Below are positions 1 through 64,000 of a stretch of 64,000 nt of DNA, one piece after another. The notes under the pieces were generated by a model. The model saw only the letters and a list, made by a program, of their open reading frames with translations, made no database searches and was not told the origin of the DNA. The DNA is from Pelomonas sp. Root1444 (lineage in GTDB: Bacteria; Pseudomonadota; Gammaproteobacteria; Burkholderiales; Burkholderiaceae_C). Where the stretch lies: positions 263 to 64,262 of the forward strand of contig NZ_LMFP01000033.1 of assembly GCF_001426885.1 (NCBI RefSeq). Reading direction: 5' to 3'. Position numbers and translations under genes: made by a program. Position 1 is the first letter of the stretch. The number at the start of each line of letters is the position of its first letter.

Positions 1-117
1 CATCGGCGGGTGATCCCCTGAGCTCGCGATAACCTCTGCCTCTCGAACGTCCTTTATCGTCCGCGCGGCGCTCCAGGAGGAGAGCCGCCCTCACCACATC
101 CATTTGACGGAGACAAC

Positions 118-1179
118 ATGCGTCGCAACCGCTTTATCGGACTCAGCCTTCTTCTTGCACTGGCACCTGCTGCGTCCGTGTGGGCGCAAGCCAAGGGCAC
201 GGTTGGCATCGCCATGCCCACCAAGAGTTCCCAGCGCTGGATCGCCGACGGGGACAACATGGTCAAGGCCTTCAAGGCCCTGGGGTACAACACCGACCTG
301 CAGTACGCCGACGACGAAATCCCCGTCCAGCTGTCCCAGGTCGAGAACATGGTGACCAAGGGCGTGAAGGCGCTGGTCATCGCCTCCATCGACGGCAGCA
401 CGCTGTCGAACACGCTGAAGAAGGCCGCCGAGAAGGGCGTCAAGGTCGTCGCCTACGACCGCCTCATTCGCGGCTCCGCCAACGTCGACTACTACGCCAC
501 CTTCGACAACTTCCAGGTCGGCGTGCTGCAGGGCCAGTCCATCGTCGACAAGCTTGGCCTCAAGCAGGGCAAGGGCCCGTTCAACATCGAGGTCTTCGCC
601 GGCTCGCCCGACGACAACAACTCCGGCTTCTTCTACGACGGCGCCATGAGCGTGCTCAAGCCCTACCTGGACAGCGGCAAGCTCGTCATCCGCAGCAAGC
701 AGACCGGCGCGATGAAGGTTGGCATCCTGCGCTGGGACGGCTCCGCCGCCCAGGCCCGCATGGACAACCTGATGTCGGCCTTCTACGGCAAGGAGAAGCT
801 GCATGCCGTGCTGGCGCCGGCCGACATCCTGTCGATCGGCATCATCTCGTCGCTGAAGGGTGTCGGCTACGGCACGGCCGGCCAGCCCATGCCGGTCATC
901 ACCGGCCAGGACGCCGACCTGTCCTCGGTCAAGGCCATCCTGCGTGGCGACCAGACCTCCACCGTGTTCAAGGACACGCGCCAGCTCGCCAAGGTGACTG
1001 CCGAACTCGTCGACGCCGCGCTCTCGGGCAAAACGCCGCAAGTCAACGATACCAAGACCTACAACAACGGCGTCAAGGTCGTGCCGTCCTACCTGCTCAA
1101 ACCCGTGGCAGTCGACGCGACCAACGTGAAGTCCGTCCTGATCGACAGTGGCTACTACAAGGAAAGCCAGCTCAAATGA
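118..1179 (+). CDS. chvE: ChvE-type periplasmic multiple-sugar-binding protein
   Basis: Periplasmic sugar-binding subunit of a CUT2-type ABC importer. The 353-residue protein starts with a signal peptide probably cleaved after VWAQA (about residue 25). It then shows the two-lobed periplasmic-binding fold of the ChvE/xylose-binding family: an [10 protein letters not shown] start, a [19 protein letters not shown] segment, and a C-terminal [12 protein letters not shown]. ChvE proteins bind several aldoses (arabinose, galactose, glucose, xylose, fucose), so the exact ligand cannot be read from sequence. A GGAG Shine-Dalgarno lies five bases before the ATG. It is followed after 219 bp of structured spacer by its ATPase and permease genes. 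Confidence 0.9.
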
Positions 1180-1243
1180 GTGAACCCCTCGCCCAGCCCT
1201 GCGTCGCTGAACGCGAGCAAGTCTGGTCGGTCTTGCAGACCCC

Positions 1244-1327
1244 GCAGCCGACGGAGCGGCTGCTCTTCGGTAGGCACGACCGAGGCCCCCGAGGGGACGG
1301 CGATGCTTGCGGCATTGCGCCGCAAGC
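1244..1327 (+). other. Two stem-loops in the chvE-gguA spacer
   Basis: The 219-bp spacer between the binding-protein gene and the ATPase gene holds two inverted repeats. GCAGCCG/CGGCTGC lies at 1244-1250 and 1257-1263, and GCTTGCGGC/GCCGCAAGC at 1305-1313 and 1319-1327 with a five-base loop. Neither is followed by a T-run. Such hairpins after binding-protein genes commonly stabilise the upstream mRNA and lower expression of the downstream subunits. That role is inferred here. Confidence 0.5.
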
Positions 1328-1398
1328 ACATCGCCAGCGCGGGACCGCTTGGGGTCGCCCCGGCGCTCGGCCCGCTCAGCGACCAATGGACAACTGAC

Positions 1399-2943
1399 AT
1401 GAGATCCGAAGGCAATCAACCGGGGGCGCTGCTGGAGATGCGCGCCATCGGCAAGAAGTTCCATGGCGTGGTGGCACTGCGCCACGTCGACCTCGCGGTG
1501 CAGCGTGGCGAGATCCATGCCGTCATCGGCGAGAACGGCGCCGGCAAGTCGACGCTGATGAAGGTGCTGTCGGGCGTCTATCCGCACCCCGACTACGAAG
1601 GTGAGATCTGGTTCGACGGCGAGCTCCAACGCTTCGCCGGCATTCGCGACAGCGAGGCCCGGGGCATCGTCATCATCCACCAGGAGCTGGCGCTGATCCC
1701 GCAGCTGTCCATCGCCGAGAACCTCTTCCTCGGCCATGAACAGGCCCGCGGCGGCATCATCGACTGGGACAAGACCCACAGTCGCGCGGTCGAGCTGCTC
1801 AAGCAGGTCGGCCTGTCCGAATCACCGCACACGCTGGTGGACGACATCGGCGTCGGCAAGCAGCAGTTGGTGGAAATCGCCAAGGCGCTGGCCAAGGACG
1901 TGCGCCTGCTCATCCTCGACGAACCCACGGCCAGCCTCAACGAGGACGACAGCGCCGCCCTGCTGGAACTGCTCAAGAAGCTGCGCAGCCGTGGCGTGTC
2001 CTGCGTGCTGATCTCGCACAAGCTCAACGAGATTGCCGCCGTGGCAGACGCCATCACGGTGCTGCGCGACGGCTCGACCGTCGCGGACATGGACTGCCGC
2101 GACGCCCCTCCAGCCGAGTCCGAGATCGTGCGCGCCATGGTCGGGCGCGAGATGCAGGACCGCTATCCCAGGCGCCAGCCCAATCCCGGCGAGGTGCTGT
2201 TCGAGCTGAAGGACTGGTGGGTCGAGCACCCGCTGCACGTCGGCCGCGAAGCCGTGAAGGGCGTGAACCTGAATGTGCGCCGCGGCGAGATCGTCGGCGT
2301 CGCGGGCCTGATGGGCGCTGGCCGCACCGAGCTGGCGATGAGCGTCTTCGGTCGCTCCTGGGGCCGGCGCATCCGCGGCTCGGCATGGATGAAAGGCCAG
2401 CAGATCGACGTCTCGACCGTCAGGCGCGCCATCCAGGCGGGGCTGGCCTATGTGACCGAGGACCGCAAGGGCCTGGGCCTGGTGCTGCAGGACACCATCG
2501 CCCGCAACACGACCTTGAGCCGGCTGGAGGGCGTCTCGCGCCTGGGCATCATCGACGACGCCAGCGAGCATGCCGTGGCCGACGACTTTCGCCGCAGGCT
2601 GGCCACGCGCTGCGCCAGCGTCGAGCAGGCCGTGGGCGACCTGTCGGGCGGCAACCAGCAGAAGGTCGTGCTGGCCAAATGGCTGTTCACCGAACCCGAG
2701 CTGCTGATCCTCGACGAGCCGACGCGCGGCATCGACGTCGGCGCCAAGTTCGAGATCTACAGCCTGATCGCCGAACTGGCCGCCCAGGGCCGGGCCATCC
2801 TGATGATCTCCTCCGAACTGCCGGAACTGCTCGGCATGTGCGACCGCCTCTACCTGATGAACGAAGGTGAATTCGTCGGCGAGATGCCGGCCGCCGGCGC
2901 GACCCAGGAAACCGTCATGCACGCCCTGCTGGGCACCCATTGA
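1399..2943 (+). CDS. gguA: Sugar ABC transporter ATP-binding protein (GguA/XylG type)
   Basis: Fused double-ATPase subunit of a CUT2 sugar importer, 514 residues. The N-terminal half carries Walker A GENGAGKST, a Q-loop IHQELALIP, a degenerate signature region VGKQQLVEIAKAL and Walker B LLILDEPTASL. The C-terminal half has the modified GLMGAGRTE P-loop, the signature LSGGNQQKVVLAKW and LLILDEPTRGIDVG. The open frame extends upstream, but the ATG at 1399 gives the normal family length and leaves the structured spacer untranslated. It works with the preceding ChvE-type receptor and the following permease. Confidence 0.92.
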   Translation: MRSEGNQPGALLEMRAIGKKFHGVVALRHVDLAVQRGEIHAVIGENGAGKSTLMKVLSGVYPHPDYEGEIWFDGELQRFAGIRDSEARGIVIIHQELALIPQLSIAENLFLGHEQARGGIIDWDKTHSRAVELLKQVGLSESPHTLVDDIGVGKQQLVEIAKALAKDVRLLILDEPTASLNEDDSAALLELLKKLRSRGVSCVLISHKLNEIAAVADAITVLRDGSTVADMDCRDAPPAESEIVRAMVGREMQDRYPRRQPNPGEVLFELKDWWVEHPLHVGREAVKGVNLNVRRGEIVGVAGLMGAGRTELAMSVFGRSWGRRIRGSAWMKGQQIDVSTVRRAIQAGLAYVTEDRKGLGLVLQDTIARNTTLSRLEGVSRLGIIDDASEHAVADDFRRRLATRCASVEQAVGDLSGGNQQKVVLAKWLFTEPELLILDEPTRGIDVGAKFEIYSLIAELAAQGRAILMISSELPELLGMCDRLYLMNEGEFVGEMPAAGATQETVMHALLGTH

Positions 2944-2951
2944 ACCGAATC

Positions 2952-4115
2952 ATGGCCTCCTCTTCTTTGCGCAATTTCATGAAACTGCACCTGCGCGACT
3001 ACGGCATGCTGCTGTCGCTGGTCGCCATCATGGGCTTCTTCCAGGTACTGACCGACGGCACGCTGATGCAGCCGCTCAACCTGACCAACATCTTCCTGCA
3101 GAACAGCTACATCGTCGTCATGGCGCTGGGCATGCTGCTGGTCATCGTGGCCGGCCACATCGACCTGTCGGTCGGCTCGGTCTGCGGCTTCATCGGCGCG
3201 CTCGCCGCCGTGCTGATGGTGGAGATGGAGTGGCCGGTGCTGCCGGCCATGCTGGCCTGCCTTGCCGCGGGCGCCGTCATCGGCGCCGTGCAGGGCGCCT
3301 TCGTCGCCTGGCTCAAGATCCCGTCCTTCATCGTCACGCTGGCCGGCATGCTGGTGTTCAAGGGCCTGGCCCTGGCGCTGTTGAGCGGCCAGTCCATCGG
3401 CCCCTTCCCCGACAGTTTCCAGGCGCTGAGCAGCGGCTTCCTGCCCGAGCTGGGCAGCGGCGAGGGCCACCTCACCTCGCTGGCCCTGGGCCTGGGCGCT
3501 GTCGCGCTGCTGGCATTGCGCGAGCTGCTGGCGCGCCGCAAGGCCACGGCCCTGGGCGCGACGGCCGAACCCCTGCCCGTGTTCCTGCTGCGCGTCATCG
3601 CGCAGAGCGCCGCACTGGGCGCCCTGGTGTGGCTGCTGGCCTCCTACAAGGGCCTGCCCAATGTGCTGCTGCTGATGGCGGTGCTGATCGGCGTCTTCGT
3701 CTTCGTCACCCGGCGCACGACGCTGGGCCGGCGCATCTATGCGCTGGGCGGCAATGAGCGCGCCGCACGGCTGTCGGGCATCCCGACGGAGAGGCTGACG
3801 CTGCTGTGCTTCATCAACATGGGCGTGCTGGCGGCGCTGGCAGGCCTGGTGTTCGCGGCGCGGCTGAACACCGCCACGCCCAAGGCCGGTCTGGGCTTCG
3901 AGCTGGATGTCATTGCGGCCTGCTTCATCGGCGGCGCGTCCGCCTCCGGCGGCGTCGGCAAGGTCATCGGTGCGGTCATCGGCGCCTTCATCATGGGTGT
4001 CATGAACAACGGCATGTCCATCCTGGGCATCGGCATCGAATGGCAGCAGGTCATCAAGGGCGTCGTGCTGCTCGCCGCCGTCGTGTTCGATGTCTACAAC
4101 CGCCGCAAGGGCTGA
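2952..4115 (+). CDS. gguB: Sugar ABC transporter permease (GguB/XylH type)
   Basis: Inner-membrane permease of the first sugar importer, 387 residues. It has multiple hydrophobic helices and the CUT2 permease hallmarks GHIDLSVGSVCGF and FIGGASASGGVGKVIGAV. A long insertion in the middle (around ELLARRKATALGATAEP) is usual for the longer XylH/GguB branch. The ATG at 2952 lies eight bases after the ATPase stop. A TTG at 2940, overlapping that stop, is an alternative start that adds four residues. Confidence 0.9.
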   Translation: MASSSLRNFMKLHLRDYGMLLSLVAIMGFFQVLTDGTLMQPLNLTNIFLQNSYIVVMALGMLLVIVAGHIDLSVGSVCGFIGALAAVLMVEMEWPVLPAMLACLAAGAVIGAVQGAFVAWLKIPSFIVTLAGMLVFKGLALALLSGQSIGPFPDSFQALSSGFLPELGSGEGHLTSLALGLGAVALLALRELLARRKATALGATAEPLPVFLLRVIAQSAALGALVWLLASYKGLPNVLLLMAVLIGVFVFVTRRTTLGRRIYALGGNERAARLSGIPTERLTLLCFINMGVLAALAGLVFAARLNTATPKAGLGFELDVIAACFIGGASASGGVGKVIGAVIGAFIMGVMNNGMSILGIGIEWQQVIKGVVLLAAVVFDVYNRRKG

Positions 4116-4133
4116 GCGGCCCTGCTGAAGGCC

Positions 4134-4898
4134 ATGACCGACGGATTTCCGAATGGCCGGCGGACGGCCCGCCAGCGATGGGTTCGGCTGGTCTTGACTG
4201 CGGTGCTGGCCTCATGGGTGGGTGCCGCATCGGCAGAGCCGCCGGTCCTGCGCATCGTCGCGCCGGCCAACCAGTCGATGCCGATGCTTCGGCTGGACGG
4301 CCACCGCCCCGTCGACGGCGTGCTCAAGGATCTCGGCGAACTGCTCGCCCAGCGGCTGGGGCTGAGCCCGGTCTTCATCGCACTGCCCAGCAAGCGTGCT
4401 GGCCCGGCGGTGGCATCCGGCGCGGCGGACCTGCTGTGCTACGTCAAGCCCGAATGGCTGGACGTCCAGGTGCTGTGGACGCAGTCCTTCCTGTCGGGCA
4501 CCGGCATCATCGCCGCCGGCCCCAACGCGCCGCCGGTGTCGCGGCTTCACGACCTGCGCGACGAGCCGCTGGGCACCGTGCTGGGCTACCGCTACCCGGT
4601 GATCGACCAGGCCTTCAACCAGGCCATCCGCCGCGAAGACGTTGCCGACGCGGAGACGAACCTGCGCCGCCTGGCCCTCGGCCGGCTGCATTTCGTCGTC
4701 ACCGACCGCGCCGCCCTGGCCTACTACCTGAAGGCCAATCCGACGGCGGCGCTCCGCGAAGTCCTCGAGGTCGAGCACTACCAGCTCGGCTGCGCGCTCT
4801 CACCCGGCAAAGCCGATCTGCTGCAGCCGCTCAACAAGGCCATCGACCGCATTCAACTCGACGGCAGCGTTGCCAAGCTGCTCGCTCGCTACCGTTGA
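4134..4898 (+). CDS. Extracellular solute-binding protein, family 3
   Basis: 254-residue exported protein with an N-terminal signal segment (VRLVLTAVLASWVGAASAE) and the SBP_bac_3 (amino-acid-binding-like) bilobal fold. The visible marks are a short first lobe VLRIVAPANQSMPML, a GVLKDLGELLAQRLGL segment and a C-terminal SPGKADLLQPLNKAIDRIQLDGSVAKLL. It follows the sugar permease by 18 bp, so it is probably the last gene of this operon, although family-3 receptors do not normally serve CUT2 transporters. It may be a sensor-type or accessory binding protein. The ligand is unknown. Confidence 0.75.
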   Translation: MTDGFPNGRRTARQRWVRLVLTAVLASWVGAASAEPPVLRIVAPANQSMPMLRLDGHRPVDGVLKDLGELLAQRLGLSPVFIALPSKRAGPAVASGAADLLCYVKPEWLDVQVLWTQSFLSGTGIIAAGPNAPPVSRLHDLRDEPLGTVLGYRYPVIDQAFNQAIRREDVADAETNLRRLALGRLHFVVTDRAALAYYLKANPTAALREVLEVEHYQLGCALSPGKADLLQPLNKAIDRIQLDGSVAKLLARYR

Positions 4899-4930
4899 GC
4901 GCGCGAAAATCTATTTGAAACGCGATTCCG

Positions 4931-4980
4931 GGTATCCACTGGTAAGACCAATCGCGTCTCGTGGCAAACTGGCATGACCG
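4931..4980 (+). promoter_or_regulatory. Double-operator promoter of the transport/catabolic operon
   Basis: A near-palindromic operator TGGTAAGACCA (4940-4950) is followed 25 bases from its first base by a -10-like CAAACT (4965-4970) and then by a weaker operator copy TGGCATGACCG (4970-4980). AAGACC inside the first operator could act as the -35 with 15-bp spacing. The segment from GGTATCCACTGG to TGACCG aligns almost base for base with 25490-25540 upstream of the first GH74 gene and shares its layout with 23780-23823. The TGGT-N3-ACCA pattern is typical of FadR-family GntR regulators. Confidence 0.7.
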
Positions 4981-5005
4981 AATGCCTTCCCTTCCCGTTT
5001 CCTCG

Positions 5006-6556
5006 ATGCGCTCGCCGCCCGCCGCTCCGCGCCCCGCCCCTTTATTGAGCATGCAAGGCGTCTGCAAGCGCTTCGACAACGTCGTCGCGCTGGCAGGCGT
5101 GGCCGTGGATGTCGACCGGGGCGAGGTTCACGCCATCTGCGGCGAGAACGGTGCCGGCAAGTCGACGTTGATGAAGATCCTCAGCGGCGTCTACACGCCC
5201 GACGAGGGCGAGATCCGCATCGACGGCGAGCCGCTGCGCATCCAGGGCCTGCATCACGCGCAGGCGCTGGGCATCGTCATGATCCACCAGGAGCTGAACC
5301 TGGTGCCGCACCTGACGGTGGCCGAGAACATCTGGCTGGGCCGCGAGCCGCGGCGTGGCTGGTTCGTCGACCAGACCCGGCAGCGCGAAGGTGCCCGCGC
5401 CTGCCTGCAGCGCCTGGCCGTGGACGTGGACCCGGACGCCCAGGTCTCCACCCTGTCGCTCGCGCAGCAACAGATGGTCGAGATCGCCAAGGCCTTGTCC
5501 ATGGACGCGCGGCTGCTGATCATGGACGAGCCCACCTCCTCCCTCGGCGAAACCGACAGCGCACAGCTGCTGCGTGTGGTCAAGGACCTCAAGCGCGCCG
5601 GTGTCGGCATCGTCTACATCTCGCACCGCCTGGATGAACTCGACGAGATCGTCGACCGCGTGACCATCCTGCGCGACGGCCACTACATCGCCACGCGCCG
5701 CTGGGCGGAGACGTCCATCGACGAGATCGTCGGGCTGATGGTGGGCCGCGAGCTGAACCAGCAGTTCCCGCCGCCGACACGTCAGCCTTGCGCCGACGTG
5801 CTGCTGCGCGTGCGCGGGCTGCGACGCGACGGCGCCTTCGGCCCGCTCGACTTCGAGCTGCGGCGCGGCGAGATCCTCGGCTTCGCCGGCCTGGTCGGTG
5901 CCGGCCGCACGGAAGTCGCGCGCGCCATCTTCGGCGCCGATGCCGTCAGCGGCGGCGACATCGAACTGCATGGCCAGCCAGTGCATATCCGCTCGCCGCG
6001 GGACGCCATCCGCGCCGGCATCGCCTACGTCTCGGAGGACCGCAAGGCCCACGGCCTGGCGGTGAAGATGAGCGTCGCGCACAACATCTCGCTGGCCAAC
6101 CTGGGCGCGCTGGCCGACAGGCTCGGCTTCATCGACGCGGCGCGCGAACGTCAGACCGCCGAACGCTTCATCGGGCAGCTCGGCATCCGCACGCCCTCGC
6201 CCGACCAGGTCGCCCGCCTGCTGTCGGGCGGCAACCAGCAGAAGGTCGTCATCGCCAAATGGCTGTTCCGCCAGGCGCGCGTGATCCTCTTCGACGAACC
6301 GACGCGCGGCATCGACGTGGGCGCCAAATACGCGATCTACGAGCTGATGGACCAGCTTGCCGCCCAGGGCGTCGGCATCGTGCTGATCAGCTCCGACCTG
6401 CCGGAGGTGCTCGGCATGAGCGACCGCGTGGCCGTCTTCCGCCAGGGCCAGCTGGCCCAGGTGCTGGACGCACGCCACTGCAGCCAGCACGACGTCATGC
6501 ACCACGCCTCGGTCGGCCCGACCGAAACCCGCGCCCTCGAACCGTCTCACTCATGA
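5006..6556 (+). CDS. Sugar ABC transporter ATP-binding protein 2 (RbsA/XylG type)
   Basis: Double-ATPase of a second CUT2 importer, 516 residues from this start. Walker A GENGAGKSTLMK, IHQELNLVP, Walker B LLIMDEPTSSL, the second-half GLVGAGRTE loop, LSGGNQQKVVIAKW and VILFDEPTRGIDVG are all present. Candidate starts are ATG 4982, 5006 and 5051. The predicted -10 at 4965-4970 would leave only a few leader bases before 4982, so 5006 is preferred. First gene of a nine-gene operon encoding uptake and oxidative breakdown of a sugar. Confidence 0.9.
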   Translation: MRSPPAAPRPAPLLSMQGVCKRFDNVVALAGVAVDVDRGEVHAICGENGAGKSTLMKILSGVYTPDEGEIRIDGEPLRIQGLHHAQALGIVMIHQELNLVPHLTVAENIWLGREPRRGWFVDQTRQREGARACLQRLAVDVDPDAQVSTLSLAQQQMVEIAKALSMDARLLIMDEPTSSLGETDSAQLLRVVKDLKRAGVGIVYISHRLDELDEIVDRVTILRDGHYIATRRWAETSIDEIVGLMVGRELNQQFPPPTRQPCADVLLRVRGLRRDGAFGPLDFELRRGEILGFAGLVGAGRTEVARAIFGADAVSGGDIELHGQPVHIRSPRDAIRAGIAYVSEDRKAHGLAVKMSVAHNISLANLGALADRLGFIDAARERQTAERFIGQLGIRTPSPDQVARLLSGGNQQKVVIAKWLFRQARVILFDEPTRGIDVGAKYAIYELMDQLAAQGVGIVLISSDLPEVLGMSDRVAVFRQGQLAQVLDARHCSQHDVMHHASVGPTETRALEPSHS

Positions 6557-7536
6557 CCGACCGCCAGAAAGACCTGATCCAGAAGTTCGCTGCGCTTGGC
6601 GGCCTGTTGCTGCTCGTGCTGGTGTTCTCGCTGACGAGCAACGCCTTCTTCACCGTGGGCAATGCGATGACCGTGTCGTTGCAGGTGACGACCATCGTCT
6701 ACCTGGGTATCGGCGCGACCCTCGTCATCCTGACCGGCGGCATCGACCTCTCCGTGGGCTCGGTGCTGGCACTCTCGGGCGTGGTCGCCGGCATGCTGGT
6801 CAAGAGCGGCATGCCGGTGCCGCCGGCCATGGCCATCGGCGTCGTCGTCGGCGCGCTGTGCGGCGCCGTCAACGGCCTGTGCGTCACGCGGCTGAAACTG
6901 CCGCCTTTCATCGCGACGCTGGGCATGATGCTGGTGGCCCGCGGCGTCGCGCTGCAGCTCACCGACGCGCGCGCGATCTCGGGCCTGGGTGAAGCCTTCG
7001 GCGTGCTGGGCAATGGCGCGCTGTGGCGCATCGAGGAGATCGACGAACAGGGCTTCCCCAACGTCGTCTTCCCCGGCATCCCCTACCCCGTGCTGCTGAT
7101 GGTGCTGCTGGCTGTCGTGGCCGGCATCCTGCTGCGCCGAACGACGCTGGGCCGGCACCTGCATGCGGTGGGCTCCAACGGCGAGGCCGCGCGGCTGTCG
7201 GGCGTGAACGTGGCGGGCGTGGCGATGTTCGCCTACATCGCGTCCGGCGCGCTGGCCGGCCTGGCCGGCTGCGTGCTCATGTCGCGCCTGGTGACCGCCC
7301 AGCCCAACGAGGGCGTGATGTACGAACTCGACGCCATCGCGGCGGCCGTCATCGGCGGCACCTCGCTGATCGGCGGGGTCGGCACGATCTCCGGCACGGT
7401 CATCGGCGCCTTCGTCATCGGCATCCTGCGCAACGGCCTGAACATGAACGGCGTGTCAGCCTTCTCGCAGCAAATCATCATCGGCCTGGTCATCCTCGTG
7501 ACCGTCTGGATCGATCAACTTCGCAACCGGCGCTGA
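6553..7536 (+). CDS. Sugar ABC transporter permease 2 (RbsC type)
   Basis: 327-residue inner-membrane permease with about eight to ten hydrophobic helices and the CUT2 signatures GGIDLSVGSVLALSG and VIGGTSLIGGVGTISGT. The ATG overlaps the stop of the ATPase gene (ATGA), indicating translational coupling. Together with the neighbouring ATPase and binding protein it forms a complete importer. Family membership does not settle the substrate. The downstream enzymes suggest an aldose such as L-galactose or L-fucose. Confidence 0.9.
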   Translation: MTDRQKDLIQKFAALGGLLLLVLVFSLTSNAFFTVGNAMTVSLQVTTIVYLGIGATLVILTGGIDLSVGSVLALSGVVAGMLVKSGMPVPPAMAIGVVVGALCGAVNGLCVTRLKLPPFIATLGMMLVARGVALQLTDARAISGLGEAFGVLGNGALWRIEEIDEQGFPNVVFPGIPYPVLLMVLLAVVAGILLRRTTLGRHLHAVGSNGEAARLSGVNVAGVAMFAYIASGALAGLAGCVLMSRLVTAQPNEGVMYELDAIAAAVIGGTSLIGGVGTISGTVIGAFVIGILRNGLNMNGVSAFSQQIIIGLVILVTVWIDQLRNRR

Positions 7537-7562
7537 AGACCGGTTCAAACAGGAGACATCCC

Positions 7563-8504
7563 ATGCCCCATCCCCTGCGCCACGCGCTGCTCAGCGCCTG
7601 CCTGGCCCTGCTCGGCAGCGCCGCCCATGCCGGCGAGATTGCCGTCATCGTCAAGACCACCAACTCGACCTTCTGGCAGAACGTCAACAAGGGGGCCGAG
7701 GCCGGTATCAAGGACGCCCCCGGCCACACGATGACCTTCGCCGGGCCGGCCAGCGAATCGGCCATCGCCGACCAGGTCAACCTGGTGGAGAACGCGGTGA
7801 ACCGGCGCGTCGCCGGCATCGTGCTGGCCCCGTCCGACCCGGACGCCCTGGTGCCCGCGATCAAGAAGGCCTGGGAGGCGCGCATCCCGGTCGTGCTGAT
7901 CGACTCCAGCGTGTCCGACGCCGGCAAGGCCTACTACCAGTCCTTCCTGACGACGGACAACCGCGCCGCCGGCGAACTGTGCGCCAAGGAGCTGATCGCC
8001 AAGATCGGCACCACGGGCAAGGTGGCCATCATGTCGTACGTGGCCGGTGCCGGCTCGGAGGTCGGCCGCGTCGGCGCCTTCAAGAGCTATCTGCAGGCCC
8101 ACTCCAAGCTGGAGATCGTCGGCCCGTTCTATTCGCAGTCGCAGATGGCCACCGCGATGAACCAGACCACCGACGTGCTGGCCGCCCACCGCGACCTCAA
8201 GGCCATCTTCGGCGCCAACGAGCCGACGGCCGTCGGCATGGGCCGCGCCATCGTGCAGAGCGGCCGCGCCGGCAAGGTGGTCGCCATCGGCTTCGACGGC
8301 AACCAGGACCTGCAGAAGTTCGTGCAGGACGGCGTGCTCGCCGGCATCGCCGTGCAGGGCTCCTTCCAGATGGGCCAGCTGGGCGTGAAGACCATCCACG
8401 ACGTGCTGCAGAAGAAGCCGGTGCCCAAGTTCCGCGACACCGGCGTGGTCTGGGTGCACAAGGGCAACCTGCAGTCGCCCGAAGCCAAAGCCGTGCTGTA
8501 TTGA
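7563..8504 (+). CDS. Periplasmic sugar-binding protein (RbsB family)
   Basis: 313-residue receptor for the second importer. Signal peptide MPHPLRHALLSACLALLGSAAHA, then the RbsB-type fold with VIVKTTNSTFWQNVNKGAEAG, the second-lobe YQSFLTTDNRAAG and the hinge IGFDGNQDLQKFVQDG. A strong AGGAGA Shine-Dalgarno five to ten bases before the ATG sets it apart from its coupled neighbours and fits the need for excess receptor. It lies between the permease gene and the aldose dehydrogenase gene, so its ligand is probably the substrate of that enzyme. Confidence 0.88.
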   Translation: MPHPLRHALLSACLALLGSAAHAGEIAVIVKTTNSTFWQNVNKGAEAGIKDAPGHTMTFAGPASESAIADQVNLVENAVNRRVAGIVLAPSDPDALVPAIKKAWEARIPVVLIDSSVSDAGKAYYQSFLTTDNRAAGELCAKELIAKIGTTGKVAIMSYVAGAGSEVGRVGAFKSYLQAHSKLEIVGPFYSQSQMATAMNQTTDVLAAHRDLKAIFGANEPTAVGMGRAIVQSGRAGKVVAIGFDGNQDLQKFVQDGVLAGIAVQGSFQMGQLGVKTIHDVLQKKPVPKFRDTGVVWVHKGNLQSPEAKAVLY

Positions 8505-8524
8505 TCGCCGATCGCATCAGCTCC

Positions 8525-9550
8525 ATGGCCCCGGAACGCTTCCCCAGCCGCCGTCTCGCCAGCATCGACCTGCGCCTGAGCACCCTCGGGCTCGGCGCCG
8601 CAGCACTGGCCGGCCTCTATGAGGCCGTCGACGACGCCACCGCAACCGCCACGCTGCAAGCCGCGTGGGACCGGGGCCTGCGCTACATCGACACCGCGCC
8701 CTTCTACGGCTACACGCTCAGCGAACGCCGAGTGGGCGCTTTCCTGGCTGGCCGGCCGCGCGACAGCTTCGTGGTGTCGACCAAGGTCGGCCGCCTGATG
8801 CAGCCGGACGCGACCGTGGCACCGGGCAGCGACGGCTGGGCGGCGCCATTGCCGTTCCGCCCGGTCTTCGACTACAGCCATGCCGGCGTGATGCGCTCCT
8901 TCGAGGACAGCCTCGCGCGCCTGGGCCTCTCGCGCATCGACATCCTGCTGGTGCACGACATCGGCCGGATGACGCATGGCGACCGACACGAATTGCACTG
9001 GCGCGCCCTGACCGAAGGCGGTGGCTTCCGCGCGCTGGAGGAGTTGCGCAGCCAGGGCCTGGTGCAGGCCATCGGCCTGGGCGTGAACGAATGGGAAATC
9101 GCGCGCGACGCGCTCGCGGCCGCGCCCATCGACTGCGTGCTGCTGGCCGGCCGCTACACGCTGCTGGAGCAAGGCAGCCTCGGCTTCCTCGACCAATGCG
9201 CCGACGCGGGCGTGAGCGTGTTGGTCGGTGGCCCCTTCAACTCCGGCCTGCTCGCCGGCCAGGCGAAGTACAACTACGGCGACGTGCCGCCCGACGTGAT
9301 GCGCCGTGCCGAAGCGCTCAGCGCTGCCTGCGCGGCGTTCGACGTGCCGCTGCAGGCTGCCGCGCTGCGGTTCCCGCTGGCGCACCGCGCCGTGGCCAGC
9401 GTGCTGGCCGGCATGCGTTCGCCCGAGCAAGTGGCCAGCAATGCCGCCTGGCTGCAGCAACGGGTGCCCGACGAGCTCTGGCTGGCGCTGCGTGAGCGCG
9501 GCCTGGTCGACGCCGCCGCGCCGCTGCCGACCAGTTCCAAGGAAAGCTGA
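8525..9550 (+). CDS. Aldo/keto reductase, NAD(P)-dependent L-fucose/L-galactose 1-dehydrogenase type
   Basis: 341-residue cytoplasmic enzyme of the aldo/keto reductase superfamily, D-threo-aldose 1-dehydrogenase branch. It shows YIDTAPFYGYTLSERRVG (catalytic Asp and Tyr), STKVGRL (catalytic Lys), LLVHDIGR and the VGGPFNSGLL nucleotide-binding segment. This branch oxidises L-fucose, L-galactose or D-arabinose at C1 to the lactone. The next gene is a matching lactonase that begins on the base after this stop codon. An upstream TTG at 8501 overlapping the preceding stop is a possible alternative start. Confidence 0.85.
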   Translation: MAPERFPSRRLASIDLRLSTLGLGAAALAGLYEAVDDATATATLQAAWDRGLRYIDTAPFYGYTLSERRVGAFLAGRPRDSFVVSTKVGRLMQPDATVAPGSDGWAAPLPFRPVFDYSHAGVMRSFEDSLARLGLSRIDILLVHDIGRMTHGDRHELHWRALTEGGGFRALEELRSQGLVQAIGLGVNEWEIARDALAAAPIDCVLLAGRYTLLEQGSLGFLDQCADAGVSVLVGGPFNSGLLAGQAKYNYGDVPPDVMRRAEALSAACAAFDVPLQAAALRFPLAHRAVASVLAGMRSPEQVASNAAWLQQRVPDELWLALRERGLVDAAAPLPTSSKES

Positions 9551-10396
9551 ATGAAGGTCGACGCGCACCAGCATTTCTGGCGCCTCGCGGACCGCGAGGG
9601 TCAATGGCCGCCTCCTGCCCTCGAAGCCATCTACCGCGACTTCGGCCCACAGGACCTGGCGCCGCATCTTCAGGCGGCCGGCATCGATGCCACCGTGCTC
9701 GTGCAGTCCATGCCCAGCGTTGCCGACACGCACTGGATGCTGTCGGTCGCCGCCGCGACGCCCTGGGTGCGCGGCGTCGTCGGCTGGGTGGACTTCAAGG
9801 CGGCGGATGCGCCCGCGCAGATCGACGCGCTGGCACGCGACCCACTGCTCAAGGGCCTGCGGCCGATGCTGCAGGACCTGCCGGACGACGACTGGATCGC
9901 CGATCCTGCCTGTGCCCCGGCCGCCGAAGCCATGCAGCGCCATGGGCTGGTGTTCGACGCCCTGGTGCTGCCCCGCCAACTGCCGGCACTGCGCCGCTTT
10001 GCCGAGCGCCACCCGGGGCTGAGCATCGTCATCGACCACGCCGCCAAGCCCGCCATCGCACGCGGCGAGATGGCGCCCTGGCGTGCCGACATCGCCACGC
10101 TGGCGGCCCTGCCGCAGGTGCATTGCAAGCTCTCCGGGCTGTTGACCGAAGCCGGCGACCGCCGCGACGCCGCCGCGCTGCAACCTTACGCGCAGGCGCT
10201 CTGGGAACTGTTCGGCCCCGGCCGCCTGCTGTGGGGCAGCGACTGGCCCGTGCTGCGCCTGGCCGCCGACTACGCGGACTGGTGGCAGCTCGCCCACGCG
10301 CTCGGCGCTCAATTCAAACCGATTCCCCAACCCGACGACCTGCGCGCGCTCTTCGGGGGCAACGCCACCCGCCTTTACCGCCTTCACCCATGCTGA
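9551..10396 (+). CDS. Amidohydrolase-family sugar lactonase (L-fucono/L-galactono-lactonase type)
   Basis: 281-residue cytoplasmic metal-dependent hydrolase of the COG3618 amidohydrolase group. The metal-site motif DAHQHFW is at the N-terminus, a second His in VIDHAAKP, and the conserved Asp in LLWGSDWPV. Characterised members open L-fucono-1,5-lactone and L-galactono-1,5-lactone to the acids. It follows the aldose dehydrogenase without a gap and overlaps the next gene by seven bases. Substrate choice between fuconolactone and galactonolactone is inferred from the operon, not from residues. Confidence 0.85.
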   Translation: MKVDAHQHFWRLADREGQWPPPALEAIYRDFGPQDLAPHLQAAGIDATVLVQSMPSVADTHWMLSVAAATPWVRGVVGWVDFKAADAPAQIDALARDPLLKGLRPMLQDLPDDDWIADPACAPAAEAMQRHGLVFDALVLPRQLPALRRFAERHPGLSIVIDHAAKPAIARGEMAPWRADIATLAALPQVHCKLSGLLTEAGDRRDAAALQPYAQALWELFGPGRLLWGSDWPVLRLAADYADWWQLAHALGAQFKPIPQPDDLRALFGGNATRLYRLHPC

Positions 10397-11400
10397 CCGT
10401 CATCTGCGAATCCCCCGGCTCCCTCGTCGCCCACGACCGCCCTCGCCCGGTGCGCAACCCGGGTGACGTGCTGCTGCGCGTCAAGCGCGTGGGCGTCTGC
10501 GGCACCGACCTGCACATCTTCACCGGCCACCAGCCCTATCTCGAGTACCCGCGCGTGATGGGTCATGAGATCTCCGGCGTGGTCGAAGAGGCCGACAGCG
10601 ACAGCGGCCTGCTGCGCGGCGACCCGGTCTACGTGATGCCCTACCTGTCGTGCGGCGATTGCATCGCCTGCCGCCAGGGCAAGACGAACTGCTGCGTGCG
10701 CATCCAGGTGCTGGGCGTGCACCGCGACGGCGCCTTCACCGAATTCGTCAGCGTGCCGCGTCGCTTCATCGGCAAGGCCGACGGCATCACGCTGGACCAG
10801 GCCGCGATGCTGGAGTTCCTCGCCATCGGCGCGCATGCGGTGCGGCGCGGCGAGGTGGCCGCCGGCCAGCGCGTGCTGGTGGTCGGCGCCGGCCCGATCG
10901 GCCTGGGGGTGATGATCTTCGCCAAGCTGCGCGGCGCCGTCGTCACCGCGCTGGACGGCCGCCGCGACCGGCTCGATTTCGCGCTCAACCAGGTGGGTGT
11001 GGGCGCCGCGGTGAACGTCGGCGAAGGCGACGAGGCCGAGCTGTCGCGCCTCACCGAGGGCGAGTTCTTCGACGTGGTGTTCGACGCCACCGGCAACCCG
11101 AAGGCGATGGAACGGGGCTTCCGCTTCCTTGCACACGGCGGGCGCTACGTGCTGGTGTCCATCGTCCAGGGCGATATCCGCTTCTCCGACCCGGAGTTCC
11201 ACAAGCGCGAGGCCACGCTGCTCAGCAGCCGCAACGCGACGATCGAGGACTTCGAAGTCGTCATGAAGGCCATCCGCGAAGGCCTGGTGCCCGACGCGGC
11301 GCTGGCCACGCACCGGCTGACGCTGGCCGAAGTCCCGGCCGGTTTCCAGCGCCTGCTGGACCCGGCCGAAGGCGTCATCAAGGCCATCGTCGAATGCTGA
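10390..11400 (+). CDS. Zinc-dependent sugar-acid dehydrogenase (L-galactonate 5-dehydrogenase-like)
   Basis: 336-residue medium-chain dehydrogenase. Catalytic zinc site in GVCGTDLH and MGHEISG; structural-zinc cysteines in MPYLSCGDCIACRQGKTNCC; Rossmann motif VVGAGPIGLG. Closest in character to YjjN/LgoD-type enzymes, which oxidise L-galactonate to D-tagaturonate with NAD. The ATG lies inside the end of the lactonase gene, so the two are coupled. In context it would oxidise the sugar acid produced by the lactonase and hand a keto-acid to the next enzyme. Confidence 0.85.
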   Translation: MLTVICESPGSLVAHDRPRPVRNPGDVLLRVKRVGVCGTDLHIFTGHQPYLEYPRVMGHEISGVVEEADSDSGLLRGDPVYVMPYLSCGDCIACRQGKTNCCVRIQVLGVHRDGAFTEFVSVPRRFIGKADGITLDQAAMLEFLAIGAHAVRRGEVAAGQRVLVVGAGPIGLGVMIFAKLRGAVVTALDGRRDRLDFALNQVGVGAAVNVGEGDEAELSRLTEGEFFDVVFDATGNPKAMERGFRFLAHGGRYVLVSIVQGDIRFSDPEFHKREATLLSSRNATIEDFEVVMKAIREGLVPDAALATHRLTLAEVPAGFQRLLDPAEGVIKAIVEC

Positions 11401-11407
11401 CGCTGCG

Positions 11408-12538
11408 ATGAGCGCTGGCCAGCCCATCCTGCAGTTCGGCACCAGCCGCTTCCTGCAGGCGCATGTCGACCTCTTCGTCAGCGAGGCCGCCGAACGCGGC
11501 GAGGCGCTCGGCGGCATCACGGTCGTGCAGACCACCGGCAACCCGGCCAGCACGCGGCGGCTGCAGGCGCTGGCGAGTGCGGAAGGTTTCGAGGTGCGGG
11601 TGCGCGGCCTGGTTGCCGGGCAGCCGGTGGAATTGCGCAAGACCTGCCGTTCGATCCGCGAAGCCTTTCATGCCGGCACCGACTGGCGCGCCGTGCGCGA
11701 CCGCGCATGCGGCCCGGTGCGCGTCATCGTCTCCAACACCGGCGACAGCGGCTGGGCGCTGGCGCCCGAGGATGGCGCGGGCCTGCTGTCCGCGGCGGCC
11801 GCGGCGCCGGCCTCGTTCCCGGCCAAGCTGCTGGTGCTGCTGCACGACCGCTGGCAGGCGCAGCCCGACGCCGAACTGACGCTGCTGCCGTGCGAGCTGG
11901 TGTCGCGCAACGGCGAGCGGCTGCGCGAGATCGTCCTCACCCTGGCGCGTGAATGGCAGTGCGCGCCGGCCTTCACCAACTGGCTGCAAGCCCGGCCGGT
12001 GTGGGCGAATTCGCTGGTGGACCGCATCGTCTCGCAGCCGCTGGAACCGGCCGGCGCGGTGGCCGAGCCCTATGCGCTGTGGGCCGTCGAGGCGCAGCCC
12101 CGGCTGCAGCTGCCGTGCCGGCATGCGGCCATCGTGCTCACCAACGACCTCACGCGGCATGAGCGGCTCAAGCTCTTTCTGCTCAACCTCGGCCACACGC
12201 TTCTGGCTGACTTGTGGATGCACGGCGGGCTGCCGGCCGACATGACGGTGCTGCAGGCCATGCAGGCCCCGGCGCTGCGCGAGCCGCTGGAGCAGGCCTG
12301 GCTGCAGGAAGTGGTGCCGGTGTTCGACGCGCTCGGGCAAGGCGACGACGCGCGCCGCTACCTGGTCGACCTGCGCGACCGGCTGCTGAACCCCTTCCTC
12401 GACCATCGCCTGGCCGACATCGCGCAGAACCACGCACAGAAGAAGGCGCGGCGCCTGCAGCCGGTGGTCGACCTGGCCCAGGTGCATGTGCCGGGCCTGC
12501 CCCAGCCCCGGCTGGCAGCCGCGCTGGCGGCACACTGA
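11408..12538 (+). CDS. Mannitol-dehydrogenase-family oxidoreductase, tagaturonate reductase-like
   Basis: 376-residue member of the polyol/uronate dehydrogenase family that includes UxaB (tagaturonate reductase) and UxuB. The N-terminal Rossmann start QFGTSRFLQAHVDLF and the active-site segment LLPCELVSRNG are clear. KLFLLNLGH supplies the conserved Lys, Asn and His. It is shorter than E. coli UxaB. Between the galactonate-type dehydrogenase and altronate dehydratase genes, the natural role is reduction of D-tagaturonate to D-altronate. Confidence 0.8.
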   Translation: MSAGQPILQFGTSRFLQAHVDLFVSEAAERGEALGGITVVQTTGNPASTRRLQALASAEGFEVRVRGLVAGQPVELRKTCRSIREAFHAGTDWRAVRDRACGPVRVIVSNTGDSGWALAPEDGAGLLSAAAAAPASFPAKLLVLLHDRWQAQPDAELTLLPCELVSRNGERLREIVLTLAREWQCAPAFTNWLQARPVWANSLVDRIVSQPLEPAGAVAEPYALWAVEAQPRLQLPCRHAAIVLTNDLTRHERLKLFLLNLGHTLLADLWMHGGLPADMTVLQAMQAPALREPLEQAWLQEVVPVFDALGQGDDARRYLVDLRDRLLNPFLDHRLADIAQNHAQKKARRLQPVVDLAQVHVPGLPQPRLAAALAAH

Positions 12539-12552
12539 ACAAGGAACACGCA

Positions 12553-12882
12553 ATGCAACGCATGGGCATGGTGATCGGCATCGCGCCGGAACACATCGCG
12601 GAATACAAGCGCCTGCACGCGGCCGTCTGGCCGGCGGTGCTGGCGCGGCTGTCCGCTTCCAACATCCGCAACTACAGCATCTTCCTGCGCGAGCCGGAGA
12701 ACCTCTTGTTCGGCTACTGGGAATACCACGGCAGCGATTTCGACGCCGACATGGCGGCTATCGCCGCCGACGTCGAAACCCGCCGCTGGTGGACCTTCTG
12801 CAGCCCCTGCCAGCGCCCGCTGGACAGCCGCGCGCCCGGCGAGCACTGGGCGTCGATGGAGTGCGTCTTCCATGTCGACTGA
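12553..12882 (+). CDS. L-rhamnose mutarotase family protein (RhaM-like)
   Basis: 109-residue dimeric alpha-beta barrel enzyme of the RhaM family, which interconverts anomers of L-rhamnose, L-fucose and related sugars. Visible family features are RMGMVIGIAPEHIAEYKRLHAAVWP at the start (His for acid/base chemistry), NYSIFLREPENLLFGYWEY in the middle and the C-terminal WASMECVFHVD. AAGGAACA precedes the ATG. It overlaps the altronate dehydratase gene by 11 bp. It would supply the anomer used by the aldose 1-dehydrogenase at the start of the pathway. Confidence 0.85.
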   Translation: MQRMGMVIGIAPEHIAEYKRLHAAVWPAVLARLSASNIRNYSIFLREPENLLFGYWEYHGSDFDADMAAIAADVETRRWWTFCSPCQRPLDSRAPGEHWASMECVFHVD

Positions 12883-14401
12883 GCACACGCAGGCCCACGC
12901 GCTGATCGTGCTGCACGCGAGCGACAACGTCGCCGTGGCGCGCGTGGCGCTGGCCGAGAACGACCGGATCGCCCGCCCGGACGCGACGCTGATCGTGCGC
13001 GATGCGATCGCCGCCGGCCACAAGATCGCGTTGCGCCCTATCGGCCCGGGCGAGCTGGTGCTGAAGTACGGCCAGCCGATCGGGGTGGCGAGTGCGCCCA
13101 TCGCACCGGGCGAGCACGTGCACGGGCACAACGTCGAGATGCGCGCGGCGCTGCCGCCACAGGCGGCAGGCAGCGAAGCCGCTGCGCCGGTCGGCGTCGG
13201 CGAGCCCGCCACGTTCGAAGGTTATGTGCGCGCCGACGGCCGCGTGGGCACGCGCAACTACATCGGCGTCATCTCCTCGGTGAACTGCTCGGCCACCGTC
13301 TGCAAGGCGATCGCCCAGGGCGCGGAACGCGCGGGCTTGCCCGGCATCGACGGCGTGGTAGCGATAACACACGGCAGCGGCTGTGGCATGAGCGGGGACG
13401 GCGAAGGCCTGGAACTGCTGCGCCGCACGCTGCGCGGCTACGCGACGCATCCCAACTTCGCCGCGGTGCTGGTGGTCGGCCTGGGCTGCGAGGTGAACCA
13501 GGTCGAACCGCTGGTAGGCGCGCTGGCACCCGCGGCGCGCCAACGCGTGCGGACGTTGACCATCCAGGAGGCCGGCGGCACTCGCGAAGCCATCGCGCAG
13601 GGCGCGGCGCTGGTGGCGGAACTCGCCGCGCAAGCCGCCACCGCGCAGCGCAGCACGGTGCCGGTATCGCACCTCGTGGTCGGCCTGCAGTGCGGCGGCT
13701 CGGACGGCTACTCAGGCATCAGCGCCAACCCTGCGCTCGGCGCTGCAGTGGACCTGCTGGTGCGCCATGGCGGCACGGCCATCCTGTCCGAAACCCCCGA
13801 GATCTACGGTGCCGAACACCTGCTGCTCGCGCGCGCGGCCTCGCCCGCGGTGGCCGAGCGGCTGCTGGCGCGGCTGCGCTGGTGGGAAGACTACGCCGCC
13901 CGCAATGGCGCGGAGCTGAACAACAACCCCTCGCCGGGCAACAAGGCCGGCGGCATCACGACCATCCTGGAAAAGTCCCTGGGCGCGGTCGCAAAGGGCG
14001 GCGGCAGCACGCTGACCGACGTGGTGGAGTACGCCCAGCCGGCGAGCGGCCCAGGGCTCGTGTTCATGGACACGCCCGGCTACGACCCGGTCTCGGCCAC
14101 CGGCCAGGTCGCGGGCGGCGCCAACCTGATCTGCTTCACGACCGGGCGCGGCTCGACCTACGGCTGCAAGCCCACACCCTCGCTGAAGCTGGCGACGAAC
14201 ACGCCCATGTTCGAGCGCATGCGCATGGACATGGACTTCAATGCCGGCGGCATCGTCGACGGCACGCTGACCGTGGCGCAAGCCGGCGAGGCGCTGTTCC
14301 GGCTGATGCTGGAGACGGCCTCCGGCCGCCGCACGCTCAGCGAGGAGCACGACCTCGGCGACAACGAGTTCGTGCCCTGGCAGCTTGGCGCCGTGATGTA
14401 G
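12872..14401 (+). CDS. uxaA: Altronate dehydratase
   Basis: 509-residue full-length UxaA-family enzyme. An N-terminal SAF-type domain (to about residue 105, ending EHVHGHNVEM) is joined to the large catalytic part with GYVRADGRVGTRNYIGV, THGSGCGMSGDG, GLGCEVNQ, GLQCGGSDGYSGISANPALG and the C-terminal FTTGRGSTYGCKPTPSLKLATN. It converts D-altronate to 2-keto-3-deoxy-gluconate (KDG). Last gene of the operon and convergent with the regulator gene 12 bp away. KDG kinase and aldolase are not in this window, so those steps must be encoded elsewhere. Confidence 0.92.
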   Translation: MSTEHTQAHALIVLHASDNVAVARVALAENDRIARPDATLIVRDAIAAGHKIALRPIGPGELVLKYGQPIGVASAPIAPGEHVHGHNVEMRAALPPQAAGSEAAAPVGVGEPATFEGYVRADGRVGTRNYIGVISSVNCSATVCKAIAQGAERAGLPGIDGVVAITHGSGCGMSGDGEGLELLRRTLRGYATHPNFAAVLVVGLGCEVNQVEPLVGALAPAARQRVRTLTIQEAGGTREAIAQGAALVAELAAQAATAQRSTVPVSHLVVGLQCGGSDGYSGISANPALGAAVDLLVRHGGTAILSETPEIYGAEHLLLARAASPAVAERLLARLRWWEDYAARNGAELNNNPSPGNKAGGITTILEKSLGAVAKGGGSTLTDVVEYAQPASGPGLVFMDTPGYDPVSATGQVAGGANLICFTTGRGSTYGCKPTPSLKLATNTPMFERMRMDMDFNAGGIVDGTLTVAQAGEALFRLMLETASGRRTLSEEHDLGDNEFVPWQLGAVM

Positions 14402-14413
14402 GCGCTGCGCGGC

Positions 14414-15145
14414 TCAGCTGAGCAGCGCAGCGTGCTGGGACGGCGAGGCCTCGGTGGGCTCGCTGATCCAGCGGCCATGCGATGCGACCAGGTGGCTGCA
14501 CATGGCCGCAGCGGCGGCTTGCGGGTTGCGAGCTTCCAACGCGCGCAAGATGGCCTCGTGTTCCGCCAGCGCCGCCTGCCAGGTGTGGTCGGATTCCGCC
14601 CGCCGGCTCATGCCGGACGAGATCGGGCTGTGGCGGCCGTCGAAAAGCGTTCCCACCATGCCGGCCAGCACCGAGTTGCCGGCCATGTCCGCAATGGCGA
14701 GGTGAAAGCGCCGGTCCGCATCGACCGGTTTGCGCCCGTTGACGAACTCGCTGCGCATGGCGTCCAGCGCCTCTTCGACACGCTGCAGGCCCGGCTTGGT
14801 GACCCGGGCCGCGGCCAGCGTGATGACCGCGCTTTCCAGCACCACGCGCGCATTCATCAGCTCCGCCGGACTCTCGCCCAGCGCCGGCGTATGCTGGTCG
14901 CTCTGTTCAGGCGCCGCACAGACATAGACCCCAGACCCACCGCGGATCTCGACGCGCCCGTCGATCTCCAACGCGATGAGGGCCTCACGCAGCGAGGGCC
15001 TCGACACCCCCAGTTGCAATGCCAGCTCGCGTTCTGCGGGCAAACGGGCACCAGGTGCAATGCCGTCCGATTCGATCAGGGCGCGAATGCGGTCAGCAAC
15101 CAGTTGGTATTGGCGGCGCGCTTCACCGCGAGTGTGATTGGCCAT
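14414..15145 (-). CDS. FadR-family GntR transcriptional regulator
   Basis: 243-residue repressor/activator. The N-terminal winged helix (about residues 10-75) contains YQLVADRIRALIESDGI and LPAERELALQLGVSRPSLREAL. The C-terminal FCD ligand domain has the metal-site pattern around RFHLAIADMAGN and LAEHEAILRALEARNP. ATG 15145 is chosen because GGGAG precedes it. Operator-like TGGACTGACCA lies 16 bases before the start codon, and the same motif recurs at other promoters of this locus, so it is probably autoregulated and controls them. The effector is perhaps a sugar acid of the adjacent pathway. Confidence 0.9.
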   Translation of the reverse strand: MANHTRGEARRQYQLVADRIRALIESDGIAPGARLPAERELALQLGVSRPSLREALIALEIDGRVEIRGGSGVYVCAAPEQSDQHTPALGESPAELMNARVVLESAVITLAAARVTKPGLQRVEEALDAMRSEFVNGRKPVDADRRFHLAIADMAGNSVLAGMVGTLFDGRHSPISSGMSRRAESDHTWQAALAEHEAILRALEARNPQAAAAAMCSHLVASHGRWISEPTEASPSQHAALLS

Positions 15146-15158
15146 GGCTCCCTCGAAT

Positions 15159-15173
15159 ATTGGACTGACCAAT
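15159..15173. promoter_or_regulatory. FadR-type operator upstream of the regulator gene
   Basis: Palindrome ATTGGACTGACCAAT with core TGGACTGACCA, between the regulator start codon and its putative promoter. It matches the TGGT-N3-ACCA family seen at the other promoters with one half-site change, suggesting autoregulation. Confidence 0.65.
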
Positions 15174-15178
15174 CTTAT

Positions 15179-15210
15179 CGCTACCAACCGCGTGTCTCCT
15201 GTTGGTAGCG
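15179..15210. promoter_or_regulatory. Inverted repeat CGCTACCAAC-N12-GTTGGTAGCG
   Basis: Perfect ten-base arms at 15179-15188 and 15201-15210 separated by 12 bases, just upstream of the FadR-type operator. The arm contains CGCTACCA, which recurs at 25714-25721 and, as CGCTATCA, at 25443-25450. It may be a site for a second regulator of LacI type. That is inference. Confidence 0.45.
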
Positions 15211-15290
15211 GGAAAGCCCTGCCCCATTTCCTCAACAATTTGAGCGGTCTCGCTGACGGGAGTTCAGCGCGCAGCTGTCGTTGAAGTCCA

Positions 15291-15307
15291 GCCGCGGCTT
15301 CCGCGGC
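15291..15307 (-). terminator. GC hairpin downstream of the TPR-protein gene
   Basis: GCCGCGG-CTT-CCGCGGC, a seven-base stem with a three-base loop, about 40 bp beyond the stop of the minus-strand TPR gene. No T-run follows, so it may be a weak or Rho-assisted terminator or only an mRNA 3-prime stem. Confidence 0.3.
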
Positions 15308-15345
15308 GGTCGACGGTACGGCAGCGACGGCCGGGTCGGGGCCGC

Positions 15346-17166
15346 CTACCTTTTCTGGGCGCCCGCCGCGGGATCACTGGGCTGCTGTCCAGCCTTGTTC
15401 TGTTGCCGTTGGTATTCCTTGATAAAGGCGTCCGCAGCCTCCAGACCGTAGCTTCGCTCGACCTGACGCATCACGCTTTCCTTGTCGACGGTCCACACTT
15501 TGAACGGCTTGTCGGGCGCGGGATCGCGGCGCATTTCGGCAAGGATGTCGCCACGCGTCACACCCGTCTGCAGACGCCCTTGCCACTGCCTGGCCCACTG
15601 GCCCATGGGCTCGTCGTTCACGTTCTGCACCAGCGAGCCCAGGGTTTGGTAGGCCTCGTCTGCCTTGCCGGCGTAGGCATAGGCCAGCGCCGCGGATCCG
15701 GTCAGCGCGTCGATGTCGCGCGCGGTTTGCCACACCGAGATGACGCTCTGCAGCGTCGAGTCATCCGGCGGCGCGTCCGTCACGGCCACCTCGGCCTTGA
15801 AGGCCGCGAAGGCGGCTTCCGGCGATCGGGGGTTCAAGCCGCGCGCGCGTTGAAGGTGTTGCCGCGCCGCCTGCAAATGCGCGCGACTTGCCTCGCCCTC
15901 GCTGCGCCCGGCAAGGCGCAGGTTCGCGACGCCCGCCAGATATCGGGCTTCGAAGTTGGCGTCGTCATCCCGCAGGATGACATTCAGCCGCGACAAGGCT
16001 TCCTGCGGATCGCCCCAGTCGATCTGCGCCCGGCTCAAGGTGAGGCGGGCCAGCGTGTCGTCCGGGAAGCGGGCCGCGAGCGCGGCGACCTTTTTCAGCA
16101 GCGCCTCACCGGCCCGCGGTGACGGACAGGTTTTCAATGCAGCATCCGCCAACACGAATTCGCCCGCCGCCAGCGGCAGGGTGCGGAAACTGACCCGTGC
16201 GGCGGGAAGGGACTGGGGTGCCACCCGCAAGGCCTCCATGCCACGCAGGCTGTAGCGCCACAGCACGCGGCTCAAGTCGGCGGTCTTCATGCCGAAGGCA
16301 CGTTCGAACGCCGCCGTTGGCGCTGCCCCTCCGGCCACGAGCGCGAGATACCGGCTCAGGCGCTTGCGGTTGGCATCCGACGACAGCATGTAGTGCGTCA
16401 GCAGCCAGGATTTCGTCTCGAACTCCAGTTGCACGCCGGCAGCGCCGCCGTAGTTGCGCGCGTCGGCCAGGTTGTTCTGCAGCACGTCCTCGTACTCCAG
16501 GCTGTACCTCCGGCCGTCGCCGAGGAAGCGCAGGTAGCTGGCGACGGCCTTTGGCGCCCGCCCGACGACCATCTGTTGGTCCGAGAACCGCACGCTGGAA
16601 AAGTACTGTGCAAAGCCGTCGATGAACGACGCCGGGGCGCGGATGTCGGTGTGGCGAAAAAGGAAGTGGCGCGCATACGCCTCGAAGACATGCGACAGGC
16701 TGTCATTCAGCGGCGCCTTGTCGAGCTGCTGGTCGGCCAGGCTGGGGATGCGCTCGCCATGCACGCCGAACCCCTGCACGCCGGACGCGCAGCTGCTGTA
16801 CATGGCGACGGCATCCACCGGCACGCTGGCGTCGACCTCGCGCAGGCCGGAGGCCCCACCGTGGTAGTAGAGGGTCAGTTTCGGCGCCTGCAGCTCCACC
16901 TGACGGACAGCCTGCGTATAGATGCGCAGCAGGTGGTCCAGCTTTTCCAGGTTGTCCAGCAGCTGGCTGACGTCTTCTTCCCTGGCGTCCGAGTACACGA
17001 CGAAGCGCCGGCTCTCGGCACGGAACCACTTCGACACCTCGGTCTTCTTGCCGGCCACCTCCACGCGCTCCAGGTTCGCCGGGTCGGGTTGCTGGGCGCC
17101 GGCGGCGCCAGCCGAAAGCAGGCACAGGGCGGTTGCGAGTGCGCGAGTCCAGGGACGTGGGTGCAT
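15346..17166 (-). CDS. Exported TPR protein with degenerate DUF1570/gluzincin-like domain
   Basis: 606-residue protein of unknown function with a signal peptide ending SAGAAGA. Residues about 35-330 resemble a peptidase-like DUF1570 region, but the zinc motif is degenerate: HVFEAYARH stands where HExxH is expected and FIDGFAQYF where WLxEGxAxYF is expected, so it is probably not an active metalloprotease. The C-terminal half holds tetratricopeptide-like helices (LNPRSPEAAFAAFKAEVAV, ALAYAYAGKADEAYQTL). It lies downstream of the first halogenase gene on the same strand, in a glycan-uptake module, so a periplasmic scaffold role is a reasonable guess. Confidence 0.6.
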   Translation of the reverse strand: MHPRPWTRALATALCLLSAGAAGAQQPDPANLERVEVAGKKTEVSKWFRAESRRFVVYSDAREEDVSQLLDNLEKLDHLLRIYTQAVRQVELQAPKLTLYYHGGASGLREVDASVPVDAVAMYSSCASGVQGFGVHGERIPSLADQQLDKAPLNDSLSHVFEAYARHFLFRHTDIRAPASFIDGFAQYFSSVRFSDQQMVVGRAPKAVASYLRFLGDGRRYSLEYEDVLQNNLADARNYGGAAGVQLEFETKSWLLTHYMLSSDANRKRLSRYLALVAGGAAPTAAFERAFGMKTADLSRVLWRYSLRGMEALRVAPQSLPAARVSFRTLPLAAGEFVLADAALKTCPSPRAGEALLKKVAALAARFPDDTLARLTLSRAQIDWGDPQEALSRLNVILRDDDANFEARYLAGVANLRLAGRSEGEASRAHLQAARQHLQRARGLNPRSPEAAFAAFKAEVAVTDAPPDDSTLQSVISVWQTARDIDALTGSAALAYAYAGKADEAYQTLGSLVQNVNDEPMGQWARQWQGRLQTGVTRGDILAEMRRDPAPDKPFKVWTVDKESVMRQVERSYGLEAADAFIKEYQRQQNKAGQQPSDPAAGAQKR

Positions 17167-17301
17167 GGGATTCTTCGGAAGCAGGGAATGCGGTGGAGTT
17201 TGCTCGCGAGCGGCTCGGCACGCCGCGGCGATGCGACCGGCCAACCGCCGCCGCGACGAGCCACGGCCAGTGGCGATCAACGCCACCCTCAAGGGTAGCG
17301 C

Positions 17302-18774
17302 CTACCGCAGCACCTGGCCCAGCATCTGGTGATGCAACGGCATGCGCGCCACGGACGCAGCAATGGCATTGCGACGGCCCTGCAAGGCCTGCAGTGCCCG
17401 CTCCGGCGGGATCTCGGCGAAGACCGGATCGTCCCGCTCGGGCCAGTGCTCCATGCCGGCGTGTATGGCCAGCCAGCTGGTGGCATCGAAGCCCTCTTCG
17501 TCGTACTCGTGCAGCACGCCGTAACGCCGCCACAACTCCATCCGGAAGGCGAGCGTCTCGGGCAGTTCCATCGTCGCGACATGGCGCCAAAGCTCGCTGT
17601 CGCGGCGACGGGTCAGACAATAGTGAAGGATGATGAAGTCGCGGATGCGCGCGAAGCGCCGCACGGAGCCATCGTTGAACAGCGCGCGGTCGTTCTCGTC
17701 CAGCGGCCGTCCGGCGGTCAGCATCGTCATCAGGCGACTGATGCCGTCCTGGATCAGGTAGATGCTGGTGGACTCCAGCGGCTCAAGGAAACCCGAGGAC
17801 AAGCCGATGGCGATGACGTTGTTGACCCAGAAGCGCTGACGGTGCCCGGTGGTGAAGCGCAGCAGGCGCGGCTCGGCCACGGGTTTGCCGTCGAGCCGCG
17901 CCAGCAGTTGCTCGCGTGCGCGCTCGGGGTCGATGAAGCGGCTTGCGAAGACATGGCCATGCCCCGTGCGGTTCTGCAGCGGGATGCGCCACGCCCAGCC
18001 GCCTTCAAGCGCGGTGGCCTGCGTGTAGGGAGCGAGCTCTTCACCGACGCGCTCGGTCGGGCAGGCCCACGCGCCATCGACCGGCAGCCAATGGCTGAAG
18101 TCGACGAAGGGCTCCTGCAGGGCGCCGCCCAGCAGCAGCGAACGGAAGCCCGAGCAGTCCACGAAGATGTCGCCCTCGACGCGCCGGCCATCGTCGAGCT
18201 GCACGGCCGCCACGCCGCCGTCGGCGCGGCGAACCACGTCGACGATGCGCCCCTGAGTGTGGCGGGCGCCACGCTGCATCGCCAGCTGGCGCAGAAAGGC
18301 CGCGTACCGCACGGCGTCGAAGTGATAGGCATATTTGAACTGGTCCTGCTCGCTGGGCAGCGCGAAGCGGCCCTGCATCGCCATCACCGTCGGCACGCAT
18401 TGCAGGCCCAGAGGTTCCGCGAGGCGCATGCGCCGATACTGGGCCCACAACGTCTGCGAGCCGAACAGGTTGCCGAAGTGGCCGAAGGTGTGGAAGTAGT
18501 CCCTGCCGACTTCGAGCCAGTCGCAGAAGCGGATGCCGAGCTTGTAGGTGCCGTTGGTGGCACGCAGGAATTCGGTCTCGTCGATGCCGACGAGCTGGTT
18601 GTAATGGCGAATGGACGGAAAGGTGGCTTCACCGACACCGACGATGCCGATTTCCTCGGACTCGACCACCTCGACATTGACGCGACCCTTCAGGCCCGTG
18701 ACCAGGGCCATGGCCGTCATCCAACCCGCGCTGCCACCACCCACGACGACGATGCGGTCAAACTTCTGTGTCAT
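17302..18774 (-). CDS. Flavin-dependent tryptophan-type halogenase 1
   Basis: 490-residue FADH2-dependent halogenase family protein. FAD-binding GGGSAGW near residue 13, VGVGEATFPSI, the conserved lysine in TYKLGIRF (about K78) that forms the haloamine/hypohalite relay, the family WxWxIP motif (WAWRIP) and GLSSGFLEPLEST with the conserved Glu. The start at 18774 gives a normal N-terminus. Orthologues occur beside TonB receptors in Caulobacter and xanthomonads, but their substrate is not known. It lies downstream of the receptor gene, separated by a strong hairpin. Confidence 0.88.
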   Translation of the reverse strand: MTQKFDRIVVVGGGSAGWMTAMALVTGLKGRVNVEVVESEEIGIVGVGEATFPSIRHYNQLVGIDETEFLRATNGTYKLGIRFCDWLEVGRDYFHTFGHFGNLFGSQTLWAQYRRMRLAEPLGLQCVPTVMAMQGRFALPSEQDQFKYAYHFDAVRYAAFLRQLAMQRGARHTQGRIVDVVRRADGGVAAVQLDDGRRVEGDIFVDCSGFRSLLLGGALQEPFVDFSHWLPVDGAWACPTERVGEELAPYTQATALEGGWAWRIPLQNRTGHGHVFASRFIDPERAREQLLARLDGKPVAEPRLLRFTTGHRQRFWVNNVIAIGLSSGFLEPLESTSIYLIQDGISRLMTMLTAGRPLDENDRALFNDGSVRRFARIRDFIILHYCLTRRRDSELWRHVATMELPETLAFRMELWRRYGVLHEYDEEGFDATSWLAIHAGMEHWPERDDPVFAEIPPERALQALQGRRNAIAASVARMPLHHQMLGQVLR

Positions 18775-18872
18775 ACGGACTCTGCCAGGCTCGTCGGCGC
18801 AAACGACTGCGCCAACATCAATCACTTCTTTTCGGCCCGTCAGGCCGCCAGCGGTTCTGGCCTCTGAATGGA

Positions 18873-18903
18873 CATGCCGCCCGGACAGAGTCCGGGCGGC
18901 ATG
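18873..18903 (-). terminator. Strong 14-bp hairpin between receptor and halogenase 1
   Basis: Perfect arms CATGCCGCCCGGAC and GTCCGGGCGGCATG around a three-base loop, about 30 bp past the receptor stop codon. No T-run follows on the minus strand. It probably protects the receptor mRNA end and attenuates read-through into the halogenase gene. Confidence 0.55.
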
Positions 18904-18933
18904 CAGTCAGTCCAGCAGCGTCAGGAGACCGCG

Positions 18934-21900
18934 TCAGAACTCGTAGCGTGCACTCATCGAGTAGCTGCGGCCCGGGTAGAACCACGCACGCCCCATCGTG
19001 CCGATGTGCTGTTGCTGCGTCTGCCGGACGATGACGTTGTTCAGGTTCGTCACGTTGAGCGACACACCGAGCTTGTCGCTGATCTTGTAGTTGACGCCCG
19101 CGTCCCATTGACCGAACGCCTCCTGCCAGGTCGGCAGGCCCCAGCCCACGTCCTGGGCACCCGCACGCGCCGGGTCCGCGCTCGTCGCATCTTCGCCACG
19201 CGTGCCATTGGCATCTATCGCCTGCAGGATCCGGCTGTGCCAGTTGTAGGCCAGCCGCGCCGACAGCGGGCCGCGGTCATACATAAACACCAAGTTGTAC
19301 GCGTTCTTTGCCATGTAGGGCAGCGGCAGATCATTGAACGGCAGGCCGTTGGTATCGCAGCCGAACAGGTGCAGGGTGCCATTCGTCAACGCCTTGCCCG
19401 CATCGCAGTAGGGGTTGTAGATCTGCTTGTACAGGGTTTGCTTGGCATTGATGTAGGTGTAGTTGGCCGACACGCCGATGCCCTTGGCCCACTCCGGCAG
19501 CACGCCATCCAGGAACGGAAGCTTGTCCAGGTAGGTCATGCCCGCAACCTCGATGCCGCTGACCTTGGCCTTTGCCACGTTGTCGGGACCGGTGATGGGG
19601 AAAATCTGCGGATTGCCAGCCTCACTGTTGTAGGTACGGCTGTAGGCGACGTTCATGATGACGTCCTTGACATCTTTGTGGAACGCCGTGGCCGTGAGGG
19701 ACTGTCCGTCACGCGGGTACCACTCCAGCGCCAGGTCATAGCTGTTGGCCGTGATCGGCTTGAGCTTGACGTTGCCGGAGTTCTCGCCACGGTACGAAAC
19801 CGTCTGCTTTTCGGTGTTGTAGTCCTGCCAGAGCTTGATGTACTCGCCCAGCTGGTTGAAGCCGGGCCGGTTCATGCTCTGGGCCATTGCCAAGCGGGCC
19901 TGCAACCTGTCGGTGAAGTTCATCTTCAGGTTGAGCGACGGCAGCACCTTGACGAATTGGTTCCGCACGTCGAGTGGTTCGGTGAGGTCGAAGCGCGGCA
20001 GATGGGCAGGCGTCGTCGGGCTGTATTCCGTCTGGAAAACCGAGTAGCCGTGCGAGACGTCGCTGGTCAGCACAGCGCGCACGCCGACGTTGCCTTCGAT
20101 CGGGAACTTCAGGTCGTCGAAGCCGAAGCGCAGCGTGGCGTAGACCGCATTGGTCTGTTCGCTGTGCGTGCTGGTCTTGGACGGGTCATTGTTGTAAACC
20201 AGCTCCTGGAATTTATTCTCGTAGTCTGACAACTTGCACGGCGACTTGTTGACCTTGTACAGCGCATAGCCGTCCAGGCATTGCTGGTAGCGGTAGTCGT
20301 TGTACAGCGTCTTGTACGCGTTCGGGTAGTCGCGCACGGCGCCAATCGTCGGCATGACGATGTTCGGCATCTTGCCGACTTTGCCCCCATAGAAGTTGCC
20401 GAAGTTGAACGTTTCAACCGGCACACCTTGGTAGCGCGGGTCGTTCATGTAGGCGAAGCTTCCGCGCGACTGCCATGAGCCATCGTCCGGAGGCATCACG
20501 CCAGGCGTGATGTTCGGCCTGACACTCCACGGTTCAGCAATGGACGTCCAGCCGTTGCCCGTCGCCTCGTAGTGGCGTGCCACGCGGTAGGTGGTTCTCA
20601 CGCCTACACGGATGTCACGCAGGATGGGGTGATCCTCGAACCGGTAACGTGCGTCAACCTTCCAGGCGTAGAGGTCGGCATCGGCCTTGCTGGCGCCCGG
20701 CATGACCAGGTTCCAGTAATAATTCTTCGAGTCGGCCAGGTGATCCGCGCTGGTCTGGTCAAACCCGATGCGCACCGGGCTCTTTCCCTGTACGTCGATG
20801 CTCATGCTCGGCACGAAGGTGCCGAGCTGCATGTTGCGGCCGACGGAATCGTTCTTCGCATGAACCCATTGGAGGTCGTTCTGCAGCAGCCACCTGTCGT
20901 TGACGGCCCACTTGAAGTTCCACGCCAGTTCATTGGTCTGCGACTTGCTCTGATTCCAGCCGCGCGTGATTTGCAGGCCCAGGCCACCAAGAGCGGAGGT
21001 GTTTGCCCCGGCGCCGGTCAGATATTTGTAGGTGCCAGAGGTCAGTACGTTGTTGGCGTCATACGTCGCATTCTCGATCGTCGACTTGTATGCATTCTCC
21101 GTACCGGTGTAGAAGCCCTGCTCGCTGCCCGTCTCACGTGCGCCCGACATGAAATAGGTCAGCGACGAGTCCATGCCGTCCTTCTTCCACTGCAGCGCGC
21201 CGTAGAAGCCGGCGCGTTCGTTGTCGCCGGTGTTGTTGCGGAATGAAGCCGATTTCGGCGCCCACGCCGTCTTGCCAGGGATCAGGTTAGTGCGTGGGTA
21301 ATAGGCATCTAGCTGGATGCTCTCGTTCTGGAAGCTGGAGTGGTTGTAGGACAGGTCGACGAGTACGCCGACGCGCCCGATGTCCGTGTTCCATTGGGTG
21401 GTGTACAGCCCCGACACGTTGGGCGAATGCTTGCCCGAGCGCTGCGTGTAGTTGTTGCCCACCGACAGATAGGCCTTGGTGCCCTTGAAATCAAAGGGCA
21501 TGGCAGTACGCAGGTTCACCGTCCCGCTGACGCCGCCTTCGATGATCTCGCTGGAGGGGTTCTTGTAGACATCCACGCCGGCCATCAGTTCTGGCGGCAC
21601 GTCGCCCCAGCTCAGCTCGCGGCCCGGCCAACCGGCCGAGAACGACTCGCGGCCATTCAGCAGCGACGAACCCCAACTGAGGCCGCGCACGCTGATGCCC
21701 GAGCCTTCGACGGAGAAGTGCTCCGGGTCGCCACGCGACTTGTTGCGGTCGATGATGACGCCGACGACGCGCTGCAGCACTTCCGTGATGGACTTGTCCG
21801 GCAGCTTGCCGGCCTCTTCCGCGACGACCGAGTCAACGATCTCCTCGGCGTTCTGCTTGATCTTCTGTGCCGACTGCAGCGCCGCACGCTGTCCGGTGAC

Positions 21901-22023
21901 CACGACGGTCTCCAGGCTGGCCGGCTTGTCCGCCGCGGTCTGCGCGAAGGCAGCGCCGCCCATGGTGAGCAGCATCATGTGGACCATTCCGCGATGGATG
22001 GCGGTCGTTCTGAATTTTCTCAT
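18934..22023 (-). CDS. TonB-dependent receptor for oligosaccharides
   Basis: 1029-residue outer-membrane transporter. Signal peptide ending GGAAFAQ, a TonB-box-like LETVVVTGQR just after it, a plug domain (about residues 50-190: ISVRGLSWGSSLLNGRESF, VDVYKNPSSEIIEGGVSGTVNL) and a long beta barrel ending in GRSYSMSARYEF with the usual terminal Phe. The large size places it with the xanthomonad/Caulobacter-type carbohydrate receptors. GAGAGA precedes the chosen ATG. It is cotranscribed with the Ig-repeat lipoprotein 43 bp upstream and probably imports xyloglucan oligosaccharides. Confidence 0.9.
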   Translation of the reverse strand: MRKFRTTAIHRGMVHMMLLTMGGAAFAQTAADKPASLETVVVTGQRAALQSAQKIKQNAEEIVDSVVAEEAGKLPDKSITEVLQRVVGVIIDRNKSRGDPEHFSVEGSGISVRGLSWGSSLLNGRESFSAGWPGRELSWGDVPPELMAGVDVYKNPSSEIIEGGVSGTVNLRTAMPFDFKGTKAYLSVGNNYTQRSGKHSPNVSGLYTTQWNTDIGRVGVLVDLSYNHSSFQNESIQLDAYYPRTNLIPGKTAWAPKSASFRNNTGDNERAGFYGALQWKKDGMDSSLTYFMSGARETGSEQGFYTGTENAYKSTIENATYDANNVLTSGTYKYLTGAGANTSALGGLGLQITRGWNQSKSQTNELAWNFKWAVNDRWLLQNDLQWVHAKNDSVGRNMQLGTFVPSMSIDVQGKSPVRIGFDQTSADHLADSKNYYWNLVMPGASKADADLYAWKVDARYRFEDHPILRDIRVGVRTTYRVARHYEATGNGWTSIAEPWSVRPNITPGVMPPDDGSWQSRGSFAYMNDPRYQGVPVETFNFGNFYGGKVGKMPNIVMPTIGAVRDYPNAYKTLYNDYRYQQCLDGYALYKVNKSPCKLSDYENKFQELVYNNDPSKTSTHSEQTNAVYATLRFGFDDLKFPIEGNVGVRAVLTSDVSHGYSVFQTEYSPTTPAHLPRFDLTEPLDVRNQFVKVLPSLNLKMNFTDRLQARLAMAQSMNRPGFNQLGEYIKLWQDYNTEKQTVSYRGENSGNVKLKPITANSYDLALEWYPRDGQSLTATAFHKDVKDVIMNVAYSRTYNSEAGNPQIFPITGPDNVAKAKVSGIEVAGMTYLDKLPFLDGVLPEWAKGIGVSANYTYINAKQTLYKQIYNPYCDAGKALTNGTLHLFGCDTNGLPFNDLPLPYMAKNAYNLVFMYDRGPLSARLAYNWHSRILQAIDANGTRGEDATSADPARAGAQDVGWGLPTWQEAFGQWDAGVNYKISDKLGVSLNVTNLNNVIVRQTQQQHIGTMGRAWFYPGRSYSMSARYEF

Positions 22024-22066
22024 CGACTTGTCTCTCTCAATTGTTTGAAGTGAAGTCACGGCGTGT

Positions 22067-23686
22067 TCACTGCACGGTGATCTGGCCAAAGACGGTGATC
22101 TCGGTGCTGAGCGTGTAGTCGTCGTCCGTCGACTTCGGAGTCGTACCGTCTGCCCTCGGCGTTGGCTTGGTGGAGTTGATCTTGCCGGGCTCAAACACCA
22201 CCGAGCGGATGCCGTGCTCCCGGATCTCGGCAAGCGCGGCCGCCTTCGATTCGGCAGACAAGCCCCAGTCGAACCTCCACCCTTCAGTCTCGGGAAGACC
22301 GGCGATCTCGCACCTGTCAGTCACCACGAAGTCCTTGAACGGAATCACATAGCTGTTAAAGCCGGCAAATTTGGGAAGCACGTGCGCCGAGGCAGTCACA
22401 TAGCAGTTGTCGCCGTTGGCCTTCTTGTTGAAGTGATTGGTCTTGATACGCACGTACAAGCCACGTGAAGGTTGATCAGGACCATCGGCCTCAGTGACGA
22501 GCGCAGTGGCGTTGATGCCCACCGACACCATGATCGATTCCTCGGTCTTCACGTCGAAAGGAAGCCATTCGTAGTTGGTGTCGACCTTCTTTGTTGGGGC
22601 ACCGATCTCGGCCCTGAGGAAACCCCACCAGTTGTTGGAAGTGCCGTCCCAGTCCGGATTCAGCTTCTTGTTGGCCTCCAGAGTGAAAGTCGCGCCAAAC
22701 CCGGAAGCGAACGTAGTCAACTTGCAATTCGCCCCGCCCGGTCCATCAGCACACCAGGCGCGTGGAAAGCCCGCTGAGTATTTGATTTCACCGAACTGCG
22801 AAGTGCGCTTCGCTCCTGTGTCAAAGCCGCTTGCGTACGTACGCGGATCAACGATGACTTGGTAGTTCTCGGAAGTGCCTGCTGCGCTGGACAGGGTCAC
22901 CGCGCAGATGCCCTTGGCGGTCAGGCGAAGCTCATTGCCTGCCACCGCACAAACCGCGGGAGTGGTGCTTGCATACGTCAGGGCGTTGCCAGCAGCGTCG
23001 GCCGACCCCAGCGCGACCGTCCGAGTCATACCCTCCAACTGAGCCACCATCGGGAAGTCTGGGGTGATTCCAACAAAGACCATCGGCGCGTCCAGGGCGG
23101 CGTATGAGTCGTTGGCAGGCGCCGTCACCCCAAGCTGGCAAAGGCCCACGCTTTTCAAAGCGGTCAGCGTCGTGCCGCTGACGGTGCAGACCTCTGGCGT
23201 TGACGACACATAGGTCGCCGGAATACCCGCGCTGGTCTTGTCTGGCAGCGTGAAGCTTGCTGTAGCAGCGCGCAGAACAATACTCAGCGGCGTCATCGGG
23301 CGTTGTGGCGCTTTCAAAACCACGAACAGCTGGCTCGAATCGTCCGCGGCGGCCCATACAGTGCCGTCCGGGCCAGTCCCACCGGGCTGGCTGGCGATGA
23401 CTTGGCACTCGCCTGCGGCCACCAGCGTCACCTCCTTGTCCGCCACTGTGCAGGTAGCGGGCGTGCCGGAGCGGAAGCTGACCGGCAACCCCGACGTAGC
23501 GGCGGCGGACAACGCTGTCGGGCCGTTGAACAACGTGTTGCCGCCCGGATACTTGAAGTTGATGACCTGGAAGCGCCCGGTTGAGCCACCGCCATCACCA
23601 CCGCCTCCACCGCCGCAGGCGGCGAGAAAAGCGCAAGCCGCTATGACAGTCAACTTTCCGGCGCTCGCAACCAACTTTGTCTTCAC
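22067..23686 (-). CDS. Ig-repeat lipoprotein, putative surface glycan-binding protein
   Basis: 539-residue lipoprotein starting at a GTG with AGGAGA upstream; lipobox LAAC then a GGGGGGDGGG linker. Residues about 35-300 contain three Ig-like repeats with a recurring TP-VC-V pattern (GTPATCTVADKEVTL, STPEVCTVSGTTLTAL, TTPAVCAVAGNELRL). The C-terminal part (TYASGFDTGAKRTSQFGEI onward) looks like a beta-sandwich carbohydrate-binding region rich in Trp and Tyr. Being the gene before the receptor, it parallels the SusD/SusE-F glycan-binding lipoproteins of Bacteroidetes without homology to SusD. Function is inferred. Confidence 0.65.
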   Translation of the reverse strand: MKTKLVASAGKLTVIAACAFLAACGGGGGGDGGGSTGRFQVINFKYPGGNTLFNGPTALSAAATSGLPVSFRSGTPATCTVADKEVTLVAAGECQVIASQPGGTGPDGTVWAAADDSSQLFVVLKAPQRPMTPLSIVLRAATASFTLPDKTSAGIPATYVSSTPEVCTVSGTTLTALKSVGLCQLGVTAPANDSYAALDAPMVFVGITPDFPMVAQLEGMTRTVALGSADAAGNALTYASTTPAVCAVAGNELRLTAKGICAVTLSSAAGTSENYQVIVDPRTYASGFDTGAKRTSQFGEIKYSAGFPRAWCADGPGGANCKLTTFASGFGATFTLEANKKLNPDWDGTSNNWWGFLRAEIGAPTKKVDTNYEWLPFDVKTEESIMVSVGINATALVTEADGPDQPSRGLYVRIKTNHFNKKANGDNCYVTASAHVLPKFAGFNSYVIPFKDFVVTDRCEIAGLPETEGWRFDWGLSAESKAAALAEIREHGIRSVVFEPGKINSTKPTPRADGTTPKSTDDDYTLSTEITVFGQITVQ

Positions 23687-23779
23687 GTTTTGTCTCCTAG
23701 TTCTGCATAAAAGATGGCGAGGCACTTCCCCTTGGAGCTGGGACAGCGTTGTCGCCAACCGCTGATGCGATCGTATATT

Positions 23780-23823
23780 TGGTCTGACCAGCCGCGACTA
23801 GGGGCAAACTCTTGGTCTTACCA
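23780..23823. promoter_or_regulatory. Divergent double-operator region, halogenase 2 / lipoprotein-receptor
   Basis: Operators TGGTCTGACCA (23780-23790, perfect) and TGGTCTTACCA (23813-23823) flank a -10-like CAAACT (23805-23810), which again starts 25 bases after the first operator. Transcription to the right would begin near 23817, giving halogenase 2 a leader of about 33 bases. The same sites can control the leftward lipoprotein-receptor operon. A further palindrome CTGGTTGACCAG (23826-23837) has a two-base rather than three-base centre. Confidence 0.7.
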
Positions 23824-23849
23824 ATCTGGTTGACCAGACAATTCTTCCC

Positions 23850-25373
23850 ATGCGAAGCCAAGCTCTCAAAAAAGTCGTCATCGTTGGAGGTGGCAGCGCC
23901 GGGTGGATCACCGCAGCGCCCCTTGCGCGCCTGCTGTGCAGGCCTGGCCAGCCGGACCACTGCGAGGTGACGCTGGTTGAATCCGCGGAGATCGGCACCA
24001 TCGGCGTCGGCGAAGCCACGCTGCCCACCATCAGCTTCTACAACCAGCTGCTGGGCATCGACGAAGCCGAGTTCGTCCGCAAGACGCAGGCGAGCTTCAA
24101 GCTCGGCATCGAGTTCAGTGACTGGGGGCGCGTGGGCCACCGCTTTTTCCACGGCTTTGGCGGGTTCGGTCCAGGCATCCACAACCGGCCGCTATGGGCT
24201 TACTGGCTGCGGCTGCGCGAACAGGATCCCCAGCTGCCGTCCTACGAGGAATGGTCGACCGCAACGGTGATGGCCCGCAATTTGCGCTTTACGCGACCGC
24301 AACCCGACACGCCCTCGCCCGCAGGGGCCTTCAACTACGCCTACCACTTCGACGCCACGCTCTACGGCAACTACCTGCGTGAACATGCGCAACGCCATGG
24401 CGCCCAGCGCATCGAGGGCACGATCGTCCGCGTGGAGACATCAGAGGAAAACGGACAGGTCACGACGCTGCACCTCAGTGACGGGCGCCGCGTCGACGGC
24501 GACCTCTTCATCGACTGTTCAGGGTTTCGGGCACTGCTCATCGACGGGGCGATGAAATCGCCGTACGAAGACTGGAGCAGTTGGCTGCCCTGCGACCGCG
24601 CGATGGCCGTACCCTGCCAACGCACCGACCCGATGACGCCCTACACGACGTCCACCGCGCGCAGCGCGGGTTGGCAATGGCGCATCCCGCTGCAGCACCG
24701 CACCGGCAACGGCTTGGTGTACTGCAGCAGCCACCTCAGTGACGACGAGGCTGCGGGCCTTCTTCTCGGCAACCTGGACGGCGCGGCGCTGGATAAACCG
24801 CGGCAACAACGCTTTGTCACGGGGCGGCGCAAGCAGGCGTGGGTGAAGAACGTGGTGGCCATCGGGCTGTCCTCGGGTTTCCTGGAGCCGCTGGAGTCCA
24901 CCAGCATTCACCTCATCATGGAGGCGGTCGGCCGCCTCACGGCGCTGCTGCCTGACCGCAGCTTCCAGCCGACGCTGGCCGACGAGTTCAACCGCCAGAT
25001 GGCCCGTCGCTACGAGTCGGTGCGCGATTTCATCATCCTGCACTACAAGCTGACCGAGCGGCGCGACAGCGAGTTCTGGCGCCATTGCGCTGACATGCCC
25101 ATCCCGGACGACCTGGCCCACCAGATCACGCTGTTCCGCGAAACCGGACGCGTCGCCATCTTGGAGCCCGAGGGCTTCGGCGAGGCCTCATGGGCGTCCA
25201 TCCTGCTCGGGCTGGGCGTCGTGCCGCGCCGCCACGATCCCTATGTGGACCAGGTCGACATCGATATCGTGCGCCGGCACCTGGCAAGCGTGCACAGCGC
25301 CATTCGCAATGCGGTCCGGACGATGCCGTCCCACGCGGATTTCCTCGCCAGCGCGAACGGTTCCGGACCCTGA
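23850..25373 (+). CDS. Flavin-dependent tryptophan-type halogenase 2
   Basis: 507-residue paralogue of halogenase 1 with all family marks: GGGSAGW, IGVGEATLPTI, the catalytic lysine in ASFKLGIEF (about K84), WQWRIP and GLSSGFLEPLESTS with the active-site Glu. It has a longer loop after residue 100 than halogenase 1 (GFGGFGPGIHNRPLWAYW). Transcribed divergently from the lipoprotein-receptor operon from the double-operator promoter, so it should be co-regulated with xyloglucan genes. No flavin reductase gene lies in the window, so FADH2 must come from elsewhere. Confidence 0.88.
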   Translation: MRSQALKKVVIVGGGSAGWITAAPLARLLCRPGQPDHCEVTLVESAEIGTIGVGEATLPTISFYNQLLGIDEAEFVRKTQASFKLGIEFSDWGRVGHRFFHGFGGFGPGIHNRPLWAYWLRLREQDPQLPSYEEWSTATVMARNLRFTRPQPDTPSPAGAFNYAYHFDATLYGNYLREHAQRHGAQRIEGTIVRVETSEENGQVTTLHLSDGRRVDGDLFIDCSGFRALLIDGAMKSPYEDWSSWLPCDRAMAVPCQRTDPMTPYTTSTARSAGWQWRIPLQHRTGNGLVYCSSHLSDDEAAGLLLGNLDGAALDKPRQQRFVTGRRKQAWVKNVVAIGLSSGFLEPLESTSIHLIMEAVGRLTALLPDRSFQPTLADEFNRQMARRYESVRDFIILHYKLTERRDSEFWRHCADMPIPDDLAHQITLFRETGRVAILEPEGFGEASWASILLGLGVVPRRHDPYVDQVDIDIVRRHLASVHSAIRNAVRTMPSHADFLASANGSGP

Positions 25374-25423
25374 GCCTCATCGACAACGCCGCATCAGGGT
25401 TTGGTTCATTGAGCCGTGAAAAG

Positions 25424-25434
25424 CGGACTGACCA
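25424..25434. promoter_or_regulatory. Weak FadR-type operator
   Basis: CGGACTGACCA, two mismatches in the left half-site from TGGTCTGACCA; its right half and centre equal those of the operator before the regulator gene. Confidence 0.4.
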
Positions 25435-25436
25435 AA

Positions 25437-25450
25437 TGGTGGCGCTATCA
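25437..25450. promoter_or_regulatory. TGGT-GGCGCT-ATCA palindrome
   Basis: TGGTGGCGCTATCA resembles TGGTGTCGCTACCA at 25708-25721. Both have a central GCT and are followed closely by AAATG. The CGCTAYCA half-site also forms the inverted repeat upstream of the regulator gene. Possible LacI-family operator. Confidence 0.35.
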
Positions 25451-25489
25451 GCAAATGATGGTCACTTGCGTTGCGTTACATCCGACTGG

Positions 25490-25554
25490 GGTATCCACTG
25501 GTCAGACCAAGTTTCGAAACGTGGCAAAGTGGTTTGACCGTATTGGCCTGACCA
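25490..25554 (+). promoter_or_regulatory. Double-operator promoter upstream of GH74
   Basis: Perfect operator TGGTCAGACCA (25499-25509), -10-like CAAAGT (25525-25530), second operator TGGTTTGACCG (25530-25540) and third TGGCCTGACCA (25544-25554, inside the palindrome ATTGGCCTGACCAAT). The first 51 bases align with 4931-4980 with a single indel. Predicted transcription start near 25537 gives a leader of about 345 bases for the GH74 gene, so another promoter nearer the gene is possible. Confidence 0.7.
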
Positions 25555-25672
25555 ATGATGTTGATCGACGGTGGATCCAAATTGACAGCGTTGCCAGCGA
25601 CGCGTGTTACGCCTGCGTCGGCCCGTGAGCACAAGTCGCGTCCCCAAGATTGTGAGAGCGCCCAACTTGCGT

Positions 25673-25683
25673 TGGCCGGACCA
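25673..25683. promoter_or_regulatory. FadR-type operator
   Basis: TGGCCGGACCA inside TTGGCCGGACCAA, symmetric outer half-sites with one change from the consensus. Confidence 0.45.
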
Positions 25684-25707
25684 AGCCGTCCGATGTTCAG
25701 CGCAGTC

Positions 25708-25721
25708 TGGTGTCGCTACCA
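25708..25721. promoter_or_regulatory. TGGT-GTCGCT-ACCA palindrome
   Basis: TGGTGTCGCTACCA has TGGT/ACCA ends with a six-base rather than three-base centre, so it is distinct from the FadR-type sites. Partner of 25437-25450. Confidence 0.35.
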
Positions 25722-25812
25722 AATGCACCCTGTTAATTGATGAAGGCCACCTTTATTACCACCGTTCGCCATGCCTGGCGTCTCGTTGTCGTCGGCACGT
25801 AGCCCTTGCAGT

Positions 25813-25883
25813 GAGCTACGTCTTCATAACGCTCGTGTCCGGAGGAGACAACCGGCCGAGCACCTTCAACTGAAAGGTAGAAC
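25813..25883 (+). promoter_or_regulatory. Conserved CAZyme leader, copy 1 (before GH74)
   Basis: Leader running GAGCTACGTC..CATAACGCTC..CCGGAGGAGACAACCGG..GAAAGGTAGAAC up to the ATG. Copies stand at 28719-28776 and 30437-30510. A small hairpin (ACCTTCA/TGAAAGGT, one bulge) places the AAAGGT Shine-Dalgarno in its 3-prime arm. Confidence 0.6.
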
Positions 25884-26505
25884 ATGAGAATCTTGATACC
25901 CGGACTGCTGCTTGCCTTCGGGGCGAGCACCGCCCCGCTGGCGTTGGCGCAAAGCTGCGGCAGCGGCGGCGGTGCCACGGTGTGCCTGACGGCCACCGGC
26001 ACGGCCACCAACGTCCAGCTCGGCTGGACGGTCAGCGGCAACGTCACGTCGCTGGAGATCTACCGCGACACCGACGCGGACCCCAGCGGCCGCACCCGCA
26101 TCGCCGTCCCCGGCAGCACCGCCAGGAGCTACACCGACGCCGCGGGCAGCATCGGCACGCGCTACTGGTACTGGGTCAAGTTCACGACGAACGCCGGCAG
26201 CTACAACTCCGGCTCGGCCAACGCCACGCTTGGCGCCAACTGCACGCCGACCGCCATCACGCCCTACATCAACGCCAACGGCGCGTGGACGCAAACGGCC
26301 TCGGCCACCATCAAGACCGGCGCCTCGGCCATCCTCGGCCCGCAGCCGTCGTCCGGCGGCATGTGGAGCTGGAGTGGCTGCGGCACCGCCGGTGCGGCGC
26401 GCGAGCAGACCATCCAACCGCCTGCGGCCTGCACTGCCACCGCCACCTACACCAACAGCTGTGGCGCCAAGACCCAGCAGGCGTTCTCCATCAAGGTGGG
26501 CAACT
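25884..26505 (+). repeat. N-terminal cassette, copy 1
   Basis: Signal peptide plus Fn3-like plus Ig/PKD-like modules, about 208 codons, repeated at 28777-29400 and 30511-31134 in front of unrelated catalytic domains. Highly similar at the DNA level and preceded each time by the same leader. Confidence 0.8.
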
Positions 26506-28664
26506 GGACAAGCGCGAAATGGGGCGGCGGCGGCTACGTCACCGGCATCATCGTCCACCCGACCACCCCCAACCTGATGTACGTGCGCACCGACGTCGGC
26601 GGCGCCTACCGCTGGCACCAAGCCACGTCGACCTGGGTGCCCATCACCGACGGCGCGGGCTTCGGTGCGGCCGAGGCCACTTTCCACGGCGTGGAAAGCA
26701 TCGCCGTCGATCCGAACAACGACCAGCGCGTCTACATGGGCGCCGGCATGTACACGTCCGCTGGCAACGGCCGCCTGTACATCTCCAGCAACCGGGGTGA
26801 CAGCTGGACCTACGTCGGCCTGCCCTTCCCGCTGGGCGGCAACAACCCCGGCCGGGCCATTGGTGAGCGCCTGATGGTCGACCCCAACAAGCCCTCGACA
26901 CTGTTCTACGGCTCGCGCACGGCCGGCCTGTGGAAGAGCGCCGACTCCGGCCTCACCTGGGCGCAAGTCACGTCGCTGTCCAGCGCCAAGCTGACCCAAG
27001 ACCAGGTCAATGCCTTGGGCGGCACCAGCGCGATAGGCGTCGAGACGATCGTCTACGACACCGGCACCAAGGGCAGCGGCACGGCCACGCAGACGATCTA
27101 CGCGCCCATCGCGCCGGACTATGTGCAGACGGCGGGCCTGGGCTCGAACTTGTACAAGTCGACCAATGGCGGCACGTCGTGGACCGCGATCTCGACCCCC
27201 ATCTCCGGCTACCACATCCCGCACATGGTGCGCGCCGCTGACGGCATGTTCTATGTGGTCTTCACCAGGGACGCCGGTCCCGGCTCCGCCGGTCCCGCCC
27301 GTCTGTACAAGTTCGACGGCAGCAACTGGACCTTGCTCAGGAGCGACGACTCGGTCGGCTACGGCGGCGTGTCCGTCTACGGCACGGGTGCTACCACGCG
27401 CATTGCGCTGGGGGTGACCAACACCTGGGGCAACTTCCCCGGCCAGCGAATCCTCCAGCTGTCCGACGATGCCGGCCGGAACTGGCGCGAGATCGAAGCG
27501 ATGACGCCGGGCGATGTCTCCTGGGGCTGGATCGACGATGTGGAGATCGATCCCTTCAACCGCGATCACATCATGCACGTCTCCGGCGGCGTCATGCAGA
27601 CAAGCAACGCCTCCTCGGCCACGCCAACCTGGGCCCTGACGGTCAACGGCATCGAGGAGACCGCCGTGCTGGGCGTCGCCACGCCGCCGGCCGGCGCCAC
27701 CTACACCGTGATCAACAGTTCGGGCGACGTCGGCACCTGGGTGCACACCGATCTCACGACCAAGCCGACGCTGACGCCGGGCACCGACTGGAGCAACGGC
27801 TTTGCCGCCGACATGGCGTGGTCCGATCCGCAGTACATGGCCACTATCGGCGTGTACCTGGGCAACAACACTGGCTTCGGCATGTGGTCCGGCGACGGCG
27901 GCAAGACCTGGGCGAAGTTCGCCACCTACCCGGCGGGCGTCGCGGGGAACACGGGCACGGAAGCGAGCATCGCCATCACCGGGCGCAACAAGGCGATCTG
28001 GGCGCCTGGCAACTCGGTGCCGTCCTACACCCTGGACAACGGCGCCACCTGGGTGCCGACCAACCTGCCGGCGATCAACAGCGTCTTCCCCCGCGCCTAC
28101 CACCTGGTCGCGGATCGCAAGAACCCGAACAAGGTCTATGCCTATGATTCCGGTGGCCACTGGTGGGGCACGCCGGGCAAGGTCTACGTCTCCACGGACG
28201 GCGGCCGCACGTTCACGCTGAGCCAGGGTTCGGTGAACGCGGGGCTGGCGCCGAACTACTTCGGCAACACCTCGCTGGCGGTCAACCCCAACGTTGAGGG
28301 CGAGCTCTGGCTGGCCGACGGCAACGCCGTGTACCGCTCGACCGATTCCGGCGCGAGCTGGACCAAGCTCAGCCACTTCGCGTCGATCTTCACCGGCAAC
28401 CCCTGGCCCCAGGTGCAGGGTGCAAGCGCCATCGCGCTGGGCAAGGCCAAGGCCGGCGCGCCGTACTCGGCGGCCGTCTACGTCGTGGGTGTGATCAGCG
28501 GCGTGTGGGGCGTGCATCGCTCCGACGACGGCGGCGCCACCTGGACGCGCTTCAACGACGACGCCCACCAGTTCGGCGGCATCGGCGTGATGGCGGCCGA
28601 CCAAAGCATCTACGGCCGGATCTACATCAGCGGCACCGGCCGAGGAATGCTGTACAGCAATTGA
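25884..28664 (+). CDS. Secreted multidomain GH74 xyloglucanase
   Basis: 926-residue endo-xyloglucanase. Signal peptide ending APLALA (about 22). Residues 23-115 form a fibronectin-III-like domain (SLEIYRDTDADP, YWYWVKFTTNAGSYNSG) and 120-207 an Ig/PKD-like domain (ILGPQPSSGGMWSWSGCG). The GH74 tandem beta-propeller fills the rest, starting WGGGGYVTGIIVHP. Predicted catalytic Asp residues are D237 in VRTDVGGAYRW and D643 in FAADMAWSDP. Repeated S-DGG-TW propeller motifs are obvious. The N-terminal cassette is shared with the next two genes. The catalytic part is a close paralogue of the lipoprotein at 43903-46308. Confidence 0.92.
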   Translation: MRILIPGLLLAFGASTAPLALAQSCGSGGGATVCLTATGTATNVQLGWTVSGNVTSLEIYRDTDADPSGRTRIAVPGSTARSYTDAAGSIGTRYWYWVKFTTNAGSYNSGSANATLGANCTPTAITPYINANGAWTQTASATIKTGASAILGPQPSSGGMWSWSGCGTAGAAREQTIQPPAACTATATYTNSCGAKTQQAFSIKVGNWTSAKWGGGGYVTGIIVHPTTPNLMYVRTDVGGAYRWHQATSTWVPITDGAGFGAAEATFHGVESIAVDPNNDQRVYMGAGMYTSAGNGRLYISSNRGDSWTYVGLPFPLGGNNPGRAIGERLMVDPNKPSTLFYGSRTAGLWKSADSGLTWAQVTSLSSAKLTQDQVNALGGTSAIGVETIVYDTGTKGSGTATQTIYAPIAPDYVQTAGLGSNLYKSTNGGTSWTAISTPISGYHIPHMVRAADGMFYVVFTRDAGPGSAGPARLYKFDGSNWTLLRSDDSVGYGGVSVYGTGATTRIALGVTNTWGNFPGQRILQLSDDAGRNWREIEAMTPGDVSWGWIDDVEIDPFNRDHIMHVSGGVMQTSNASSATPTWALTVNGIEETAVLGVATPPAGATYTVINSSGDVGTWVHTDLTTKPTLTPGTDWSNGFAADMAWSDPQYMATIGVYLGNNTGFGMWSGDGGKTWAKFATYPAGVAGNTGTEASIAITGRNKAIWAPGNSVPSYTLDNGATWVPTNLPAINSVFPRAYHLVADRKNPNKVYAYDSGGHWWGTPGKVYVSTDGGRTFTLSQGSVNAGLAPNYFGNTSLAVNPNVEGELWLADGNAVYRSTDSGASWTKLSHFASIFTGNPWPQVQGASAIALGKAKAGAPYSAAVYVVGVISGVWGVHRSDDGGATWTRFNDDAHQFGGIGVMAADQSIYGRIYISGTGRGMLYSN

Positions 28665-28674
28665 ACGAGGGCTC

Positions 28675-28711
28675 GGCAGGCCGGCGTCCAAAGCGTGGCG
28701 CTGGGCCTGCC
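28675..28711 (+). other. Hairpin between GH74 and GH62 genes
   Basis: GGCAGGCC (28675-28682) and GGCCTGCC (28704-28711), an eight-base stem with a 21-base loop and no T-run. Possibly an mRNA-stabilising element; weak. Confidence 0.3.
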
Positions 28712-28718
28712 TCCCCAC

Positions 28719-28776
28719 AACGCTCGTGTCCGGAGGAGACAACCGGCCGAGCGCTTTCATCTTTGAAAGACAGAAC
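28719..28776 (+). promoter_or_regulatory. Conserved CAZyme leader, copy 2 (before GH62)
   Basis: Same leader as copy 1 from ACGCTCGTGTCCGGAGGAG onward. The hairpin CTTTCA-TCTT-TGAAAG (28754-28769) lies just before AGAACATG. A strong GGAGGAG about 40 bases upstream of the ATG has no start codon at normal distance, so it is not an ordinary ribosome site for this gene. Confidence 0.6.
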
Positions 28777-29400
28777 ATGAGAACTTCGATACCCGCACTG
28801 CTGCTCGCCTTCGGCGCGAGCGCGGCGCCACTCGCGCAGGCCCAAAGCTGCGGCAGTGGCGGCGGCGCCACCGTCTGCCTCACGGCCGGCGGCACGGCCA
28901 ACAACGTCCAGCTCAGCTGGACAGCCACCGGCACGATCAGATCGCTGGAGATCTACCGCGACACCGATGCCAATCCGGTCGGTCGCACCCGCATCGCTGT
29001 CCCCGCGGCCAGCGCAACCAGTCATGTCGATGCCACGGCCGCCAATGGCACGCCCTACTGGTACTGGGTCAAGTTCACGACCAACGCCGGCAGCTACAAC
29101 TCCGGCGCCGCCAGCGCCACGCGCGGCACCACCTGCACGCCGACGGCCATCACACCCTACATCAGCGTCAACGGCTCTTGGACGCAGACGTCTTCGGCGA
29201 CAGTCACCGCTGGCAACTCGGCCATCCTCGGCCCGCAGCCGGTGACCGGCGGCTCGTGGGCCTGGAGCGGCTGCGGCACGTCGGGCTCGGCACGCGAACA
29301 GCTGATCACGCCCGCGACCAGCTGCACGGCCACCGCCACCTACACCAACGCCTGCGCCGCCAAGACGACCCAGGCGTTCGCGATCACTGTGCCGGGTTCC
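28777..29400 (+). repeat. N-terminal cassette, copy 2
   Basis: Second copy of the signal/Fn3-like/Ig-like cassette (see 25884-26505), joined here to a GH62 domain at the VPGST segment. Confidence 0.8.
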
Positions 29401-30372
29401 ACGCAACCCTTTCAATGGAAAGCCAGCGAGCCGCTGATCAAGCCGCCGGCCGACCGGGCTGACATCTTTGGCGTCAAGGACCCGAGCATCGTCCATCACG
29501 ACGGCCGCTACCACGTCTTCATGACCACGGCCGGGAAGAACGGCTGGGGCCTGGCCTACACGAGCTTCGCGAACTGGGCCGACGCCCCGACGGCCCCTCA
29601 GTTCATGCTCGACAAGTCCCCCATGGGGCCCGGCTACCGCGCAGCACCCCAGGTCTTCTACTTCGCGCCGCACAAGCTCTGGTACCTGATCTACCAGGGC
29701 GGCGACCCGCTGTACTCCACCAGCAGCAACATCGCCGATCCGCTCTCGTGGACGGCGCCGAAGCCCTTCTACGCAACGGTGCCGGCGAGCGTCAAGAACG
29801 CCGAGGGCAATGCGACCTGGCTGGACTTCTGGAACATCTGTGACGACAGGAAGTGCCATCTCTTCTTCACCGGCGACAACGGCAAGTTCTACCGCGGCGA
29901 GACGACCCTCGAGCGCTTCCCTCAGGGCTTCTCCGAGCCCGTCGTCGTCATGTCAGAAGCGCGCGATGACATGTTCGAGGCGAGCAACACCTACAAGATC
30001 TCCGGTACCAACCAGTACTTGACGCTGATCGAGGCACAAGGCCCCAAAGGCCGGTACTTCCGCGCCTGGACCGCGGATCGGCTGGACGGTGCCTGGCAAC
30101 CCGTTGCCGGCGCCCCGATGAACCTGTTCGCGGGCACGGACAACGTCAAGTACGACGGCCGGATCTGGTCCGAAGGCGTGTCCCATGGCGAAATGATCCG
30201 CGACGGCATCGACCAGACGCTGAGCATCGACCCCTGCCAGCCGCTGCGGTTCCTGTTCCAGGGCCTGGATCTGGAACCGGGCAAGCAGTACCCATACATC
30301 GAGCTGCCCTATCGCCTGGGCCTGATCACCGCCACCGCGCCCAACGCCATCAGCGTGTTGTGCAAGAAATGA
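28777..30372 (+). CDS. Secreted GH62 alpha-L-arabinofuranosidase with N-terminal cassette
   Basis: 531 residues: signal peptide ending APLAQA, Fn3-like and Ig/PKD-like modules to about residue 207, then a GH62 five-bladed propeller. GH62 marks are KDPSIVHHDGRYHVF (catalytic-base Asp region), YRAAPQVFYFAPHKLWYL, WLDFWNICDDRKCHLFF, FEASNTYKI (acid Glu) and WSEGVSHGEMIRDG. It removes arabinofuranosyl side groups from xylan or arabino-substituted xyloglucan. The catalytic domain is nearly identical to the lipoprotein at 42678-43835, and similarity continues a few bases past the stop codon. Confidence 0.93.
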   Translation: MRTSIPALLLAFGASAAPLAQAQSCGSGGGATVCLTAGGTANNVQLSWTATGTIRSLEIYRDTDANPVGRTRIAVPAASATSHVDATAANGTPYWYWVKFTTNAGSYNSGAASATRGTTCTPTAITPYISVNGSWTQTSSATVTAGNSAILGPQPVTGGSWAWSGCGTSGSAREQLITPATSCTATATYTNACAAKTTQAFAITVPGSTQPFQWKASEPLIKPPADRADIFGVKDPSIVHHDGRYHVFMTTAGKNGWGLAYTSFANWADAPTAPQFMLDKSPMGPGYRAAPQVFYFAPHKLWYLIYQGGDPLYSTSSNIADPLSWTAPKPFYATVPASVKNAEGNATWLDFWNICDDRKCHLFFTGDNGKFYRGETTLERFPQGFSEPVVVMSEARDDMFEASNTYKISGTNQYLTLIEAQGPKGRYFRAWTADRLDGAWQPVAGAPMNLFAGTDNVKYDGRIWSEGVSHGEMIRDGIDQTLSIDPCQPLRFLFQGLDLEPGKQYPYIELPYRLGLITATAPNAISVLCKK

Positions 30373-30436
30373 ATGCCCGCTTTGCCGGGCGTGCCGCCAA
30401 GTCCATCGTTGGTCTCGGGATGCAAGCCCATTCACT

Positions 30437-30510
30437 GAGCTGCGTCCTTCCATAACGCTCCATCCGGCGGAGACAACCGGCCGAGCACTTTCAACCTTGA
30501 AAGGTAGAAC
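30437..30510 (+). promoter_or_regulatory. Conserved CAZyme leader, copy 3 (before GH5)
   Basis: Copy with GAGCTGCGTC..CATAACGCTC..CCGGCGGAGACAACCGG. The hairpin CTTTCAA-CC-TTGAAAG (30488-30503) is the most symmetric of the three and again overlaps the AAAGGT ribosome-binding sequence. Confidence 0.6.
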
Positions 30511-31134
30511 ATGAGAACCTTGATACCCGCCCTGCTGCTCGCCTTCGGCGCGAGCGCAGGTAGCCTCGCGCAGGCACAAAGCTGCGGCAGCGGCGGCGGC
30601 GCCACCGTCTGCCTGACGGCCACTGGCACCGCCAACAACAACCAGCTCAACTGGACCGTCAGCGGGAACGTCTCCCGTCTGGAGGTCTACCGCGACACGG
30701 ACAGCGACCCCAACGGCCGCAGCCGCATCGCCGTGCCTGGCAGTAGCGCCAGGAGCTACGCGGACTCGACGGCCGCGGTCGGCACGCCCTACTGGTACTG
30801 GGTCAAGTTCACGACCAACGCCGGCAGCTACAACTCCGGCTCGGCCTCCGCCACGCGCGGCAGCAGCTGCGCGCCGACGGCCATCACGCCCTACATCAGC
30901 GCCAACGGGTCCTGGACGCAGACCTCGTCGGCCACGGTCACTGCCGGCAACTCGGCCATCCTCGGCCCGCAGCCGATGACTGGCGGTTCGTGGGGCTGGA
31001 GCGGCTGCGGCACGTCGGGCTCGGCCCGCGAGCAGACCATCACGCCCGCTGCCAGCTGCACCGCCACCGCCACCTACACCAACAGCTGCGGCGCCAAGAC
31101 CACTCAGGCCTTTGTGATCACCGTGCCGGGTTCC
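30511..31134 (+). repeat. N-terminal cassette, copy 3
   Basis: Third copy of the signal/Fn3-like/Ig-like cassette, joined here to a GH5 domain directly after the VPGS segment. Confidence 0.8.
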
Positions 31135-32169
31135 ATGCGCGACCTGACGAGCGTTCAACTGTCGCAGCTGATGTCGCCCGCCTGGAACGTGGGCAACTCG
31201 CTGGACGCCTCGCCTAACGAGACCAACTGGGGCAACCCGCTGATCAACCAGCAGCTGATCAACGCGGTGAAGGCCGCCGGCTTCAAGACCATCCGCCTTC
31301 CGGTCAGTTGGAACCAGTACGCCGACGCCAACGGCAACATCAACCCGACCTTCATGGCGCGCGTCACCGAAGTCGTCGGCTATGCCCGCAACGCCGGCCT
31401 GTACGTCGTGCTGAACACGCACCACGAAGGCAGCTGGCTGATCCCGACCTACGCCTACCAGGCAAGCGCCAACGCCCGCCTGGCCAAGCTGTGGACGCAG
31501 ATCGCCAACAACTTCAGGAACTACGACGACTTCCTGCTGTTCGCCGGCACCAACGAGGTGATGGTCGCTGGCGACTACGGCCCGCCGACGGCCGAGTACC
31601 AGGCCGTCCAGAACGGGTTCAACCAGGTCTTCGTCGACACGGTGCGGGCCACCGGCGGCAATAACGCCAAGCGCCATCTCGTCGTGCAGGGCTTCAACAC
31701 CAACATCGACTCGACCTACAACGGCTTCATCAAGCCCAACGACTCCGCCATCAACCGGATGTTCCTGGAGGTGCACTTCTACGACCCATACCACTTCGCC
31801 CTCGATGGCGGCAGCAACATCTGGCAGTGGGGCGCGACCGCGACCAACCCGGCCGTGACCGAGACCTGGGCCAACGAAGCCCACGTCGACGCGCAGTTCC
31901 AGAAGCTGAAGACCCGCTTCGTCGACGCCGGCTTGCCCGTGCTGATGGGTGAATACGGCGCGATCCTGAAGTCCGAGTACGACCCGGCCGGCGCCTACCG
32001 CACCGCCTGGACCAAGTACGTGACCAAGTCGGCCTTCCAGCACGGCCTCGTGCCGACGTGGTGGGACAACGGCTATGACGCCAACCACCAGTTCGGGCTG
32101 TTCAACCGCTACACCGGTGCGCAGTACTTCCCTGAACTGATCAAGGCCATCGTCGACAACGCCAAGTGA
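30511..32169 (+). CDS. Secreted GH5 (subfamily 4-like) endo-glucanase/xyloglucanase
   Basis: 552 residues: signal peptide, Fn3-like and Ig/PKD-like cassette to residue 208, then a GH5 TIM barrel. The barrel opens SPAWNVGNSLDA with ETNWGNP and AAGFKTIRLPVSW, typical of GH5_4. It has HHEGSW, acid/base E349 in GTNEVM and nucleophile E481 in MGEYGA. GH5_4 enzymes commonly cut xyloglucan or mixed-linkage glucan. A clear terminator hairpin follows, so this closes the first CAZyme transcription unit (GH74-GH62-GH5). Confidence 0.92.
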   Translation: MRTLIPALLLAFGASAGSLAQAQSCGSGGGATVCLTATGTANNNQLNWTVSGNVSRLEVYRDTDSDPNGRSRIAVPGSSARSYADSTAAVGTPYWYWVKFTTNAGSYNSGSASATRGSSCAPTAITPYISANGSWTQTSSATVTAGNSAILGPQPMTGGSWGWSGCGTSGSAREQTITPAASCTATATYTNSCGAKTTQAFVITVPGSMRDLTSVQLSQLMSPAWNVGNSLDASPNETNWGNPLINQQLINAVKAAGFKTIRLPVSWNQYADANGNINPTFMARVTEVVGYARNAGLYVVLNTHHEGSWLIPTYAYQASANARLAKLWTQIANNFRNYDDFLLFAGTNEVMVAGDYGPPTAEYQAVQNGFNQVFVDTVRATGGNNAKRHLVVQGFNTNIDSTYNGFIKPNDSAINRMFLEVHFYDPYHFALDGGSNIWQWGATATNPAVTETWANEAHVDAQFQKLKTRFVDAGLPVLMGEYGAILKSEYDPAGAYRTAWTKYVTKSAFQHGLVPTWWDNGYDANHQFGLFNRYTGAQYFPELIKAIVDNAK

Positions 32170-32183
32170 TGTGACGACGCAGG

Positions 32184-32219
32184 CCGGGTCGTGATTTCAC
32201 GACCCGGTCTTTCCTGTTT
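32184..32219 (+). terminator. Rho-independent-like terminator after GH5
   Basis: Stem CCGGGTCGTG/CACGACCCGG (32184-32193, 32198-32207) with an ATTT loop, followed by the T-rich TCTTTCCTGTTT. Lies 15 bp past the GH5 stop codon. Confidence 0.8.
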
Positions 32220-32234
32220 GAAGGCGCGCGCGTG

Positions 32235-34460
32235 ATGGCGTCGGTCCAAATGAAACTGATACGAACCAAGACTTTCTGGCGCCCGCTGCTGGCAACAGCG
32301 CTGGCGCTTTTGGCCTCTCTGAGCCAGGCCGAGCCCTACCGCTGGGACAGCCTGGCCATCGGCGGCGGCGGCTACGTGGCGGCCATCGTGCCCAGCCAGA
32401 CCGAGCGCGGCCTCATCTACGCCCGCACCGACGTGGGCGGTGCCTACCGCTGGGACGCCGCGAAGGCGAGTTGGACCTCGCTGCTCGACGGCGTGTCCGA
32501 GGCCGACGTCGGCCTGCTGAGCGTGGACGCCCTGGCGCTGGACCCCAAGGACAGCGCCGTCGTCTACCTGCTGGCCGGGGTGCCCTATTTCAGCGGCGGC
32601 AAGACCGCCGTCATGCGCTCCACCGACCGCGGCGCCACCTTCAGCCGCATCACCGACGTGAGCCACCTCTTCCGCGCCAACGGCAACAGCCTGGGCCGCA
32701 GCAACGGCGAGAAGATGCAGGTCGACCCGGGTGACAGCAAGGTGCTCTACGTCGGCTCGCGCGCCAACGGCCTGTTCAAGAGCCTTGACGCCGGCGCCAG
32801 CTTCAAGCGGGTCGACTCGCTACCCGTGACCACCACGCCCAATGAGACCGGCATCAGCTTCGTGCTGCTGGATCCGACCAGCGTGGTCAATGGCGTGGCG
32901 CAGCGCGTCTTTGTGGGCGTGTCCCGCTTTGGCTCGGTCGGCCCCAACCTCTACCGCAGCGACGACGCCGGCGCCAGCTTCAAGCCGGTGGCCCAGGCGC
33001 CGTCGGCCTACATCCCGCAGCGTGCGACGCTCGCCGCGGACGGCCATCTCTACATCGCCTATGGCGACGGGTCGGGCCCGCATGGCGACTGGAAGAAGCT
33101 GAACCCACCGGAGCCGCTGACGGCCGGCCAGGTCTGGAAGTACCAAGTCGCCAGCGGCGGTTGGACCAATGTCACGCCCAAGGGCATCAACCGGGCGTTC
33201 TCGGGCGTGTCGGTCGACCCGCGCAACGCCAAGCGGCTGGTCATCTCGACGATCAACACCTGGATGCCGCAAGGCGGCAAGAACGCCGGCGACCGCTTCT
33301 ACGTGACCCACGATGGGGGCCGCAGCTGGACCGACGTGGTGGAGCGCGGATTCGCCATGGACACCAGCGGTGTCAGCTGGATTTCGGCCTACGCCATCCA
33401 CTGGACGGGCTCCATTGAATTCGACCCCTTCGACACCCGCGCCGTCTGGGTCACCTCCGGCAACGGCGTGTTTCGCACCGCCGACATCGATGCCAAGCCG
33501 GCCACCTGGACTTTCACCGTCAAGGGCCTGGAGGAGACCGTGCCCAACGTGGCCGTCAGCGTGCCCGGCGGCCCGCTGCTGTCGGTGATCGCCGACTACG
33601 ACGGCTTTCGCCATCAAAAGCTGGACGCCTTTGCGCCTATCCACGAACCCCGCCTGGGCTCGACCACCGGCCTTGCGGTCGCGGGCAGCAACAGCGCGGT
33701 CGTCGTGCGCGTGGGCGGCAAGAAGATGTACCGCTCCGCCGACACCGGTGCCACCTGGACCGAAGTGGCCGGCATGCAGGGCGACTACGGCACGCTGGCG
33801 CTGTCGGCTGACGGAGCCGTGCTGCTGCACAGCTTCCGCCAGGCCGACGGCAGCAACCGCACTGTCCGCGCCGCCAACTTCACCGAGGCCAAGCCCGTCT
33901 GGACCGCCGTGCGCGGCCTGGAAGGCGCGCCGATGCGGCCGGTGGGCGACCCAGTGAACCCCGCCAAGTTCTACGCCTACGACCGCGGCACCGTGCGCGT
34001 CAGCACCGATGGCGGCGCAAGCTTCGCCGCTACCGCCAAGCTGGCCGCTGAGGGCTCATCGCTGGTGCGCGTTGCGCCGGGGCGCGAAGGTGATGTCTGG
34101 GTGGCGCTCAAGGCCGGCGGGCTGGCGCGTTCGACCGACTCCGGCCGTGCGTTCACGACCTTCGCCAACATCGCCCACTGCGGCGCCGTGGGCTTCGGCA
34201 AGGCCATGGCCGGTGCGCCCTACCCCACCGTCTTCATCTGGGGCGCGCCCCAGGGCAAGCCGCTAGGCGTGTATCGCTCCACCGATGCAGGCGCCAACTG
34301 GCTGCGCATCAACGACGACGCCCACCAGTTCGGTGGCCCCGGCAACGGCGAGTTCGTCATGGGCGACATGAACGTCGAAGGCTTGGTCTACATGAGCACG
34401 GTGGGTCGCGGCATCGTCTACGGCATGCCGTCCGGCGACGCGAAACCACGCACGCCGTGA
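32235..34460 (+). CDS. GH74-like protein lacking the predicted catalytic acid
   Basis: 741 residues, signal peptide ending LASLSQA, then a GH74-type double propeller beginning IGGGGYVAAIV. The first catalytic Asp region ARTDVGGAYRW is intact. The second, normally TGLDYA in xyloglucanases and AADMAW in the two paralogues here, reads TGLAVA, with Ala at about residue 481. It lacks the N-terminal cassette. It is therefore either an inactive glycan-binding propeller or an enzyme using another acid. It is followed after 43 bp by the fucosidase gene. GTG 32232 and ATG 32250 are alternative starts. Confidence 0.8.
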   Translation: MASVQMKLIRTKTFWRPLLATALALLASLSQAEPYRWDSLAIGGGGYVAAIVPSQTERGLIYARTDVGGAYRWDAAKASWTSLLDGVSEADVGLLSVDALALDPKDSAVVYLLAGVPYFSGGKTAVMRSTDRGATFSRITDVSHLFRANGNSLGRSNGEKMQVDPGDSKVLYVGSRANGLFKSLDAGASFKRVDSLPVTTTPNETGISFVLLDPTSVVNGVAQRVFVGVSRFGSVGPNLYRSDDAGASFKPVAQAPSAYIPQRATLAADGHLYIAYGDGSGPHGDWKKLNPPEPLTAGQVWKYQVASGGWTNVTPKGINRAFSGVSVDPRNAKRLVISTINTWMPQGGKNAGDRFYVTHDGGRSWTDVVERGFAMDTSGVSWISAYAIHWTGSIEFDPFDTRAVWVTSGNGVFRTADIDAKPATWTFTVKGLEETVPNVAVSVPGGPLLSVIADYDGFRHQKLDAFAPIHEPRLGSTTGLAVAGSNSAVVVRVGGKKMYRSADTGATWTEVAGMQGDYGTLALSADGAVLLHSFRQADGSNRTVRAANFTEAKPVWTAVRGLEGAPMRPVGDPVNPAKFYAYDRGTVRVSTDGGASFAATAKLAAEGSSLVRVAPGREGDVWVALKAGGLARSTDSGRAFTTFANIAHCGAVGFGKAMAGAPYPTVFIWGAPQGKPLGVYRSTDAGANWLRINDDAHQFGGPGNGEFVMGDMNVEGLVYMSTVGRGIVYGMPSGDAKPRTP

Positions 34461-34503
34461 CCCCGGCGGTTCACGACGGCAATCCCTTCACCGCAAGCAA
34501 GCC

Positions 34504-36141
34504 ATGACCCAGCAACTCTCCCGCCGCTCGGTGCTTCAGGCGACGGCCGCCACCATGGGCGCCGCCGGCCTGCCCGCCTCCCACGCAGCGCCCACCCCCT
34601 TCAAGCCGACCTGGGATTCCCTCGTCGGCGGCTACCGCACGCCCGACTGGTTCCGCGATGCCAAGTTCGGCATCTGGGCGCACTGGAGCGCGCAATGCGT
34701 GCCCGAGATGGGCGACTGGTATGCCCGCAACATGTACCTGCAGGGCCATTGGCAGTACGACCACCACGTCAAGACCTACGGCCACCCGACCCAGGTCGGC
34801 TTCATGGAGATGCAGAACCGCTGGAAGGGGGAGAACTGGGATCCCGAGGCGCTGATGGACCTTTACGTGAAGGCGGGCGCGAAGTACTTCGTCTCGCTGG
34901 CCAACCACCACGACAACTTCGACGCCTACGACTCGAAGTACCACCCCTGGAACTCGGTGCGCGTCGGTCCCAAGAAGGACATCGTCGGCACCTGGGCCAA
35001 GCTGGCTCGCGCCAAGGGGCTGCGCTTCGGCGTCAGCAACCACTCGTCGCGTGCCTGGCACTGGCTGGCGCCTGCCTATGGCTACGACCCCGAAGGCCCG
35101 CTGGCCGGCCAGCGCTACGACGCCTTCAACCTGACCAAGGCCGACGGCAAGGGCAAATGGTGGGAAGGCCTGGACCCGCAGGACCTCTACACGGGGCCCA
35201 ACAGAGTGATGCCCGACGGCATCAGCACCGTGGCCGCCGTCACCGAATGGCATAAGCGCAGTTACTACACCTGGAAAGACGCGGAGCCACCGAACAACCC
35301 GGCGTTCATTCGCCAGTGGTTCCTGCGCTGCCGCGACCTGATCGACAGCTACCGGCCTGACCTCGTCTACTTCGACAACGCTCACCTGCCGCTCGGCCAG
35401 GCCGGCCTGGACATCGCGGCGCACTACTACAACGCCAGCATGGCCTGGCACGGCAAGGTGGAGGCAGTCATCAACGCCAAGGAGCTCTCACCCGAAATGC
35501 GTGGCGGCGTGGTGGAGGACCTCGAGCGGGGCCAGCGCGCCGGCATCGAGCCGCTGCCCTGGCAGACCTGCACCTGCATCGGCGACTGGCACTACAACCG
35601 CGGCATCTTCGACAGCCACGGCTACAAGTCGGCCGCCAGCGTGATCCACCGCCTGGCGGACATCGTCTCCAAGAATGGCAACCTGTTGCTGTCCATCCCG
35701 CTGCGCGGCGACGGCAGCATCGACGCCGACGAACGCAAGATCCTGGAAGACATCGCCGCCTGGATGGGCCGCAACGGCGAGGCCATCCACGGCACACGGC
35801 CGTGGCGCATCTTCGGCGAAGGGCCGACGCAGGTCGGGGGTGGCATGTTCAGTGAAGGCCAGCTCAAGAACTTCACCACCCAGGACATCCGCTTCACGAC
35901 CAAGGCCGGCGCGCTCTACGCCATTGGGCTGGCTTGGCCGACGGACGGCGTCATGCGCATCGCCGCGCTGGCGCAGGACTCGGGGCTGGCGCCCGGCGTG
36001 ATCGAGCGCGTCGAAGCGGTGGGCTCTACCGACAGCCTGCCCTTCAAGCGCACGCCGCAAGGGCTGGAGGTGCGGCTACCTGAAGGCCTGGCTGGTTCGC
36101 CGGCCGTGGCGTTGAAAGTTTCAGGCGGTGGACTCGCATGA
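34504..36141 (+). CDS. GH29 alpha-L-fucosidase
   Basis: 545-residue exported retaining fucosidase. Probable Tat signal (LSRRSVLQATAATMGAAG) ending SHAA. GH29 features: FRDAKFGIWAHWSAQCVPE, YFVSLANHHDNFD and the nucleophile D291 in YRPDLVYFDNA. The C-terminal extension ends RTPQGLEVRLPEGLAGSPAVAL. It would remove L-fucose (or L-galactose) capping xyloglucan galactosyl side chains. The stop overlaps the start of the GH28 gene (ATGA). A degenerate copy of its last 33 codons lies beyond the GH28 gene. Confidence 0.92.
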   Translation: MTQQLSRRSVLQATAATMGAAGLPASHAAPTPFKPTWDSLVGGYRTPDWFRDAKFGIWAHWSAQCVPEMGDWYARNMYLQGHWQYDHHVKTYGHPTQVGFMEMQNRWKGENWDPEALMDLYVKAGAKYFVSLANHHDNFDAYDSKYHPWNSVRVGPKKDIVGTWAKLARAKGLRFGVSNHSSRAWHWLAPAYGYDPEGPLAGQRYDAFNLTKADGKGKWWEGLDPQDLYTGPNRVMPDGISTVAAVTEWHKRSYYTWKDAEPPNNPAFIRQWFLRCRDLIDSYRPDLVYFDNAHLPLGQAGLDIAAHYYNASMAWHGKVEAVINAKELSPEMRGGVVEDLERGQRAGIEPLPWQTCTCIGDWHYNRGIFDSHGYKSAASVIHRLADIVSKNGNLLLSIPLRGDGSIDADERKILEDIAAWMGRNGEAIHGTRPWRIFGEGPTQVGGGMFSEGQLKNFTTQDIRFTTKAGALYAIGLAWPTDGVMRIAALAQDSGLAPGVIERVEAVGSTDSLPFKRTPQGLEVRLPEGLAGSPAVALKVSGGGLA

Positions 36142-37727
36142 CACTACCTATCCGCAGACATTTCCTGGCACGGGCCGTTGCGCTCGTTGCTGCGGTGCCG
36201 GCTTACTCGCTGGCGGCGCCGCCCATACCCACGAGTTCGCTGTTCGACGTCAGGCGTTTCGGTGCCAAGGGCGATGGCCGCACGCTCGACTCGCCGGCGA
36301 TCAACGCGGCCATTGCTGCCGCGGCGACAGCGGGCGGGGGTACTGTCTATTTCCCGCCGGGGCGCTACTTGTCCGCGTCGATCAGGCTCAAGAGCAATAT
36401 CACGCTCTACCTGGAAGCGGGCGCGGTGATCGAAGCCGTTGAGGCAAGCGTGGCGCGCTACGACCTGCCGGAGCCGAACGAGGCCGGCGGCAACTATCAG
36501 GACTACGGCCACAGCCACTGGCAAAACAGCCTGATCTGGGGTATTGGCCTCCACAACGTGGCCATCGTGGGCGGCGGCTTGATTCACGGCAAAGGCTTGA
36601 TCAGCGGCCACGACAAATACACCGGCTACTACACCGACAAACCAGACCAGCCCGGCGAAGCCGACAAGGCGATTGCGCTGCGCGAATGCAGCAACGTGAC
36701 CTTGCAGGATTTCTCGATCCTGCATGGCGGCCATTTCGGCATCTTGGCAACCGGCTGCGGCAATGTGCTGATCGACCACCTGACTATCGACACCAATCGC
36801 GACGGCATGGATATCGACGGGTGCAACAACGTGCGCGTCACGAATTGCAGCCTGAACACGCCCTGGGACGATGCGATCTGCCTCAAGGCCAGCTACGGCC
36901 TGGGCCGCATCCAGCACTGCGAAAACATCACAATTTCCGATTGCCTGGTATCGGGTAATTTCGACGAGGGCAGTGTCATTGACGGCACCTTCAAGCGCAG
37001 TGCGCCGGAATACCGGTCGGGGCGATACGGCCGCATCAAGATGGGCACCGAATCGAATGGCGACTTCAAGAACATCGCCATCACGAACTGCATTTTTGAC
37101 GAGTGCCGCGGCTTGGCGATCGAGAGCGTGGACGGTTCGCACATCGAGGACCTGACGATTTCCAACATCACCATGCGCAACGTGGTGAACGATCCGATCT
37201 TCATACGCTTGGGCGCGCGCCTGCGCGGACCGAATCAGCCGCCGATAGGCACCATCAAGCGCATCAATATCAGCAACATTGTGGTGTCCGGTGCGCACGT
37301 CAATCACGCCAGCACCATCGCCGGGCTGGAAGGGCATCTGATCGAGGATATTCGTATCAGCAATGTGCGGATAGAGACGCAGGGCGGCGGCGACGCGGCG
37401 TGGAGCAAGGTGGTTCCGCCCGAAAACGCAAACGGCTATCCGGAGCCCGGCATGTTCGGCAAGGCGCCGGCGTATGCGTTCTACATGCGCCATGTGAAGG
37501 CCATCGAGGTTCATCACGTCAAGGTTGGCTACGTCAAGCCGGAGGGGCGACCTGCGGTCATGCTGGACGATGTCAGCGACGCCAGCTTCCATGCCGTCAA
37601 TCTGCGGCGCGGGCACGGCGGGGCGGCGCTGTTCGGGTTGCGCGGGGTCAGCGATTTCTCGGCCAAGGATGTGCGCGGCATGCCGGACCGCGAGATCCCG
37701 GGGCGTGTGGATGCGCTGAGCTTGTAG
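36138..37727 (+). CDS. GH28 polygalacturonase-family protein
   Basis: 529-residue exported right-handed beta-helix glycosidase. Signal segment to about AAP (27), FGAKGDGRTLDSPAINAAI at the helix start, the NxD-type motif in DTNRDGMDIDG, the DD pair in TPWDDAICLK and RIK in GRIKMGTES. The usual GHG histidine is not obvious (FDEGSVIDGT in its place), so an exo-acting or rhamnogalacturonan-type specificity is possible. Base composition is lower than its neighbours (rows 36901 and 37141 have 30 and 31 G+C of 60). It overlaps the GH29 stop and is followed by a recombination scar. Confidence 0.85.
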   Translation: MTLPIRRHFLARAVALVAAVPAYSLAAPPIPTSSLFDVRRFGAKGDGRTLDSPAINAAIAAAATAGGGTVYFPPGRYLSASIRLKSNITLYLEAGAVIEAVEASVARYDLPEPNEAGGNYQDYGHSHWQNSLIWGIGLHNVAIVGGGLIHGKGLISGHDKYTGYYTDKPDQPGEADKAIALRECSNVTLQDFSILHGGHFGILATGCGNVLIDHLTIDTNRDGMDIDGCNNVRVTNCSLNTPWDDAICLKASYGLGRIQHCENITISDCLVSGNFDEGSVIDGTFKRSAPEYRSGRYGRIKMGTESNGDFKNIAITNCIFDECRGLAIESVDGSHIEDLTISNITMRNVVNDPIFIRLGARLRGPNQPPIGTIKRINISNIVVSGAHVNHASTIAGLEGHLIEDIRISNVRIETQGGGDAAWSKVVPPENANGYPEPGMFGKAPAYAFYMRHVKAIEVHHVKVGYVKPEGRPAVMLDDVSDASFHAVNLRRGHGGAALFGLRGVSDFSAKDVRGMPDREIPGRVDALSL

Positions 37728-37739
37728 ACACGCAAAGCC

Positions 37740-37919
37740 ATGGCCAACGCGCCCTATCCCACCTTCATCTGGAGCTCGCCCCAGGGCAAGCCGCTGGACA
37801 TGTACCGCTCCACCGATGCCTTCAAGCGCACGCCGCAAGGGCTGGATGTGCGGCTGCCCGAGGGCCTGGCCGGCACCCCCGCCGTGGCGCTGAAGATCCG
37901 CGGGAGCGGCCTGACTTAA
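37740..37919 (+). pseudogene. Chimeric scar: GH74 C-terminal piece fused to GH29 C-terminus
   Basis: A 59-codon open frame. Its first part (NAPYPTFIWSSPQGKPLDMYRSTDA) matches the C-terminal propeller of the GH74-like gene at about 34205-34287. Its second part (FKRTPQGLDVRLPEGLAGTPAVALKI) matches the last 33 codons of the fucosidase at about 36043-36141. The two are joined at a short similarity around TCCACCGATG. It carries no complete domain, so it is the debris of a duplicated GH74-GH29 pair after a deletion, not a functional gene. Confidence 0.8.
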
Positions 37920-37975
37920 ACCACGATTGCGCGGCACCGACTCGCGCGGCCTGCCCCTCATAACCAGAGCGATGC

Positions 37976-40696
37976 ATGAAATACATCAAACACAGCCTCT
38001 CCCGGCGTGAGGCATTGCAGGCCGCCCTCGCCGCTGCCGCCACACCACTGGGCGCTGCGACAGCAACGACCGCGATGGCTTCCTCCAGTGTGGCGAACGC
38101 CGCCACCGGCAACCTGGCGCCTGAGGGCGCCGCGGCCCGCCGCGCGCAGCCATCGCTAGCCCCGGAATGGGTGCTGACGACGCCCCAGGGCACGCTGCGG
38201 ATCAGCGCGCTCTGCGACCGGGCGCTGCGCGTGCGCTTCCTGCCGCCTCAGGCCGCAACGCAGGCGCCGCCGCCAAGCCTCGCGCTGCTGCCCGGCCGTG
38301 CCAAGCCCCTCATGAAGCAGACGTCGAGCGCGGACGCGAACCGCCTGGAACTGCCGGGCATCCGCTGCGAAGTGGACAACGGCACCGGCGCGCTGCGCTT
38401 TTTCGACCGCAAAGGCGCCTTGCTGCTCAGTGAAGCGCCCGGCACCCGGCGGCTGACGCCGTCGCGGCTGGGTGACGAGCCCGTGTTCATCGCCGAGCAG
38501 GTGTTCGAGTCACCCGCCGGAGAGCGGCTCTACGGCACCGGCTGCTTCCAGGACGGGGCCATGGACCTGCGCGGCCACCCGCGCCGCCTGACGCAGGTGA
38601 ACACGCAGATCAGCCTGCCGTTCATGCTGTCCAGCCGCGGCTATGGCCTGCTCTGGCACAACAACGGCATGGCCGAGCTGAACACGCCCGAGCAGTCGGT
38701 GGTGCTGAGTCGTGCCAAATCGGAGAGCAAGGCCGAAGTCGTGGATGTGACGACGACCACGGGCAATGCGCAGGTCGTGCGAAACCTGACGCGCTTTGAA
38801 GGCACGTTCAAGACGGAGGCGGCCGGCCGTTTCGCCTTCCTCCTCGACGTCGGCCGCGCGATGGGTTCGCGCCACTCGGTGGAGATCGACGGCAAGTCCT
38901 GCGTCGAGATCGCGAACCACTGGCTGCCGCCGACGGTCGGCTTTGTCGTCGAACTGCCGGCGGGCGAGCATCAGGTGCGCGTCAACGCCGACAAGGACGA
39001 CTCTCCCTCACTGCGCTTTGGCGCCGTGCGCGCCAGCACGACATGGCGCTCACCGGTGGCCGACGCCATCGACTACGTCGTCATCGCCGGCCCCAGCGCG
39101 GACGAGGTGTTCGAGGGCTACCGCGAGATCTCCGGCGCCACGCCCGTGATGCCGCGCTGGGCCTATGGCTACATCCACTGCCGCGAGCGCTTCCATTCGT
39201 CGGCGGAGATCGTCGACACGCTGCGCGAATTCCGCCGCCGCAAGCTGCCCGTCGACGTGATGGTGCAGGACTGGCAATACTGGGGCCGCCACGGCTGGAA
39301 CGCGATGCGCTTCGACGAGGCCCACTACCCCGACCCCGCCGCGCTGGTGCGCGAGGTGCACGGCCTGAACGGGCGGCTCATGCTGTCGGTGTGGGCCAAG
39401 ATCGCGCGCGACACCGAGCTCGGCCGCGCCACCGCAGCCGCCGGCCACTACATCGACCAGACCGACTGGGTCGACTTCTTCGACCCCAAGGCCGCCGCCT
39501 TCTACTGGAACAACCAGCGCGAACGCCTGCTCAAGCTCGGCATCGACGCCTGGTGGCAGGACGCGACGGAGCCCGAGAACGACGACCTGGTGGGCCGGCG
39601 TACGGCCGCGGGCCGTGGTGAGCGGGTGCGCCTGGCCTATCCGTGGTACGTCACGCGCACCGTCTACGAGGGTCAGCGCCAGGCGGCCCCTGACCGGCGC
39701 GTGATGATCATGACGCGCTCGGCCTTCCCTGGGCAGCAGCGCCATGCCGCGGCCACCTGGTCGGGCGACATCGGCAACGACTGGGACACGCTCAAGCGGC
39801 AGATTCCAGCAGGCCTGAACATGGCCGCTGCGGGCTATGCCTACTGGACGGTCGACGCCGGCGGCTTCTTCCGCCCGGGCGACGGCCAGTACACCGACAA
39901 GGCCTACCACGAGCGCCTGATCCGCTGGTTCCAGTACGCGACCTTCCTGCCGCTGCAGCGCGTGCATGGCTACATGACCAACACCGAGTTCTGGCGCTAT
40001 GGCGACACGGTGGAGACGGTCTCGCGCCAGTACCTGGAGCTGCGCTATCAGCTGCTGCCCTACCTCTACAGCCTGGCCCACGAGGTACATGCCAAAGGCG
40101 CGCCGATCATGCGGCCGCTCGTGTTCGATTTCCCGCAGGACGAGCAGGCCCTCGACCAGGCGCACAGCTACATGTTCGGCCGCGCGCTGCATGTGGCGCC
40201 GGTCCTGGCGCCCGACGTGTCGAGCTGGCCGGTGTACCTGCCGCAGGCTGCCGGCGGCTGGGTCGATTTCTGGACAGGGGAACGGCGCGCGGGCGGCCGC
40301 ACGCATGACGTGGCGTCGCCGCTGGAGCGCATGCCCCTGCACCTGCGCGCCGGCAGCATCCTGCCGCTCGGGCCGGTGCTGCAGTCCACCGCCGAAGCCA
40401 CCGGTGAGGTGCTCGACCTCTACGTCGTGCCCGGCGCCAACGGCGCCTTCAACCTTTACGAGGACGGCGGCCTGGACTACGCCTACGAGAAGGGCGGGCT
40501 CAGCGTGATCCGCATGACCTGGGACGACAAGCGCGGCGTGCTGCGCCTGGCGGCGCGCAACGGGCGCTTCGCGGGCATGCGCACGACCAAGCGCTTGCGC
40601 ATCCACCGCATCGGCAACAGCGGGCCGACGCTGCAATCCACACCGCTGCGCGAGGTGCTCTACACCGGCCGCGCCGTCGAAGTACGCCTTGGATGA
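37976..40696 (+). CDS. GH31 alpha-xylosidase with PA14-like insert
   Basis: 906-residue exported enzyme with a Tat-like signal (LSRREALQAALAAAATPLG). The N-terminal beta-sandwich is interrupted by a PA14-like insert (about 280-385: FEGTFKTEAAGRFAFLL, HWLPPTVGFVVELPAGEHQVRV), as in the Cellvibrio xyloglucan-specific Xyl31A. The GH31 barrel has nucleophile D529 in WWQDATEPE and acid/base D598 in WSGDIGNDW. It would remove alpha-1,6-xylose from the non-reducing end of xyloglucan oligosaccharides. It overlaps the open frame upstream of the GH97 start, and the genes are closely spaced. Confidence 0.92.
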   Translation: MKYIKHSLSRREALQAALAAAATPLGAATATTAMASSSVANAATGNLAPEGAAARRAQPSLAPEWVLTTPQGTLRISALCDRALRVRFLPPQAATQAPPPSLALLPGRAKPLMKQTSSADANRLELPGIRCEVDNGTGALRFFDRKGALLLSEAPGTRRLTPSRLGDEPVFIAEQVFESPAGERLYGTGCFQDGAMDLRGHPRRLTQVNTQISLPFMLSSRGYGLLWHNNGMAELNTPEQSVVLSRAKSESKAEVVDVTTTTGNAQVVRNLTRFEGTFKTEAAGRFAFLLDVGRAMGSRHSVEIDGKSCVEIANHWLPPTVGFVVELPAGEHQVRVNADKDDSPSLRFGAVRASTTWRSPVADAIDYVVIAGPSADEVFEGYREISGATPVMPRWAYGYIHCRERFHSSAEIVDTLREFRRRKLPVDVMVQDWQYWGRHGWNAMRFDEAHYPDPAALVREVHGLNGRLMLSVWAKIARDTELGRATAAAGHYIDQTDWVDFFDPKAAAFYWNNQRERLLKLGIDAWWQDATEPENDDLVGRRTAAGRGERVRLAYPWYVTRTVYEGQRQAAPDRRVMIMTRSAFPGQQRHAAATWSGDIGNDWDTLKRQIPAGLNMAAAGYAYWTVDAGGFFRPGDGQYTDKAYHERLIRWFQYATFLPLQRVHGYMTNTEFWRYGDTVETVSRQYLELRYQLLPYLYSLAHEVHAKGAPIMRPLVFDFPQDEQALDQAHSYMFGRALHVAPVLAPDVSSWPVYLPQAAGGWVDFWTGERRAGGRTHDVASPLERMPLHLRAGSILPLGPVLQSTAEATGEVLDLYVVPGANGAFNLYEDGGLDYAYEKGGLSVIRMTWDDKRGVLRLAARNGRFAGMRTTKRLRIHRIGNSGPTLQSTPLREVLYTGRAVEVRLG

Positions 40697-40730
40697 ACGC
40701 TCTCCAACACCAACACAGCCACACATCCCC

Positions 40731-42644
40731 ATGAAGACCACCACCATCCACCTCGCCGTCGCCGCGCTTGCCCTGGCTGCCTCGGGCGCCCACGCGGCCG
40801 ACGCCGTCATCACCTCGCCCGATGGCCGCGTCGCGCTGCGCATCGCCGACAACGGCAGCCAGTTCAGCATCAGCCGCCACGGCGAAGCCGTCATCGCGCC
40901 CTCCCCCCTAGGGCTGGAGCTCGACGGCCAAGCTCTCGGCGCGTTGACGCTGGAGTCGCGCCATGACGAGGTCGAGGACCGCGTCATCTCACTCGTCGCG
41001 ACGAAGGCGGCGAGCGCGCGCGACCACTACCGCGGCGCAACGCTGGCCTTCCGCGAGGCCGGCGGCGGCCGCCGCCTCTTCGTCGACGTGCGCGCCTACG
41101 ACGACGGCATCGCCTTCCGCTACCGGCTGGACGGCACCGCGCCGGTCAGCCTGCGTGGGGAGCGCACGGCCTTCGTGCCGGCCGGCGATCCGTCATGCCT
41201 GGTCACGCCGGCTGACGGTTCGCACGAGCAGGCGTTCGCGCGCCTGAAGGTCTCGCAGCTGAAGCCAGGCGTCGCCTACGACGTGCCGGTGGTCTGCGCC
41301 ACGCCCTCGGGCCGCACGCACTACGCCATCACACAGGCCAACCTGAAGGGCTACACCGGTGCGTCGCTGTGGCGCGACGGCGCCGCGCTGCAAGTGCGCC
41401 TGTCTGCCGTGCCCGGCCGGCAAGGCCCCGCCTTCACCTCCACGGGCGGCCTGACGACCGCCTGGCGCGCCGTGATGATGGCCGACCAGGCCGGCAAGCT
41501 GATCGAGTCCCATCTCGTCGGCAACCTGAACCCGGCACCGACCGGCGACTTCAGCTGGGTCAAGCCCGGCAAGGCGGCGTGGGACTGGTGGTCCGGCCCG
41601 CTGGTCGGCATGAAGCCCGACATGGGCTCGTACAAGCGCTTCATCGACTTCGCCGCCGAGTCCGGCTTCCCCTACTACCTGATCGACGCCAACTGGGCCT
41701 GGGGTTCCGGCGGCTGCTGCGACGCCAGCCCCGAGACCGACATCACCCGCCCAGCCAAAGGCATCGACATGCCCGAACTCGTGCGCTACGCCGAAGCCAA
41801 GGGCGTGGGCCTGATGCTGTGGGCCCACTGGGTGCATGTGGACGCGCGCATGGACGAGGTGCTGGACACCTACGCACGCTGGGGCATCAAGGGCGTCAAG
41901 GTCGACTTCATGAACCGTGACGACCAGCAGGTGGTGGACTTCTACGAACGCATCGCCGCCGCCACCGCCAAGCGCAAGCTGCTGCTGGACCTGCACGGCG
42001 CCTACGTGCCCGCCGGCCTGCAGCGCACCTTCCCCAACTACATCACGCAGGAGGGTGTGCTGGGCGCGGAGTGGAGCAAGATGACCACGCGCACCACCCC
42101 CAGCCACAACGTGACCCTGCCGTACACGCGCATGCTGGTCGGCCCGATGGACTACACGCCCGGCGGCTTCCGCAACGCGACGCCGGCCACCTTCGAGGTG
42201 CGCGCAGAGATGCCGCTGGTGCAGAACACGCGCGGCCAGGCGCTGGCGATGTACGTCGTCTACGACAGCCCGCTGCAGATGGTGTCCGACGACCCTACCA
42301 GCTACCGCGGCGAGCCCGGCTTCGACTTCATCAAGCGCGTGCCCACGGCCTGGGACGAGACCCGCTTCATCTCCGGCGAGCCGGGGCAGGACATCGTGCT
42401 GGCGCGCCGCCAGGGCAAGACCTGGTACATCGGCGCCATGACGGGCGACCAGGCCCGCACCGAGAAGGTGTCGCTGGGCTTCCTGCCCGCTGGCAACTGG
42501 CGCGCCACGATCTGGCAGGACGGCGAGGTCGTGCGCGAGGTGCGCCGCACCGAACGCAAGGTGACCCGCAAGGACGTGTTGAGCCTGTCGCTGGCCGCGG
42601 CGGGCGGCGCCGCCGTGGTGCTGGAGCCATGGCCTGCCAAGTGA
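40731..42644 (+). CDS. GH97 glycosidase, retaining alpha-galactosidase type
   Basis: 637 residues with signal peptide ending SGAHA. N-terminal beta-super-sandwich (SPDGRVALRIADNG), then the GH97 barrel AAWDWWSGPLVGMKPDM, YYLIDANWAWG, and GVKVDFMNRDDQ with the probable nucleophile D392. The KVDFM arrangement is that of the retaining alpha-galactosidase branch rather than the inverting SusB glucosidases. It would remove alpha-galactosyl groups. An earlier in-frame start at 40689 overlapping GH31 is possible, but the ATG at 40731 begins a proper signal peptide. Confidence 0.88.
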   Translation: MKTTTIHLAVAALALAASGAHAADAVITSPDGRVALRIADNGSQFSISRHGEAVIAPSPLGLELDGQALGALTLESRHDEVEDRVISLVATKAASARDHYRGATLAFREAGGGRRLFVDVRAYDDGIAFRYRLDGTAPVSLRGERTAFVPAGDPSCLVTPADGSHEQAFARLKVSQLKPGVAYDVPVVCATPSGRTHYAITQANLKGYTGASLWRDGAALQVRLSAVPGRQGPAFTSTGGLTTAWRAVMMADQAGKLIESHLVGNLNPAPTGDFSWVKPGKAAWDWWSGPLVGMKPDMGSYKRFIDFAAESGFPYYLIDANWAWGSGGCCDASPETDITRPAKGIDMPELVRYAEAKGVGLMLWAHWVHVDARMDEVLDTYARWGIKGVKVDFMNRDDQQVVDFYERIAAATAKRKLLLDLHGAYVPAGLQRTFPNYITQEGVLGAEWSKMTTRTTPSHNVTLPYTRMLVGPMDYTPGGFRNATPATFEVRAEMPLVQNTRGQALAMYVVYDSPLQMVSDDPTSYRGEPGFDFIKRVPTAWDETRFISGEPGQDIVLARRQGKTWYIGAMTGDQARTEKVSLGFLPAGNWRATIWQDGEVVREVRRTERKVTRKDVLSLSLAAAGGAAVVLEPWPAK

Positions 42645-42677
42645 TCGGTGCCGCCGCGCGCTGACATCAACGATTCC

Positions 42678-43835
42678 ATGCTGTTTTCCTTCATGAGCAA
42701 GTGCAGTCAACGACTCATCGTCATTTCGACCTTCGCGGCCGGCCTCGCAGCCGTCCTCTTGGCAGGTTGCGGTGGCGGAGGCGGAGGCAGCAGCGCGGGC
42801 GGCGACACGACGCCCGCGCCCACCGCAGGCACTCCAGCCCCCGGCGGCACGGCGCCAGCAACGGCCCAAGCTTTTGAATGGAAATCCAGCGAGCCCCTGG
42901 TCAAGCCGCCGGCCGATCGGACGGACATCTTCGGCGTCAAGGACCCGACCGTCGTCCACCACGACGGCCGCTACCACGTCTTCATGACCACGGCCGGAAA
43001 GAACGGCTGGGGCCTGGCCTATACGAGCTTTGCCAGCTGGGCCGAGGCGCCCACGGCCCCTCAGTTCATGCTCGACAAGTCCCCCATGGGGCCCGGCTAC
43101 CGCGCCGCACCCCAGGTCTTCTACTTCGCGCCGCACAAGCTCTGGTACCTGATCTACCAGGGCGGCGACCCGCTGTATTCCACCAGCAGCAACATCGCCG
43201 ACCCACTGTCGTGGACGGCGCCGAAGCCCTTCTACGCAACGGTGCCGGCAAGCGTCAAGAACGCTGAGGGCAATGCGACGTGGCTGGACTTCTGGAACAT
43301 CTGCGACGACAGGAAGTGCCATCTCTTCTTCACCGGCGACAACGGCAGCTTCTACCGCGGCGAGACGACGATCGAAAGCTTCCCTCGGGGCTTCGCCGAG
43401 CCGGTCGTCGTCATGAAGGAAAAGCTTGAGGACCTGTTCGAGGCGAGCAACACCTACAAGATCACCGGCACCAACCAGTACCTGACGCTGATCGAGGCGA
43501 TGGGGCCCAAGGGCCGGTATTTCCGGGCGTGGACGGCCGATCGCCTGGACGGCACCTGGCAGCCCGTCGCCGGCGCCCCGATGAACCTGTTCGCCGGCAC
43601 GGACAACGTCAAGTTCGACGGCCGGATCTGGTCTGAAGGCGTCTCCCACGGGGAGTTGATCCGTGACGGCGTCCACCAGACGCTGAGCATCGACCCCTGC
43701 CAGCCGCTGAAGTTCCTCTACCAAGGCCTGGATCTGGAACCTGGCAAGACGTACGAGTACATCGAGCTGCCCTATCGGTTGGGCCTGATCACCGCCACCG
43801 CCCCCAACGCCATCAGCGTGTTGTGCAAGAAATGA
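42678..43835 (+). CDS. GH62 alpha-L-arabinofuranosidase, lipoprotein form
   Basis: 385-residue lipoprotein: signal peptide ending in lipobox LLAGC, a Gly/Ser and Pro/Thr-rich linker to about residue 65, then a GH62 domain. The domain matches the secreted paralogue almost residue for residue (KDPTVVHHDGRYHVF, YRAAPQVFYFAPHKLWYL, WLDFWNICDDRKCHLFF, FEASNTYKI). It lacks the Fn3/Ig cassette; membrane anchoring replaces secretion. Followed 67 bp later by the lipoprotein GH74. Alternative starts are GTG 42648 and ATG 42693. Confidence 0.92.
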   Translation: MLFSFMSKCSQRLIVISTFAAGLAAVLLAGCGGGGGGSSAGGDTTPAPTAGTPAPGGTAPATAQAFEWKSSEPLVKPPADRTDIFGVKDPTVVHHDGRYHVFMTTAGKNGWGLAYTSFASWAEAPTAPQFMLDKSPMGPGYRAAPQVFYFAPHKLWYLIYQGGDPLYSTSSNIADPLSWTAPKPFYATVPASVKNAEGNATWLDFWNICDDRKCHLFFTGDNGSFYRGETTIESFPRGFAEPVVVMKEKLEDLFEASNTYKITGTNQYLTLIEAMGPKGRYFRAWTADRLDGTWQPVAGAPMNLFAGTDNVKFDGRIWSEGVSHGELIRDGVHQTLSIDPCQPLKFLYQGLDLEPGKTYEYIELPYRLGLITATAPNAISVLCKK

Positions 43836-43902
43836 ACGCCCGCCCTGCCTCGTGATCAGCGTCGCCGCGCCGAGCCATCAATCACCCGAACACCGTTTTC
43901 CC

Positions 43903-46308
43903 ATGAGATACAGCAAACAACTCACCGTTCTCTCCCTCGTCACCGCGACCCTGGTGGCGGGCTGCGGCGGCGGCGGTGGCGCCGCGCCGACAGCCGCACC
44001 GGCGCCCGCGGCCACGCCGGCACCCGCTCCCGCTCCCGCTCCCGCTCCGGCTCCGGCTCCGGCTCCGGCTCCCGCTCCCGCTCCGGCTCCGGCTCCCTCA
44101 CCGTCCGAGGCCACCACCTGGGCGAGCGTGAAGTGGGGCGGAGGCGGCTACGTCACCGGCCTCGTCTTCCACCCGACCACCGCCAACCTGCTGTACGCGC
44201 GCACCGACATCGGGGGCGCCTACCGCTGGAATCAGGGCACGTCGGCCTGGACGCCCATCACCGATGGCCTGGGTTTCGGTGCCGCGGAGGCCCGGTACCA
44301 CGGGGTCGAAAGCATGGCCGTCGATCCGAACAACGACCAGCTCGTCTACATGGCCACCGGCATGTACGTGTCTGAAGGCAACGGCCGCCTGTACGTCTCC
44401 AGCGACCGTGGCGACCACTGGACCTACGTCGGCCTGCCTTTCCCACTGGGAGGCAACAACCCCGGCCGGGCCATCGGCGAACGCCTGATGGTGGACCCCA
44501 ACAAGCCGTCGACGCTGTTCTACGGCTCGCGCACGGCCGGCCTGTGGAAGAGCACGGACTCGGGCCTCACCTGGGCCCAGGTCGCGTCGCTGTCGTCCCT
44601 CAAGATGACGCAGGACCAGATCAACGCCAACGGCGGCACGGCGATGGGCGTCGAGACGGTCGTCTACGACACCGGCACCAAGGGCACCGGCACTGCCACG
44701 CAGACGATCTATGCGCCCATCGCGCCGGACTACGTCACCGCGGCGGGGCTGGCCTCGAACCTGTACAAGTCGACGGACGGCGGCGCATCGTGGACCGCGG
44801 TGGCGACCCCGGTCTCCGGCTACCACATCCCGCACATGGTGCGCGCTGCCGACGGCGTGTTCTATGTCGTGTTCACCAAGGACCCCGGTCCAGGCGCAGG
44901 CGGGCCCGCGCGGCTCTACAAGTTCGACGGCAGCAACTGGACCCTGCTGAAGGACCCGAACAGCGGCGGCACAGGGACGGGCCTCGGGCTGGGTGGCCTG
45001 TCCGTCTCCGGCGCCGGCGCGACCACGCGCATTGCGCTGGGCGTGACCAACACCTGGGGCAACTACAGCGGTCAGCAGGCCATTCAGTGGTCAGGCGACG
45101 GCGGCAAGACCTGGCGCGAGATCGCCGCCACCATGCCGCGTACGCCGGCCGACGGCTCCTTCTGGGGCTGGCCCGACGATGTCGAGATCGATCCGGCCAA
45201 CCCCGACCGCGTGCTGCACGTCCATGGCGGCGGCGTTTGGGAAACCCGCAACGCCTCCTCGGCCACGCCGAGCTGGAACGAGGCGGTCGACGGCCTGGAA
45301 GAGACCGCCGTGCTGGGCCTGGCCACGCCGCCCGCCGGCGCGACGTACACGGTGATCAACAGCTCGGGCGACGTCGGCACCTGGGTGCACACCAACCTCG
45401 CGACCAAGCCGACGCTGACGCCGGGCACCACCTGGAGCAACGGCTTCGCCGCCGACATGGCGTGGGCCGATCCGCAGTACATGGCCACCATCGGCGTCGT
45501 CCTCGGTACCAGCACCGGCTTCGGCATGTGGTCCGGCGACGGCGGCAAGACCTGGGCGAAGTTCGCCACCTACCCGACGGGCGTCGCGGACAACAAGGGT
45601 GGCGAAGCGAGCATCGCCATCACCGCGCGCAACAAGGCGGTCTGGGCCCCCGGCAATTCGGTGCCGTCGTACACCATGGACAACGGCGCCACCTGGGTGC
45701 CGACCAACCTCCCGGCGGTCAACACCGTCTTCCCCCGCGCCTATCACCTGGCCGCAGATCGGAAGAACCCGAACAAGGTCTATGCCTACGATTCCGGTGG
45801 CCACTGGTGGGGCACGCCGGGCAAGGTCTACGTGTCGACGGATGGCGGCCACACGTTCACACTGAGCGCCGGCTCGGTGGCCGCAGGGCTCGCCCCCAAC
45901 TATTTCGGCAACAACTCGTTGGCGGTGAACCCCAATGCCGAAGGGGACCTCTGGCTGGCCGACGGTAACGCCGTCTACCACTCGACGGACTCGGGCGCGA
46001 CCTGGACCAAGCTGAGCAACTTCGCCTCGATCTTCGCCGGCAACCAGTGGGCCCAGGTGCAGGGCGCCAGCGCCATCGCGTTGGGCAAGGCGAAAGCCGG
46101 CGCCCCGTACTCGGCTGCGGTCTACGTCGTGGGTGTGGTGGGCGGCGTGTGGGGCGTGCATCGCTCCGACGACGGCGGCGCCACCTGGACGCGCTTCAAC
46201 GACGACGCCCACCAGTACGGCGGCATCGGCGTGATCGCGGCCGACCAGAACGTGTATGGCCGGATCTACTTCAGCGGCACCGGCCGCGGCCTGCTGTACA
46301 GCAACTGA
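43903..46308 (+). CDS. GH74 xyloglucanase, lipoprotein form
   Basis: 801-residue lipoprotein with lipobox LVAGC after MRYSKQLTVLSLVTATL, a long Pro-Ala linker (to about residue 66) and a GH74 double propeller closely matching the secreted copy. Catalytic Asp residues D102 in ARTDIGGAYRW and D518 in FAADMAWADP are both present. Lipid anchoring with a flexible spacer suggests display on the outer membrane next to the TonB receptor, so that oligosaccharides are released where they are imported. Confidence 0.92.
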   Translation: MRYSKQLTVLSLVTATLVAGCGGGGGAAPTAAPAPAATPAPAPAPAPAPAPAPAPAPAPAPAPAPSPSEATTWASVKWGGGGYVTGLVFHPTTANLLYARTDIGGAYRWNQGTSAWTPITDGLGFGAAEARYHGVESMAVDPNNDQLVYMATGMYVSEGNGRLYVSSDRGDHWTYVGLPFPLGGNNPGRAIGERLMVDPNKPSTLFYGSRTAGLWKSTDSGLTWAQVASLSSLKMTQDQINANGGTAMGVETVVYDTGTKGTGTATQTIYAPIAPDYVTAAGLASNLYKSTDGGASWTAVATPVSGYHIPHMVRAADGVFYVVFTKDPGPGAGGPARLYKFDGSNWTLLKDPNSGGTGTGLGLGGLSVSGAGATTRIALGVTNTWGNYSGQQAIQWSGDGGKTWREIAATMPRTPADGSFWGWPDDVEIDPANPDRVLHVHGGGVWETRNASSATPSWNEAVDGLEETAVLGLATPPAGATYTVINSSGDVGTWVHTNLATKPTLTPGTTWSNGFAADMAWADPQYMATIGVVLGTSTGFGMWSGDGGKTWAKFATYPTGVADNKGGEASIAITARNKAVWAPGNSVPSYTMDNGATWVPTNLPAVNTVFPRAYHLAADRKNPNKVYAYDSGGHWWGTPGKVYVSTDGGHTFTLSAGSVAAGLAPNYFGNNSLAVNPNAEGDLWLADGNAVYHSTDSGATWTKLSNFASIFAGNQWAQVQGASAIALGKAKAGAPYSAAVYVVGVVGGVWGVHRSDDGGATWTRFNDDAHQYGGIGVIAADQNVYGRIYFSGTGRGLLYSN
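44021..44097 (+). repeat. Hexanucleotide tandem repeat coding a Pro-Ala linker
   Basis: About a dozen CCSGCT units (S = C or G) inside the lipoprotein GH74 gene, encoding alternating Ala-Pro. Likely to vary in copy number by slippage in steps of two residues without breaking the frame. Confidence 0.8.
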
Positions 46309-46344
46309 TCCTCATTGCCTCATCCCCTCGTTTCCGTATCGCTG

Positions 46345-47757
46345 ATGACCAAGACAACATCGACGGGCGCCCTGCCCGATGAACCCGCCCGCCGCAGCTT
46401 CGTGCGCACCGTCGCCGGCGCCGGGTTGGCTGCCGTGGCCGGTGGGTCGGCGGCTGCTGCCGCCGCCCCTGCCGCCAACACCGCCGTCGCCAGCACCCCC
46501 GAGCCCGGCCTGCCCTTCCACGCCTGGGCCCCCACGCCGCCCATGGGCTGGAACAGCTGGGACGCCTTCGGCGCGAGCGTCACCGAAGCCGAGTACCTCG
46601 ACAACGCGCGCATCCTGGCCGAGCGCTTCCTGCCCTTCGGCTACGACACCGCCACCGTCGACATCCAGTGGTACGAGCCGGGCGCTACGTCGGGGTGGTA
46701 CCGGAACTTCGCGCCGCTGGTGCTGGACGGCAACGGCCGCCCGCAGCCGGCGCCCAACCGCTTCCCCAGCGCGGCCGGCGGCCGCGGCTTCGCACCGCTC
46801 GCCGCCCAGGTGCACGCCATGGGGCTGCGCTTCGGCGTGCACATCATGCGCGGCATCCCGCGCCAGGCGGTCGGCTTGGAGCTGCCCATCGCCGGCAGCA
46901 AGTACCGCTGCAACGAGGTGGCCAACGCCAGCTCCACCTGTTCATGGAACACCGACATGTGCGGCGTCAACCCTGAGCATGCCGGCGCCTTCGACTGGTA
47001 CCGCGCCTGGTTCGCCCAGCTGGCCGAATGGGGCGTGGACTTCGTCAAGGTCGACGACATCGCCGCCCCCAACTACCACGCAAAGGAAGTGGAGCTCATC
47101 CGCCGCGCCATCGACGCCACCGGCCGGCGCATGGTGCTGAGCCTGTCGCCGGGCCCGTCTTATCTGGAGCAGGCGGCTCACCTGCAGTCCCACGCCAACC
47201 AATGGCGGGTCTGCAATGACTTCTGGGACACCTGGCCCCAACTGCGCGACAACCTGGTGAACCTCGTGAAGTGGGCGCCCCACGCCCGCTCGGGCGCCTG
47301 GCCCGATGCCGACATGCTGCCCGTCGGCAAGATCGGCCTGCGCAACTACGACGAGAAAGGCCGTGGCGAGCGCGATAGCGGCTTCACGCGTGACGAGCAG
47401 CTGATGCTGCTCACCGCCTGGACCTGCGCACGCAGCCCGCTGATCCTCGGCAACGACCTCCGCAAGCTCGACGACTGGACGCTGCGCCTGGTCACCAACC
47501 CCGAGGTGCTGGCGCTGCTGCGCGTGCCCGGTGCGCGTGAATGGCACAGCGTTGCGCAAGGCCACCGCTTCGTCTGCAACGGCCCGCAAGGCACCTGGGC
47601 TGCGTGGCTGAACACCGGCGACGCGCCGTGGCAGGTCTCGCTGCCCGCCTGGCTGCCCGACGCCAAGCGCGACTGCTGGGCGCGTGCCGACTTGCCCGCG
47701 CGCACCCGCATGCTGACCGTGCCGCCACACGGTGCGCGCCTGGTGCGTTGCGCCTGA
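46345..47757 (+). CDS. GH27-type alpha-galactosidase-like protein, Tat-exported
   Basis: 470 residues. Twin-arginine signal (RRSFVRTVAGAGLAAVAGG) ending about residue 45, then a GH27 barrel: PTPPMGWNSWDAFGASV, YDTATVDIQWYEP, predicted nucleophile D237 in DFVKVDDIAAP and acid/base region AWPDADMLPVG. The C-terminal all-beta domain ends TVPPHGARLVR. Sequence around the sugar site differs from the second GH27 in the cluster, so the two may differ in substrate (alpha-galactose against beta-L-arabinopyranose-type configurations). Confidence 0.85.
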   Translation: MTKTTSTGALPDEPARRSFVRTVAGAGLAAVAGGSAAAAAAPAANTAVASTPEPGLPFHAWAPTPPMGWNSWDAFGASVTEAEYLDNARILAERFLPFGYDTATVDIQWYEPGATSGWYRNFAPLVLDGNGRPQPAPNRFPSAAGGRGFAPLAAQVHAMGLRFGVHIMRGIPRQAVGLELPIAGSKYRCNEVANASSTCSWNTDMCGVNPEHAGAFDWYRAWFAQLAEWGVDFVKVDDIAAPNYHAKEVELIRRAIDATGRRMVLSLSPGPSYLEQAAHLQSHANQWRVCNDFWDTWPQLRDNLVNLVKWAPHARSGAWPDADMLPVGKIGLRNYDEKGRGERDSGFTRDEQLMLLTAWTCARSPLILGNDLRKLDDWTLRLVTNPEVLALLRVPGAREWHSVAQGHRFVCNGPQGTWAAWLNTGDAPWQVSLPAWLPDAKRDCWARADLPARTRMLTVPPHGARLVRCA

Positions 47758-47782
47758 TGGATATCGCTGAGGCGGCCACGCT

Positions 47783-47804
47783 GCGCGTGATCGCAATCAC
47801 GCGC
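47783..47804. promoter_or_regulatory. CRP-like palindrome upstream of GH42
   Basis: Perfect nine-base arms GCGCGTGAT and ATCACGCGC around CGCA, giving GTGA-N6-TCAC spacing as in CRP/Vfr-type sites. It lies 62 bp before the GH42 start. It could instead be a simple stem-loop. Confidence 0.45.
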
Positions 47805-47866
47805 ACCGGAAGCCCTCGTCCTCCAATATCAACGTCTCTCTCGCCAGCAGGCCCGACACCCCGACC

Positions 47867-49927
47867 ATGAAACTGAAAAAGACCCTGCTGGCCTGCGCCC
47901 TCGCGCTGGCCACCCTCCAACCCACCCTGGCCCAGGACGCCAAGAGCCCGCAAGGCCGCCCAGACTGGCCCGGGGCCGGCCAGCTGTTCGCGGGCGTGAA
48001 CTACCAGCCCGTGGACCGCACGCTGGCGCAGGTGAAGTACGACGTTGCGCTGATGAAGCAATCCGGCTTCAAGGTCGTCCGCATGGGCGACCTGGCCTGG
48101 GACTATTTCGAGCCCGAGGACGGCAGGTTCGACTTCAAGCATTTCGACGCCGTGATGGCCGAGGTGCACGCCGCCGGCATCAAGGTCATCCTCGACATCC
48201 CCGGTGCGCCGGCGCCGATGTGGCTGCACCACAAGTACCCCGGTGTGGACATCGTCAACCAGGCCGGCACGCGCCTGGCGCCGGCCGAGCGCTACATGGA
48301 CAACACCGCCGACCCGGACTACCGGCGCCTGGCCACCCGCATGGCCGACACGCTGGTCAAGCGCTATGCCAAGCACCCCGCCGTGCTCGCCCTGGGCTAT
48401 GACAACGAGATCGGCAACGGCTTCATGTCCTATTCCGAGGCTGACCGCAAGCGCTTCGTCGAATGGCTGAAGAAGCGCTACGGCAGCATCGAGACGCTGA
48501 ACAAGGCCTGGGCCACACAGCGTTGGTCGCGCCGCATCGGCCGGTGGGACGAGGTGCGCCTGCCCCTGGCCGACGGCCCCGGGCCCGCCGAGCGCTACCT
48601 GGACCTGCGGCGCTTCTGGTCCGACATGACCCTCGCCACGCTGGCCGACCGGGAGGCGGTGCGACGCAAGCACACGCCGGACAAGCCGGTGCTGTCCAAC
48701 TACTGGGACTGGTCCGGCCGCAAGGGCTTCGATTACCTGGGCAGCTACCGCGATCACACCACCTTCGGCGCGATGGGCTATTACGCCGGCGACGCCGTCA
48801 GCGGCGGCTGGCAGGCGGCGCTGATCAAGGGCGGCATGACGGTGCCCACCTGGTTCAACGAGTTCACGGCGGGCGGCCCCGGCTCCTACGGCAGCAAGGG
48901 CTGGTCACGCATGTGGTCGCACTTCGTGCTCCTGATGGGCGGCCAGGCCGCGCTCGCCTGGACCTTCAACAGCCACCTCGGCGGCGAGGAGCAGGCGCTG
49001 TGGGGCCTGATCGACCATGACGACCGACCCTCGTGGCGGCTCGCCGAATGGGCCCGCATTGCCGGCGACTACGCCAAGCTGGAGAAGCTCGGCTTCCCGC
49101 GCAAGGTCGAGCCGAAGGTGGCCATCGCCTATTCCTTCGACAACGTGCATGCCACGAGCCCCAACGGCCCGAGCAACACGGTGCGCCAGTACATCAAGGC
49201 GCCCTACATCAATCAGGCGCACGGCGCCTTCGAGCCGCTGCTGAAGGACAACATCGACGTAGCCGTCATCAAGCTCACGTACGAGGACCTGAGCCGCTAT
49301 CGGCTGATCATCCTGCCGGGCATGTACCTGCTGGACAAGGCCGCCACCGAGGCGGTGCGCAAGTTCGTCGCCGAAGGCGGCACGGTCGTCATGACGGCGC
49401 AGTCGGCCAAGGTGGACGACAACAACCAGTGGCACGCCACGCCCAAACCCGCCGGCCTGACCGACGTCTTCGGCCTGCGCACCAACGAGTTCTACGACTG
49501 GATCGGCACGGTCAAGCTGGGCGACGAGGAGATCAAGAGCACGGTCAACCACTTCGAGGTGCTCGAGCCTTCCACCGCCCAGGTGCTGGCGCGCTTCAGC
49601 AACTTCGACCGCCAGCCTCCGGCGATCACCGTCAACAGCTTCGGCAAGGGCCGGGCCATCTACGTCGCCACCACGGCGCAGGCGCCGATCATGAAGCCGC
49701 TGCTGCGCCAGCTCTACGCCGAGCTGGGCATAGCGCCCGGCCCCAAGACGCCCGACGGCGTGTATGCCCGCGCCGTCGACGGCCGCGTGCTCTACGTCAA
49801 CACCAACTGGACGCCGGTGGACGTGCCGATCAGCGGCGCGATGCAGGGCGTGCTGGGCGGCCAGCGTTGGGACAAGACGCTGAAGCTGGAGGCGCTGGGC
49901 GTGGAACTGCTGGAACCCCTGAATTGA
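47867..49927 (+). CDS. GH42 beta-galactosidase
   Basis: 686-residue exported enzyme with signal peptide ending TLAQ. GH42 features: FAGVNYQPVDRTLAQVKYDV start, GDLAWDYFEPEDG, acid/base E181 in GYDNEIGNG, nucleophile E332 in WFNEFTAGG, then a trimerisation domain (ILPGMYLLDKAATEAVRKFV) and a small C-terminal beta domain. It would remove beta-galactose exposed after defucosylation of xyloglucan side chains, the role GH35 enzymes fill in other xyloglucan loci. Its export is less usual, as many GH42 are cytoplasmic. Confidence 0.9.
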   Translation: MKLKKTLLACALALATLQPTLAQDAKSPQGRPDWPGAGQLFAGVNYQPVDRTLAQVKYDVALMKQSGFKVVRMGDLAWDYFEPEDGRFDFKHFDAVMAEVHAAGIKVILDIPGAPAPMWLHHKYPGVDIVNQAGTRLAPAERYMDNTADPDYRRLATRMADTLVKRYAKHPAVLALGYDNEIGNGFMSYSEADRKRFVEWLKKRYGSIETLNKAWATQRWSRRIGRWDEVRLPLADGPGPAERYLDLRRFWSDMTLATLADREAVRRKHTPDKPVLSNYWDWSGRKGFDYLGSYRDHTTFGAMGYYAGDAVSGGWQAALIKGGMTVPTWFNEFTAGGPGSYGSKGWSRMWSHFVLLMGGQAALAWTFNSHLGGEEQALWGLIDHDDRPSWRLAEWARIAGDYAKLEKLGFPRKVEPKVAIAYSFDNVHATSPNGPSNTVRQYIKAPYINQAHGAFEPLLKDNIDVAVIKLTYEDLSRYRLIILPGMYLLDKAATEAVRKFVAEGGTVVMTAQSAKVDDNNQWHATPKPAGLTDVFGLRTNEFYDWIGTVKLGDEEIKSTVNHFEVLEPSTAQVLARFSNFDRQPPAITVNSFGKGRAIYVATTAQAPIMKPLLRQLYAELGIAPGPKTPDGVYARAVDGRVLYVNTNWTPVDVPISGAMQGVLGGQRWDKTLKLEALGVELLEPLN

Positions 49928-49958
49928 AGATGGCCCCCGAGAGACGAGGACGAACCCG

Positions 49959-51914
49959 ATGAAGAAGAAGACCTCCCTGCCTCTGCTGCTGGCCCTGCTG
50001 GCCGCCACCGCCCAAGCCGAAGTGCGCCTGGCCGAGGTGTTCGGCGAGCACATGGTCCTGCAGCGCGACCGACCGCTGCGCGTGTGGGGCCAGGCCACGC
50101 CTGGCAAGACCCTGACCGTCGATCTCGGCGGTCACACCGGCACGGCGCGTGTCGGTGCGGACGGCCGCTGGCGCGTTCAGCTGGCCCCGCTGCCGGCGGG
50201 TGGCCCGCACCGCCTCGTCGTCACGGGCGACAAGACCGCCGTACTGAACGACGTGCTGATCGGTGACGTCTGGCTGCTCGGCGGCCAATCCAACATGGAG
50301 TGGCCACTCGCGCAGACCGACACCGGCCCGCAGGAAGTCGCCTCGCCGCAGAACGCGCAGCTGCGCCATCTGCGCGTGCCGCTGCGTGCCAGCGTGCAAC
50401 CCGAAGCCGACATCGCGCCCGCGCCGTGGGTCGTTGCGGAGCCTGGCCGCGTGGCCGAGTTCAGCGCCGTCGGCTACCACTTCGCACGCCAGATGCAGGC
50501 CGCGCAGGGCGTGCCCATCGGCCTGATCAACACCGCCTGGGGCGGCTCCATGCTGGAGACCTGGATGAGCCGCGATGCGGCGCTGCGCGACCCCGACCTC
50601 GCACCCGCGGTGCGCGCCCTGCCGGCCGACAACGCGGCCTTCACCGCGGCACTGGGCCAACGCATGCTGCCCCGCATCGCCGCCTGGCAGAAGGGCCTGC
50701 CGCTGGAAGCCGTGGACGCCTCGGGCTGGTCTGCCGCTGCCGACATCGACGCCGACTGGCCCGCGCTGCAGGTACCCGGCAACTGGGAAGGCCAGGGCCT
50801 GGCCGATGTTGACGGCGTCGTCTGGATGCGCAAGCGCATTGAGCTGAAGCCTGCCCAGGCCGCAGGAGCCGCGGAGCTGCATCTGGCCAAGGTGGACGAC
50901 TGCGACGAGGTCTGGGTCAACGGCCAGAAGGTCGGCGGCCAGTGCGGCTGGGAGCAGGCGCGCCGCTACGCACTGCCGGCCGGCCTGCTGCGCCCGGGCG
51001 CCAACTGGATCGCCGTGCGGGTGACCGACACCGGCGGCGGCGGCGGCATCAGCGGCGAGGCCTCCGACTTGCGCCTGGACACGGCGGCCGGCACCGTGTC
51101 GCTCGTCGGCCCCTGGCGGGCACGCGTCGAGAAGCTCGTGGCGGCCGGCGGCCCGGTGGCGAACAACGCCCCGGCCCTGGGCCACAACGGCCTCGTCGCA
51201 CCGCTGCAAGGCCTGTCCGTACGCGGCGTGCTCTGGTACCAAGGCGAGGAAAACTCCGGGCGCGCGGCGGCCTATGCCGACGGCTTCAAGCGCCTCATCC
51301 AGGACTGGCGTGCCCAGTTCGCCGACCCCGCCCTGCCCTTCTTCTTCGTGCAACTGGCCTCGTGGCGGCCCATGGCCGAGAACCGGCCCGACGGCAACGG
51401 CTGGGCCGAACTGCGCGCCAGCCAGGCGGCAGCCCTGGCCTTGCCTCACACCGGCATGGCCACGGCCATCGACGTGGGCGATGCGGTCGACATCCACCCC
51501 CGCAACAAGCGCACCGTGGGCCAGCGCCTGGCCGCGCTGGCGATGCACGAGCTGGGCCTGCGCGCAGCAGCAGCCACGGGCCCGCGCCTGACCGGCCATC
51601 AGCCCAAAGGCGGCGAATTCGAGCTTCGCTTCGACACCACCGCCGGCGGCCTGCGCACTGCACGCGCCGGTGAGCCACTGCGCGGCTTCTTCCTGGCTGG
51701 CGCCGACCACCGCTGGGAGCCTGCCGAAGCCCGCATCGACGGCGACCGCATCGTGCTGCGCAGCGCTGTTGTGCCGTCGCCTGTGGCCGCGCGCTATGCC
51801 TGGGTCAACAACGCCAGCGAAGCCAATGTGGTCGGCGGCGACGGCCTGCCTCTGCCGCCGCTGCGCACAGACGACTGGCCGCTGGCATCGGCCAGCCGCC
51901 GCTACGGCCAATGA
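49959..51914 (+). CDS. CE20-type xyloglucan/sialate O-acetylesterase
   Basis: 651 residues with signal peptide ending ATAQA. SGNH-hydrolase fold interrupted by a jelly-roll: nucleophile S111 in GGQSNMEW, an inserted beta-sandwich (about 245-375: WPALQVPGNWEGQGL, VWMRKRIELKPAQA, VDDCDEVWVNGQKVGG), then GLSVRGVLWYQGEENS and the catalytic pair D511/H513 in AVDIHPRNKR. This intercalated layout is that of the CE20 xyloglucan acetylesterase described in Xanthomonas. It would deacetylate galactosyl residues so that beta-galactosidase can act. Confidence 0.85.
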   Translation: MKKKTSLPLLLALLAATAQAEVRLAEVFGEHMVLQRDRPLRVWGQATPGKTLTVDLGGHTGTARVGADGRWRVQLAPLPAGGPHRLVVTGDKTAVLNDVLIGDVWLLGGQSNMEWPLAQTDTGPQEVASPQNAQLRHLRVPLRASVQPEADIAPAPWVVAEPGRVAEFSAVGYHFARQMQAAQGVPIGLINTAWGGSMLETWMSRDAALRDPDLAPAVRALPADNAAFTAALGQRMLPRIAAWQKGLPLEAVDASGWSAAADIDADWPALQVPGNWEGQGLADVDGVVWMRKRIELKPAQAAGAAELHLAKVDDCDEVWVNGQKVGGQCGWEQARRYALPAGLLRPGANWIAVRVTDTGGGGGISGEASDLRLDTAAGTVSLVGPWRARVEKLVAAGGPVANNAPALGHNGLVAPLQGLSVRGVLWYQGEENSGRAAAYADGFKRLIQDWRAQFADPALPFFFVQLASWRPMAENRPDGNGWAELRASQAAALALPHTGMATAIDVGDAVDIHPRNKRTVGQRLAALAMHELGLRAAAATGPRLTGHQPKGGEFELRFDTTAGGLRTARAGEPLRGFFLAGADHRWEPAEARIDGDRIVLRSAVVPSPVAARYAWVNNASEANVVGGDGLPLPPLRTDDWPLASASRRYGQ

Positions 51915-51948
51915 GTTTTCCTCCTCCCATCACTTTGAAAGAGTCCCC

Positions 51949-53160
51949 ATGCATCTCCTGATCCAACGCGTCGCACACACGCTGGCCCTGCTCGGCGCCC
52001 TGGCCGCCCTGCCGGCTCACGCGCACGACACCCTCAAGCTCGAGGCTCCCAAGCCCAATCTCGCGCCCACGCCTCCCATGGGTTGGAGCTCCTGGAACAA
52101 GTACGGCTGCAACGTCAACGAAAAGATGATCCGCGACCAGGCCGACGCGATGGCGGCCTCCGGCATGAAGGACGCCGGCTACCAGTACATCAACGTCGAC
52201 GACTGCTGGCAGGCGAAGAGCCGTGATGCCGACGGCAACATCCAGGCAGACCCCGAGCACTTCCCGTCGGGCATCAAGGCGCTGGCCGACTATGTGCACA
52301 GCAAGGGCCTGAAGTTCGGCCTCTACTCCGATGCCGGCGCCTTGACCTGCTGGGGCCGCCCGGGCAGCGCGGGCCGTGAGTTCCAGGACGCGCTCCAGTA
52401 CGCCAAATGGGGGGTCGACTATTTCAAGTACGACTGGTGCTACACCGGCACCCGCAACGCCGAGGCGGCCTACACCATCATGGCCAAGGCCCTGCGCGAA
52501 ACGGGCCGCGACATCGTGTTTTCCCTCTGCGATTGGGGCGGCAGCAAGCCTGGCCGCTGGGCCAAACCCGTCGGTCATCTGTGGCGCACCACGGGCGACA
52601 TCTACGACGCCTGGGAGGGCAAGAAGGGCTGGTCGCATGGCATGACCAACATCCTCGACATGAACGCCGAGCTGTCGGGCGAGTCCGGCCCCAACGGCTG
52701 GAACGACCCCGACATGCTGGAAGTGGGCAACGGCGGCATGACGACGACCGAATATGAGTCGCACTTCTCACTGTGGGCCATGCTGGCCGCGCCGCTGATC
52801 GCCGGCAACGACCTGTCCAAGATGGACGCCGACACGCTGCGCATCCTCACCAACAAGGACGTCATCGCCGTCGACCAGGATCCGCTGGGCAGGCAGGGCA
52901 GCCGCGCCTTGAGGGAAGGCGACCTCGAGGTCTGGGTGCGTCCGCTCGCAGGCGGTGAACACGCGGTGGTGCTGTTCAACCGTGGCAAGACGCCGGCCAA
53001 CATGAAGGCGACTTGGGACCTGCTCGGGTTGCCCAACGACCAGAAGGCCGACGTGAAGGACCTGTGGAGCAAGAAGGTCGCGAAGGGCGTGAGCGGCAGC
53101 TACGGCGCCAAGGTCGCGCCGCATGGCGTGGTCATGGTTCGCATCAAGCCCGCGACGTGA
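51949..53160 (+). CDS. GH27 alpha-galactosidase
   Basis: 403-residue exported enzyme, signal peptide ending ALPAHA. Classical GH27: APTPPMGWSSWNKYGCNV, YINVDDCWQ, nucleophile D162 in YFKYDWCY, WGGSKPGRWAK, acid/base region GPNGWNDPDMLEVGNGGM, and a C-terminal beta domain. Close in form to plant-type alpha-galactosidases. Its stop codon overlaps the next gene's ATG by one base. Confidence 0.93.
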   Translation: MHLLIQRVAHTLALLGALAALPAHAHDTLKLEAPKPNLAPTPPMGWSSWNKYGCNVNEKMIRDQADAMAASGMKDAGYQYINVDDCWQAKSRDADGNIQADPEHFPSGIKALADYVHSKGLKFGLYSDAGALTCWGRPGSAGREFQDALQYAKWGVDYFKYDWCYTGTRNAEAAYTIMAKALRETGRDIVFSLCDWGGSKPGRWAKPVGHLWRTTGDIYDAWEGKKGWSHGMTNILDMNAELSGESGPNGWNDPDMLEVGNGGMTTTEYESHFSLWAMLAAPLIAGNDLSKMDADTLRILTNKDVIAVDQDPLGRQGSRALREGDLEVWVRPLAGGEHAVVLFNRGKTPANMKATWDLLGLPNDQKADVKDLWSKKVAKGVSGSYGAKVAPHGVVMVRIKPAT

Positions 53161-55478
53161 TGGGCAAGGCTGTGCTGGTCGCGATGGCGGTGCTGGTCGG
53201 CGGCGCGCAGGCCGAGACACTGACCGTCACGGACGCCAGGTCGCTCGAGGCCGCCCTGCAGCGGGCACGTGCCGACAAGCGCATCACGCGCGTGGAACTG
53301 GCCACCGGCCGCTACGAGCTTGCGGCGCCCATCGTCATCGACGAGGCGTTGTCGGGCACAGCAGACGAGCCCTTCGTGCTGGCTGCGGCGCCAGGCGCGC
53401 AGCCGGTGCTGAGCGGCGCAACCTCGTTGCCCGCACTGCGCTGGGAGCGTTGGAAGGACGGCCTCTGGCGGGCCCGGTTCGCCGGCGCGTCGTTCCAGCG
53501 TCTGTGGCTCGGACAGCAGTTGCTCGTGCGCGCTCGATACCCCAACTTCGACCCCGCCCAGCCGGGCTTCGGCGGCGCGGCGGATGCCACGTCACCCGAG
53601 CGCGTCGCGCGCTGGCGTGACCCGCAGGGCGCCGTGCTCCACGCGCTGCACGGTTACGGTTGGGGCGGCCTGCAGGTCGCGATCCTTGGCAAGAAACCCG
53701 ATGGCAGCCTGGACTACGGTCCGCAACTGGCCAACAACCGCGTGATGCCGCCGAGCGACAAGGACCGCTACGTCGAGAACGTACTGGAGGAACTGGACGC
53801 GCCTGGCGAATGGTTCCACGACCGCAAGCAGGGCTGGCTCTACGTCAAGCCGCTGGCCGGCGAACGGCCGCCGGCACGCGGCTTTCGCGGCACCGCGCAG
53901 GAAGCCCTGATCCGTATCGAAGGCCGCCGGGCGCAGGTGCAGCATGTACAAGTTCGCAACCTCGTGCTTCGGGAGACCGAGCCCACCTTCCTGAAGGCCA
54001 CCGAGCCGCTGCTGCGCTCGGACTGGAAGTTCCATCGCGTCGGCGCCGTGACCATCGAGAACGCAGGCGACGTGCGCGTCGAGGGCTCCGAGTTCGTCGA
54101 CCTCGGCGGCCATGCCGTCGTCGTCAGCGGCCGCGCGCAGCGGGTGGCCGTCTCGGGCAATCACATCCATGACATCGGCGGCACGGCGGTGGCCTTCGTC
54201 GGCCGCCCGGAGGCCGTGCGCTCGCCGCTGTTCGAGTACCACGAGCGGCTGGAGGTGGCGGCCATAGACCGCACGCCAGGCCCGAAGTCCGACGCCTATC
54301 CCAGGAACTCCGAGGCCAGCGACAACCTCATCCACGACATCGGCCAGATCGACCGGCAAGCCACCGGCGTGCAGATCGCGATGGCCGCGCGCATCACGGT
54401 CGACCACAACAGCATCTACCGCATGCCGCGCGCCGGCATCAACATCGGCGACGGCAACTGGGGCGGCCATCGCATCACCCACAACGACGTCTTCGACACC
54501 GTGCGCCTGACCGGCGACCACGGCTCCTTCAACAGCTGGGGCCGCGACCGCTTCTGGCACCCCGACCGCGCCGAGATGGACCGCCGCGCTGCGGCTCACC
54601 CCGAGCTGGCGCTGCTGGACGCCGTCGAGCCCATCGTCATGCGACGCAACCGCTGGCGCTGCGACCACGGCTGGGACGTGGACCTGGACGACGGCGCCTC
54701 CAACTACGTCATCGAAGAGAACCTGATGCTGGCCGGCGGGCTGAAGCTGCGCGAGGGCTTCCAGCGCATCGTGCGCAACAACATACTCGTCAACGGCAGC
54801 TTCCATCCGCATGTGTGGTTCGACAACGGCGGCGACGTCTTCGACTCCAACCTCGTCATGGGCGCGCACCAGCCGGTTGAGATCAGGCGCTGGGGGCGCA
54901 GCGTCAACCGCAATTTCTTCGTGGCGGAGGCCGACCTGCAAGCCGCCCAGGCACGTGGGACCGACGCCGACTCCGTGGCCGGAGACCCGCGCTTTGCCGC
55001 GCCGGCCCGGGGCGACTACACGGTCACGAACGCCGCGCTGGCCGAGCGCATCGGTTTCGTCAACTTCCCCATGGACGATTTCGGCGTGCGCCCGGCGCGG
55101 TTGAAGGCGATGGCCCTGCAGCCTGCATTCCCGGTACCCAAGCGAGAGGTCAACCAAGCCGTGCCGCCGCAGGCCGCACAACAGCTGCATGGGCTGACCC
55201 TCAAACCAGTCGAAACCCTGGGAGAGCAGTCCGCCGCGGGGCTGGGCGACAAGACCGGCCTCATCGTGCTGGCCATCGAAGCCGGTAGCCCGGGTGCTGC
55301 CGCCGGACTACAGGCCCGCGACGTCATCGTCGGCGCGGCGCAGCGATTGATCAACGACGTGGCGACCTTGCAGTCGATGCTGGCCACGGGCCCGAGCGTC
55401 GAACTCACCGTCGTGCGTAATCAGGCACGCCTGTCCCTGCAATGGCCACGCGCTGCGGCCTCCGATGCAAACCATTGA
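53160..55478 (+). CDS. Right-handed beta-helix protein with C-terminal PDZ domain (GH141-like candidate)
   Basis: 772 residues, signal peptide ending GGAQA. Residues about 20-620 form a parallel beta-helix (SLEAALQRARADKRITRVEL start; repeated N-I-turns such as NHIHDIGGTAVAF, NLIHDIGQIDRQATGVQI, NSIYRMPRAGINI) with an ENVLEELDAPGEWFHDRKQGWLYV segment seen in beta-helix glycosidases. A PDZ domain follows (about 690-765: TGLIVLAIEAGSPGAAAGLQARDVIVG). It may belong near GH141, but no catalytic residues are assigned. A PDZ on a glycan-active helix is unusual. Last gene of the CAZyme cluster. Confidence 0.65.
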   Translation: MGKAVLVAMAVLVGGAQAETLTVTDARSLEAALQRARADKRITRVELATGRYELAAPIVIDEALSGTADEPFVLAAAPGAQPVLSGATSLPALRWERWKDGLWRARFAGASFQRLWLGQQLLVRARYPNFDPAQPGFGGAADATSPERVARWRDPQGAVLHALHGYGWGGLQVAILGKKPDGSLDYGPQLANNRVMPPSDKDRYVENVLEELDAPGEWFHDRKQGWLYVKPLAGERPPARGFRGTAQEALIRIEGRRAQVQHVQVRNLVLRETEPTFLKATEPLLRSDWKFHRVGAVTIENAGDVRVEGSEFVDLGGHAVVVSGRAQRVAVSGNHIHDIGGTAVAFVGRPEAVRSPLFEYHERLEVAAIDRTPGPKSDAYPRNSEASDNLIHDIGQIDRQATGVQIAMAARITVDHNSIYRMPRAGINIGDGNWGGHRITHNDVFDTVRLTGDHGSFNSWGRDRFWHPDRAEMDRRAAAHPELALLDAVEPIVMRRNRWRCDHGWDVDLDDGASNYVIEENLMLAGGLKLREGFQRIVRNNILVNGSFHPHVWFDNGGDVFDSNLVMGAHQPVEIRRWGRSVNRNFFVAEADLQAAQARGTDADSVAGDPRFAAPARGDYTVTNAALAERIGFVNFPMDDFGVRPARLKAMALQPAFPVPKREVNQAVPPQAAQQLHGLTLKPVETLGEQSAAGLGDKTGLIVLAIEAGSPGAAAGLQARDVIVGAAQRLINDVATLQSMLATGPSVELTVVRNQARLSLQWPRAAASDANH

Positions 55479-55587
55479 CTTCAAGGAATGGAGCATCGAC
55501 CCGGTGTCACTCGGATCAGCCGAATTACCCGGGACCATCAGGGCAAATGTCGGAAAGTCACCCACATACCGAGGCCCGCATAAATAA

Positions 55588-55620
55588 AAAGGCCTAAGTC
55601 ATTGATTGACTTAGGCCTTT
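55588..55620 (-). terminator. Terminator of ssrA
   Basis: Perfect 14-base stem (55588-55601 and 55607-55620, containing GGCCTAAGTCA) with a five-base loop. On the minus strand it is followed by TTTTTATTTA, and it stands 32 bases past the tmRNA 3-prime end. It may also stop transcripts arriving from the CAZyme cluster. Confidence 0.88.
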
Positions 55621-55652
55621 CGGACTTCGGCGAACTGTGCCGAACTATGAGA

Positions 55653-56025
55653 TGGTGGAGCCGGGGGGAATTGAACCCCCGTCCGCAAGCCATCACCGGG
55701 CAGATCTACATGTTTAGCCGGCTGATTTGAATCTCACGGTCAACTCGCGCAGTGGCACGCTAGTTTTCCCGCCAGTCACTTGATCTCGCGCCGTACCGAG
55801 TGACCCGGTGCGACGCCAGCCGATGTGAGTGACTTCTCAGCCTTGCCCCTTGCGGAACTCAGCCCGGCCCATCGGCCTGCCGTTGAGAAGCTCATCCGCA
55901 ATTAAGCGGCGAGTGCGAACGTAGAGTCGTTTGCAGTTACTTTGTTTCCAGTGGTTTTACGAGCGGACTGGTGCTCGACATGCCCTACTCCGGATCCGCA
56001 CCCACGTCGAAACCAGGTCGGCCCC
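55653..56025 (-). ncRNA. ssrA: tmRNA (ssrA)
   Basis: One-piece transfer-messenger RNA of about 373 bases. The minus strand begins GGGGCCGACCTGGTTTCGACG, matching the conserved 5-prime end. It ends with the T-arm GGGGGTTCAATTCCCCC and GGCTCCACCA, so CCA is encoded. The resume frame at 55934-55902 reads GCA AAC GAC TCT ACG TTC GCA CTC GCC GCT TAA, giving the tag ANDSTFALAA. It rescues stalled ribosomes together with SmpB (not in this window). Confidence 0.96.
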
Positions 56026-56035
56026 AGAGCTTGCT

Positions 56036-56062
56036 ATTTTAGGCCAGCCCCAGCACTTTCAA
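56036..56062 (-). promoter_or_regulatory. Putative ssrA promoter inside the end of gph
   Basis: On the minus strand TTGAAA (56062-56057), a 15-base spacer and TAAAAT (56041-56036) lie about 10 bases before the tmRNA 5-prime end. The -35 falls in the last codons of gph and the -10 overlaps its stop codon. Confidence 0.5.
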
Positions 56063-56716
56063 GAGTTCGCCCGGCGAGATCAGTTCAATATCTGCGCCCC
56101 ACTGGCGGTGGTCCGCCTGCGGGCCGAGGTAGCCCCAAGCCGCCACGGCCGTCGCCATGCCGGCCGCGCGCCCGGCGATGACATCGCGCTCGTCGTCGCC
56201 CACGTAGAGGCAGGCTTGCGGTGGGACGCCGAGGCGACGCGCAGCTTCGAGCAAGGGCGCGGGATGGGGCTTGGCATGGCCGGTGGTGTCGCCGCCAATG
56301 ACGGTGCTTGCGCCCAGTCGCAAAGCCGCCGTCAACGGCAGGGCGAAGCGCTCGGCCTTGTTCGTGACGATGCCCCAGACCAGACCGGCTGCGGTGAGCC
56401 CGGCCAGCTCCGCCACGATGCCGGCAAATGGTTGCGTGCTGTCGTACATCAGGCCTTCGTAGCGGTCGAGGAATTCGCGCTTCAGTTCTTCATAGTCGGC
56501 ATGCCCCGGGGCAACGGCGAAGGCTTGGCCCAGCATGCCGCGCGCGCCGGAGCCGCCATGCGGTCGGTACTGGCCATGTGGCAGCGGCGGCAGCCCTCGG
56601 GCCGTTCGCATCGCGTTGGCAGCTCGCGCCAAGTCCCGGGCACTGTCGATAAGCGTGCCATCCAGGTCGAACAGCACCGCCCGCAGATGCGCCCAGCGCG
56701 CCGGGGTTGGCCTCAC
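56039..56716 (-). CDS. gph: Phosphoglycolate phosphatase, HAD family
   Basis: 225-residue cytoplasmic HAD phosphatase converting 2-phosphoglycolate to glycolate. Motif [13 protein letters not shown] with the nucleophile Asp, motif II TNK in [10 protein letters not shown], the motif III lysine in HAKPHPAPL and motif [17 protein letters not shown]. The GTG start overlaps the ubiG stop as GTGA; a TTG at 56731 is an alternative. The ubiG-gph pairing is common in proteobacteria. Confidence 0.9.
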
Positions 56717-57417
56717 AGCGGCCGCCGGCAAGCCATCAGGTAGTTGACGTCGGTGTCAGTGCCAAGGCTGTAGCGCTGCGTCAACGGGTTGTAGGTCAGC
56801 CCCCGGCTGGCTTGTGTTTCAAGGCCGGCGTCGCGGCAGAACTGGGCCAGCTCTGAGGGTCGCAGGAAACGCGCGTACTCATGGGTGCCCTTGGGCAGCA
56901 TGTTCAACACGTACTCCGCGCCAACGATCGCCAGCAGAAACGCCTTGGCATTGCGATTCAGCGTCGATAGGAACACCCAGCCGCCGGGCCTCACCAGGGT
57001 CGCGCAGGCCTGCACGACCGAAGCCGGATCAGGAACATGCTCGAGCATTTCCATGCAGGTCACGACGTCGAAACCCGCCGGCTGCTCGAGCGCCAGCGCC
57101 TCGACGGCGACTTCCCGGTACTCCACGCCCTCGGTCCCAGCTTCCATCGCATGCAGTTCGGCCACGCGCAAGGGTTTCGTCGACAGGTCGATGCCCAGCA
57201 CGTTGGCACCAACGCGCGCCATGGAGTCGCTCAATATGCCGCCACCGCAGCCGACATCCAGCACGCGTTTGCCGGCCAGGGGACAGAGCTGTTGAATCCA
57301 GCCCAGTCGCAGCGGATTGATCTGGTGAAGCGGTTTGAAATCGCTCTCAGGGTCCCACCAGTGGTGGGCCAACTCGCCGAATTTGGCGAGCTCTTGAGGA
57401 TCGGCATTGATGGTCAT
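56713..57417 (-). CDS. ubiG: Ubiquinone biosynthesis O-methyltransferase
   Basis: 234-residue SAM-dependent enzyme performing both O-methylations of ubiquinone synthesis. UbiG hallmarks: [25 protein letters not shown] at the N-terminus, motif [28 protein letters not shown] and a membrane-association stretch [28 protein letters not shown] 57417 is preferred because the upstream extension runs through the terminator of the OmpA gene. Confidence 0.93.
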
Positions 57418-57432
57418 GGCGTATTGAAAAAG

Positions 57433-57466
57433 AAAAGCCCCGACGGACGGGCCGTTCGGGGCTTTT
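57433..57466 (-). terminator. Terminator of the OmpA-family gene
   Basis: AAAAGCCCCGA (57433-57443) pairs with TCGGGGCTTTT (57456-57466), with a short inner CGG/CCG helix. On the minus strand TTTTCTTTTT follows. A classical Rho-independent terminator between the OmpA-like gene and ubiG. Confidence 0.9.
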
Positions 57467-57494
57467 TGCATCAAGCGCCCGAGGGCGCCAGAGC

Positions 57495-58154
57495 TTACTT
57501 GTTGCGCGTACCGACGACTTCGATCTCGGTGCGGCGGTTCTTGGCGCGGCCTTCGGCGGTCTTGTTGTCGGCGACAGGCTGCTTCTCGCCCTTGCCTTCG
57601 GTGTAGACGCGGTTCGGCTCGACGCCCTTGCTCACCAGGTAGGCCTTGACGGCTTCCGAGCGGCGGATCGACAGCTTCTGGTTGTACGCATCGCTGCCCA
57701 CCGAGTCGGTGTGGCCGACGGCGATGATGACTTCCAGGTTGATGCCCTTGGTCTTGCTGACCAGGTCATCCAGCTTGGCCTTGGCTTCGGGCTTCAGCGT
57801 CGACTTGTCGAAGTCGAAGAACGCGTCGGCGGCGAAGGTGACCTTCTCGCTGACCGGAGCGGGCGGCGGCGTGACGGGCTTGGGCGGCACCGGAGCGGGA
57901 GCCGGAGGTGGCGGAGCGACCGGAGCAGGCGCCTCGACCTTGGGCGCCGGCTTGATTTCGCCGTCGCAACCCTTGGCGGCCGTGGCCGGCGTCCAGAAGT
58001 TGTTGCGCCAGCAGTATTCGTTGGTGCCGTTCTTCCAAACGGTGCCGTCAGTTGCGCGCCAGTTGTCGATGGTTTGCGCAGACGCGCCAGACGATGCCGC
58101 AACGGCGACCGCAGCCACCGCAAACAGCGACGCCACGCGATTCAATTTCTTCAT
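57495..58154 (-). CDS. OmpA-family outer-membrane protein
   Basis: 219 residues: signal peptide ending SSGASA, a short region with a Cys pair ([17 protein letters not shown]), a Pro/Ala-rich hinge (about 70-100), then the OmpA C-terminal peptidoglycan-binding domain with [40 protein letters not shown] and [10 protein letters not shown]. It has no eight-stranded barrel, so it is the short form typical of Burkholderiales. GAGGAGA precedes the ATG, and the strong terminator fits high expression. Divergent from gyrA. Confidence 0.93.
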
Positions 58155-58420
58155 GATTCTCCTCTCAAGGAATGCCGCAGTTGCCCTGCGAGAGTCAGTA
58201 CTCGAACCTCTAACCTTAGGAGACTTTAGGGTTTCTCCTAGGGACTCGACGATTGTGCCATGGGGCCAACGAGACGGACGCATTGTGGCGGCCTACGTTC
58301 ATAGGCATGGTGACGATGTTGCGCTGCTGCTACATGGGGCGCGCCGCGTAGAATTTGCGCCTTTCACCTACATCCTGACGACGCCGCGCCCGTGTAGTGC
58401 GCCAGCGAGATCGAGCCCGC
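58155..58420. promoter_or_regulatory. Divergent OmpA-like/gyrA intergenic region
   Basis: 266 bp without a gene. It contains a dyad around 58214-58243 (CCTTAGGAGA and TCTCCTAGGG, one mismatch, ten-base spacer) that could be a regulatory site or promoter stem. No riboswitch or RNA gene was recognised. Confidence 0.4.
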
Positions 58421-61075
<2,655 letters not shown>

Positions 61076-61076
61076 C

Positions 61077-61661
61077 ATGACTTCTCGCAAGCTGGGCCTG
61101 GCCCTCGCACTGGCCTTCGCGGCCGGCACCGCCCTGGCCCAACCGTCGCCCGCCAAGAAGGCGCTGATCGACAAGATCGTGGCGCTCCAACAGCAGGCTC
61201 TGGCCGAAAACCTCGCCGCCAACATCGTCCAAGGCCCGCTGCCCCAACTGATGCAGGCTGGCCGCGGTGCGTTGCAACAGGTGCCCGCCGAGAAGCGCGA
61301 AGCCACCGCCAAGGCGATGGACGCCGACCTGAAGAAGTTCGTCGAGGAAAACGTGCCCTACCTGAAGGACAAGATCTCCAAGGCCGTGCCGGCGACGGCT
61401 TCGGCGCTGCTGGACGAACGCTTCAGCGAGGACGAACTGAAGCAGATCGTGGCCTGGGCAGAATCGCCGGTCAGCCAGAAGTTCGGCCTGGCCAGCGTCG
61501 AACTGCAAAAAGCCGTCGCGCAGAAGGTCATGGCCGAGGTCGGCCCGACGCTCGAAGGCCGCCTCAAGACGCTGCAGGCCTCGCTGGCCAAGCAGCTTGG
61601 CATCCAGCCCCCGCCCGCCGCTGCATCCAAGGCCGCAGCGCCCGCCGCACCGAAGAAATAG
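61077..61661 (+). CDS. DUF2059 family exported protein
   Basis: 194-residue protein of unknown function. Signal peptide ending AAGTALA; then a helical DUF2059 domain with ALIDKIVALQQQALAENLAANI and RFSEDELKQIVAWAESPVSQKF; Ala/Pro/Lys-rich tail. It begins two bases after the gyrA stop and precedes serC, a placement common in Burkholderiales. No catalytic motif seen. Confidence 0.85.
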   Translation: MTSRKLGLALALAFAAGTALAQPSPAKKALIDKIVALQQQALAENLAANIVQGPLPQLMQAGRGALQQVPAEKREATAKAMDADLKKFVEENVPYLKDKISKAVPATASALLDERFSEDELKQIVAWAESPVSQKFGLASVELQKAVAQKVMAEVGPTLEGRLKTLQASLAKQLGIQPPPAAASKAAAPAAPKK

Positions 61662-61673
61662 CCTCCGATCTCA

Positions 61674-62762
61674 ATGACCTCAGCCCGCCCGTTCAACTTC
61701 TCCGCCGGCCCGGCCACCCTGCCCGAACCTGTACTGTGCCAGGTGGCCGCCGAGATGCTGGACTGGGGCGGCAGCGGGATGAGCGTCATGGAAATGAGCC
61801 ACCGCGGCAAGGAGTTCGGGGCCATCCTGGAGCGCGCCGAAGCCGACCTTCGCGAGTTGCTGGCCGTGCCGGCCAACTTCCGCATCCTGTTCATGCAGGG
61901 CGGCGGCCTGGGCGAGAACGCCATCGTGCCGTTGAACCTGAGCCGCGGCGGCAAGGTCGACGTCGTCGTCACCGGCTCCTGGTCGCGCAAGAGCGCGGCC
62001 GAGGCGCGCCGCTATGCCGACGTGCATGTCGCCGCCGAGGGCAACGGTCGCGAGATCCCGGTCGGCTGGACGCTGCGCGATGACGCCAGCTATGTGCACG
62101 TCTGCACCAACGAGACCATCGACGGCGTCGAGTTCCACGACCTGCCCCGGCTGACCAACGGCGTGCCGCTGGTCATCGACTGCTCGTCCCACCTGCTGTC
62201 CCGCCCCATCGACTGGCAACGCGTCGGCCTGGCCTTTGGCGGCGCGCAGAAGAACATCGGCCCGGCCGGCTTGACGCTGGTCTTCGTGCGCGAGGACCTG
62301 CTCGGCCATGCGATGGACATCTGCCCCACGGCCTTCAACTACGAGACGGTGGCAGCCAACCATTCCATGTACAACACGCCGCCGACGTTCGCGATCTACG
62401 TCGCGGGCCTGGTGTTCCAGTGGGTCAAACAGCTGGACTACGCCGGCAAGCGGGGCCTGGCCGCCATCGAGCAGCGCAACATCGACAAGGCCGCGCTGCT
62501 CTACACGGCGCTGGACGCATCGGCCTTCTACGAGAACCGCGTCGCCGCCAACTGCCGTTCGCGCATGAACGTGCCCTTCTTCTTGAAGGACGAGCAGCTC
62601 AACGAAACCTTCCTGGCCGAAGCCAAGGCGGCCGGCCTGCTGCAGCTCAAGGGCCACAAGTCGGTCGGCGGCATGCGCGCTTCCATCTACAACGCGATGC
62701 CGCTGGAAGGCGTGCAGGCGCTGGTGTCCTTCCTGCAGGACTTCGAGGCCCGCCATGGCTGA
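61674..62762 (+). CDS. serC: Phosphoserine aminotransferase
   Basis: 362-residue PLP enzyme making 3-phosphoserine (serine pathway) and 4-phosphohydroxythreonine (pyridoxine pathway). Start [32 protein letters not shown], the PLP-binding Lys193 in [11 protein letters not shown], and C-terminal [17 protein letters not shown]. Overlaps pheA by eight bases. Confidence 0.97.
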
Positions 62763-63852
62763 ACCCGTCGCCTCCCAGGCGCTGTTGGCGCTGCGCGACC
62801 AGATCGACGGCCTGGATAAGCAGCTGCTGGAGCTGCTGAACCAGCGCGCCCGCGTGGCCGAGCAGGTCGGCGAGATCAAGCGCGCCGAGGGCACGCCCTT
62901 CTTCCGCCCCGACCGCGTCGCGCAGGTCATCGACAAGATCCGCGCCGCTAACCCCGGCCCGCTGAAGGCCGAACACGTGGCCGCCATCTGGCGCGAGATC
63001 ATGTCCGCCTGCCTGGCGCTGGAGTCGCCGCAGCGCGTCGCCGTGCTGGGGCCGGTGGGCACCTTCTGCGAGCAGGCCGCCATCGAGTACTTCGGCGGCG
63101 CCGCCGACCTCGTCTATTGCGCCAACTTCGACGAGGTCTTCCACGCCACTGCCAGCGGCAGCGCGCAGTTCGGCGTCGTCGGTGTGGAAAACATGACCGA
63201 GGGCGTCGTCACGCGCTCGCTGGACCTGTTCCTGCACACGCCCTGCCATGTGGTCGGCGAGGTCAGCCTGCTGATCCGCCACAACCTGATGCGCAAGGAG
63301 CCGTCCATGAACGGCATCGAGGCCGTGTTGGCGCATCCGCAGGCGCTGGCCCAGTGCCAGAACTGGTTGAACAAGCACCTGCCCGATGTCGAGCGCCGCG
63401 CGGTGTCCAGCAATGCTGAAGGCTCGCGCTTCGCCGCCGAGAACCCGGCGCTGGCGGCGCTAGGCAGCGAGCGCGCCTCCACGCTGTTCGGCCTGCACAT
63501 CACCGCCCACGCCATACAGGACGAGGCCTACAACCGCACCCGCTTCGCCGTCATCTGTCTGCCGCAGACGATGGCCACGCCGCCAGCCACTGGCCGGGAC
63601 TGCACCAGCCTGGTCGTCTCCGTGCCCAACCGCCCGGGCGCTATGCACGACCTGCTGGTGCCGCTGAAGACCCACGGCGTGTCCATGACCCGCCTGGAGT
63701 CCCGCCCGGCCCGCACCGGCCAGTGGGACTACCACTTCTACATCGACCTCGACGGCCACCCCAGCCAGCCGCACGTCGCGGCGGCGCTGGTGGAATTGCG
63801 CGAGCTGTGCGCCTTCTTCAAGATCCTGGGCGCCTACCCGGTGAAGGCCTGA
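62755..63852 (+). CDS. pheA: Bifunctional chorismate mutase / prephenate dehydratase
   Basis: 365-residue P-protein of phenylalanine synthesis. AroQ chorismate mutase (residues 1-90: [23 protein letters not shown]), prephenate dehydratase (about 95-275: [12 protein letters not shown], the catalytic TRF in YNRTRFAVI), and a C-terminal ACT domain ([22 protein letters not shown]) for phenylalanine feedback. Followed four bases later by tyrA. Confidence 0.97.
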
Positions 63853-63856
63853 GCCG

Positions 63857-64000
63857 ATGTTCAACCAACTCGGCGTGATCGGGTGCGGCCTGATGGGTGG
63901 CAGTTTCGCGCTGGCGATGAAGCGCGCCGGCCTCGTGCGTCGCGTCATCGGCTACAGCAAGTCGCCGTCGACGACCGAGCAGGCCAAGAAGCTGGGTGTC
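63857..64000 (+). CDS. tyrA: Prephenate dehydrogenase, 5-prime part only
   Basis: First 48 codons, cut by the window edge. Begins MFNQLGVIGCGLMGGSFALA, the NAD-binding GxGxxG fold of prephenate dehydrogenases. Position after pheA fits tyrosine synthesis. Confidence 0.88.
   Translation, partial: MFNQLGVIGCGLMGGSFALAMKRAGLVRRVIGYSKSPSTTEQAKKLGV

Follow-up and report, generated by a model that had tools for sequence, protein, structure and literature searches.

Three promoters within a 64,000-nt stretch of Pelomonas sp. Root1444 DNA (hereafter the window) share a composite of paired operators around a -10-like hexamer, and we consider it likely that they form one regulon of the FadR-subfamily GntR regulator encoded in the same window, which would repress them until relieved by a catabolic acid. 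The initial annotation had read them as one regulon covering uptake, catabolism and CAZymes, a reading that is well supported by four lines of evidence: a candidate regulator is encoded in the window, the composite is conserved in related species, it tends to occur where the regulator does, and a spacing rule was applied across the genome. The computed results below cover the operators and how they are spaced, their conservation and their occurrence together with the regulator, the family of the latter, and further candidate targets.

Promoter composite and neighboring genes

In each promoter (P1 to P3; Table 1) a TGGT-N3-ACCA-type operator (O1) is followed first by a CAAA(C/G)T box and then by another operator (O2). 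Direct reading of the sequence at P1, P2 and P3 returned exactly the offsets claimed beforehand, namely 25, 25 and 26 nt from O1 to the box and 30, 33 and 31 nt from O1 to O2. The conserved 50-base segment that had been proposed for P1 and P3 resolved into two blocks (20/21 and 18/21 identical), which stand, and a spacer of 8 or 9 nt, which is unrelated. A third operator (O3), absent from the initial annotation, starts 14 nt after the start of O2 in P3, and P2 has a degenerate 10-bp counterpart at the same distance. An A-rich flank is repeated 5' of O2 and O3, and a GGGTATYCAC-like stretch lies directly 5' of O1 in P1, P3 and most relatives. In P1 and P3, O2 begins with the last T of the box, so the two elements cannot be counted as independent in these promoters.

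Table 1. Predicted promoter elements and genes in the window
Feature	Position	Strand	Remarks
P1 composite	4930-4980	+	direct reading; orthologous promoters
P1 element GGGTATCCAC	4930-4939	+	
P1 O1 TGGTAAGACCA	4940-4950	+	
P1 box CAAACT	4965-4970	+	
P1 O2 TGGCATGACCG	4970-4980	+	two departures from consensus
Transport/catabolic operon: sugar ABC ATPase, permease, binding protein; aldo-keto reductase, fuconolactonase-like amidohydrolase, Zn-dehydrogenase, tagaturonate-reductase-like, altronate/galactarate-dehydratase-like	5006-14401	+	likely start ATG 5006 (alternative 4982)
GntR/FCD (FadR-subfamily) regulator, 243 aa	14414-15145	-	proposed owner of the sites; domain matches
Single operator TGGTCAGTCCA (TGGACTGACCA on +)	15161-15171	-	5' of regulator gene; score 15.8
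First tryptophan-halogenase-like flavoprotein, receptor side	17302-18825	-	Trp_halogenase 1.1e-161
TonB-dependent receptor (TIGR01782)	18934-22233	-	divergent from P2
Predicted lipoprotein (by N-terminus)	22067-23687	-	opens the divergent receptor side; GTG start near 23687
P2 composite	23780-23836	+	direct reading; orthologous promoters
P2 O1 TGGTCTGACCA	23780-23790	+	
P2 box CAAACT	23805-23810	+	
P2 O2 TGGTCTTACCA	23813-23823	+	
P2 O3 TGGTTGACCA	23827-23836	+	degenerate
Second tryptophan-halogenase-like flavoprotein, 3' of P2	23850-25373	+	Trp_halogenase 3.4e-182
Extra operator-like site CGGACTGACCA	25424-25434	+	5' of P3; score 16.3
P3 composite	25489-25554	+	direct reading; matrix scoring
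P3 element GGGTATCCAC	25489-25498	+	
P3 O1 TGGTCAGACCA	25499-25509	+	
P3 box CAAAGT	25525-25530	+	
P3 O2 TGGTTTGACCG	25530-25540	+	one departure from consensus
P3 O3 TGGCCTGACCA	25544-25554	+	
GH/CE cluster behind P3: GH74-like (x3), GH62-like (x2), GH5, GH29, GH28, GH31, GH97, GH27-like (x2), GH42, sialate-acetylesterase-like	25884-53160	+	P3 may transcribe part or all of it

The operon behind P1 looks like an oxidative pathway for L-galactose (or L-galactose/L-fucose), judged from families related to the L-galactose pathway set (dehydrogenase, lactonase, L-galactonate dehydrogenase, tagaturonate reductase and altronate dehydratase); its enzymes score below the NCBIfam cut-offs (lactonase 225/400, tagaturonate reductase 215/359, galactarate dehydratase 371/731). 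P2 had been assigned to a halogenase/receptor unit: a halogenase gene does lie downstream of it on the + strand, and the receptor operon is divergent rather than downstream. Control of the receptor by the P2 sites is possible, and is the weaker inference because of this divergent orientation. A xyloglucan utilization locus would combine genes for an endo-xyloglucanase, an alpha-xylosidase, a galactosidase, a fucosidase and a TonB receptor; candidate families matched in the window are GH31, GH42/GH27-like, GH29 and TonB receptor, and BNR/Sortilin-type repeats suggest the putative endo-xyloglucanase/GH74 assignment. The long leader behind P3 gave no match to an RNA element in Rfam at the gathering threshold.

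Candidate regulator

The regulator carries an N-terminal GntR winged helix (PF00392, 1.2e-19, above cut-off) and a C-terminal FCD domain (PF07729, 1.1e-26, the best of 10 FCD matches in the genome), by which sequence features it is placed in the FadR subfamily of GntR regulators. Across 34 sequences, D144, H148, H196 and H218 show at least 97% conservation; we take such an Asp-His-His-His set in the FCD domain of FadR-subfamily regulators to be the ligand/metal site. The recognition-helix region is nearly invariant among close homologues. Orthology to PdhR, LldR, NanR, ExuR or UxuR was rejected by NCBIfam equivalog/subfamily cut-offs (bits/cut-off of 75/330, 123/311, 113/260, 110/396 and 108/442, respectively). 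Palindromes of the form TKGT-N3-ACMA (consensus from PMC4494728), which are the predicted operators, are present near the candidate target genes. A gap of 15 nt separates the regulator ATG from the single operator at 15161, and we propose autoregulation through this site.

Frequency in the window and in the genome

Sites with at most one mismatch number 28 in the window against 15.7 expected, a count reached in 0 of 100 shuffles, and 4 of the 40 perfect TGGT-N3-ACCA sites of the genome fall within the window, which makes up 1.1% of it (binomial P 0.0009). Genome-wide, the perfect 11-mer showed no excess and was rarer than in a backward control (40 vs 90). The strict O1-box-O2 pattern gave four matches in the 5.89-Mb genome and none in the backward control, the fourth lying beyond the window 5' of an alpha-L-arabinofuranosidase gene.

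Sites were also scored with a matrix trained on the relatives' sites only, with 15 or more taken as a high score. Twelve of the 40 perfect sites in the genome scored high. All but one of the 12 are accompanied by another site no more than 60 bp away, compared to 0 of the 28 low-scoring ones (11/12 vs 0/28, Fisher P 5e-9); for nine of the 12 the partner lies at 30-33 bp, giving eight pairs, mostly beside polysaccharide genes. The initial annotation had raised the prospect that spaced pairs are equally frequent at unrelated genes: pairs with a loose partner (spacings 19-49 bp) indeed showed no excess in this genome (30 vs 71 in the backward control), and the scored 30-33 bp pairs were confined to high-scoring sites. 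Only scored sites at fixed spacing exceed background, and the scan combining matrix and spacing rule, which had been suggested beforehand, supported the regulon reading. Candidate targets from it include genes for an alpha-L-arabinofuranosidase, GH29, GH2 behind a PEP-CTERM gene, a Sde182-like protein, GH43 and GH31/CE2. One of the eight pairs (L099) has no box with A at its second position at +25, and one of the best-scoring sites (L097) has no partner within 60 bp and adjoins an outer-membrane-protein gene, not a CAZyme gene.

Conservation in relatives

Among 20 genomes of the genus, the composite was found in 7 of the 9 with a close regulator homologue and in 0 of the 11 without (Fisher P 0.0005, an optimistic value since the 20 genomes are related), and all 17 full composites of this set sit in those seven regulator-bearing genomes. 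An unselected test of conservation was provided by abcA and hal2 loci, collected with no motif preselection: the composite lies 5' of abcA homologues in 5 of 11 loci (four from the Roseateles group and one from Ideonella), with 6 of 11 lacking it, and 5' of hal2 in 4/4 relatives' loci. It also occurs in relatives 5' of TonB-receptor, GH35/42-like and GH74-like genes. A motif-based search, in which box and O2 were part of the pattern and are thus conserved by construction, found it 5' of a sugar-ABC gene 65% identical to abcA in a further genus of this family (G074, L037), and in Variovorax (L027) 5' of a porin gene. In a family sample, 17 genomes have a homologue at E 1e-60 or better, and just 3 of them carry the composite in operator form.

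Proposed mechanism and alternatives

In the favored model the window regulator itself, and not one of its paralogues, would be the DNA-binding protein and would act as a repressor. Its dimers would recognize the palindromic TGGT-N3-ACCA-type operators; O1 and O2, 30-33 bp or about three helical turns apart, would face nearly the same side of the helix, an O3 frequently following after another 14 bp, and binding would probably be cooperative around a weak promoter with CAAA(C/G)T as its -10. With O1 over the -35 region and O2/O3 over the start site, transcription would be repressed without substrate. A sugar acid from the neighboring catabolic operon (L-galactonate, D-altronate or KDG) may act as inducer through the FCD domain and release the DNA, which would jointly switch on uptake, catabolism and CAZymes, including the dispersed arabinofuranosidase, GH29 fucosidase, GH2 and GH43.

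From its geometry, the repression layout is plausible. The sites may instead belong to the regulator without simple repression at CAAACT, the -10 lying elsewhere (e.g. TATATT at P2), the regulator activating, or CAAA being an extended flank of O2, and to this we assign an appreciable chance, short of even. CAAA(C/G)T is a poor -10, agreeing with TATAAT at only three of the six bases. A sigma-70 scan gave the box no support: nothing was predicted at P1 or P3, and the promoter predicted at P2 is another one (TCGCCA-16-TATATT, with TATATT at 23774-23779 abutting O1). The A-rich flank 5' of both O2 and O3 would fit a CAAA flank, the GGGTATYCAC-like stretch 5' of O1 is unexplained and would fit another mechanism, and PdhR of the same subfamily is reported, in the portion of PMC7660256 available, to activate some genes. 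However, the halogenase promoters, in the window and in 4/4 relatives, keep GGCAAAC 24-25 nt from O1 with O2 starting 8 nt, not 5, after the box start; the box is therefore separate from O2. A box-like hexamer (CAAATT, TAGACT or GAAACT) also stands at +25/26 in 3 of 4 further pairs of the genome, although its T belongs to O2. The final T of the box was not counted in favor of a -10, since outside the halogenase promoters it is the opening base of O2.

The operators could also be real and controlled by another FCD regulator or by several paralogues in a shared network, which we regard as rather unlikely. The genome encodes two paralogues (at C28:812572 and at C28:880516), which are 53-57% identical to the regulator; the one at C28:812572 has almost the same recognition helix (SRPSVREALIALE vs SRPSLREALIALE) and its gene is preceded by similar sites 42 bp apart (L095, 7282 and 7324), and each of the nine regulator-bearing genomes of the genus has two to six homologues, some in tandem. 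Yet those upstream sites carry a slightly different core (TGGCCTTACC/GTAAGGCC), the window regulator gene lies adjacent and is preceded by a site of its own, and in 9 of the 11 loci around homologues 73-82% identical (L014-L024) a composite lies within the fetched 15-21 kb. Chance likeness of the three promoters was ruled out by the composite, spacing and cross-species counts. A recent duplication of a promoter segment with no regulatory meaning would account for the near letter identity of the two P1/P3 blocks, but the spacer between them is unrelated, P2 has diverged with its geometry kept, and the geometry recurs across species and genera as well as at unlinked genes; chance and duplication together we consider highly improbable.

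Relation to known systems

The operator class is already known, and the proposed regulon is new in detail and of a familiar kind. FadR-subfamily operators follow TKGT-N3-ACMA, and double sites and extra half-boxes near sites have been described (Suvorova et al. 2015, PMC4494728). The window system shares with that subfamily the GntR winged helix with FCD domain and the 3 nt between GT and AC of the palindrome, whereas that article, in the portion available, shows no fixed O1-box-O2(-O3) arrangement at 30-33 bp beside dispersed polysaccharide genes. The E. coli PdhR box AATTGGTnnnACCAATT has the same core as the window operators (PMC7660256, in part). PdhR is a pyruvate sensor controlling central metabolism; the window regulator stays far below the PdhR model cut-off.

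The Cellvibrio japonicus xyloglucan locus similarly co-locates TonB-receptor, alpha-xylosidase, beta-galactosidase and fucosidase genes, appears to have no dedicated regulator, and xyloglucan-sensing proteins were unknown in 2014 according to the accessible part of PMC4285296. In the main texts on the Cellvibrio (PMC4285296) and Xanthomonas (PMC8245568) loci the term GntR does not occur, in contrast to the window, which holds a GntR regulator together with its candidate sites. The lgu cluster for L-glucose/L-galactose of Luteolibacter LG18 (PMC12632266, in part) includes sugar dehydrogenase, L-galactonate dehydrogenase, tagaturonate reductase and altronate dehydratase reactions, as predicted for the window operon; it belongs to another phylum, and its LguR is annotated as HTH-type with no occurrence of GntR in the text, whereas the window operon adds an ABC transporter and a lactonase-like gene and its predicted regulon reaches CAZymes. 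No description of this regulon appeared in the titles or abstract openings among the matches listed for open-licence PMC articles on GntR, xyloglucan, halogenase and Roseateles topics.

With a named candidate regulator, predicted operators, strict spacing and unlinked candidate targets, the question of xyloglucan sensing becomes directly testable in Roseateles/Pelomonas. If the regulon is real, the halogenase-like genes of such loci would gain a regulatory tie to polysaccharide use. More tentatively, and with our confidence leaning against it, one FadR-type regulator sensing an acid from the catabolism of a rare side-chain sugar (L-galactose or L-fucose type) may run the whole plant-polysaccharide program of a betaproteobacterial host (the receptor, transporter and catabolic genes, the flavin halogenases and CAZymes at dispersed loci) through a fixed three-operator module. 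The module would then act as a portable promoter cassette, and the system as the proteobacterial equivalent of PUL regulation.

Operators and boxes at the three promoters

The window is a plant-polysaccharide cluster in which promoters P1, P2 and P3 precede the transport/catabolic operon, the halogenase-like gene hal2 and a GH74-like cluster, respectively. The operators (TGGT-N3-ACCA type) and the CAAA(C/G)T box were read directly from the sequence, and the positions proposed in the initial annotation were exact: the first operator (O1) starts at 4940, 23780 and 25499, the box at +25, +25 and +26, and the second operator (O2) at +30, +33 and +31 (O1, box and O2 together: the composite). Conservation between P1 and P3, proposed there for the whole 50-base segment, holds for two near-identical blocks, GGTATCCACTGGT(A/C)AGACCAA (identity 20/21) and CGTGGCAAA(C/G)TGG--TGACCG (18/21); the 8 or 9 nt that separate them are unrelated. 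P3 has a clear additional operator (O3) at O2+14 (25544), and P2 a degenerate one (23827). A GGGTATYCAC-like stretch, perhaps an extra half-site, lies immediately 5' of O1 at P1 and P3 (4930-4939, 25489-25498) and in most relatives' composites, and is absent at P2 and before the arabinofuranosidase gene; PMC4494728 describes a weaker half-box near many GntR-family sites.

Features of the window (window coordinates)
Feature	Position	Strand	Remark
ChvE-GguA-GguB type sugar transporter	118-4115		left edge of window
ABC transporter and catabolic operon	5006-14401		behind P1
GntR/FCD regulator gene	14414-15145	-	convergent with catabolic operon
Second halogenase-like gene	17302-18825		strand opposite to hal2
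TonB receptor and predicted lipoprotein genes			strand opposite to hal2
hal2, tryptophan-halogenase-like flavoprotein	23850-25373		behind P2
GH74-like, GH62-like, GH5, GH29, GH28, GH31, GH97, GH27-like, GH42, esterase genes			behind P3
tmRNA gene	55653-56025	-	Rfam RF00023

Genes behind the promoters

The catabolic enzymes of the P1 operon (aldo-keto reductase, fuconolactonase-like, Zn-dehydrogenase, tagaturonate-reductase-like and altronate/galactarate-dehydratase-like) resemble a set for L-galactose oxidation, which we infer rather than assign because 0/5 are at or above an NCBIfam cut-off; a comparable reaction series is reported for Luteolibacter in PMC12632266. Distances from O1 in P1 orthologues suggest ATG 5006 (+66) rather than 4982 (+42) as the operon start: the ATG lies 63-72 nt past O1 in four (L070, L076, L080, L083), and an in-frame ATG lies at +68 in L074, where the longest frame opens at +29, and at +73 in L037. 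No site scoring at least 9 was found upstream of the ChvE-GguA-GguB type transporter (contig positions 1-700), a transporter that adjoins a regulator homologue in two relatives' loci (L018, L019).

P2 had been annotated as a halogenase/receptor unit; a halogenase-like gene does stand behind it, but the TonB receptor is on the other strand. Two halogenase-like flavoproteins flank the receptor/lipoprotein genes in the window and in L020, L021 and L024. The leader from P3 to the GH74-like start codon is ~330 bases (25555-25883), with no Rfam match; in the relative L071 the GH74-like frame likewise starts far off, 526 nt after O1. The first GH74-like, first GH62-like and GH5 proteins (25884-32169) have in common a similar N-terminal stretch of ~205 residues, 73% and 77% identical in the latter two to that of the first, which looks like one leader or domain copied onto different catalytic domains.

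Conservation of the composite

Regions upstream of homologues of abcA, the sugar ABC gene behind P1 (≥50% identity, 11 loci), and of hal2 (4 loci) were taken without selection for sites. The composite precedes abcA homologues in 5/11 loci (L014, L015, L016, L017 and Ideonella L028, the last with CAAATT as box); L022 has one near site without a box, L029 and L030 have no composite, and in L025-L027 the homologue stands immediately behind another gene, with no site. At hal2, O1, GGCAAAC at +24 and O2 at +32 were present in 4/4 loci (L020, L021, L023, L024), with O3 at O2+14 in 3/4. Because the O1-box distance at hal2 is fixed while O2 lies 3 nt further from the box, the box appears to be an element of its own. 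A separate search that used the motif itself placed the same composite before a porin gene (PF13609) in Variovorax paradoxus ISL-81 (L027 9864, minus strand).

All 20 genomes returned for the genus were searched with TGGTNNNACC-N(13-18)-GGCAAA, giving 29 matches vs 8 in a backward control. O2 was also present in 17/29 and absent from 12, the 17 falling in the source genome (4), G200, G204 and G206 (3 each), G030 (2), and G205 and G213 (1 each). A regulator homologue (E 1e-40 or better) occurs in 9/20 genomes, these seven plus G201 and G216, so that the composite was found in 7/9 genomes with the regulator vs 0/11 without; G201 has a composite with CGGT as O1 (L115), outside the search pattern. 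A family sample of 200 genomes gave 13 matches in 8 genomes vs 1 in the control. The operator's last A is kept in 8/13, from three genomes (source, G030, G074), all of which encode a homologue with an E value of 1e-75 or lower; the other five lack it, are near-identical mutually and look like one coding stretch. No composite was found in 14/17 family-sample genomes with a homologue at 1e-60 or better.

Genome-wide scored pairs

The window holds 28 sites with at most one mismatch vs 15.7 expected, and 4 of the 40 perfect sites that the genome contains (P 0.0009); genome-wide, the perfect 11-mer shows no excess (40 vs 90 in the backward control). A 17-bp matrix was built from relatives' composites with the source genome left out; the training set comprised 22 distinct composites, with certain species represented several times and some loci entered under two names. 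It split the 40 into 12 scoring 15.1-26.7 and 28 scoring ≤12.1. A partner (score ≥9, within 60 bp) accompanies 11/12 high-scoring sites, at 30, 31 or 33 bp for 9/12 (8 pairs) and at 20 and 43 for the rest, and 0/28 low-scoring ones. A genome scan for spaced motifs was suggested in the initial annotation; here, pairs at 30-33 bp occurred only among high scorers, most of them next to polysaccharide genes. L097, high-scoring, has no partner within 60 bp and adjoins an outer-membrane-protein gene, not a CAZyme. Assigned by eye from position and strand, the other high-scoring sites outside the window adjoin genes for a GH51-type alpha-L-arabinofuranosidase (L096), GH29 (L098), a Sde182-like protein (L099), a hydrolase-like protein with sub-threshold Pfam matches only (L100), a PEP-CTERM protein, then GH2 (L101), GH31/CE2 (L173) and GH43 (L182). 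An operator pair followed by exported PEP-CTERM proteins with similar N-termini recurs in three species, at L101 (4198-4950), L066 and L087; in G200 and G204, too, such proteins stand behind the composite.

Regulator and promoter layout

The regulator, of the FadR subfamily, scores below threshold with each of the 24 listed NCBIfam models. Its closest relatives come from Pelomonas and Roseateles strains and from a Burkholderiales MAG without further classification, which places the window in the Roseateles/Pelomonas group. In an alignment of 34 sequences, the close homologues show almost no change in the recognition-helix region SRPSLREALIALEIDGRVEIRGGSG, and D144, H148, H196 and H218, which we take to be the FCD ligand/metal site, are conserved. 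Two paralogues in the source genome, 57% and 53% identical to it, could share its sites. Judging from sequence, we favour the window's regulator as their owner, because of its adjacency, its co-occurrence with the composite and the site before its own gene, a candidate operator TGGTCAGTCCA that ends 15 nt 5' of the ATG and itself immediately follows a TAAGAT. Two regulator homologues stand side by side in L015, L016, L017, L020 and L024, and G206 has six.

Since a spacing of 30-33 bp corresponds to roughly three turns of the helix, dimers on O1 and O2 would face the same way, and we infer possible cooperativity between them. If CAAA(C/G)T is the -10, O1 would span -37 to -27 and O2 roughly -7 to +4, a layout for repression. 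Three observations count against certainty on this point: the box matches TATAAT at 3/6 positions, its T6 is mostly a base of O2, and a promoter scan of P1, P2 and P3 returned only a TATATT beside O1 at P2. Elsewhere in the source genome the box at +25/26 reads CAAATT (L098), TAGACT (L100) or GAAACT (L101), and L099 has none. On the receptor side, TACGAT, TAAGAT, TAGTAT, TATGAT and TAAGAT (window, L020, L021, L023, L024; by eye) lie 15-17 nt from the reversed O1 start, which makes divergent control of the TonB receptor by the P2 sites plausible.

No title or abstract start among the open-licence PMC matches listed describes this regulon. From their sequence, the composites are predicted to mark one conserved regulon, under a regulator whose class is already known.
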